DNA from: Bacteroidales bacterium
GTDB lineage: Bacteria > Bacteroidota > Bacteroidia > Bacteroidales > UBA932
Assembly (NCBI GenBank): GCA_017550025.1
Contig: JAFYLU010000014.1
Span: forward strand, 1 to 33,399
Direction of reading: 5' to 3'
DNA: 33,399 nucleotides
The notes under the pieces were generated by a model. That model was not told the DNA's origin. It was given only the letters and a program-made list of their open reading frames with translations, and ran no database searches. Made by a program: the position numbers and the translations under genes. Shown here piece after piece: positions 1 to 33,399 of this stretch (within the stretch, counting starts at the first letter, position 1; every line of letters starts with the position of its first letter).

Positions 1-459
1 CTTCCAAACTGCGGCTGTATCGTTACCAATGACCTTGTCGAAAGCTATGAGCAGGATAATATCCATCCTGCAAAGAAGAAGGAGGTCGGCGAGAGACTCG
101 CATATATGGCCCTAAACAGGAACTACGGTTTCCACAAGGTGGCATGCGACAGCCCTGAAGCTGTGAGATGCTACCGTATGGCCAACAGTTGTGAACTGGC
201 AGTGGAACTTTCCAACATGCCTAACGGAATCAACAGATGGATGGAGATCGAAGGACTTGAAGTGGCAGGAAGTGAGGGCGTCTTCTATCCGGTGACCTAT
301 GCCTTCTTCGAGCCGGAGCTGAAGGCTCTCCGCGTAAGGTCCGAATTCGTCCATGATCCTTGTGAAGTGCGCTACGGATGGGGCGATTTCAAGCCGGGCA
401 ACCTTAAGAATGCCGAAGGTCTGCCTGTGACTCCGTTCAAGATCAGAGTGGAAGAATAA
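1..459 (+). CDS. Sialate O-acetylesterase-type SGNH esterase, C-terminal part (5' truncated)
   Basis: The reading frame is open from the first base, so the gene starts outside the window; the internal ATG at 106 is not the start. The visible 152 codons hold the SGNH block V motif D-N-I-H-P (catalytic His at visible codon 22), followed by K-K-E-V-G-E-R-L-A, the usual context in the sialate 9-O-acetylesterase family. The tail has V-R-Y-G-W and N-L-K-N-A-E-G-L-P, also typical of the end of this family. Such enzymes remove O-acetyl esters from sugars. In PULs they often act on acetylated plant polysaccharides rather than sialic acid. Next to a GH26 mannanase, de-acetylation of acetylated (gluco)mannan is the best guess (inference). 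The Asp/His half of the active site is visible; the Ser block and any signal peptide are not. It lies 50 bp before the next gene, without a terminator, so it is probably the same operon. Confidence 0.85.
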   Translation, partial: LPNCGCIVTNDLVESYEQDNIHPAKKKEVGERLAYMALNRNYGFHKVACDSPEAVRCYRMANSCELAVELSNMPNGINRWMEIEGLEVAGSEGVFYPVTYAFFEPELKALRVRSEFVHDPCEVRYGWGDFKPGNLKNAEGLPVTPFKIRVEE

Positions 460-509
460 GAAAAACAATATTTATAAACTATTATTAATTAAAACTAAAG
501 AACCAAGTT

Positions 510-1589
510 ATGAAGAAGATTTTCAGAAGTCTGTTTCTGACAGCGGTTGCAATGACGGCTTTCGCATCTTGTGATGACAAGGCCCGCAACACTGAAGAAC
601 TAATCGATCCTTGGCTTCGTGAGCGTACACCAGTCAATGTGAGACTCGAGTCTCAGATCGGTCCGGCAATCATTACCGGAGACTGGAGAAACGAAGAAGT
701 CGGTTCTGTATCGGTAAGTCTTATTACAGCCGGTTTGAATATGAAGGCTGTAAAGGTTGTTGCGCTGGACTTCAAGTATCCTGACAGCGAATTCTGTCCG
801 ACCGCAAGCATCGGCCCGGGCGATACAGTTGACTTGAGCGACGGATCGGCCGAATTTGTCGTGACTTCAGCTAACGGAGAGACGCGTACCTATACGCTGA
901 CGTACTCCGTATTTACCGACACCCTTGAGGGAAGCTACAGCTTCACAAAGGTTGGAGGTATACTCGATACATCAGGAGCGGTTCCGCTTGCGAGCCTTGT
1001 GATGATCGGTGGATTCGAAGGATGGGTTACCTATTGCCAGGTGATGGACAAGTATTGGATCTGGACCGGCGACTACAATCCTAGAGACGAAGACGACAAT
1101 ACGTTGAGCTTCAGACTCGAAAAGGCTGACGATCAGACTGGTGAGACATTCGGAACAATTGTGAATTCTGCTGGTCCTGATGGAAAATATGCAAACTACA
1201 TCTTCAAGGGCATCGACATCAATGAGGAATATCGCCTGATACCTGCCGGCAAGAGCCGCTGGGCCAAGCATGGTGACGGATACATTACAATCTATGCTTA
1301 TGAGGATTCAGGATATACCAAGCCACTGCATAAGCTTGAGCTTCTTGAGAAGGGCGAGCATAAGTACTGGTCTGAAACGCTTCAGGCTGAAGGCGGTTCT
1401 GCTGAAAAGATCGTGAATGTCCCTGAACTTGCGCTTCATCGCTCATTCGGTGAAGGTCCGTTCAACAATGAGACAAGCAACTGGGGCGACGAGCGTTGGT
1501 ATGCCAACAACATCCGCAACGTCTTCTGGCTTATAAAGAAGGACAGCGATTCACCACTTGAGAATCACGACGATTATCTTGCAAAGTAA
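510..1589 (+). CDS. PUL surface lipoprotein, putative glycan-binding
   Basis: A 359-residue lipoprotein: basic n-region, hydrophobic core, and a lipobox ending at Cys21, followed by acidic residues (C-D-D-K) as in surface-exported Bacteroidota lipoproteins. Residues about 40-135 form a beta-rich domain ending in G-E-T-R-T-Y-T-L-T-Y, as in the DUF5018-like repeats of PUL lipoproteins. From about residue 139 (L-E-G-S-Y) to the end there is a second domain. Its landmarks (A-G-P-D-G-K-Y, I-P-A-G-K-S-R-W, L-L-E-K-G-E-H-K-Y, then R-W-Y-A-N-N-I-R-N-V) match, in order, the modules in the lipoproteins at 17723 and 19969. No catalytic motif was recognised. Its place directly before the GH26 gene suggests a surface glycan-binding protein. 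The stop codon is 4 nt before the GH26 start, so the two are probably translationally coupled. The binding role is inferred. Confidence 0.7.
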   Translation: MKKIFRSLFLTAVAMTAFASCDDKARNTEELIDPWLRERTPVNVRLESQIGPAIITGDWRNEEVGSVSVSLITAGLNMKAVKVVALDFKYPDSEFCPTASIGPGDTVDLSDGSAEFVVTSANGETRTYTLTYSVFTDTLEGSYSFTKVGGILDTSGAVPLASLVMIGGFEGWVTYCQVMDKYWIWTGDYNPRDEDDNTLSFRLEKADDQTGETFGTIVNSAGPDGKYANYIFKGIDINEEYRLIPAGKSRWAKHGDGYITIYAYEDSGYTKPLHKLELLEKGEHKYWSETLQAEGGSAEKIVNVPELALHRSFGEGPFNNETSNWGDERWYANNIRNVFWLIKKDSDSPLENHDDYLAK

Positions 1590-1593
1590 GCTG

Positions 1594-3036
1594 ATGGGCA
1601 GGAATATGGGTATATCTGTTCTTACTGCGGCCGTTTCACTGATGGCTGTTTTGTCGTGTACAGACGGCAAGGAACAGTCGGGAGCATCTTCTGGTGAAAG
1701 GTTCATGACTGTTGAGGAAAGGATTGAGATAGATAATGCCGGTGGATCATTTGCGATCAACGTTAAGGCTAACTTTGATTTCAATGTGCAGTCACAGGAA
1801 GAGTGGATCGTATATGACAAGGTGGAAGGAGACAAGGTGTGGTTTACCGCCGAACCCAATGAGAATGTTGACAGCCGTATAGGAAAGGTGAGGTTCACAG
1901 ATCCTTCGGACAAGTATTTCTATAAGGAGGTCAGAGTCTCCCAGGAGGGCGATCCTTCCAATCTGTTCTCTTTGAGCATTGTCGATAAGAATGCCACTGC
2001 CGAGACAAAGGCCCTTTATGCAAATCTTTGGGATATTGCTGCAAGAGGCTTTATGTTCGGTCACCATGACGATCTCTGGTACGGACGCTACTGGTACAAT
2101 GAACCGGGCAAATCCGACACAAAGTCAGTATGCGGAGACTATCCGGGCGTATTCAGCGTTGATATGGGACCTATCATGGACGACAGACATAACAGCACTG
2201 AAAATGCAATCCGCCGCAGGGTCATCATCGAAGCCTATGACAGGGGAGAGGTAATCACTATGTGCTGTCACCTCAACAATCCTCACACCGGCGGCGATTC
2301 ATGGGATAATTCCAGCAACAAGGTGGTAAGCAGTATCCTGACAGAAGGTCATGCGACAAGGACGAAGTATCTTCAGTGGCTTGACAGATGTGCGGATTTT
2401 GCCAATAACTTGAGGGGTTCGGACGGAAAGCTGATACCGATAATATTCAGACCTTATCATGAGCATACCCAGACCTGGTCATGGTGGGGATCCAAGTGTA
2501 CTACTGAAGCCGAGTTCATCAGTTTCTGGAGATTCACTGTCGAATACTTGAGAGATGTAAAGCAGGTCAGGAACTTCATCTATGCGGTTTCACCACAGAT
2601 GGATGAGGTCTATTCAGATGCGAAGGGAAGACTTACTTTCCGCTGGCCTGGCGATGATTATGTCGATTTTATCGGAATGGATTGCTATCATTACAATTGG
2701 AAGGGAGCTTTCAAGAGTAACCTTGATGCGATGTCTGAACTCTCCAGGGAGAAGAAGAAACCATGTGGTGTCACTGAAACCGGACCGGAAGGATTTGACT
2801 GGACGGATTACTGGACCAACCATATCCTGGAGTGTGCAAAAGGACAGAGGGTCAGCATGATAGTGATGTGGAGAAACAAGTATGTCAGCAGTGAGAGCGA
2901 CAGACATTTCTACTCGGTATATCCGGGACATCCGTCGGAAGGCAATTTCCGCGATATGTACGATGATCCGTCTACATTCTTCAGCAAGGACCTTCCTGAC
3001 ATGTATGACATGCCTGCGAATTACCAGGTGAAATAG
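1594..3036 (+). CDS. GH26 endo-beta-1,4-mannanase lipoprotein
   Basis: A 480-residue GH26 enzyme. The ATG at 1594 is chosen over an upstream TTG at 1558: it gives a compact lipoprotein signal with Cys22 (L-S-C-T-D-G-K), and the TTG lies inside the preceding gene. Residues about 35-120 form a BACON-like beta domain (D-F-N-V-Q-S-Q-E-E-W-I). The catalytic barrel runs from about 122 to 470. The acid/base is Glu290 in R-P-Y-H-E-H-T and the nucleophile is Glu395 in V-T-E-T-G. The H-L-N-N-P motif and the W-S-W-W-G loop are also typical of GH26. The family mostly hydrolyses internal beta-1,4-mannosidic bonds; some members are mannobiohydrolases or have other activities. As a lipoprotein with acidic residues near the Cys it is probably on the cell surface and makes the first cut. 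It is the strongest evidence for a beta-mannan substrate in this locus. Confidence 0.9.
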   Translation: MGRNMGISVLTAAVSLMAVLSCTDGKEQSGASSGERFMTVEERIEIDNAGGSFAINVKANFDFNVQSQEEWIVYDKVEGDKVWFTAEPNENVDSRIGKVRFTDPSDKYFYKEVRVSQEGDPSNLFSLSIVDKNATAETKALYANLWDIAARGFMFGHHDDLWYGRYWYNEPGKSDTKSVCGDYPGVFSVDMGPIMDDRHNSTENAIRRRVIIEAYDRGEVITMCCHLNNPHTGGDSWDNSSNKVVSSILTEGHATRTKYLQWLDRCADFANNLRGSDGKLIPIIFRPYHEHTQTWSWWGSKCTTEAEFISFWRFTVEYLRDVKQVRNFIYAVSPQMDEVYSDAKGRLTFRWPGDDYVDFIGMDCYHYNWKGAFKSNLDAMSELSREKKKPCGVTETGPEGFDWTDYWTNHILECAKGQRVSMIVMWRNKYVSSESDRHFYSVYPGHPSEGNFRDMYDDPSTFFSKDLPDMYDMPANYQVK

Positions 3037-3082
3037 ACCTATATTCCTATATATAGATTATTAATAACAAAATATAACCAAA

Positions 3083-6000
3083 ATGACCAAATCACTCAAA
3101 TTATTTCTGCTAAGCTGCATCATGTTGCTTTGCGGAGCCATTGGCGGTCAGCTCTATGGTCAGAACAGGACTGTCAGTGGTGTTGTGCATGACGATATGG
3201 GGGAACCATTGTTTGGCGCATTTGTAGTTGAGAAAGGTACGACTAATGGAGTTTCGACTGACCTTGACGGTAAGTATTCCATTACTGTATCTTCAGACAA
3301 TGCCGTACTTGAGTTCCAGTTTATCGGTTTAAGGACACAGGAGATATCGGTTCGTGAGGGGCAGAGACTTCTGCTCGTCCAGATGGAAACTGATGCCAAT
3401 CTGATGGAAGAAGTCGTTGTGACGGCTTTTGCAACCCAGAAGAAGATCAATGTGACAGGTGCCATTTCAGCCGTGAACGGTAATGACCTTGTTGCTGCTC
3501 CTGTGGCAAACATCTCTAATGCCCTCATCGGTAACACTCCTGGTGTCAGCGGTCTTCAGACTTCCGGTGAGCCTGGACGTAACGAGTCCAGCATCTTTGT
3601 GCGTGGTGTCTCGACTTATGGAGAATCAACTCCTCTCATCATCATCGACGGTGTCGAGCAGGCGTCGGAGCAGGCTTTTGCAGCATTCAATGCAATGGAT
3701 GCGAATGAAATCGCAAGTATTTCAGTCCTGAAGGATGCATCTTCGACTGCGGTGTACGGTGTGCGTGGTGCGAACGGTGTCATCATCGTCACTACAAAGC
3801 GCGGTAATGTCGGCAAGCCTACTATCAGTGCTTCTGCGAATTTCGGTCTTACTGCAGCTTCGCAGCTTCAGGAGGGTACAACCGCTTATGAATATGCACT
3901 TTTCAGAAACGAGGCTATCCGCAACGAGCAGAGAAGTTATGCCGGTAATGACGGACTTTCCAACAATATCTTCGACGACTATGACCTCTGGAAGTTCAAG
4001 AACAACAGAGACTTCACGCCTCAGGAAGTAGACGGCATGACCCAGCTTACTCCTGAACAGAAGGAGCAGCTCAAGAACACTCCTGCGCTCTATTATGCAT
4101 CGCGTAACCTTTACAAGGAGCAGTTCAACAGAGTGGCACCTCAGTATCAGGCCAATATCAATATCAGCGGCGGTACTGACAGAGTCAAGTACTTCGTGTC
4201 GTTCGGTTACTTCCGTCAGGAAGGTATCACCAACGCTGTCGAGTACTATGGTTCGGAGACCGGTTCTACATTCAACCGTTACAACTTCCGAAGCAACTTC
4301 GATATCAAGATTACCGACAACCTCAAGATCACAGTCAATTCAGCCGGTCAGTTCGGTGAAACTACAGGACCTGGTAACGTTGCTGACCCATACAACATTT
4401 CAGAGCGTTACAAGATCATCATGCAGTACATCTACGATTCCAATCCGTTCATCTCGCCTGGTATCATAGATGGAAAGCTCATCAGCGGCTTTGCAGGTTC
4501 TACAAGCCTTATCCAGAACCCTCTCGCTACCAAGGTGGACAGTAAGATCGGTATGCAGAATGCCCTCTACAACCTCCTGAACAGTGGTTCCGGAACAATC
4601 TACAACAGCCTTCTCGACAACTCGATAAAGCTCGACCATACGATGGATTACATTCATCCGAACCTCAGGCTTTATGCAACTGTATCTTATCAGGACAACT
4701 ACAACCGTTATGTGAAGTTTACTCCTTCCATACCTTCATATACAGTGCAGCGCAGCATGGCAGATCCTAATGTGCTCGAATTCTTCGGAGGATCGATGGG
4801 AGCAGGTTCATTCAGCTCATATGGTTACAGTAACTGGAACAAGCTCTATATGGATGCCGGAATCGACTGGCATGAGTCATATGGAAAGCATAACGTTTCT
4901 GCCCTCCTCCTCGGAAAGGCTTCACGTTACACCATGCCAGGCGACTCATATCACGTACCTTCAGGTATCATGGGTTTTGTAGGTCGCGTTACCTATAATT
5001 ATGATGACCGCTACATGCTCGAGGTAAATGCCGGTTACAACGGTACCGAGCAGTTCGCAGAGGGCAAGCGCTTCGGTCTCTTCCCTGCGGTTTCTGCCGG
5101 TTGGGTGCCTTCAAAGGAAAAATGGTTCCCAAAGAACGACATTCTTTCATTCATGAAGATCCGCGGTTCATACGGTGAGGTCGGTAATGACCGTCTTGGT
5201 GGATCAAGAAGATATTACTTCCTTCCTAACACATATAACCTCAATCAGACAGGTTATTACCTTGGAAACAGTAACGGTTCAAACAAGAACCCATACTTCT
5301 ACGGTGCAACAGAAGGTGTGCTCGGTAATCCGGACATCACATGGGAAAGATCGAGGAAGTATGACGCCGGTATCGAGACCAAGTTCTTCAACAGCCGTCT
5401 TTCTGTGGACTTCGACTACTTCTATGAGAAACGAGACAACATCCTTACCACTCTCGGTATAATTCCGGGTATCTATGGTGTTCCGGCAAGTTCCGTACCT
5501 CCTGCAAACGTGGGTATCACCCAGAACCAGGGATATGAGCTTGTGCTTAACTGGTCTGACACAGTCGGAGACCTTACATACTCTATCGGAGGTGATGTCA
5601 GCTGGACACGTAACAAGATCATCTACAAGGCAGAGGCTAACAATCCATATCCATGGATGAGTGCGACCGGTCATGCTATCGGACAGCGTTTCGGTCTTGT
5701 AAGCGATGGACTCTTCAATACCCAGGAGGAGCTTGCCAACCGTCCTTACAATACCTTTACTTCAAACCTTGCGACTCTCGGAGATATCCGTTACAAGGAT
5801 CTTGACGGAGACGGTCTTATCAATCAGAACGACAAGGCTCCTATCGGATTCCCTAACTATGCACAGTATCACTTCAATGTGAAGCTTCATCTCGCATACA
5901 AGGGATTCGACCTCAGAATGCTCTTCACCGGTTCGGCTAACGGTTCATACTATCTGAACAGCGGTTACACAATGCCGTTCTTCAAGAACGCGGGTAATGC

Positions 6001-6370
6001 ATGGCTCTGGCAGTATGAGGGACGCTGGACTCCGGAGAAGTATGCTGCTGGAGAGGAAATCACATATCCTCGTGCTACATACAGCCCTACAACAGCGCAT
6101 AACAATTATCTCCAGAGCGACTACTGGATGGTATCTACAAATCACTTCAAGCTCAAGAATGTCGAGCTCGGCTATACATTCAATGTGGAAAGAGGTGTCC
6201 TCAGCCAGCTTCAGGTGCAGTCTCTCAGAGTGTTCATGACAGCTAACAATGTCTACACATTCAAGAATGCCTTGACTCCTTACGGAATCGATCCTGAGAC
6301 TACAGACGGAAGCGCTTATGTATATCCTCTTACACGAGTAGTTACCTTCGGTCTTAATCTGCGTTTCTAA
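3083..6370 (+). CDS. SusC-like TonB-dependent outer-membrane transporter 1
   Basis: A 1095-residue SusC-family transporter with a Sec signal peptide (cleavage near Y-G-Q, residue 26). Residues about 29-110 are a carboxypeptidase-regulatory-like N-terminal extension (T-V-S-G-V-V-H-D through G-L-R-T-Q-E). A TonB-box-like stretch E-E-V-V-V-T-A-F follows near residue 113. The plug has I-S-V-L-K-D-A-S-S-T-A-V-Y-G-V-R-G-A-N-G-V, the SusC signature. The remaining roughly 850 residues are the beta barrel, ending in the C-terminal aromatic L-N-L-R-F. SusC proteins import oligosaccharides across the outer membrane using TonB energy, with a SusD lid. The gene lies 46 bp after the GH26 stop, in an AT-rich gap with no terminator, and 9 bp before its SusD partner. 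The substrate, mannan-derived oligosaccharides, is inferred from the neighbouring enzymes. Confidence 0.95.
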   Translation: MTKSLKLFLLSCIMLLCGAIGGQLYGQNRTVSGVVHDDMGEPLFGAFVVEKGTTNGVSTDLDGKYSITVSSDNAVLEFQFIGLRTQEISVREGQRLLLVQMETDANLMEEVVVTAFATQKKINVTGAISAVNGNDLVAAPVANISNALIGNTPGVSGLQTSGEPGRNESSIFVRGVSTYGESTPLIIIDGVEQASEQAFAAFNAMDANEIASISVLKDASSTAVYGVRGANGVIIVTTKRGNVGKPTISASANFGLTAASQLQEGTTAYEYALFRNEAIRNEQRSYAGNDGLSNNIFDDYDLWKFKNNRDFTPQEVDGMTQLTPEQKEQLKNTPALYYASRNLYKEQFNRVAPQYQANINISGGTDRVKYFVSFGYFRQEGITNAVEYYGSETGSTFNRYNFRSNFDIKITDNLKITVNSAGQFGETTGPGNVADPYNISERYKIIMQYIYDSNPFISPGIIDGKLISGFAGSTSLIQNPLATKVDSKIGMQNALYNLLNSGSGTIYNSLLDNSIKLDHTMDYIHPNLRLYATVSYQDNYNRYVKFTPSIPSYTVQRSMADPNVLEFFGGSMGAGSFSSYGYSNWNKLYMDAGIDWHESYGKHNVSALLLGKASRYTMPGDSYHVPSGIMGFVGRVTYNYDDRYMLEVNAGYNGTEQFAEGKRFGLFPAVSAGWVPSKEKWFPKNDILSFMKIRGSYGEVGNDRLGGSRRYYFLPNTYNLNQTGYYLGNSNGSNKNPYFYGATEGVLGNPDITWERSRKYDAGIETKFFNSRLSVDFDYFYEKRDNILTTLGIIPGIYGVPASSVPPANVGITQNQGYELVLNWSDTVGDLTYSIGGDVSWTRNKIIYKAEANNPYPWMSATGHAIGQRFGLVSDGLFNTQEELANRPYNTFTSNLATLGDIRYKDLDGDGLINQNDKAPIGFPNYAQYHFNVKLHLAYKGFDLRMLFTGSANGSYYLNSGYTMPFFKNAGNAWLWQYEGRWTPEKYAAGEEITYPRATYSPTTAHNNYLQSDYWMVSTNHFKLKNVELGYTFNVERGVLSQLQVQSLRVFMTANNVYTFKNALTPYGIDPETTDGSAYVYPLTRVVTFGLNLRF

Positions 6371-6379
6371 ACTAAAAGA

Positions 6380-8221
6380 ATGAACAAGATGAAAAATATA
6401 ACTAAAATATTGGCAGTTATCGGTCTTCTTGCCCTGACATCCTGCGACTTCTTCCTTCAGAAGCCGGATACGACAGGTAATGTTGACCGTGACGCAGTCT
6501 TCAGCTCAAAGAAGAATGCTGAAGCTGCATTGATGTCCTGCTATTCGAACGCCTTGGTTCATGGCCTTCCCGGAGGTCTGGGTTACACCCACGGTACTCT
6601 TGGAGCCATCTCGGGCGAGATCAACAGGGGAGCCAGCTGGCATGGAACATACTTCATCGCTCAGCAGGGACTTAATGTCAACGGAGCAGGATCTGATGCT
6701 ACTGACTCGGCCAACGGCTCAAGTGCTGGTTCGGAGAACTGGGCAAAGAACTGGAGCGTTATCAGACAGTGCTTTATCGTGAAGGAGAACATCGATAAGG
6801 TTGCCGACATGAGTCAGGATGACAAAGACGTCATCAAGGCAGAGGTTACGGCTCTCATTGCCTATAGATACATGGGTATGTTCTACCGTTATGGCGGCGT
6901 TCCTGTCGTTACAAGATCTTTCGAGGCATCAGACGACCTTACAGCAGGCCGAGTTTCACTCGAAGAGACACTTCAGTACATCCTTGATCTTTGCGATGAA
7001 GCTCACGCAGGTCTTCCTGCAAAGTGGGATGCAGCCAATACAGGCCGCATGACCCAGGGTGTAGTGCTTGCAATCAAGGCAAGAGCCCTTATGTATGCAG
7101 CGCGTCCTCTCTTCAACAGAGCGACTCCTTATCTTGACTTCGGTGAGAATAACAACCTCATCTGTTTCGGCAATGCTGACAAGGAGCGTTGGAATGATGC
7201 CATTGAAGCTAATGAGGCAGTGCTTACATGGGCCGCTGCAAACGGAGTGTCACTTATCAATACCGGTGATGCGTTCAAGGACTATGCTACTGCAACATCG
7301 ACTCCGGGCAACAAGGAAGTCATTCTTGCATTCAAGAACAACAGTACATCACAGGACTACAGCACATATGTATTCCTTTATAATAACTGTTCTGCTTACT
7401 GGACATGGAACCGCTTCGATAATGGTGAGTCAGGAGTTCTTTCGAACCATATAAAGTATTATTATAAGAAGGACGGTTCAGAGATGAAATGGCCTGTATA
7501 TGGAAATCAGACTCCAAGGTCAGGTGCTGAATGGATTGAAAATGTTGCCGATCTCGAGCCGAGAGCTCTTGCTGACATCAAGTTCGCAGGTCACGATGCC
7601 ATGAACAACACCGGTGACACCAAGTGGACAAGCCTCGGATGGGGACGCAACGGCTATGACGGAAAGATCGGTATGGGTGATGCCTTCCCTAACAGCGTGG
7701 GCGGTTCTGACAAGGGACAGCTTTCAGGTGAAAGGACAAAGTTCTATTACAAGGCCGGTTCAAGAACATGGTTCGAGTTCCCTCTCTTCCGTCTTGCAGA
7801 GACATATCTCAATCTTGCGGAAGCTTACAATGAGTACGGTAACAGCGGCAAGGCTCTTGAAAACCTCAATAAGGTGCATCAGCGCGCAGGTCTTCCTGCT
7901 GTGACCGAGACCAATCAGAGCAAACTCAGGGAGATTATCCAGAGAGAGAAGTTCATTGAGTTCTTTGGCGAGAACCACAAGTATTTCGATGTAAAGCACT
8001 GGATGCGTGAGGATATCGGTGATGGTATCTGCGGCGGGTCGATGCGTGCCTTTACATTCAATATCAAGGCCGGTGCGACATGGCCTTACGACAAGAGCAC
8101 AATCGACACTTGGTGGGAGACTGAATACTATCAGGCTTTCTGGTCTCCGGCAATGTACCTTGAACCATTCCCTCAGTCAGAGGTGAACAAGGGAACAATC
8201 ACTCAGAATCCAGGTTATTAA
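6380..8221 (+). CDS. SusD-like glycan-binding lipoprotein 1
   Basis: A 613-residue SusD/RagB-family lipoprotein (lipobox Cys22 in A-L-T-S-C-D-F-F). It has the N-terminal helical TPR-like region with the V-I-A-Y-R-Y-M-G-type motif (here L-I-A-Y-R-Y-M-G) and the C-terminal RagB/SusD block: F-R-L-A-E-T-Y-L-N-L-A-E-A-Y, then I-I-Q-R-E-K-F-I-E-F and the K-Y-F-D-V-K-H-W motif. It should form the hinged lid over SusC1 and bind oligosaccharide at the cell surface. A second in-frame ATG at 6389 gives an equally good signal peptide, so the start may be 9 nt later. At 613 residues it is somewhat longer than many SusD proteins, and longer than its paralogue at 11049. Confidence 0.95.
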   Translation: MNKMKNITKILAVIGLLALTSCDFFLQKPDTTGNVDRDAVFSSKKNAEAALMSCYSNALVHGLPGGLGYTHGTLGAISGEINRGASWHGTYFIAQQGLNVNGAGSDATDSANGSSAGSENWAKNWSVIRQCFIVKENIDKVADMSQDDKDVIKAEVTALIAYRYMGMFYRYGGVPVVTRSFEASDDLTAGRVSLEETLQYILDLCDEAHAGLPAKWDAANTGRMTQGVVLAIKARALMYAARPLFNRATPYLDFGENNNLICFGNADKERWNDAIEANEAVLTWAAANGVSLINTGDAFKDYATATSTPGNKEVILAFKNNSTSQDYSTYVFLYNNCSAYWTWNRFDNGESGVLSNHIKYYYKKDGSEMKWPVYGNQTPRSGAEWIENVADLEPRALADIKFAGHDAMNNTGDTKWTSLGWGRNGYDGKIGMGDAFPNSVGGSDKGQLSGERTKFYYKAGSRTWFEFPLFRLAETYLNLAEAYNEYGNSGKALENLNKVHQRAGLPAVTETNQSKLREIIQREKFIEFFGENHKYFDVKHWMREDIGDGICGGSMRAFTFNIKAGATWPYDKSTIDTWWETEYYQAFWSPAMYLEPFPQSEVNKGTITQNPGY

Positions 8222-8228
8222 AATATAG

Positions 8229-11045
8229 ATGACAATGAGAAAACAGAATATATTCAGATGTCTCACTCTGTTGAGTGCATCAATACTGATTTCCACAGGT
8301 GTAGTGGCGCAGGAGAAATCCGATACGCTGTCTACAGCTGCCGTGTCGACCGTGAGCGGAGGTGATCTGTATCACATTCATTCATCCAACCTGTCTAACA
8401 CTTGGGCGGGAATGCTTCCCGGATTGACAGTTCTCCAGGGAAACGGTGCTGTGGGATATGACAATGCCCAGTGGATCATCCGTGGCGTAGGCAGCTATGG
8501 GTCAGGCACATGGAACTCGGCGAAGATATTTGTTGACGGATTTGAAGTCAACTCGGAATATCTTGTATCGCTTTCACCTTCTGAAATCGAGAGCATTTCA
8601 GTCCTCAAGGACGGAGCTGCCCTTGCAATCTACGGTGACCGCGGAGCTAACGGTGTGATCAGAATCGAAACCAAGAGAGGTAAGATCGGTCCTGCTACTG
8701 TAACTGCGCAGGTTCGTTACGGAGCAACAACGCCTAACGTGATCAACAAGCCGCTCAACTCATATGATTTCGCTACTCTTTACAATCAGGCGGTATCTAA
8801 TGACAACAAGATGGTATGGTCTCCTGCGTATAATGCGGAGCAGCTCAAGGCGTACCAGACAGGTGCGGGAGTTGATGTGGACTGGTATGACGAAGTTCTT
8901 CGTGATGCAGGATCATTTGTTGACGGAGACGTGATCTTCAACGGAGGTAACGAGAATGCACGTTATAACGTCAGCCTCAGCTACCTTAATACACAGGGAC
9001 TCTTTAACACAAAAAACACTGACAGTACAAAGAATCTCGGCTACGAGAGGTATAACATCCGTGCAAACCTCGACTTCAACATCCTGAAGATTTTTGAGTT
9101 CAGAGTTGACTTCAATGGTAGGATCGAGCAGCGCAGAAGGCCGAACTACGGAGTTACCGACCTTTTCAGCGACCTTGCAAAGACTCCTTCCAATGCATAT
9201 GAAATCTATGATGACAAGGAGCTCGGACACCTTTCAGGTACTTCAATCTATCCGAACAACCCGTATGCTTCGGCTCACGAACTCGGATGGACTTCGCAGA
9301 AGGCCAGAGCACTCCAGGGTAACTTCCAGCTCAGGGAGAAACTCGACATCATAACTCCTGGTCTCTATCTTGAGGAAGCGTTCTCGTTCTACAGCTATAC
9401 CTTGAGTACTTACAGCAAGACCAAGGATTATGCACGTTATTTCAACGGTCAGACAACAACTACCAACCAGACAACCTCTATCACAGCCAGCGGCTACGGC
9501 TCGGCGGGTATGCAGGACTGGAAGCAGGGACGTCTTACTGCAGGATATGACAGAACCTTTGACAAGCATGATGTATCAGCTGTCCTGAACTATAACATTT
9601 CCGCATACAAGGGTAATGACTTCTATACCTATAAGGTCAACTATCTGAACTTCAACGGAATATTTGATTATAGCTATGACAACCGCTATGTGGCGCAGGT
9701 AGCTTTCTCATACTTCGGTAACGACGCCTTTGCTGAAGGACACAGATGGCATTTCTATCCGTCTGTATCTTTCGGATGGGTCGTATCAAACGAAGACGGT
9801 CTCAAGAACAGTTCGTGGATCGACTACCTTAAGGTAAGGGCTTCATTCGGTATGGCGGGTTCTTCAGAGTCTGATGCTACATCAGTCCTCACTAACTTCT
9901 CTACCAACGGACGTTATCTTTTCAAGGACTATTATACAAGCAGCTACATCGGAGCATTCTATATCGGTCCTAACGGCGGTACAGACAATGGTTCGCTCGT
10001 TCCGATGTTCATCAAGAATCCTAACGTGGTTCCTGAATTGAGCATGAAATATAACATTGGTATCGATGCTACACTTTTCCATGGCCTTAACCTCACCGTT
10101 GATGCGTTCATGGACAAGAGAAGCAACATCCTCACTCTCGACAACAGCAGAATGGCATATTACGGAAAGCAGTATGTGTTCTCGAATCTCGGCGAGATGA
10201 CCAACAGAGGAGTCGAGGCTGATTTTTCATATGCAGGCAAGAACGGTGACTTCTCATACAGGGTAAACGGTATGGTGACTTATGCAAAGAATACCATCGA
10301 TTATATGAACGAAGTTACTCCTGCAAACGAATTCAGTGCGAAGACAGGCCGTCCTTACGGAACATTCATCGGTCTTGAGGCAGAGAGATTCTATGACATC
10401 AACGACTTTGACAGCGAGGGTAACCTCAAGATGGGTATCCCTACCCCTGCATTCGGTTCTGTCCAGCCTGGTGATGTGAAGTATCGCGACCTTGACAAGA
10501 ATGGTGTCGTAGACCAGAATGATGTTACCCAGGTAGGAAAGTCTCCGTTCCCTGAATGGTATTTCAGCTTTGGCGGTAAGTTCGCATGGAAGAACTTCGA
10601 CCTTGAAGTACTCTTCCAGGGTGCTGCCGGAATGTCAGTAAATATCCTTGACAACAAGAATCAGGTAATGGCATTCGTGAACAATGGCAACGCATATGAA
10701 ATCGCCAAGGGAGCATGGGCATATTATCCTGAACAGGGTATCGACACACGTGCAACAGCAACATATCCTCGTCTTACAACCCAGAGCAACGAGAACAACT
10801 ACCAGACAAGCTCGATGTGGGTGAAGAATGCAGACTATCTGAAGCTGCGTAACCTCGAACTTGGTTATAACTTCAACGCCATGAAGCTTCAGAAAGCGGG
10901 TGTGGACAACCTCAGGGTCTACCTGAGCGCTCATAACCTCCTTACCTTCAGCGGACTTCTCAAGAACTACAACATGGATCCTGAGAAGATAAGTGGTTAC
11001 CCTACAATCAAATCCTACAACGTAGGCGTATCGATTACCTTCTAA
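8229..11045 (+). CDS. SusC-like TonB-dependent transporter 2, lacking the N-terminal extension
   Basis: A 938-residue SusC-family protein. After the signal peptide (cleavage near V-V-A-Q, residue 28) it goes almost directly into the plug. The carboxypeptidase-regulatory-like extension seen in SusC1 is absent, which explains most of the difference of about 160 residues. D-T-L-S-T-A-A-V-S-T-V, just after the signal, may serve as a TonB-box region (inference). The plug signature is present (I-S-V-L-K-D-G-A-A-L-A-I-Y-G-D-R-G-A-N-G-V), and the barrel ends in V-G-V-S-I-T-F. The gene is 7 bp after SusD1 and 3 bp before SusD2, so both pairs are co-transcribed. It is probably a second oligosaccharide importer of the same locus, perhaps for a different chain length or side chain. 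The nearby upstream frame is closed by the SusD1 stop, so a missed longer N-terminus is unlikely. Confidence 0.93.
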   Translation: MTMRKQNIFRCLTLLSASILISTGVVAQEKSDTLSTAAVSTVSGGDLYHIHSSNLSNTWAGMLPGLTVLQGNGAVGYDNAQWIIRGVGSYGSGTWNSAKIFVDGFEVNSEYLVSLSPSEIESISVLKDGAALAIYGDRGANGVIRIETKRGKIGPATVTAQVRYGATTPNVINKPLNSYDFATLYNQAVSNDNKMVWSPAYNAEQLKAYQTGAGVDVDWYDEVLRDAGSFVDGDVIFNGGNENARYNVSLSYLNTQGLFNTKNTDSTKNLGYERYNIRANLDFNILKIFEFRVDFNGRIEQRRRPNYGVTDLFSDLAKTPSNAYEIYDDKELGHLSGTSIYPNNPYASAHELGWTSQKARALQGNFQLREKLDIITPGLYLEEAFSFYSYTLSTYSKTKDYARYFNGQTTTTNQTTSITASGYGSAGMQDWKQGRLTAGYDRTFDKHDVSAVLNYNISAYKGNDFYTYKVNYLNFNGIFDYSYDNRYVAQVAFSYFGNDAFAEGHRWHFYPSVSFGWVVSNEDGLKNSSWIDYLKVRASFGMAGSSESDATSVLTNFSTNGRYLFKDYYTSSYIGAFYIGPNGGTDNGSLVPMFIKNPNVVPELSMKYNIGIDATLFHGLNLTVDAFMDKRSNILTLDNSRMAYYGKQYVFSNLGEMTNRGVEADFSYAGKNGDFSYRVNGMVTYAKNTIDYMNEVTPANEFSAKTGRPYGTFIGLEAERFYDINDFDSEGNLKMGIPTPAFGSVQPGDVKYRDLDKNGVVDQNDVTQVGKSPFPEWYFSFGGKFAWKNFDLEVLFQGAAGMSVNILDNKNQVMAFVNNGNAYEIAKGAWAYYPEQGIDTRATATYPRLTTQSNENNYQTSSMWVKNADYLKLRNLELGYNFNAMKLQKAGVDNLRVYLSAHNLLTFSGLLKNYNMDPEKISGYPTIKSYNVGVSITF

Positions 11046-11048
11046 AGA

Positions 11049-12713
11049 ATGCAGATTATGAAAATAAGGACAATAATATCAGCTATTGTAATTGCATTGG
11101 TGTCATCTGCCTGCGATTTCCTCGACACTAGCGTTGACCGTAATTCGACCGGAGAGACAATCCAGACAAACTACAGCGCAATATGGGGTTTCGGAAGAGC
11201 ATTCTACACTCCGATCGGCTATGGCTTCGGCATGATTGACAGCAATATCTTCGCTACGGCTTCAGATGAGGCACAGCAGACATCTGCCCAGTCCAATGTG
11301 ATCTATTTCAACAAGGGTATGCTGAATGAGAATGTCAACCCTCTCTTCACATACTACAGAAACTATTATGAGGGCATCCGTGCTGCAAACTTCTTCCTCG
11401 ACTATGTCAAGGACGGAAAGGGAGAAGAGATGCTTGCTCATAACAGAAACCTCGTTACTGACAAGGTGAATTATGAGCGTGATCTCCAGTCTCTTGCTTG
11501 GTTCAAGGCTGAGGCTCATGTTGCCAGAGCATACTACTATTCGGAACTTGCAAAGATGTACGGAGGCGTTCCTATCATCGAGTCACATGTTGACGATGGA
11601 ACAATGATCGCCCGCTCATCTTATGAGGAAGTTGTGGATTATATTGTCAGGGAGGTAGATGACTATAAGGGTGAACTTGCTTCCAATTGGGATAAATTCA
11701 AGGACCGCGAAGGACGTTTCACTCTCGGTGTAGCTCTTGCAATCAAGGCTCGTACACTTCTTTATGCCGCTTCGCCTCTTCATAATCCGAATAATGATGT
11801 GAAGAAATGGGAGAAGGCAGCCGCTGCAGCAAACGAGCTCATCCAGCACGATTCTCTGAATTATTCGCTTGATCAAAGCTACGCATCATATTTTGTGGGT
11901 CAGAACCCTCTTACAAGCCCTGAGACAATCTATGCTGTACGTCGTTCACAGTCGAACAACATGGAGAAGAACAATTACCCTATCGCTACGCAGGGCGGTA
12001 AGAGCGGTGCGACACCTACCCACAATCTCGTAGCTGCATATGAGTATACAGGAACACCTGACCCATCAAATCCATATGCAAACCGCGACCCTCGTCTTGC
12101 TGCTTCAGTCGTTACTAACGGAAGCACATGGAACGGACGCACGATCGACCAGTCTGGAGGCGGAAGCGACGATATGGCTGCAGCTAACGCAAGCCGTACA
12201 GGATATTACCTCAAGAAGTTCCTCACAGACAACCTTAACCTCCAGCAGGGACAGGTGGCGCAGCACAACTGGGTCGCTTACCGTTGGGCAGAGGTCCTTC
12301 TCAATTATGCAGAGGCTATGAACGAGGCTTATGGTCCTGATGCAGTTCCTGCAGGATTCGCAATGTCTGCAAGACAGGCTCTCCAGCAGGTGAGAGACCG
12401 CGCTAGCACAAAGCTTCCAAGAGTTATTGCATCAGACAAGGATTCTTTCCGCGATGCAGTAAAGCATGAGAGACGTGTCGAGCTTGCATTCGAGGATCAC
12501 CGTTACTGGGATCTCCTCCGTTGGAAGGATGCAATGGACGTACTTAACAAACCGGTTCTTGGTGTTGCTGTTACAAAGACATCGACAGGCTGGAGCTATG
12601 AGGTTCAGGAAGTGGCTACCCGTACATTCTACGAGAGAAACTACTACCTGCCTTTCCTCCGCTCGGAAATCGAGAACTCAGGCAATACTTTGGAGCAGAA
12701 CCCTCAATACTAA
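11049..12713 (+). CDS. SusD-like glycan-binding lipoprotein 2
   Basis: A 554-residue SusD/RagB-family lipoprotein. The start at 11049 is given; a second ATG at 11058 (M-K-I-R-T) gives a more usual signal peptide and may be the real one. The lipobox ends S-S-A-C-D-F-L. It has the A-R-A-Y-Y-Y-S-E-L motif in the helical half. The C-terminal block is Y-R-W-A-E-V-L-L-N-Y-A-E-A-M, then K-H-E-R-R-V-E-L-A-F and R-Y-W-D-L-L-R-W. It partners SusC2, whose stop is 3 bp upstream. The next gene starts 9 bp downstream. The presumed role is capture of mannan oligosaccharides at the surface. Confidence 0.94.
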   Translation: MQIMKIRTIISAIVIALVSSACDFLDTSVDRNSTGETIQTNYSAIWGFGRAFYTPIGYGFGMIDSNIFATASDEAQQTSAQSNVIYFNKGMLNENVNPLFTYYRNYYEGIRAANFFLDYVKDGKGEEMLAHNRNLVTDKVNYERDLQSLAWFKAEAHVARAYYYSELAKMYGGVPIIESHVDDGTMIARSSYEEVVDYIVREVDDYKGELASNWDKFKDREGRFTLGVALAIKARTLLYAASPLHNPNNDVKKWEKAAAAANELIQHDSLNYSLDQSYASYFVGQNPLTSPETIYAVRRSQSNNMEKNNYPIATQGGKSGATPTHNLVAAYEYTGTPDPSNPYANRDPRLAASVVTNGSTWNGRTIDQSGGGSDDMAAANASRTGYYLKKFLTDNLNLQQGQVAQHNWVAYRWAEVLLNYAEAMNEAYGPDAVPAGFAMSARQALQQVRDRASTKLPRVIASDKDSFRDAVKHERRVELAFEDHRYWDLLRWKDAMDVLNKPVLGVAVTKTSTGWSYEVQEVATRTFYERNYYLPFLRSEIENSGNTLEQNPQY

Positions 12714-12722
12714 CAGACAGAT

Positions 12723-13265
12723 ATGAGAAAGATTTTATTTATTATAATGTCAGCCATCAGCCTCTTCGCGCTTGCATCATGCGCGAAGGGCGATGGTGAC
12801 AAGGATTACGGTGTGGAGAAGGTGTATATCCCTCAGTCTATGGCTGACGGAGGCATTACCAATGTCTATAATGTACCTTCAGGAGACGGAGAATACACAT
12901 ATAACTTCTCCATAGAGGAACAGACTGTAGAAGTTTTCCTTGGTGTACTCCGTTCAGGAAAGCAGGCAGGTGAGGCGTTCTCTGTCAATGTGGTCGTAAA
13001 TGACGCTGCCACATCTGCAAAGGCCAAGGAACTCGGAGCAGAGGTGATGAGTGCAGGTATCTACACTCTTCCTGAAAGCGTAAGCGTGCCGGCAGGTACA
13101 AACGGCAAGACCTTTCATCTCAGCCTTGACAAGGCTGCACTCAAGAAGCAGGCAGGTAAGAAGCTTGTTCTTTGCGTCGGTCTTGCAAGCCCTACAAAGT
13201 ATGAACTTTCAGAGAAGGCATCAGAGGTTACAGTGCTTGTAAATGTTGATGCATTAAAACTTTAA
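12723..13265 (+). CDS. Small PUL lipoprotein with DUF1735-like domain
   Basis: A 180-residue lipoprotein (lipobox Cys20, L-A-S-C-A-K-G-D). The mature part is one beta-sandwich-like domain: a Y-I-P-Q-S motif near the N-terminus, an internal V-N-V-V-V-N-D strand, then Y-T-L-P-E-S-V-S-V-P-A-G and a final L-C-V-G-L-A strand. This pattern fits the DUF1735 (BT_3987-like N-terminal) family, often found in PUL lipoproteins. It occupies the position usually held by SusE-type surface glycan-binding proteins, immediately after a SusD gene (9 bp) and before the glycosidases (3 bp). It has no enzyme motif. Glycan binding or scaffolding is inferred from position only. It is short for a SusE-like protein and has only the one domain. 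Confidence 0.75.
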   Translation: MRKILFIIMSAISLFALASCAKGDGDKDYGVEKVYIPQSMADGGITNVYNVPSGDGEYTYNFSIEEQTVEVFLGVLRSGKQAGEAFSVNVVVNDAATSAKAKELGAEVMSAGIYTLPESVSVPAGTNGKTFHLSLDKAALKKQAGKKLVLCVGLASPTKYELSEKASEVTVLVNVDALKL

Positions 13266-13268
13266 GAC

Positions 13269-14912
13269 ATGAAGAAGATCATTACAGCAGCATTTGCACT
13301 TCTCATTGCCGCAGGCATGAGCGCACAGATCACATCTGTTACCCCTTCAGCGACAAAGGTAAAACAGTACGATGCAGTATTCTTCGAAGTTGCCCTTACT
13401 GGAGAATGGGATAACCCATATCTTCAGGAGGAGGCAGCTCTCGATATGGTCCTCACGGCACCTTCAGGCAAGGAACTCGTTCTCCCATGTTTCTATAAGG
13501 AGGGAGAAAGCGGAGCCGAGAGTACATGGGAGGCAAGATTCACTCCGCAGGAGAAGGGAAAGTATACTTACTTCTTCCGTTACACACAGGACGGACAGGT
13601 GGCTTCAGAGTCTGCTCCTGCTACATTCAAGTCTCGCAGAAGCAAACTTCAGGGTATCCTTCATGTCCGCGATAACTGGACCCTCGTTTATGACAACGGA
13701 CAGCCGTTCAGAGGTGTAGGCATCAACCTCTGCTGGGAGTCACGTACGCAGGATGACTCGAAGTTCTTCTCTGATCTTCACGAGCAGCACGACAGATTCA
13801 ACTTCGATGCGATGCTCCCGGATTTCGCAAAGAACGGAGGTAACTTCACCCGTATGTGGATCTGTGACTGGAATTTCCCTATTGACAGACAGACGGGTTT
13901 CAACAACCACCGTTATGAGGAGACAACAGAGTATATGAACCGCAGTGCAGTAGAGCGTCTTGACCATGTCGTGAATCTCTCTGAAGAACTCGGAATCAAG
14001 ATCATGCTCTGCATGGGTCAGGGTAAGGTCGTTGCCGACCAGGCCTTCTTTACATGTCCTGATGCAAAGGTGAGATACAGGAACTATCTCCGTTATATCG
14101 TGGCAAGATGGGGTTACAGCCCTGCAATCGCTATGTGGGAGTTCTTCAATGAGATCGACAATGTTCAGCATAATGCACCGGACGGAGTCATCCCGGCTGA
14201 ATATATCGTTGCATGGCACGATGAGATGAGTACATATCTCGCTGGTCTCGATCCTTTCCAGCACATCAGAACAACTTCGATCTCGCATCGTGACCTCGAA
14301 GGCCTCAATGACCTTCCGAACCTCGACATCAACCAGAAGCATATCTATAATGCGACCCATGTGGTTCCGGAAACAATCGACGCCTACATCGCAAAGCACA
14401 ACAAACCATATATAGTAGGTGAGGTCGGCTATGAGTGGGACTGGTCAAAGAATTTCGATGATTTCGCAGACGGAATGAACATGGACTTCCGCAGGGCATT
14501 CTGGTATGGTCTCTTCAGCCAGACCGCCCTTACACCGATGACATGGTGGTGGGAGTGGTTCGACGAGCACAAGATGATCCCATACATGCAGAATGCACGC
14601 CTTGTAAGCGATATGATGCTCAAGGCCGGCAAGGGAGACTTCCAGAAGTTCCAGACTGTGAAGAACGGCAAGGCCGAGGCTTATGCAGTACGTTGCGGAA
14701 AGAAGACATTCGTATATGTCTACAACGGAAATGAGGAAGTACTTGATGAAATAAGTGTTGAAATCGGTAAGACAGGCAAGGTAAAGGTTTCTGTTCTTGA
14801 TCCGGAGAATGTGAAGTTTGTAAAGTCATCTCCAATGAAGTCAGACGGAACCTTGAAGTTTGAAGGACTCGGTCTTAACAAATGGGAAGAAAAGATATTT
14901 GTAATAAAATAA
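13269..14912 (+). CDS. DUF5060 + GH5-like (clan GH-A) glycosidase, secreted
   Basis: A 547-residue enzyme with a cleavable signal peptide (A-G-M-S-A-Q, about residue 20) and no lipobox Cys, so probably periplasmic. Residues about 22-120 are an Ig-like DUF5060 domain (Y-D-A-V-F-F-E-V, then W-E-A-R-F-T-P and G-K-Y-T-Y-F-F). The (beta/alpha)8 barrel follows (G-V-G-I-N-L-C-W). Glu295 in W-E-F-F-N-E-I-D is the clan GH-A acid/base, and Glu385 in I-V-G-E-V-G-Y is the likely nucleophile. Conserved W-W-W-E-W-F sits near the barrel end, and a small beta domain closes the protein from about residue 450. Related proteins are annotated as GH5-like or simply DUF5060 enzymes. In this locus an endo- or exo-beta-mannanase acting on imported oligosaccharides is likely, but substrate cannot be read from sequence. 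It sits 3 bp after the small lipoprotein gene and 5 bp before the GH2 start. Confidence 0.8.
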   Translation: MKKIITAAFALLIAAGMSAQITSVTPSATKVKQYDAVFFEVALTGEWDNPYLQEEAALDMVLTAPSGKELVLPCFYKEGESGAESTWEARFTPQEKGKYTYFFRYTQDGQVASESAPATFKSRRSKLQGILHVRDNWTLVYDNGQPFRGVGINLCWESRTQDDSKFFSDLHEQHDRFNFDAMLPDFAKNGGNFTRMWICDWNFPIDRQTGFNNHRYEETTEYMNRSAVERLDHVVNLSEELGIKIMLCMGQGKVVADQAFFTCPDAKVRYRNYLRYIVARWGYSPAIAMWEFFNEIDNVQHNAPDGVIPAEYIVAWHDEMSTYLAGLDPFQHIRTTSISHRDLEGLNDLPNLDINQKHIYNATHVVPETIDAYIAKHNKPYIVGEVGYEWDWSKNFDDFADGMNMDFRRAFWYGLFSQTALTPMTWWWEWFDEHKMIPYMQNARLVSDMMLKAGKGDFQKFQTVKNGKAEAYAVRCGKKTFVYVYNGNEEVLDEISVEIGKTGKVKVSVLDPENVKFVKSSPMKSDGTLKFEGLGLNKWEEKIFVIK

Positions 14913-14917
14913 GTCAC

Positions 14918-17716
14918 ATGACAGTCAGGAATCACTTTGTCTCTCTTCTGCTTGCAATGGTATTTGCCGTAACGGCAAGTGCCCAGAATCCTCACAAGCA
15001 GATGCTGTCTACCAACTTCGGTCTGCCTTCTCCGCAGCCGAAGGAGACTCTGCCGGTATCATCTGTGCCGGTGGAGTTCCCTCAGCTCAAGGAAAAGACT
15101 GCGGTACAGACAGTATTGTGCAATGTGTCGGAAAACGTCTGGAAGATCACTTCCGGATGGGAACTCTGTGAGGGAGACAAGGTCATGACTGATGAATGGT
15201 ACAATGCAACAGTACCAGGAACAGTCCTCACTACACTTGTAGACCAGGGTGTATATCCTGATCCGTATTACGGACTGAACAATCTTGCAATTCCGGAAGA
15301 CCTCTGCCGTAAAGACTGGTGGTACAGATGCTCTTTCAATCTGCCGGAAGAAATGCTGGCAAAGGAAAGTCTCGAACTGCTTTTCAACGGCATTAACTAT
15401 AGGGCTGACGTGTGGCTGAACGGAAAGAAGCTCGGAAATATTGCCGGTGCATTCATCCGCGGAAGATTTGAGATCACTGATCTTGCGCAGGCTGAAAACA
15501 CCTTGGCGGTGCACATATATCCGCCGGCAAATCCGGGAATTCCTCACGAGCAGTCTCCAAGGTCCGGAGGCGGAAAGAACGGAGGTTCACTCTGCCTTGA
15601 CGGTCCGACATTCATCTGTTCAGAAGGATGGGACTGGATGCCGGGAGTCAGAGACAGGAATATAGGTATCTGGCAGGATGTGCAGCTCGTGGCAACTGAC
15701 GGCATTTCATTCGGAGACACTCATGTGATTACAGACCTTCCTCTTCCGGATGTGAGCTATGCTGACCTTACAGTCAAGACTTCACTCAAGAACAGTCTTG
15801 ATTCAGATCAGACAGTTCTCCTGGAGGGTAAGATCGGCGATCTCATCTGTTTCTCACAGGCAGTCGATGTTCCTGCTGGCGCTCAGGTGCCGGTGGAAGT
15901 GTCGGAGCTGGTGCTGTCAAATCCTGAGCTTTGGATGCCGAACGGATATGGTGATCCTAATATGTATGAACTTGAGTTGATCTGCGTTCTCGGCGACAAG
16001 GTTTCAGATACTCAGGTGACACGTTTCGGTGTGAGGGAATTGTCATACGAACTCACAGTGGACGCTCCGTCTGCAAAGGGAATCAGAATCGAGCATAATC
16101 CGCTCGCAGACAACCACATCGGCCAGCTCCTTGACCACAGAATGCTCAGAGACACTCTCGGCGGCCTTCATATTCCTTCTCTTTCAGAGGGACTCGATGT
16201 CAAGGATGTGACTGTGATTCCGAATGAAGGAATGAGCCCATACCTTATAATCAAGGTAAACGGCGTGAGGATTTTCTGCCGCGGCGGCAACTGGGGAATG
16301 GATGACATGATGAAGAATGTGTCAAGAGAGCATCTTGAGCCATACTTCATCCTCCACAAGGAGGCCAACTTCAATATGATCCGCAACTGGACAGGAGCAA
16401 GCACATCGGAGAACTTCTATGATCTCTGCGATGAGTACGGTATGCTGGTGTGGAACGACTTCTGGATCTCTACAGAGGGATTCAACCTCGATCCGCTTGA
16501 TGAGGATCTGTTCATGCGTAATGCCACAGACGTCGTAAGACGTTTCGGCCACCACCCGTCCATCGTGATGTGGTGTCCTCGCAACGAGGGTTACGCTACG
16601 GAGACTCTTGAGAGAAGACTCTCGGCGATGATCCACAAGGAAGACGTGACTCGCAGATATCATCCGAACTCGCGCAACTGCAACATGCGTTGGAGCGGTC
16701 CTTGGCACTACTACAAGGACGCAAGCGTCTACTATTATTACGACGCTCACGGATTCAACTCGGAGATCGGATCGCCTTCAGTGCCGACGGCTGCGTCGAT
16801 GAGAAAGATGATGCCAGAGGCAGACCAGTGGCCTATTTCAGACACATGGCATTACCACGACCTCCTGAACGGTCTTGACGAATATGTGGCAGCTGTCGAC
16901 AGACTCTACGGAAAGGCAGAGAGCCTCGACGACTTCTGTTCAAAGGTACAGTTCATCAATTACGACAGCTACAGGGCGATGTTCGAATCATGGAACAGCG
17001 TCATGTGGGCAGACGGCTCCGGAGTGCTTCTGTGGATGTCTCATCCGGCTTGGCCGAGCGTAGAATGGCAGACCTATTCATGGGACTATGAGACATTCGG
17101 ATCGTATTACGGCTCACGCAAGGCTTGCGAGCCTGTGCATGTGCAGATGAATCTGGATGACCACGATGTTGTGGTGCTGAACACTACGACTTCAGCTCTT
17201 GCTGACATGAAGGTAAGCCTGGCTTGCTACGATCTTGCCGGAAATAAGCTTTCTGCAAAGACTGTCAAGGACATTGACGTGCCTGCAAACTCGAAGCTCG
17301 AACTTTTCAAGGCGGAGCTCGACGGTCTTGAGGGCAACTATATGGTCCGTCTGGTTCTTTCAGACAGAAAGGGCAAGGTTGTCACAGTCAACGACTACAT
17401 GATGCGAGGTGAAGGCACAGAAGACTTCACTGCATTCAACAATGTGGGTAAGGCACAGATCAAGGCACGCAGGGTCTCATCGAAGGATGGATTGACCAGA
17501 TATGAGATTACAAATGTTTCAAGAAATATAGCAATGAACCTCAAGTTCAATCTTTGTGATCCGAAGACAGGGGAAATCATACTGCCCGCATATTTCAGCG
17601 ACGGTTATTTCCATCTCCTTCCTGGTGAGAAGAGGACGATAGAGGTACACTCACCTTCAGCCGGAGAAATCATGGTGGAAGGCTATAATGTAGATAATAC
17701 AACATTAAAATTATAA
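14918..17716 (+). CDS. GH2 glycosidase, beta-mannosidase / exo-glucosaminidase-like
   Basis: A 932-residue GH2 enzyme. The start is set at ATG 14918 because it begins a clean signal peptide (V-T-A-S-A-Q, about residue 24); an upstream ATG at 14882 lies inside the preceding gene and would place 12 polar residues before the signal. Domains in order: a sugar-binding-like jelly roll (about 50-230, with W-L-N-G-K-K-L and D-R-N-I-G-I-W-Q-D-V), an immunoglobulin-like sandwich, the TIM barrel (about 400-700), and C-terminal beta domains. Glu557 in W-C-P-R-N-E-G is the acid/base and Glu616 in F-N-S-E-I-G is the nucleophile. The overall pattern resembles the GH2 branch of beta-mannosidase, mannosylglycoprotein endo-beta-mannosidase and exo-beta-D-glucosaminidase, not beta-galactosidase. 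With GH26 and GH5-like neighbours, beta-mannosidase activity in the periplasm is the best guess. Confidence 0.87.
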   Translation: MTVRNHFVSLLLAMVFAVTASAQNPHKQMLSTNFGLPSPQPKETLPVSSVPVEFPQLKEKTAVQTVLCNVSENVWKITSGWELCEGDKVMTDEWYNATVPGTVLTTLVDQGVYPDPYYGLNNLAIPEDLCRKDWWYRCSFNLPEEMLAKESLELLFNGINYRADVWLNGKKLGNIAGAFIRGRFEITDLAQAENTLAVHIYPPANPGIPHEQSPRSGGGKNGGSLCLDGPTFICSEGWDWMPGVRDRNIGIWQDVQLVATDGISFGDTHVITDLPLPDVSYADLTVKTSLKNSLDSDQTVLLEGKIGDLICFSQAVDVPAGAQVPVEVSELVLSNPELWMPNGYGDPNMYELELICVLGDKVSDTQVTRFGVRELSYELTVDAPSAKGIRIEHNPLADNHIGQLLDHRMLRDTLGGLHIPSLSEGLDVKDVTVIPNEGMSPYLIIKVNGVRIFCRGGNWGMDDMMKNVSREHLEPYFILHKEANFNMIRNWTGASTSENFYDLCDEYGMLVWNDFWISTEGFNLDPLDEDLFMRNATDVVRRFGHHPSIVMWCPRNEGYATETLERRLSAMIHKEDVTRRYHPNSRNCNMRWSGPWHYYKDASVYYYYDAHGFNSEIGSPSVPTAASMRKMMPEADQWPISDTWHYHDLLNGLDEYVAAVDRLYGKAESLDDFCSKVQFINYDSYRAMFESWNSVMWADGSGVLLWMSHPAWPSVEWQTYSWDYETFGSYYGSRKACEPVHVQMNLDDHDVVVLNTTTSALADMKVSLACYDLAGNKLSAKTVKDIDVPANSKLELFKAELDGLEGNYMVRLVLSDRKGKVVTVNDYMMRGEGTEDFTAFNNVGKAQIKARRVSSKDGLTRYEITNVSRNIAMNLKFNLCDPKTGEIILPAYFSDGYFHLLPGEKRTIEVHSPSAGEIMVEGYNVDNTTLKL

Positions 17717-17722
17717 ACTAAT

Positions 17723-19933
17723 ATGAGAAGAATCACAATTCTTTGCATGGCGCTGGCTATGACAGCGTTTGCATTAAGCAGCTGCGCTTACCAGGATTGG
17801 GTGCCGGAGCCTTCGAAGGGAGGTTCCGACAGCGGAAACGATTCCGGTCTGGTAATCCCTGCAGTAACTGACTTTTCTGTGTATGCTTCGATTGCACAGA
17901 CCAAGTCGGTAGTTTCCGAGGAGGGTGGTCTCGCATGGACGGCTGGTGACCTCATCAATGTATTCCACGGAGTATCAGGTGAGGCGGAACTGGTTTCTGA
18001 CGGAGTGGTTTTCTTTAACCCAAGGTCAGAGAAGCCGAATGAGTTCCTCGGCAAGCTCGGAAAGGAACTGAAGAGGGGATATACCTATGACTGGTACATC
18101 TTCTATCCTTACAACGAAGAGCTTGGTATCGTTGACAACACAAGTGCCGCGATTATCGGTTCGAAGGCTGACAAGGCTCAGATTCAGCAGGGCTATGGCA
18201 ACAGGGCTCATGTTTCAGGAGACTATATGCCTCTCTTCGGTACTGCTACAGGTGTTGAGGAAGGAAAGACTCCGCATGCGGAACTCCACCACCTTTCTTC
18301 AGTCATTGAACTGAACATCGCCAGCTGTATGCCTACCCCTGTCGAGATCACAGAGGTCAAGGTTACTGCCGGTGAGGCAATCGTCGGTCAGTTCGTCTTC
18401 GATTTCATCAAGGGAACAGTGACTCCGGTAGAAGGCTCTTCAAGCAATACCGCTACCCTCACTGTCAAGGAGGCCGCAACTCTTCAGAACGGCGAGTCTG
18501 CCAAGTTCTATCTCATTGTAAAGCCATTCACAGCAAAGGCTGCTGACGGTCTTACAATTTCTGTAAACGGCAGCGAGAAGCAGATCTCTCTCAATGAGGA
18601 TCTCGTGTTTGCTCCAGGAAAGATGACGTCGATCGACTATACTTACTACGATGTTACCCAGATTCAGGACAGCCTCCTCGGCAAGTTCAGAATCAAGACA
18701 ATGTGGGTATACGGAGGTACAGGTGCAGAGTATGGCGGAGCCGGATGGGTTGACATCTACAACAAGCCATGGTGGTTCGACCAGGCTTCCGGACACAGCA
18801 TTACAGCTGAACTTGACAATTATCTCGAGTTCACTCTTACAGACCTCCTCGACGGTGGTAACAAGCTTACAGGTAAGTGTGTCAACTGGGCAGGTGAGGA
18901 CGGCAAGAACTGGAGCTGCTACTTCCACAACTCACAGATCAACGGTGGAGACCCTACTGACGGTAACGCACTCTATCGTCATATTCCGATCGGAGAGAGC
19001 ACGTGGGTACGTGACCTTACCGTAACTCCTAACACTGTTACATTCACTGACGCATGGGGTAATGTGACAGTAGTCGAGGTATTTGAGCCTGTTCATACAT
19101 TCGTGCCAGGATACAATGACAGTAACGCTGCCGGCAACACTCGTACTTTCCCAAGAACTGACGGTGATGACCTTACATTCCACGCCAAGGTAACTGCAGG
19201 AAAGGACAACTGGACTACAATCTACAATGAAATCGACAAGGTTTATGACAGACCTCGCGACTTCTTCGTGGATGTTGACAGAGTTGACGAGATCCCTGCG
19301 GCTGCCAAGACTTATGAGAAGCCATATGAGCCTGCAAGTCCATATCCGGAGACTATAGCAGGTACATACAAGTACAAATCTGATGTCACTTACGGTGGTA
19401 AGGACGGTGCAATTACAGGTAAGGGACTTACTGTTCAGTATGCTACATGGCAGCCAGCTGCAGAGCATGTGAACAAGATGAAGAATGACCTGTATACATT
19501 CACTCCTACAGGTACTGATGCTTATCAGAATGAGGTCGGAACTGTATCATTCGATGACGGTGGCGACGGTACATGGGAATACCAGCTGTACGACAACCAG
19601 AACGGAAACAAGGAGTACAATGGTATCGAGCTTTATGGCTTCATCGCTCATGACGGTTCGACAACATATGTATATGACAGAGCTGCAAGAACCATTACCT
19701 TCACAACAAGAGGTAAGGAATATGTTGTGGATTACCTGATCCCGGGATCACATAAATATCACGGTCTGTCGACTGCAGATGCAACAGCTGTAGTTCCTGA
19801 ATCCGGATTCGGTATGCACTATGACATGGGCTATACCGAAGCTCGAGTAGAAGGATATGGCACAACATCAAACGGTTTTGCACGTCACTATGTATGGGCA
19901 CGCGATTGGGTCCTCTGTCTCGAAAGACAATAA
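17723..19933 (+). CDS. PUL lipoprotein: fimbrillin-like N-terminus plus two lipocalin-like modules
   Basis: A 736-residue lipoprotein (Cys21, L-S-S-C-A-Y-Q-D). Residues about 45-305 resemble fimbrillin-family proteins: L-A-W-T-A-G-D-L-I-N-V-F, F-Y-P-Y-N, L-H-H-L-S-S-V-I-E-L-N-I, and F-A-P-G-K-M-T-S-I-D-Y-T. The rest is two modules, A (about 315-530) and B (about 543-736). Each starts with a L/I-x-G-x-[YF]-[KR] motif and passes through T-V-T-F-T or T-I-T-F-T to a P-(G/V)-x-H-x-[YF] strand. Both are closely matched in the next gene. Trp and Tyr residues are abundant (W-V-Y-G-G-T-G, P-W-W-F-D), as in carbohydrate-binding surfaces. No catalytic motif was found. It is most likely a surface glycan-binding protein. 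It starts 6 bp after the GH2 stop and is 35 bp before its paralogue, so it belongs to the same operon. Confidence 0.75.
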   Translation: MRRITILCMALAMTAFALSSCAYQDWVPEPSKGGSDSGNDSGLVIPAVTDFSVYASIAQTKSVVSEEGGLAWTAGDLINVFHGVSGEAELVSDGVVFFNPRSEKPNEFLGKLGKELKRGYTYDWYIFYPYNEELGIVDNTSAAIIGSKADKAQIQQGYGNRAHVSGDYMPLFGTATGVEEGKTPHAELHHLSSVIELNIASCMPTPVEITEVKVTAGEAIVGQFVFDFIKGTVTPVEGSSSNTATLTVKEAATLQNGESAKFYLIVKPFTAKAADGLTISVNGSEKQISLNEDLVFAPGKMTSIDYTYYDVTQIQDSLLGKFRIKTMWVYGGTGAEYGGAGWVDIYNKPWWFDQASGHSITAELDNYLEFTLTDLLDGGNKLTGKCVNWAGEDGKNWSCYFHNSQINGGDPTDGNALYRHIPIGESTWVRDLTVTPNTVTFTDAWGNVTVVEVFEPVHTFVPGYNDSNAAGNTRTFPRTDGDDLTFHAKVTAGKDNWTTIYNEIDKVYDRPRDFFVDVDRVDEIPAAAKTYEKPYEPASPYPETIAGTYKYKSDVTYGGKDGAITGKGLTVQYATWQPAAEHVNKMKNDLYTFTPTGTDAYQNEVGTVSFDDGGDGTWEYQLYDNQNGNKEYNGIELYGFIAHDGSTTYVYDRAARTITFTTRGKEYVVDYLIPGSHKYHGLSTADATAVVPESGFGMHYDMGYTEARVEGYGTTSNGFARHYVWARDWVLCLERQ
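18662..19933 (+). repeat. Copy 1 of the two-module (A+B) C-terminal half shared between adjacent lipoproteins
   Basis: This segment encodes modules A and B of the lipoprotein at 17723 and is homologous to 21229-22524 in the next gene. Shared blocks include W-V-Y-G-G-T-G, Y-G-G-A-G-W-V-D, T-W-V-R-D, V-T-P-N-T-V-T-F-T-D, D-S-N-A-A, R-T-F-P-R-T, G-G-K-D-G-A-I-T, Y-T-E-A-R-V and F-A-R-H-Y-V-W-A-R. Similarity is also visible in the DNA. Most changes are at third codon positions and in loops, which fits an old tandem gene duplication rather than recent gene conversion. Confidence 0.85.
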
Positions 19934-19968
19934 AATCACTAATACATAAATAACTAAAACATCTTGTA

Positions 19969-22524
19969 ATGAAAAGATTTTTATCAATTTTGAGCCTTGT
20001 TATCTTAGGCTTTGTATCGACAGCATGCTATGACGATACAGACATCAGAGAGGCTATCGACGATCTCGATGGACGAGTTACGACTCTCGAGACTATCTGC
20101 ACAGAGCTGAATTCAAACATTTCAGCCCTTACAACTCTGGTTCAGGCAATGCAGAAGGGTGACTACGTGGTAAGCGTATCACCTCTCATCGAGGATGGTG
20201 AAGATGTCGGATTCCGTATTGTATTCAAGGAGAACGGCGTTGTAGACCTCTATCATGGTAAGAATGGTGCTGACGGTGAGGATGGTAAAGATGGTACTGA
20301 CGGTACTGATGGTAAGGACGGTGCTGACGGTAAGGACGGTGCTGATGGTGCAGACGGTAAGGACGGACACACTCCTGTTCTTGGAACAAAGCAGGATACT
20401 GACGGTGCTTATTACTGGACTATCGACGGAGAGTGGGTTCTTGATGGAGAAGGCAAGAAGATTCCTCTCATCACCAAGGGCGCAACTCCTGAACTTAAGA
20501 TCGAGAACAATACATGGTATGTTACTTATGACGGACAGACTTGGGAGGAAGTAGGAGCAGCTGTAGCAGTAGGTATCAAGAGCATTGATACTGTAGACGG
20601 CAACCTTGTTATTACAATGGCTGACGGAAATGAGATTGCAATTCCTCTCGGAAGCCCTATGAAGGTCGTTCTCGGCGATTTCGATGCAACAGCACTTCAG
20701 TATGGCGCTGACCTTGAGATTCCTTATACTATTGAAGGTGTTGAGGGTGATGTAGTCGTATTCCTTCTTAAGGAAGGTGCTGCATTTGAGGCTGAACTTG
20801 TTGAGGAGTCAGCTCTTGCAGGAAAGGTTGTTGTAAAGCAGCTTGCAGCCGGTGTTGAAGAGGCAAAGGGCAAGGTCGGTATCTTCGCTTCTGCAGAAGA
20901 CGGAACAACAGTTTCTCAGGCTGTAAGATTCGTTTCAGGTGTGTTCTACGAGGCTGAAGGCAACCAGGCAGAGTACGCAGTTGACGGAAAGGGCGGAAAG
21001 GTTGAATTCAAGATTGCAACCAACGGTACATTCGCAGTGGAGACAGGCGCAGACTGGATCTCTTATGTTCAGACAAAGGCTGTCGAGGAGAAGACTCTCG
21101 AGTTCAATGTGGCAGCAAATGAGGGTGAGGCAAGAACTGCAGAGGTGAAGATTACTTCAGGCGAACTCGAACTCGGCTTCACTGTTGCCCAGGCAGCAGC
21201 AGAAGTAGGCGGTGAAGAGGAATTTGTAGAGACTCTCGCTGGCGCATACAAGATCCAGAAGTTCTGGGTATACGGTGGTACTGGCCCTGCATACGGCGGC
21301 GCAGGCTGGGTTGACCTTCACAACAAGACATGGTGGTTCGACGAGGCTACAGGCCATGGTATCAAGGCTGAGCTTGACAACTATATCGAGTTTACTTTCA
21401 CAGAAGTAAATGCAGACAGGACACAGAGTACCGGTACATGTGTGAACTGGGCAGGTAAGGATGGAAAGAACTGGGATACTTGGTTCTACAATAACAAGAA
21501 GTCTGACGGAACAGAGCGTAATCCTGAGGCTCCAAAGGACGGATCGAACTTCTATCGTCAGATTCCTATCGGAACAAGCACATGGGTACGTGACTACACA
21601 GTAACTCCTAACACTGTAACATTCACAGACGCAGAAGGCCGCAAGACTGTTCTCGATCTTCTCGAGCCAGGTTATGAGTTCACTACAGACAAGTATGGTG
21701 ACTCTAACGCTGCCGCTAACAAGCGCACATTCCCAAGAACAGAGGGCGACGACCTTACATTCCATGTGAAGCTTTCAGGTTGGAAGGAGGTATGGCCAGC
21801 AAGATACAGCGAGCTTGACAAGGTATTCGACTGTCCACGCGAGTTCTTCATCGACGTTGACAAGGTTGACGAGGTTCCTGCAGAATCAAAGACTTCTGAA
21901 GGCAAGTGGGTTCCAGAACTTCCGGAGCCAGAAGAACCAGAGGTTGTTGCTACCCTAGCAGGTACTTACAAGTTCAGAGATGGAAAGACTGTCGGTGGAA
22001 AGGACGGTGCTATCACAGCTAAGGGTCTTGTCGAGCAGTACGGTGGATGGGATCCTGTAAAGGCTTCTATCAACTCAATGAAGGATGACAAGTTCACTTT
22101 CACTGCAACAGGTAAAGATGCTGCCGGCAATGAGACAGGTACAGTGACATTCGACAAGGGTACTGACGGCGCTACATGGAACTACAAGCTCCTTGACAAC
22201 ATGAACGATAACAAGGAGTACGACGGTACAGACATGTACTGCATCCTTTCTATCGAGGGAACAACTACATATGTATACGACGCAACTGCAGGTACTGTAA
22301 CCCTCAACGCTGACGGTAGAGAGTATGTTGTGGAATTCCTCGCTCCTGGTACATACAAGTATTCTGGTCTTGATGTGACAGTTCCTTCAGCTGCTGCATT
22401 CGGATTCCACCTTGACCTTGGATACACTGAGGCTCGTGTTGCAGGTTACTCATCTACAGGCAACGGTTTCGCTCGTCACTATGTATGGGCTCGCCACCAT
22501 GTATTCTGCTTTGACAAGGAGTAA
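19969..22524 (+). CDS. PUL lipoprotein: DUF4988-like, collagen-like repeat, BACON, two lipocalin-like modules
   Basis: An 851-residue lipoprotein (Cys20, V-S-T-A-C-Y-D-D-T-D). Residues about 22-70 form a helical/coiled-coil start (I-D-D-L-D-G-R-V-T-T-L-E, N-S-N-I-S-A-L), then a DUF4988-like region with Y-Y-W-T-I-D-G-E-W near 145. This domain is found in PL29-type and other PUL lipoproteins. A collagen-like Gly-X-Y run occupies residues 97-135. A BACON-like domain is at about 330-413 (G-A-D-W-I-S-Y-V). Modules A (421-642) and B (660-851) match the preceding gene. The coiled coil and Gly-X-Y run suggest an extended, possibly trimeric stalk carrying glycan-binding heads (inference). No catalytic residues were recognised. 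It is the last gene of the PUL, followed by a terminator at 22548-22573. Confidence 0.78.
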   Translation: MKRFLSILSLVILGFVSTACYDDTDIREAIDDLDGRVTTLETICTELNSNISALTTLVQAMQKGDYVVSVSPLIEDGEDVGFRIVFKENGVVDLYHGKNGADGEDGKDGTDGTDGKDGADGKDGADGADGKDGHTPVLGTKQDTDGAYYWTIDGEWVLDGEGKKIPLITKGATPELKIENNTWYVTYDGQTWEEVGAAVAVGIKSIDTVDGNLVITMADGNEIAIPLGSPMKVVLGDFDATALQYGADLEIPYTIEGVEGDVVVFLLKEGAAFEAELVEESALAGKVVVKQLAAGVEEAKGKVGIFASAEDGTTVSQAVRFVSGVFYEAEGNQAEYAVDGKGGKVEFKIATNGTFAVETGADWISYVQTKAVEEKTLEFNVAANEGEARTAEVKITSGELELGFTVAQAAAEVGGEEEFVETLAGAYKIQKFWVYGGTGPAYGGAGWVDLHNKTWWFDEATGHGIKAELDNYIEFTFTEVNADRTQSTGTCVNWAGKDGKNWDTWFYNNKKSDGTERNPEAPKDGSNFYRQIPIGTSTWVRDYTVTPNTVTFTDAEGRKTVLDLLEPGYEFTTDKYGDSNAAANKRTFPRTEGDDLTFHVKLSGWKEVWPARYSELDKVFDCPREFFIDVDKVDEVPAESKTSEGKWVPELPEPEEPEVVATLAGTYKFRDGKTVGGKDGAITAKGLVEQYGGWDPVKASINSMKDDKFTFTATGKDAAGNETGTVTFDKGTDGATWNYKLLDNMNDNKEYDGTDMYCILSIEGTTTYVYDATAGTVTLNADGREYVVEFLAPGTYKYSGLDVTVPSAAAFGFHLDLGYTEARVAGYSSTGNGFARHYVWARHHVFCFDKE
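20257..20373 (+). repeat. Collagen-like Gly-X-Asp repeat in the coding sequence
   Basis: Thirteen consecutive Gly-X-Y triplets (residues 97-135 of the lipoprotein at 19969), eleven of them with Asp at Y and Lys, Ala, Thr or Glu at X. At the DNA level this is a degenerate 9-bp repeat of the form GGT-RMN-GAY. Codons vary between GAT/GAC and AAA/AAG, so it is not a perfect slip-prone tract. It ends in G-H-T-P before the Y-Y-W-T block. Confidence 0.9.
21229..22524 (+). repeat. Copy 2 of the shared A+B C-terminal half
   Basis: Homologous to 18662-19933. Module A begins at L-A-G-A-Y-K and module B at L-A-G-T-Y-K. An acidic, proline-rich linker (P-E-L-P-E-P-E-E-P-E) joins A to B here, where copy 1 has a shorter Pro/Tyr-rich linker. 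The final block F-A-R-H-Y-V-W-A-R ends both proteins, followed by a divergent 7-residue tail. Confidence 0.85.
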
Positions 22525-22547
22525 TTTCTTATAGGCAATATTTAAAG

Positions 22548-22573
22548 GCCGCATCAATTGGTGCGGCTTTTTT
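22548..22573 (+). terminator. Rho-independent terminator ending the PUL
   Basis: Stem GCCGCA (22548-22553) pairs with TGCGGC (22562-22567). The near-palindromic interior TCAATTGG can extend the stem. A run of six T follows. It lies 24 bp after the stop of the last PUL gene and just ahead of the promoter of the next gene, so it separates the two transcription units. Confidence 0.85.
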
Positions 22574-22575
22574 GT

Positions 22576-22583
22576 TATCTTTG
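22576..22583 (+). promoter_or_regulatory. Bacteroidota -7 box (TATCTTTG) for the alpha/beta-hydrolase gene
   Basis: TATCTTTG fits TAnnTTTG. It sits 27 bp before the ATG at 22611, giving a leader of roughly 25 nt. A good -33 TTTG at the usual 19-21 nt distance is not present; that position falls inside the terminator hairpin. Confidence 0.55.
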
Positions 22584-22610
22584 TCGGGATTGAAACTAAA
22601 TAACCGATAT

Positions 22611-23408
22611 ATGAAAAGAATTTTATTGCTTGCTTTTGCCATTGTGGTCACAGTGACTGCATCGGCCAGAAACTACAGCTATGATAAAGAAATCCTTTAC
22701 AGGGGCACTCCTGATGAGTACACGGCAAAGATGTGCCGTCTTGATGTGGCTTACGAAGAAGGAACGGAAGGCCGTCCGGTCATAGTCTGGTTCCACGGAG
22801 GCGGACTTACAAGCGGATGGAGACATATTCCGGAGACTCTTCTTCGCGATGGCGCTATCGTAGTAGGAGTGGGCTACCGTTTTGTGACAGAGGTTTCTCT
22901 TGCAGAGACTCTGGATGATGCTGCGGCATCTGTTGATTGGGTGTTGAATAATATAACAAGGTATGGAGGTGACCTTTCGAAGGTGTATCTCGCAGGTCAT
23001 TCTGCAGGTGGATATATCGTCAGCATGCTCGGTCTGAACAAGGCGTACCTTGCAAAATACGATATCGATCCGGACAAGCAGATCAAGGCTCTTGTGCCAT
23101 ACAGCGGTCAGGTTATCACACACTTCGCGCAGAGGCAGAAGCAGGGTATCGCGAACCTCACACCTACAATCGACGAGTTCGCTCCTCTCTTCCATGTACG
23201 TGGAAATGCAGCCCCGATGCTCGTGATTTCCGGTGACCGTGAGATCGAGCTTTTCGGAAGATATGAAGAGAATGCCTATTTTGTGCGTATGCTTCGTCTC
23301 AACGGCCATAAGGATGTGGTATTTCTCGAGGTTGACGGATTCGATCATGGCGACATGTCCGAACCGGCTCATCTTCTCTTGCTGAAATATATCAGGGACA
23401 GGAAATAA
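22611..23408 (+). CDS. Secreted alpha/beta-hydrolase (esterase, BD-FAE/acetylesterase-like)
   Basis: A 265-residue hydrolase. The ATG at 22611 starts a clean signal peptide (V-T-A-S-A-R, about residue 20); the longer frame from a TTG at 22572 would begin inside the terminator T-run and is rejected. The oxyanion motif is H-G-G-G. The nucleophile is Ser131 in G-H-S-A-G-G, and His246 in F-D-H-G-D is the likely catalytic His; the acid is probably the Asp of I-S-G-D. This is the esterase/lipase pattern of the HGGG (hormone-sensitive-lipase/BD-FAE) type. It has no Cys anchor, so it is probably periplasmic. It has its own promoter but directly follows the mannan PUL, so de-acetylation of imported oligosaccharides or removal of feruloyl/acetyl groups is possible; the substrate is unknown. 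Confidence 0.85.
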   Translation: MKRILLLAFAIVVTVTASARNYSYDKEILYRGTPDEYTAKMCRLDVAYEEGTEGRPVIVWFHGGGLTSGWRHIPETLLRDGAIVVGVGYRFVTEVSLAETLDDAAASVDWVLNNITRYGGDLSKVYLAGHSAGGYIVSMLGLNKAYLAKYDIDPDKQIKALVPYSGQVITHFAQRQKQGIANLTPTIDEFAPLFHVRGNAAPMLVISGDREIELFGRYEENAYFVRMLRLNGHKDVVFLEVDGFDHGDMSEPAHLLLLKYIRDRK

Positions 23409-23451
23409 ATTACAAAAGCGTGCTTCCGGACAGGAAGCACGCTTTTGTAAT
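23409..23451. terminator. Bidirectional terminator, 19-bp perfect inverted repeat
   Basis: Arms 23409-23427 and 23433-23451 are exact reverse complements, starting ATTACAAAAGCG and ending CGCTTTTGTAAT, with a 5-nt loop GGACA. The GC-rich top with A-run and T-run flanks works in both directions. It begins right after the hydrolase stop (+) and lies 14 bp past the stop of the convergent peptidase gene (-). Confidence 0.93.
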
Positions 23452-23465
23452 TATTGGAGGACATG

Positions 23466-24137
23466 TCAGTCTCTTCTGGCGCGTCCGATGTAATAAATGA
23501 GTGTGGCGAGTGATCCGAGTGCGGCGATTACGTATGTATATGCCGCCCATTTCAGGGCATCAATGGCCATAGGTGCTGTCCTTGAGTCAGTGATACCAGC
23601 ATTCCCCAGCCATGAGATGGCTCTTGTGCTTGCATTAACCTCTACGGGAAGAGTCACAAAGCTGAAGAGGGTAGTGATGGCGAAAAGGCCGATTCCGATC
23701 CAGATGAGGTTAGGGAATACATTTATAAAGATTACTCCCGCAAGAAGCACCCACTGGACGGTATTTGATGCAAAGTTCACCACAGGGACAAGGGCTGAAC
23801 GCATCCTTACCGGGACATATCCGCATGCATGCTGTACAGCATGACCGCACTCGTGAGCAGCTACGGCAGCTGCAGCCACGCTTCTGCTTGAATATACACC
23901 TTCGCTCAAGGCCACAGTCTTGGTCTGTGGGTTGAAATGGTCTGTAAGCATTCCGCTTGTCGGTACGACCTTTACGTCATAGATTCCATGATCCTGCAGC
24001 ATCTTGCGTGCTACGTCTGCTCCTGTCATGCCGCTTGGCAGTCCTATTTGGGAATACTTGTTGAATCGGCTCTGCAGCATCTGCTGTACGAGGAGGCTGA
24101 GGACCGTGATAGCGATCATTATGATCCAGATGTTCAT
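23466..24137 (-). CDS. Zinc metallopeptidase, YugP family, membrane-bound
   Basis: A 223-residue integral membrane protein. An N-terminal membrane helix (about 3-20) is followed by a soluble segment with the zinc motif H95-E-C-G-H99 (HExxH) preceded by an Ala-rich helix. Two or three more hydrophobic segments follow (about 118-155 and 195-215), with L-P-V-E-V-N-A-S between them, probably carrying the third zinc ligand (the Glu). This layout and length match the YugP/DUF2152-type neutral zinc metallopeptidases found widely in Firmicutes and Bacteroidota. The physiological substrate is not known. It is transcribed divergently from alr and ends against the bidirectional terminator. Confidence 0.9.
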   Translation of the reverse strand: MNIWIIMIAITVLSLLVQQMLQSRFNKYSQIGLPSGMTGADVARKMLQDHGIYDVKVVPTSGMLTDHFNPQTKTVALSEGVYSSRSVAAAAVAAHECGHAVQHACGYVPVRMRSALVPVVNFASNTVQWVLLAGVIFINVFPNLIWIGIGLFAITTLFSFVTLPVEVNASTRAISWLGNAGITDSRTAPMAIDALKWAAYTYVIAALGSLATLIYYIGRARRD

Positions 24138-24251
24138 TTCTTTATAGATTTAATTGTTGATAATCGTGTCATGCTGACATTTTGTCCTGATGATGCAGGA
24201 AATCAGCTATGTCAAAGCCGGGCCATTTATGTGCAAAAATCAAGCCTGTGG

Positions 24252-24259
24252 CAAAAATA
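24252..24259 (-). promoter_or_regulatory. Possible -7 box (TATTTTTG on the - strand) for the metallopeptidase gene
   Basis: The + strand reads CAAAAATA, the complement of TATTTTTG (TAnnTTTG). It would give a leader of about 110 nt. No TTTG is found at the expected -33 distance, so this is tentative. The gap 24138-24317 holds this site and the alr promoter and nothing else recognised. Confidence 0.35.
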
Positions 24260-24262
24260 GCC

Positions 24263-24290
24263 TTTTATGTCAGATTATTTAGTAATTTTG
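24263..24290 (+). promoter_or_regulatory. Promoter for alr (TAATTTTG -7 box)
   Basis: TAATTTTG at 24283-24290 fits TAnnTTTG. A T-rich TTTTATG at 24263 sits in the -33 region but is not an exact TTTG. The predicted transcript start near 24294 leaves a leader of about 24 nt before the alr ATG, close to the arrangement upstream of 22611. Confidence 0.55.
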
Positions 24291-24317
24291 CGTCTGATTT
24301 TAGATTGAACGCGGAAA

Positions 24318-25427
24318 ATGTATTTGAGCAGTGACTTTTCAAGGCTGGAGATCAATCTCCAAGGATGCCTTGAGAATTACAGATATTTCAGATCGAAGCT
24401 GGAGGCTTCGACCAGGCTCCTTGTCCTTGTGAAGGCTAATGCTTATGGCCATGGAGCCGTACAGTTTGCATCCCTTATGGAAAAGGCCGGTGCAGACTAT
24501 CTTGCTGTGGCTTATCCGATTGAGGGCATAGAGCTTCGTCAGGCAGGCATCAAGTCGCCGGTCATGGTGTTGACTGCAGGTACCGATTCCTTTGAACAGA
24601 TAGTCAATTACGGTCTCGAGCCAGGCATACCGAACATGTATTCGTTGAAGATTCTTTGTGATGTCCTTGAAAAGAGAGGAATGACAGGTTTCCCGATTCA
24701 TGTGAAGCTTGATACAGGCATGCACCGCCTGGGATTTATGTCGGAAGAGCTGCCGGAACTTATGGAATTCCTCAAGACCTGCCAGACAGTCAGGGTGAAG
24801 TCTGTTTATTCGCATCTTGCCGCTGCCGATGACCCTTCATGCGACGACTTTACCGTTGAACAGGTGGAACTCTTCAGGAGGAATGCAGACATGCTTACGG
24901 AATCATTGGGATACAGACCTTTGTATCATATACTTAACTCTGCCGGTATAGAAAGATTCCCGCAGTATCAGTTTGATATGGTGCGTCTTGGCATCGGAAT
25001 TTATGGTGTCAGTGCGATTCCGGGCAACCGTCTTTGTCCTGTGGCTTCATTCAAGTGCAAGATATTGCAGGTCAAGACCCTGAAGCCGTCAGACGGAACC
25101 ATAGGTTATGGACGTCGCGGAAAAATAGCAGAAGACGGGACAGTGATAGCTACAATTCCGGTAGGTTATGCCGATGGAGTGGACAGACATCTGAGCTCCG
25201 GCAAAGGAAGGTTTGTAGTGAACGGTCACAGTGTTCCGACCATTGGAAACATCTGCATGGACATGTGCATGCTTGATGTTACGGGAACAGATGCCAAGGT
25301 CGGGGATACCGTTACGATTTTCGGGGAAAATCCTACCATTTCAGATCTTGCCGAAATACTCGGTACAATCCCTTATGAGATCCTGACTTCGGTTCCTCGC
25401 AGAATTGAAAGAATCATAGTGGAGTAG
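24318..25427 (+). CDS. alr: Alanine racemase
   Basis: A 369-residue, full-length, PLP-dependent alanine racemase converting L-alanine to D-alanine for peptidoglycan, in the cytoplasm. Lys39 in V-K-A-N-A-Y-G-H-G forms the Schiff base with PLP. Tyr264 in I-G-Y-G-R-R-G is the second catalytic base. H-L-A-A-A-D, the R-L-G-I-G-I-Y-G motif and G-N-I-C-M-D-M are the other conserved blocks. In many Bacteroidota alr is fused to MurF; here it is a stand-alone racemase. The next gene starts 98 bp downstream, with only a weak palindrome between, so read-through is possible. Confidence 0.96.
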   Translation: MYLSSDFSRLEINLQGCLENYRYFRSKLEASTRLLVLVKANAYGHGAVQFASLMEKAGADYLAVAYPIEGIELRQAGIKSPVMVLTAGTDSFEQIVNYGLEPGIPNMYSLKILCDVLEKRGMTGFPIHVKLDTGMHRLGFMSEELPELMEFLKTCQTVRVKSVYSHLAAADDPSCDDFTVEQVELFRRNADMLTESLGYRPLYHILNSAGIERFPQYQFDMVRLGIGIYGVSAIPGNRLCPVASFKCKILQVKTLKPSDGTIGYGRRGKIAEDGTVIATIPVGYADGVDRHLSSGKGRFVVNGHSVPTIGNICMDMCMLDVTGTDAKVGDTVTIFGENPTISDLAEILGTIPYEILTSVPRRIERIIVE

Positions 25428-25525
25428 CATGTTCAGATCAGCTGATCTTTAAATACTTTATAGTGGGTGTCATGATAAGTACAGACCACTTTCAAAATGA
25501 TGATGTTATGGGGAATTATAACGAT

Positions 25526-26014
25526 ATGAATGCCAATAAGAAATATAGGGTCCTGTTTGTCTGCCTGGGAAACATCTGCCGTTCTCCGGCTGCCCAGGGT
25601 GTATTCGAGCATATCGTGAGGGAAAACGGAATGTCTGACAGGATCGAGGTTGACTCTGCCGGAACATATGGTGGACACAGGGGTGAGCTTCCGGACAGAC
25701 GTATGCGTACGGCAGCGATGTACCGCGGCTTCAGCCTGACTCATCGTTCCCGTCAGGTTTCGGGACTCGATTTTCTGGATTTTGATATGATTGTCGCTAT
25801 GGACGATCAGAATTATGAGGATCTGATGCATATGGCGCCTTCGGTTGAGGCTACGCATAAGGTGAAGCGTATGGCTGAATTCCTTAAGCTCAACAGGATG
25901 TCTTATGTGCCGGACCCGTATTATATGGGAATGGATGGTTTCGGACTTGTCCTTGATCTTCTTGAGGACGGTTGCCGGAATCTGTATGAAATGATAGTAA
26001 AGGCTGAATTTTAA
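25526..26014 (+). CDS. Low-molecular-weight protein tyrosine phosphatase
   Basis: A 162-residue LMW-PTP. The start at 25526 places the P-loop at the usual distance from the N-terminus; upstream in-frame GTG 25463, ATG 25472 and ATG 25508 would add unneeded residues. The P-loop is C13-L-G-N-I-C-R19-S (C-x5-R), where Cys13 is the nucleophile and Arg19 binds phosphate. The general acid Asp lies in V-P-D-P-Y-Y. The protein hydrolyses phosphotyrosine or low-molecular-weight phosphate esters in the cytoplasm. Its partner is not identifiable: no tyrosine kinase or capsule gene is nearby. The B12 riboswitch begins just after its stop, so it is probably not in the same transcript as the receptor. Confidence 0.95.
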   Translation: MNANKKYRVLFVCLGNICRSPAAQGVFEHIVRENGMSDRIEVDSAGTYGGHRGELPDRRMRTAAMYRGFSLTHRSRQVSGLDFLDFDMIVAMDDQNYEDLMHMAPSVEATHKVKRMAEFLKLNRMSYVPDPYYMGMDGFGLVLDLLEDGCRNLYEMIVKAEF

Positions 26015-26030
26015 AGTCAGCCTGATATGA

Positions 26031-26178
26031 GGGTTACGGAGTAAGGGAATCCGGTGAGAATCCGGAACTGTGCCCGCAGCGGTAAATCTCTTAACGCTCC
26101 TGCATCATGCCATTGCGGCCGTCTGGCTGTGAGAAGGCGCAGGAAGCGGAGGTGAGTCCGAAGACCTGCCGTAGTCAA
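26031..26178 (+). ncRNA. Cobalamin (vitamin B12) riboswitch
   Basis: The aptamer has the conserved core: GGGAATCCGGTGAGAATCC (26045-26063), a TGCCCGCAGCGGTAA block (26071-26085), a variable arm, and the B12 box GGTGAGTCCGAAGACCTGCC (26151-26170). TACGG at 26035-26039 pairs with CCGTA at 26169-26173 to close the structure. Downstream, GAGCT (26191-26195) can pair with AGCTT (26204-26208), perhaps as the P13 arm or expression platform before the ATG at 26228. Cobalamin binding normally switches off the downstream uptake genes, here the BtuB-like receptor and the permease. Outer edges are approximate. Confidence 0.95.
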
Positions 26179-26227
26179 GTCGAACATGGGGAGCTCGGGG
26201 GCAAGCTTCAGTTATGGCGTTTAACAA

Positions 26228-28039
26228 ATGTTTTCAACAATTTTCTTGTCTGCAGGTCTGTTGTTTTCCGGCCTGCTTTCAGGTTCACATGAACCTGCTT
26301 CAGACACTCTGCATGCAGTGTCTGTCACCGCCGATAAAGGCGTAGTCGTTTCAAGGATAGACACTCTGTCTGTCACAAACTCATTTACATCTTCAGATGT
26401 GCTTCTTCAGAGTACAGGCCTTCATGTCGGGGACAATGGAGGTGCTGCAGGATTGAAGACAGTGAGCCTGCGAGGCTTTGGAAGTGCTCATACGGCAATC
26501 TATCTTGACGGAGTTCGTATCGGAAACGTTCAGTCAGGACAGAATGATCTCGGAATGATTCCGATGGATAATGTGGGGCCGGTGACCGTGGACTATGCGC
26601 AGAACATCGTGTCTTTCAATACTCTCCGTCCGAAGTTTACTGACCGTTCCGTTATGGGGCGGGTGCGTCTTTCAGGCGGTTCATTCGGTACCTGGCTTCC
26701 GTCTGCGAGACTTGATTTCCGTCTGTCTGAACAGATGTCTCTGTCTGCCAATGTCTCCGGAGTCTTCAGTGAAGGAGGCTTTGGATACGGAGACGGATTA
26801 GTAAGGCAGAACAACGATGTCAGTCAGGTCCGTGCCGGTGTAGATCTGTTCGGACTTATGCATAAGGGAGACTATCATGCGAAGATATATTATAACGATA
26901 CCGATCGCGGAACTCCGGGCTCTGTCGACTGGCCATCTGATGACCGCCAGAAGGACCGCAATATATTGCTTCAGGGAATTATGCGGAAAAGTTTTTCGCA
27001 GCTTTATACATTGCGCTTGAGCGGAAAGGCCTCATATGATGACATCTTCTATTCAAGTGCATGGGGAGACAGCAGATATGGGCAGACAGAAATCCAGCTT
27101 AATTCCGCTCATGATTTTGAATTGGCGCACTGGTGCAGACTTTCGCTTGCAGCCGACGTCACTTGGGATGCCCTTGCATCCACCAATTATGATGCAGAAC
27201 GTCTTACGGCATTTTCTGCCCTTGCATCTTCTTTCCGCGCAGGACGTTTTTCCGCTGATATTGCCGTGGAATATTCAGGTGCATATGATATAGGGGCGCT
27301 TTCTCGTCATGCCTTTTCTCCTTCTGCAAGTTTTCGTCTTAATCTGACGGATGGACTTGATCTGGTGGCCTTTGCAAGACGTGGATACAGGGCACCTGTC
27401 TTCAATGAGCTGTATTATGTCGGATATGGAAACCCCGACCTTAAGCCGGAAGATGCACTGCTTACTGATATAGGGGCAGATTATCGTCTGACGACATGTG
27501 ACGGATGGACATTCAAGGCAAAGGCAGACGCTTTCTATAACCACCTGAAGGATAAGATAACTTCTGCCCCTACTGAAGCCGATCCGAATGTCTGGGCTCC
27601 GTATAATATAGGCCGTGTGCGTTCTGCTGGTCTGGATCTGTCTGCCGGATTCTTGCATTCGGGAGAGTGGAATTATTCTCTTGATGCACGGTATTCGTTA
27701 CTTTCAGCTGTCGATCTTACCCCCGGATCATATTCATATGGCAGTCAGATTCCATATGTGGCCCGCCATGTGGCTGTGCTGACAGGAAATGTGGAAAGGA
27801 AGGGATGGAGCCTTGCTTCGGTATGGCATATGCGTGCAGGCAGGACAGACGGAACGGGATATCTTCCGGACTGGAACACATTGGACCTTACATTTGCGAA
27901 GTCTGTCAAAATAAGGACTGTCGGTGTGGTTACTCTTGACTTTTCCGTAAGGAATCTTTTTGATGAAAGATACGAGACGGTAAGCGGTTATCCTATGCCG
28001 GGAAGGAGTTTCATAGGTACGGTAAACTTTGAATTCTAG
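26228..28039 (+). CDS. btuB: BtuB-like TonB-dependent vitamin B12 receptor
   Basis: A 603-residue TonB-dependent outer-membrane receptor, the length of BtuB. D26-T-L-H-A-V-S-V-T-A follows the signal peptide and resembles the BtuB TonB box (DTLVVTA). The plug contains V-S-L-R-G-F-G-S-A-H-T and I-Y-L-D-G-V-R-I-G-N. The barrel ends in the typical L-F-D-E-R-Y-E, P-G-R-S-F-I-G and terminal Phe. It imports cobalamin or corrinoids across the outer membrane using TonB. The upstream cobalamin riboswitch supports the substrate. An in-frame TAA at 26222 forces the start to ATG 26228. The resulting signal sequence (M-F-S-T-I-F-L-S-A-G) has no Lys or Arg in its n-region, which is unusual. The permease gene follows after 3 bp. 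Confidence 0.9.
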   Translation: MFSTIFLSAGLLFSGLLSGSHEPASDTLHAVSVTADKGVVVSRIDTLSVTNSFTSSDVLLQSTGLHVGDNGGAAGLKTVSLRGFGSAHTAIYLDGVRIGNVQSGQNDLGMIPMDNVGPVTVDYAQNIVSFNTLRPKFTDRSVMGRVRLSGGSFGTWLPSARLDFRLSEQMSLSANVSGVFSEGGFGYGDGLVRQNNDVSQVRAGVDLFGLMHKGDYHAKIYYNDTDRGTPGSVDWPSDDRQKDRNILLQGIMRKSFSQLYTLRLSGKASYDDIFYSSAWGDSRYGQTEIQLNSAHDFELAHWCRLSLAADVTWDALASTNYDAERLTAFSALASSFRAGRFSADIAVEYSGAYDIGALSRHAFSPSASFRLNLTDGLDLVAFARRGYRAPVFNELYYVGYGNPDLKPEDALLTDIGADYRLTTCDGWTFKAKADAFYNHLKDKITSAPTEADPNVWAPYNIGRVRSAGLDLSAGFLHSGEWNYSLDARYSLLSAVDLTPGSYSYGSQIPYVARHVAVLTGNVERKGWSLASVWHMRAGRTDGTGYLPDWNTLDLTFAKSVKIRTVGVVTLDFSVRNLFDERYETVSGYPMPGRSFIGTVNFEF

Positions 28040-28042
28040 AAT

Positions 28043-28828
28043 ATGTTGAGCCTTTTATATGTATTGATTTCCGGCATAGCATTGCCGATAGGAGGAATAC
28101 AGATGCAGTATCTCTGGCGTAACCAGCTCGGAGATGTCTACAGTCTCGGTCTTGGAAGCGCGGCCTGCCTTGGGGCAGCCGCAGCTACCATGTCCGGATG
28201 GTGCTCGCTTACGGTGGGCAGCTTCATCTGCACGTTGATCTGTACCATAATCTGCTTTTTCGTCACATTGAAGGTAAGTACGCAGAATCTGATCACCTTC
28301 GGTATCCTTTTCGGAACCTTCGTGGGCTCCCTGGGAACCATTGTGGTGACCAATGCTCCGAACGGTGATCTGCTCAAGCAGTATTATCTCTGGGGTGCGG
28401 CCAACTTCAATCTCGAGGGAGTTACGGCAGGGGATATTGCCTTCTCGCTGGTCCTCTTTGTCCTTGGTCTTGGTGCTGCCCTGTGGTCAGCAAAGGCGCT
28501 GACAAGACATATGAAGGAGGAAATGGAACTCGGCAGCACATACAAGGCCCTCCTTCTTCTTGCCATAATGTTTCTTGTCACAAGTGCCGTTTCGATCTGC
28601 GGCCCGATCGGATTCATATCTCTCGGAGTACCTAACCTGAGCCGCATCCTCTGCAAGAGCACGGATATCAGAAAGCATTATTTCATTTCCAGTGCAATGG
28701 GAATCTCGCTGCTTCTTGTCACATATGTGGTGGTGAAGTATGTGAGTTTCGGAATATATCTCCCTATAAGCGCAACAATGGCCATCATAGCGTTGCCGCT
28801 GATGGCCATTCTGTTCGTCAGAAAATAG
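28043..28828 (+). CDS. BtuC/FecCD-type ABC permease, N-terminally short
   Basis: A 261-residue, highly hydrophobic protein of the FecCD/BtuC permease family. Its beginning (L-I-S-G-I-A-L-P-I-G-G-I-Q-M-Q, then R-N-Q-L-G-D) aligns with the second membrane helix of BtuC (A-L-A-I-S-G-A-V-M-Q, then E-N-P-L-A-E). The first helix and the R-L-P-R motif, about 60-65 residues, are therefore absent. Later blocks are present: I-C-G-P-I-G-F-I-S-L-G-V-P-N-L-S-R matches A-G-A-I-G-F-I-G-L-V-I-P-H. It is in the same frame as the receptor gene, separated only by TAG-AAT, so no longer N-terminus is possible upstream without read-through. Co-regulation by the B12 riboswitch suggests inner-membrane corrinoid transport. 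No ATPase or binding protein gene is adjacent. Confidence 0.8.
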   Translation: MLSLLYVLISGIALPIGGIQMQYLWRNQLGDVYSLGLGSAACLGAAAATMSGWCSLTVGSFICTLICTIICFFVTLKVSTQNLITFGILFGTFVGSLGTIVVTNAPNGDLLKQYYLWGAANFNLEGVTAGDIAFSLVLFVLGLGAALWSAKALTRHMKEEMELGSTYKALLLLAIMFLVTSAVSICGPIGFISLGVPNLSRILCKSTDIRKHYFISSAMGISLLLVTYVVVKYVSFGIYLPISATMAIIALPLMAILFVRK

Positions 28829-28838
28829 TCTGCGCTGT

Positions 28839-29414
28839 CTACAGCATGAGTCCGGCTTTCACCTTGGCTGCAATCTCCTGTCCCTTTATGTGGGCGAGGA
28901 TTGCAAGACCGAATTCTACGGCCCAACCCGGACCTCTTCCGGTAATGATGTTGCCGTCAACTACGACTCCTTCCTTTACATATTCAGCTCCTTTGGCTGC
29001 AAGGGCGTCTTCGAAGCCGTCGTAGCATGTCATCTTCTTGCCGTTGAGGTCTGGAAGAAGGCTCAGCACGACACTTGGCGCTGCGCAGATTGCCGCGACT
29101 GTACCGCCCTCGGCATAATGCTGCTGCATGATGTCCATCAGCTTCGGGAATGCTGCGAGGTTTGCAGAACCAGGCATTCCTCCCGGGAAGATCATGACAT
29201 CTGTAGGAAGACATGGGCCGAAAGATGTTGATGCCCTGAATTCTCCGTATGCCATGTCCGCTACTACAGGAATCCTGTTGGAACTTGTCACGATCCTGTC
29301 ATCATATATGGAAACGGTCTTTACATTGACGCCGCCTCTGCGAAGCATGTTGACGGTTGTGAGGGCTTCTGAAACTTCGAAGCCGTCAGCCAAGAATACA
29401 TATACTCCTTTCAT
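28839..29414 (-). CDS. DJ-1/PfpI family protein
   Basis: A 191-residue DJ-1/ThiJ/YajL-type protein. Cys110 in A-A-I-C-A-A-P is the nucleophile elbow, and Glu16 in F-E-V-S-E-A matches the conserved Glu that lowers the Cys pKa in DJ-1. F-P-G-G-M-P-G is the conserved loop, and I-T-G-R-G-P-G sits near the end. Family members act as protein or nucleotide deglycases, glyoxalases, or redox-sensitive chaperones; which applies here cannot be told from sequence. It lies 14 bp downstream of purC on the same strand, so probably shares its transcript. It converges on the permease gene with only 10 bp between the stops and no terminator seen. Confidence 0.92.
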   Translation of the reverse strand: MKGVYVFLADGFEVSEALTTVNMLRRGGVNVKTVSIYDDRIVTSSNRIPVVADMAYGEFRASTSFGPCLPTDVMIFPGGMPGSANLAAFPKLMDIMQQHYAEGGTVAAICAAPSVVLSLLPDLNGKKMTCYDGFEDALAAKGAEYVKEGVVVDGNIITGRGPGWAVEFGLAILAHIKGQEIAAKVKAGLML

Positions 29415-29428
29415 GAGGTCAATGGCTT

Positions 29429-30373
29429 TTAGAGTGCTGCAAGGCAGTCTGTAACATTCTTTTCGATGCGTGCGAGGATGTCTGTTCCTTCAGCCTTCTC
29501 GAACTTCTCACCGGTGATGTTCTCGTAGAGCTCGACATAACGGTCAGTGATTCCGTTAACAATCTCCTCTGTCATTTCAGGAACCTGCTGTCCTTCCTGA
29601 CCCTGGAAGCCGTTTGCCATGAGCCACTCGCGTACGAATTCCTTTGAAAGCTGCTTCTGCTTCTCACCTGCTGCAAGACGCTCCTGGTAGCCCTCTGCGT
29701 AGAAGTAGCGTGATGAGTCCGGAGTGTGGATCTCATCCATGAGGTAGATCTTTCCGTCCTTCTTTCCGAATTCATATTTTGTGTCTACGAGGATGAGTCC
29801 CATCTTTGCGGCGATCTCTGTGCCTCTCTGGAAGATTGCTCTTGTGTATGCCTCGAGCTGCTCGTAGTCCTCACGGCTTACGATGCCCTGCGCTATGATT
29901 TCTTCCTTGGAGATGTCTTCGTCATGTCCTTCCGCTGCTTTTGTGGTAGGAGTGATGATAGGCTCCGGGAACTTCTGGTTCTCAACCATTCCCTCCGGCA
30001 TCTCTACTCCGCAGATTGTACGCTTTCCTGCCTTATATTCTCTCCATGCATGGCCTGAAAGGTATCCTCTGATGACCATCTCGACCTTGAACGGCTCGCA
30101 CTTGTGACCTACAGTAACCATAGGGTCCGGAACGGCGATCTTCCAGTTAGGAAGGATGTCTGTTGTGGCGTCAAGGAACTTCGCTGCGATCTGATTGAGT
30201 ACCTGGCCCTTGAACGGAATGCCCTCCGGAAGTACCACGTCGAACGCTGATATACGGTCAGAAACGACCATTACGAGATATTCGTCATTGATGCTGTACA
30301 CATCGCGAACCTTGCCTACATAGTGGCCGGTCTGTCCGGGAAAATTGAATCCTGTTTTTACAATTGCTTCCAT
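29429..30373 (-). CDS. purC: Phosphoribosylaminoimidazole-succinocarboxamide (SAICAR) synthase
   Basis: A 314-residue SAICAR synthase joining CAIR and aspartate with ATP in purine synthesis, in the cytoplasm. Conserved blocks: G-K-V-R-D-V-Y (20-26), S-D-R-I-S-A-F-D (38-45), [27 protein letters not shown] and [12 protein letters not shown]. The length fits the longer form (about 300 residues) rather than the short 235-240 residue enzyme. It has its own promoter (30415-30422) and is first in a two-gene unit with the DJ-1 gene; no other pur gene is nearby. Confidence 0.97.
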
Positions 30374-30414
30374 TGTATAGTGTGTGTTATAGTTAAATAT
30401 CTTTTTACAACCTA

Positions 30415-30422
30415 CAAAAGTA
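30415..30422 (-). promoter_or_regulatory. Bacteroidota -7 box (TACTTTTG) for purC
   Basis: On the + strand this reads CAAAAGTA, the complement of TACTTTTG (TAnnTTTG). It predicts a leader of about 37 nt before the purC ATG at 30373. No clear -33 TTTG is seen because the upstream sequence runs into the end of mtgA at 30455. Confidence 0.5.
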
Positions 30423-30454
30423 GTAAAATTTATGATTCGCGGCTCAGGGAAATC

Positions 30455-31168
30455 CTACTTTCCGTCGATCCAGTCGGGATATCCTATCTTGGGAATCAGG
30501 TTTCTGATCTGTCCCGCCCTTTTGCTGACATATGCCGACGGCTTTCCGGCATTTCTGGAGAGGGGGTTGGGGAGACATGCAGCAATCAGCGATGATTCAT
30601 GTCTGGTGAGCCTTGAGGCGCTCTTTCCGAAGATTTCCTGCGCTGCAGCCTCTGCACCATAGATGCCCTTGCCCATTTCAGCTACATTGAGATATACTTC
30701 AAGTATGCGTTCCTTGCCCCATATCAGTTCTATCAGCAATGTGAACCAGGCTTCGAACGCCTTTCTTACGAAGGAATGCGACGGCGGAAGGAATACGTTC
30801 TTTGCAGTCTGCTGGCTGATGGTGCTTGCTCCGCGAAGCTTCTTGCCCTTTTTCAGATGATCATTCACTGCCTTCTTCATCTCTTTCCAGTCGAAGCCGT
30901 TGTGAGTGGCGAACAGATTGTCTTCGCTTGCAATGACAGCTTTGGCTAGCTCAGGGGAAATGTTCTCATAGCTACGCCATTTCTTGTGAGTCCTGAAAGT
31001 CTCGTCGTCGCGGTATTCGATGCTTCTGCTGACCATCAGAGGCGTGAACCATACCGGCACCCACCTGAGGATGGCTACCCATGCTATGCTTATGGCTATG
31101 AATGCCAGCGGCAGCTTCAGCAGAAAGAATCTTGCTGTCTTTCCGATCAGTTCTCTTAATGGAATCAT
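30455..31168 (-). CDS. mtgA: Monofunctional peptidoglycan glycosyltransferase (GT51)
   Basis: A 237-residue enzyme that polymerises lipid II glycan strands. The start is ATG 31168, two bases after the upstream gene's stop; the longer frame from 31279 overlaps that gene and adds a polar stretch. One membrane helix (about 13-35) anchors it in the inner membrane. The GT51 catalytic Glu is Glu82 in A-S-E-D-N-L-F, followed by R-G-A-S-T-I-S-Q-Q-T-A-K-N and the K-E-R-I-L-E-V-Y-L-N-V-A-E block with G-I-Y-G-A-E-A-A-A. There is no transpeptidase domain, as expected for MtgA. It is co-transcribed with the unnamed gene before it. Confidence 0.95.
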   Translation of the reverse strand: MIPLRELIGKTARFFLLKLPLAFIAISIAWVAILRWVPVWFTPLMVSRSIEYRDDETFRTHKKWRSYENISPELAKAVIASEDNLFATHNGFDWKEMKKAVNDHLKKGKKLRGASTISQQTAKNVFLPPSHSFVRKAFEAWFTLLIELIWGKERILEVYLNVAEMGKGIYGAEAAAQEIFGKSASRLTRHESSLIAACLPNPLSRNAGKPSAYVSKRAGQIRNLIPKIGYPDWIDGK

Positions 31169-31170
31169 GC

Positions 31171-32046
31171 CTATCTGTAATCTGTCAGTTTGAGTCTGAA
31201 CTTGCTGCTTCCGAAGTTTCTGAAATGCAGGCATCCTTCCGGAACACTGGTTCCCTGCCTTATTGCCTTCCTTTCCCATGTCTGTGGATCCACAGTGAAT
31301 TCAACAGCTTCCTTTGTGTCCTCCCTGATGAAGCCAAGCGAACGATATACATCGCCCTCCGACCATTCCAAGTCTGCATAGCTCATGATGTCGTCCGGCT
31401 GTATTTCCTTTATGAAAGTCTTCAGGATCTTGCCCATCCCTCCGCTTATCCTCATGTCAGGCAGCGAGGCGTATCTTGTCCATTCATATGAACGGATCTC
31501 CTTGCCGTCCTTTATCCATTTCCTGGCATTGGAGAATGTGGCCACTGCTATCAGCTTTTCTGTAACGACTCCCTGCATGTTCATTTCTTGTGCGATATGT
31601 CCTGTGTGCCTTTTGAGGAGCAGTCCGTACCGGTATCTGCATTCTGCATAGCCATATGAATGATTTGCCGCAAGAAATTCCTGTGCCTGGGCCTTCTCTA
31701 TGCGTCTTACCTCGCAGTTGCGTGCATATGCCTGGCTGAAAACCTCAAGATGTGCCAGAAGTCTTGCTTCCATCATGGGCCTCTGCCTTCTCCATCGGTC
31801 CTCCGTAATTATCAGTGGAAATCCTTCGAGTGCCTTGACAGTGGATATTGCTTGCCACGCCCGATCGCTTTCGGCTGCGGCTTCATCCCTTGACCTGGAT
31901 TTCAATGAGATAGGAATAATGACCCTTGCCGAATTCCCGTCAAGGGTCCCGGTGCATATCACATCCATGTCATGGCGGGTCTGACGGGAACATTCAAACC
32001 CGTTGCTCCCAAGGAAAAATATGATGTCTTCTGTCAGCGTGTGCAT
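31171..32046 (-). CDS. Unnamed conserved protein, GNAT-fold-like, related to phage-type proteins
   Basis: A 291-residue soluble protein from ATG 32046 (an in-frame TTG at 32055 would add three residues). I do not recognise an established name. From about residue 115 it has, in order: H-S-Y-G-Y, Y-R-Y-G-L-L-L-K, L-I-A-V-A-T-F-S, S-Y-E-W-T-R-Y-A-S-L-P, G-G-M-G-K-I-L-K-T-F-I, P-D-D-I-M-S-Y-A-D-L-E-W-S and Y-R-S-L-G-F. This pattern (sheltering 'GG..KLL..F', 'SYAD..WS.G..Y..LGF') recurs in phage and mobile-element proteins annotated as homing-endonuclease-associated or Mom-like acetyltransferase-fold proteins. The first 100 residues resemble a small nuclease-like or DUF domain (D-M-D-V-I-C-T-G) but no catalytic set was identified. 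Here it is coupled to mtgA with 2 bp between them, in a stable chromosomal context, so a host role is likely. The function is unknown. Confidence 0.7.
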   Translation of the reverse strand: MHTLTEDIIFFLGSNGFECSRQTRHDMDVICTGTLDGNSARVIIPISLKSRSRDEAAAESDRAWQAISTVKALEGFPLIITEDRWRRQRPMMEARLLAHLEVFSQAYARNCEVRRIEKAQAQEFLAANHSYGYAECRYRYGLLLKRHTGHIAQEMNMQGVVTEKLIAVATFSNARKWIKDGKEIRSYEWTRYASLPDMRISGGMGKILKTFIKEIQPDDIMSYADLEWSEGDVYRSLGFIREDTKEAVEFTVDPQTWERKAIRQGTSVPEGCLHFRNFGSSKFRLKLTDYR

Positions 32047-32052
32047 ATCTTG

Positions 32053-32060
32053 CAAATTTA
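32053..32060 (-). promoter_or_regulatory. Possible -7 box (TAAATTTG) at the 5' end of the 32046 gene
   Basis: The + strand CAAATTTA is the complement of TAAATTTG (TAnnTTTG). If used, transcription would begin 3-5 nt before the ATG at 32046, giving an almost leaderless mRNA. There is no clear -33 TTTG, so this is weak. Confidence 0.3.
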
Positions 32061-32180
32061 TTAACTTTTATCTGAACTTCATTATGTCTGTAATGTTTTT
32101 GGTCAGTATCTTTGTTTCCTGACATGCGTGTGGAATAGGATGGTGTTTTGTCTCCGGTGTGATGCTGGAGAAATGAAAAT

Positions 32181-32211
32181 TTTGTCGGTTGATGAATTAT
32201 TTATACCTTTG
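32181..32211 (+). promoter_or_regulatory. Bacteroidota promoter for the BACON lipoprotein gene
   Basis: TTTG at 32181-32184, a spacer of exactly 19 nt, then TACCTTTG at 32204-32211. This matches the TTTG-N19-TAnnTTTG consensus without mismatch. The ATG at 32246 lies 34 nt after the box, so the leader is about 30 nt. It is the best promoter in the window. Confidence 0.85.
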
Positions 32212-32245
32212 AGGGTTGAAGAAACTAATTTTAAATTCTATAGTT

Positions 32246-33187
32246 ATGAAGAAAATCTTTTTTATGTTTGCGGCTCTCGCTGCATTTGCCGCTTGCGGTG
32301 ACAAGGAAGGAGATGGCCCTATCGAGCCACCTGTAGTTGAGCCTGTGCTTACAGTCAGCGTTGAGTCTTTGACTTTCGCAGCAGAGGGAGAGTCTAAGAC
32401 TTTCACTGTTACTGCAAATAATGATTGGACAGTTACCGGTGCTGACTGGCTTACTGTTACTCCACGTAGTGGTGCTGCGGCTGAGAACAAGACTGTCACA
32501 GTTTCTGCTGATGCAAATGAGACAGGAGCGGCAAGAACTGCAACTGTTGTGGTTAAGTCTGCGACTCTTACAAAGAATGTAACAGTTTCGCAGGAGCCTG
32601 TACCTGCAGAGGAGCCTGAACCAGAGAACCCTACACCAGGCGGTTCGACTGCGTCTTATCAGAGAAGCACAGATCCTGTAATGTATGCATCTGGCCTTCA
32701 GGACGGCAAGAAGTATGTGATGTATTGCAGGGCTTATGACCTTTCAACTGATGCGCCTATGTGCTGGTCGGAGTCAAACGGCAAGCTGACAATGAAGGAG
32801 TTGAACAGCGTTGTGTATACTGCCGCTGAGGTCTTTGAGTTTAAGTATGATGCATCAAAGTCATGCCAGCCTTATGACAACTACGGCAGCTATTCTGCAG
32901 GTGCGTGGAAGTCTGTTACAACAGGCAAGTACCTTGATGCTGAATTCAATCTCAATGCAGAGCTTTCAGGTGCGGTTTGGCTTGAGTATGCAAACAACTG
33001 GAACAACATGGGCGGTTCAGAGATCAACGTTCTCGACGTTTACAAGTATCCTTATACTGACGGTGTCCAGACTATCTGGTATAAGGGCGGTACTTCTTTC
33101 GAGTGGGCAAACAATGCTAATCCGGAAGGCTTCACACACCTTAACAGAAAGTGGGTTGCATACGAAGTGTCTGAACTTGCTCAATAA
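32246..33187 (+). CDS. BACON-domain lipoprotein
   Basis: A 313-residue lipoprotein. The ATG at 32246 gives a classic signal with the lipobox at Cys17 (A-F-A-A-C-G-D-K); the longer frame from a TTG at 32216 falls at the transcript start and is rejected. Residues about 35-125 form a BACON domain: F-A-A-E-G-E-S-K-T-F-T-V, N-D-W-T-V-T-G-A-D-W-L-T-V, and a final V-T-V-S-Q-E-P-V. A Pro/Glu linker follows (about 126-140), then a C-terminal domain of about 170 residues rich in Tyr, Trp and Asn (V-M-Y-C-R-A-Y-D, W-L-E-Y-A-N-N-W-N-N-M-G) that I cannot assign. Its composition would suit binding to glycan or another surface ligand. It is monocistronic and not linked to a SusC/D pair. Confidence 0.78.
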   Translation: MKKIFFMFAALAAFAACGDKEGDGPIEPPVVEPVLTVSVESLTFAAEGESKTFTVTANNDWTVTGADWLTVTPRSGAAAENKTVTVSADANETGAARTATVVVKSATLTKNVTVSQEPVPAEEPEPENPTPGGSTASYQRSTDPVMYASGLQDGKKYVMYCRAYDLSTDAPMCWSESNGKLTMKELNSVVYTAAEVFEFKYDASKSCQPYDNYGSYSAGAWKSVTTGKYLDAEFNLNAELSGAVWLEYANNWNNMGGSEINVLDVYKYPYTDGVQTIWYKGGTSFEWANNANPEGFTHLNRKWVAYEVSELAQ

Positions 33188-33189
33188 TA

Positions 33190-33221
33190 TTTGGTGTAAT
33201 CAATAATATTTGCTATATTTG
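33190..33221 (+). promoter_or_regulatory. Promoter for rpsF
   Basis: TTTG at 33190-33193 and TATATTTG at 33214-33221 with a 20-nt spacer fit the Bacteroidota consensus. The box begins directly after the upstream gene's stop codon, so ribosomal transcription starts in the short gap with no visible terminator for the preceding lipoprotein gene. Confidence 0.75.
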
Positions 33222-33223
33222 CA

Positions 33224-33257
33224 GCCCATTTGTGAGTTTTAGTGCTCGCGAATGGGC
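33224..33257 (+). promoter_or_regulatory. Hairpin at the 5' end of the rpsF leader
   Basis: GCCCATT (33224-33230) pairs with AATGGGC (33251-33257). After one mismatch, GTGAG (33232-33236) pairs with CTCGC (33245-33249, one G-U). The loop is TTTTAGTG. The stem begins at or within a few bases of the predicted transcript start. It may be an autoregulatory site or a 5'-stabilising structure. It lacks an obvious CCG element as in the published S6:S18 leader motif. Confidence 0.5.
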
Positions 33258-33292
33258 GCAAATTATTATTAAACAATTAATTACAAACAAAA

Positions 33293-33399
33293 ATGCTTAA
33301 ACAGTACGAAACCGTTTTCATTGCAACTCCCGTTTTGTCTGAAGCTCAGATGAAGGAAGCGGTCGCAAAGTACACTAACTACCTCAAGGAGCGTGGTGC
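33293..33399 (+). CDS. rpsF: Ribosomal protein bS6, N-terminal part (3' truncated)
   Basis: The first 35 codons of bS6, a small-subunit protein that pairs with bS18. The protein begins [10 protein letters not shown], matching the first beta strand of the family, followed by [12 protein letters not shown] in the first helix. The gene runs off the right edge. In Bacteroidota it is usually followed by rpsR and rplI, which would lie outside this window. Confidence 0.93.

Follow-up and report, generated by a model that had tools for sequence, protein, structure and literature searches.

The window, a stretch of DNA of 33,399 nucleotides that was analysed as a whole, encodes a protein module of about 190 residues in five copies, which form one homologous family. 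One copy lies in the lipoprotein p510 and two (A and B) in each of the lipoproteins p177 and p199 (Table 1). We interpret it, with a probability of roughly 70%, as an undescribed beta-mannan-binding module of the surface glycan-binding proteins (SGBPs) of Bacteroidota. Homology and genomic context were observed, and from them we infer the binding.

An earlier note on this DNA had proposed that the five segments were copies of one module, which was borne out by pairwise and profile tests. All 10 module pairs outscored all 300 shuffles. A profile HMM (A-profile) was built from 75 A-type modules (A177, A199 and those of 73 loci, the Parabacteroides copy L074 among these), with the B modules of the window, M510 and L084–L087 kept out of the seed. 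It matched M510 with 78.8 bits (E = 3.9e-22), B199 with 44.4 bits and B177 with 28.4 bits; the highest scores among 500 shuffles per module were 7.0, 9.7 and 8.1 bits, respectively. Domains with E-values below 1e-3 numbered 0 in 3481 reversed ORFs and 119 in the same ORFs read forward. The A-profile and the B-profile aligned end to end (E = 3.1e-20). Within the window, only ORFs 510, 17723 and 19969 matched the A-profile at E < 1, and all module matches in the 2.6 Mb draft genome were found on the contig of the window. M510 was recovered in a genome-wide search at 969–1541 (E = 2.5e-42), with a profile that included the M510 row.

Table 1. Genes and modules of the mannan-related locus in the window. 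E-values of modules refer to the A-profile.
Feature	Position	Strand	Description
Lipoprotein p510	510..1589	+	359 aa; signal peptide with Cys21, Ig-like spacer, one C-terminal module
Module M510	924..1541	+	residues 139–344; single divergent copy
GH26 with BACON-like N-terminal domain	1558..3036	+	PF02156, E = 2e-37
SusC-like transporter (presumed)	3083..6370	+	from sequence features, not Pfam
SusD-like lipoprotein (presumed)	6380..8221	+	from sequence features
Second SusC-like transporter (predicted, presumed)	8229..11045	+	from sequence features
Second SusD-like lipoprotein (predicted, presumed)	11049..12713	+	from sequence features
DUF5060 protein, labelled GH5-like	13269..14912	+	PF16586, E = 2.5e-10
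GH2 enzyme with mannosidase-type Ig domain	14882..17716	+	PF22666, E = 7.5e-38; PF17786, E = 5.6e-8
Lipoprotein p177	17723..19933	+	736 aa; modules A and B at C-terminal end
Module A177	18665..19312	+	E = 2.1e-63 (own sequence in seed)
Module B177	19349..19930	+	E = 3.9e-6 (outside seed)
Lipoprotein p199	19969..22524	+	851 aa; DUF4988 region, collagen-like G-x-y, BACON, modules A and B
Module A199	21229..21894	+	E = 7.3e-64 (in seed)
Module B199	21943..22521	+	E = 1e-10 (outside seed)

The three lipoprotein ORFs were found with the boundaries and lengths that had been reported for them. At its N-terminus each protein has a signal-peptide-like stretch that runs up to a cysteine; p510 and p177 match the strict lipobox pattern (Cys21), and p199 only its relaxed form (...VSTAC). 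The Ig-like spacer of p510 covers approximately residues 40–135, and p199 matched PF16378 (E = 2.2e-12), PF01391 (residues 97–133) and PF13004 (residues 355–409, E = 2.6e-10). The gene for p510 precedes GH26 and SusCD, and those for p177 and p199 follow GH2 at the far end of the locus. The BACON-like domain of the GH26 enzyme scored 24.4 bits, slightly below the cut-off of 25. The DUF5060 protein was labelled GH5-like because a relative (L045:10758-12425) matched both DUF5060 and GH5.

Relatives were collected in a species-level genome scan whose queries were two peptide patterns from the YGGTG subgroup; 122 stretches matched and 83 were confirmed. The best 80 of these 83 represent 77 distinct loci, on which all locus counts below rest; the counts are not independent events, because many of the loci are close relatives. 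The presumed SusC-like ORF at 3083 and SusD-like ORF at 6380 served as queries for neighbourhood counts. A single-module lipoprotein was encoded in 59 of the 77 loci and a two-module protein, of the branch to which genes 17723 and 19969 belong, in 16; L029 and L081, in which a longer opposite-strand ORF left no clean gene call, are outside these two counts and inside the 77. GH26 and GH130 are beta-mannan enzymes. Among these loci from the best 80 matches, GH26 was a neighbour in 64/77, GH130 in 54/77 and either in 70/77, including L029 and L081; with GH5-like genes counted as well, the number rose to 76/77. All 59 single-module genes had GH26 or GH130 nearby. The mannan setting of the module is thus stronger across these loci than in the window alone. 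Against the mannan reading, GH26 or GH130 was present in only 9 of the 16 two-module loci within the DNA fetched (15/16 when GH5-like genes were included), and 7 of the 77 loci from the best 80 matches lacked both, 4 of them with full flanks.

GH26 was otherwise uncommon, being detected at E = 1e-10 in 49 of 247 genomes of the window's order. It was present in 4/4 module-bearing genomes, the window's own included, versus 45/243 others (p = 0.0014), and in 3/3 when the own genome was left out (p = 0.007); three further module-bearing genomes were assumed to lie outside the 247. With the own genome included, single-sequence searches of the order found relatives in few genomes (4/393 and 3/295), and a profile search in 7/393 genomes of the order and 3/395 across the phylum.

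In the loci from the best 80 of 83 matches, 58/59 single-module genes lay directly after SusD and 57/59 directly after SusC-SusD, versus 2/16 two-module genes. Such tight synteny would also fit a domain for docking or scaffolding, one that assembles SusC, SusD and GH26 into a surface complex without binding glycan itself, as would the inclusion of Gly and Asp turns besides aromatics among the most conserved positions. We consider this explanation unlikely, since so few two-module genes adjoin SusD and since a distant relative (L133:5003-6973:-; E = 1.3e-11 over profile positions 3–117) stands on the N-terminal side of an SASA carbohydrate esterase (PF03629, E = 1.4e-32) in a protein that carries a type IX sorting tail, where docking to SusCD would be unexpected.

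As a beta-mannan-binding module, it would be the C-terminal part by which surface lipoproteins grip glycan in Bacteroidota beta-mannan utilisation loci. The lipid anchor and the spacers (Ig-like in p510; DUF4988, collagen-like and BACON in p199) would hold it off the outer membrane, where it may grip beta-1,4-mannan chains by conserved aromatic and polar residues. A bound chain would be held close to the GH26 enzyme and to the SusCD importer. Numbered on the Seramator copy L012, candidate binding residues are W35, W37, D48-N49, the G-x-D-G turn, Y102-R103, W112 and W173. We infer this choice of residues, as we do surface exposure and mannan binding.

The glycine block described in the earlier note is present, with the spacing G-x6-G-x-D-G rather than the x5 given there. 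Tryptophans at positions 35, 37, 112 and 173 are conserved in the A and M modules, and in the B modules Trp occurs at 37 and 80. M510 lacks several near-invariant residues of the C-terminal part, e.g. W173 and D181, and may therefore bind differently or not at all. It also seems to have an insertion of ~14 residues after the first strand, as read by eye from the alignment (MAFFT sets its start elsewhere); because of the insertion and the missing residues, the alignment of M510 is firm mainly in its centre.

One predicted model of the module, which the earlier note had called lipocalin-like, was mostly beta, with 12 strands of ≥3 residues and a helix before the last strand. Together with the L-x-G-x-[YWF] opening, this fold resembles calycins and could indicate a true lipocalin/calycin barrel that holds a small ligand in its lumen instead of a polysaccharide. 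This is improbable: at E = 0.1, 40 members had no lipocalin family among their Pfam matches, and the linkage to mannan enzymes gives no hint of a small hydrophobic ligand. Lipocalin_4 (PF13648) shares the short opening motif and the beta-rich character, but comparison with four of its sequences, which has low power, gave no significant profile match (E = 0.1 and 0.28).

The statement that no named family fits the module held up, as nothing convincing was found in Pfam, NCBIfam or solved structures, and none of the modules was assigned to an unrelated Pfam family. The best Pfam match of 40 module sequences was DUF6882 (E = 0.0034, in 3/40), and the best PDB profile match over the module was a ryanodine receptor chimera (E = 0.048). 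NCBIfam was searched with full-length proteins only; a 'pullulanase' match on B177 (17.6 bits, cut-off 1042) looked like chance and was rejected. Profile A3 matched the N-terminal part of PDB 8a9y chain T ('DUF4960 domain-containing protein'; E = 3e-4, profile positions 2–131), which we take to be the B. thetaiotaomicron levan SGBP. The two share the N-terminal Ig-like spacer, and the match stops short of the C-terminal module. No published description of the module was found in the literature searched, which covered few subscription papers and not CAZy.

According to PMC13357471, CBM112 occurs in Bacteroidota beta-mannan loci, in GH26s and in putative SGBPs after susD. A diverged copy of this mannan-binding family would share the locus type; it is nevertheless highly improbable and was rejected for want of profile similarity (hhalign against four inserts assigned to CBM112 by residue spacing: 34 A/M modules, Prob 0.14, E = 0.41; 13 B modules, Prob 0.19, E = 0.32). 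CBM112 has another size and motif and usually lies within GH26; the CBM112-type inserts have roughly 100–140 aa and two Trp 44 apart with fixed polar neighbours. This pattern (Q-8, S-6, K-4, Y+9) was absent from the A/M and B modules; the two Trp of the B modules are 43 apart but lack the rest of it.

A parallel in locus type is the SusE-like Bacova_02094 of a B. ovatus galactomannan PUL, which was retarded by galacto- and glucomannan in affinity gels (PMC5217682). Like p510, p177 and p199 it is a lipoprotein of a beta-mannan locus, and relatives of the module likewise sit after SusC-SusD; p177 and p199 differ in being larger, with two modules, at the far end of their locus. If the mannan reading is true, likely mannan-capture proteins of Dysgonomonas, Flavobacterium, Pedobacter, Chitinophaga and uncultured Bacteroidales of the ruminant and horse gut would have their binding half named and linked to a ligand that can be tested. 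The module would also allow beta-mannan loci to be recognised by sequence where the family libraries searched raise no flag.

In the tree, 13/13 B modules formed one clade (100/100) and A177 grouped with A199 (92/87). M510 joined L074 (99/93) on a long branch, its placement being unsure; L074, its nearest relative there, is itself part of the A-profile seed. This one tree suggests that a tandem duplication in the window's lineage produced the module pair, A followed by B, and that the two-module gene was then duplicated to give 17723 and 19969, which would provide several grips per locus.

Whether the module founds a new CBM family seems to us about evenly balanced. Such a family would have a main branch (YGGTG) specific for beta-mannan and would occur widely in SusE-position proteins of Bacteroidota, with five grips in the window's locus, and its distant branches would serve other glycans, attached to secreted esterases. 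Fusion to a carbohydrate-active enzyme, a general criterion for CBMs, was found in one case, the distant relative in L133. Another distant relative (L134) adjoins genes that are GH30-like and GH5-like by eye, surroundings that may point to another glycan than mannan.

The suggestion in the earlier note that three lipoproteins of the window (510, 17723 and 19969, named by their start positions) carry five copies of one module was borne out: the module is a real, statistically firm domain family. The accompanying claim that no named family fits also held, as the domain libraries searched gave no name for it and Pfam returned only spacer domains for the three proteins (DUF4988, collagen-like and BACON, all in lipoprotein 19969), none covering the module. 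DUF5018 matched 15 of 60 full-length single-module proteins, lying in the N-terminal half in the two cases with coordinates seen (loci L004 and L134), and was not among the matches of 40 module-only sequences. In profile searches against the PDB, the N-terminal Ig-like part matched 8a9y chain T (E 3e-4) and nothing convincing was found over the module itself. The likeliest reading is a new module through which surface glycan-binding proteins (SGBPs) would bind beta-mannan; its novelty would lie in the family, the kind of protein part being ordinary.

An AlphaFold2 model of lipoprotein 510, built with 60 sequences, had a mean pLDDT of 82.8 and a pTM of 0.75. Its module comprised 12 strands of at least three residues and short helices; the best ten-residue blocks reached a pLDDT of 87–94, the first part (residues 141–190) only 49–81 and some later blocks 66–80. 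The lipocalin-like fold proposed earlier was not supported by a profile test, itself a weak test.

The window spans the entire contig C11, part of a draft genome of 2.62 Mb, and its content reads as a beta-mannan utilisation locus. The gene order was lipoprotein 510, GH26 (PF02156, E 2e-37), two SusC/SusD-like pairs (presumed such from sequence features), a DUF5060 protein, GH2, lipoprotein 17723, lipoprotein 19969 and finally an alpha/beta-hydrolase. Since the contig starts inside an open reading frame whose end resembles a SASA-type acetylesterase, the locus may be truncated there. The collagen-like repeat of lipoprotein 19969 is perhaps a stalk. The N-terminal half of lipoprotein 17723 had no Pfam match at E 1; we take it to resemble fimbrillin-like proteins faintly.

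Coordinates of features in the window and in other loci (L-numbers)
Location	Strand	Feature
Window 1-459		ORF running in from contig start; its end resembles SASA-type acetylesterase (by eye)
Window 17810-18652		Lipoprotein 17723, long N-terminal half (about residues 30-310)
Window 20257-20367		Collagen-like G-x-y repeat of lipoprotein 19969 (PF01391, residues 97-133); precedes BACON, adjoins DUF4988 match
L017:9624-11084		Enzyme-like family of ~490 residues
L025:9581-11053		Enzyme-like family of ~490 residues
L071:3521-4099		B module of 19969-type gene
L083:2772-3341		B module of 19969-type gene
L121:373-2451	-	GH26 whose catalytic domain holds two CBM112-like inserts in tandem
L133:5003-6973	-	Distant module relative fused N-terminally to SASA carbohydrate esterase, with type IX sorting tail
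L133:16035-16949		Second related copy, after SusD-like gene, same locus as the fusion
L134:4778-5668		Distant module relative after SusC-SusD

The module was present in 4 of 393 genomes of the order (taken to be Bacteroidales) by single-sequence search and in 7 by profile search, its own genome included in both. One scan of a species-level genome collection gave 77 module loci, many of them close kin; because the query was two peptide patterns from the main (YGGTG) branch and the best 80 of 83 matches were kept, this set is biased to that branch. Within these best 80 of 83, the genera included Dysgonomonas, Seramator, Proteiniphilum, Flavobacterium, Gramella, Pedobacter, Mucilaginibacter, Sphingobacterium, Chitinophaga, Pontibacter and Reichenbachiella, together with uncultured Bacteroidales.

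Four lines of support point to a putative glycan-binding role: place in the locus, a tie to beta-mannan enzymes, conserved aromatics and a distant esterase-linked relative. Among the best 80 of 83 matches, a single-module protein (305–351 aa) was encoded in 59 of the 77 loci, directly 3' of SusD in 58 and of SusC-SusD in 57; the following gene was GH26 in 32, and in 26 it belonged to either of two enzyme-like families, which gave no convincing Pfam match in L017. GH26 or GH130 was present in 70 of these 77 loci (single-module 59/59, two-module 9/16, unclassified 2/2). GH26 itself is uncommon in the order (49 of 247 genomes), so this link is not background. In a 34-row alignment, position 37 was W or F in every row, and W occupied positions 112 and 173 in 33 rows each, the exception at 173 being the module of lipoprotein 510. 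The esterase fusion in L133 had a weak fn3 match (E 0.0086) between module relative and esterase. A possible precedent comes from B. ovatus, where gels show mannan binding by the SusE-like protein of one mannan PUL (PMC5217682).

CBM112, a mannan-binding family first described within GH26 enzymes in May 2026, is also present in putative SGBPs (PMC13357471). GH26s with CBM112-type inserts were found in three genomes, with single inserts in L119 and L120. Insert residues W13, Q49, S51, K53, W57 and Y66 match the published spacing of W257, Q293, S295, K297, W301 and Y310; for H96, the offset from H339 is one residue. The insert profile showed no resemblance to the modules of lipoprotein 510 and of type A (E 0.41) or to B modules (E 0.32); identity with CBM112 was thus rejected, and by sequence the module is a different domain.

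Sixteen of the 77 loci (best 80 of 83 matches) encoded two-module products of 566–858 aa. The second module was seen in all 16, below E 1e-3 in 15 and at 0.061 in L073, whose gene is interrupted by a contig end; the sequence records named a ruminant for eight and a horse for two. In two further loci, L086 and L087, two copies lay within about 567 aa directly 3' of SusD. In the tree, all B modules formed one clade (100/100), and the A module of 17723 grouped with those of 19969 and L066 (92/87), which suggests that the tandem A-B event probably preceded duplication of the two-module gene. A simple duplication story is countered by L071 and L083, where B modules encoded by 19969-type genes fell with 17723-type B modules (94/84). 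Their placement suggests exchange between the two gene types, and gene conversion between these neighbours is possible. The module of lipoprotein 510, on a long branch of unsure place, paired with that of L074 (99/93), where the order is GH26, lipoprotein, SusC, SusD, SusC, SusD.

The ~490-residue enzyme-like family occurred in 28 of the 77 loci (best 80 of 83 matches). Its L017 copy had no Pfam match at 0.001 and no PDB match at 0.01; a homologue in L133, recognised by eye, matched GH5 (PF00150, E 2e-9). The neighbours of the module relative in L134 look GH30-like and GH5-like by eye, and this relative perhaps represents a branch for another glycan.
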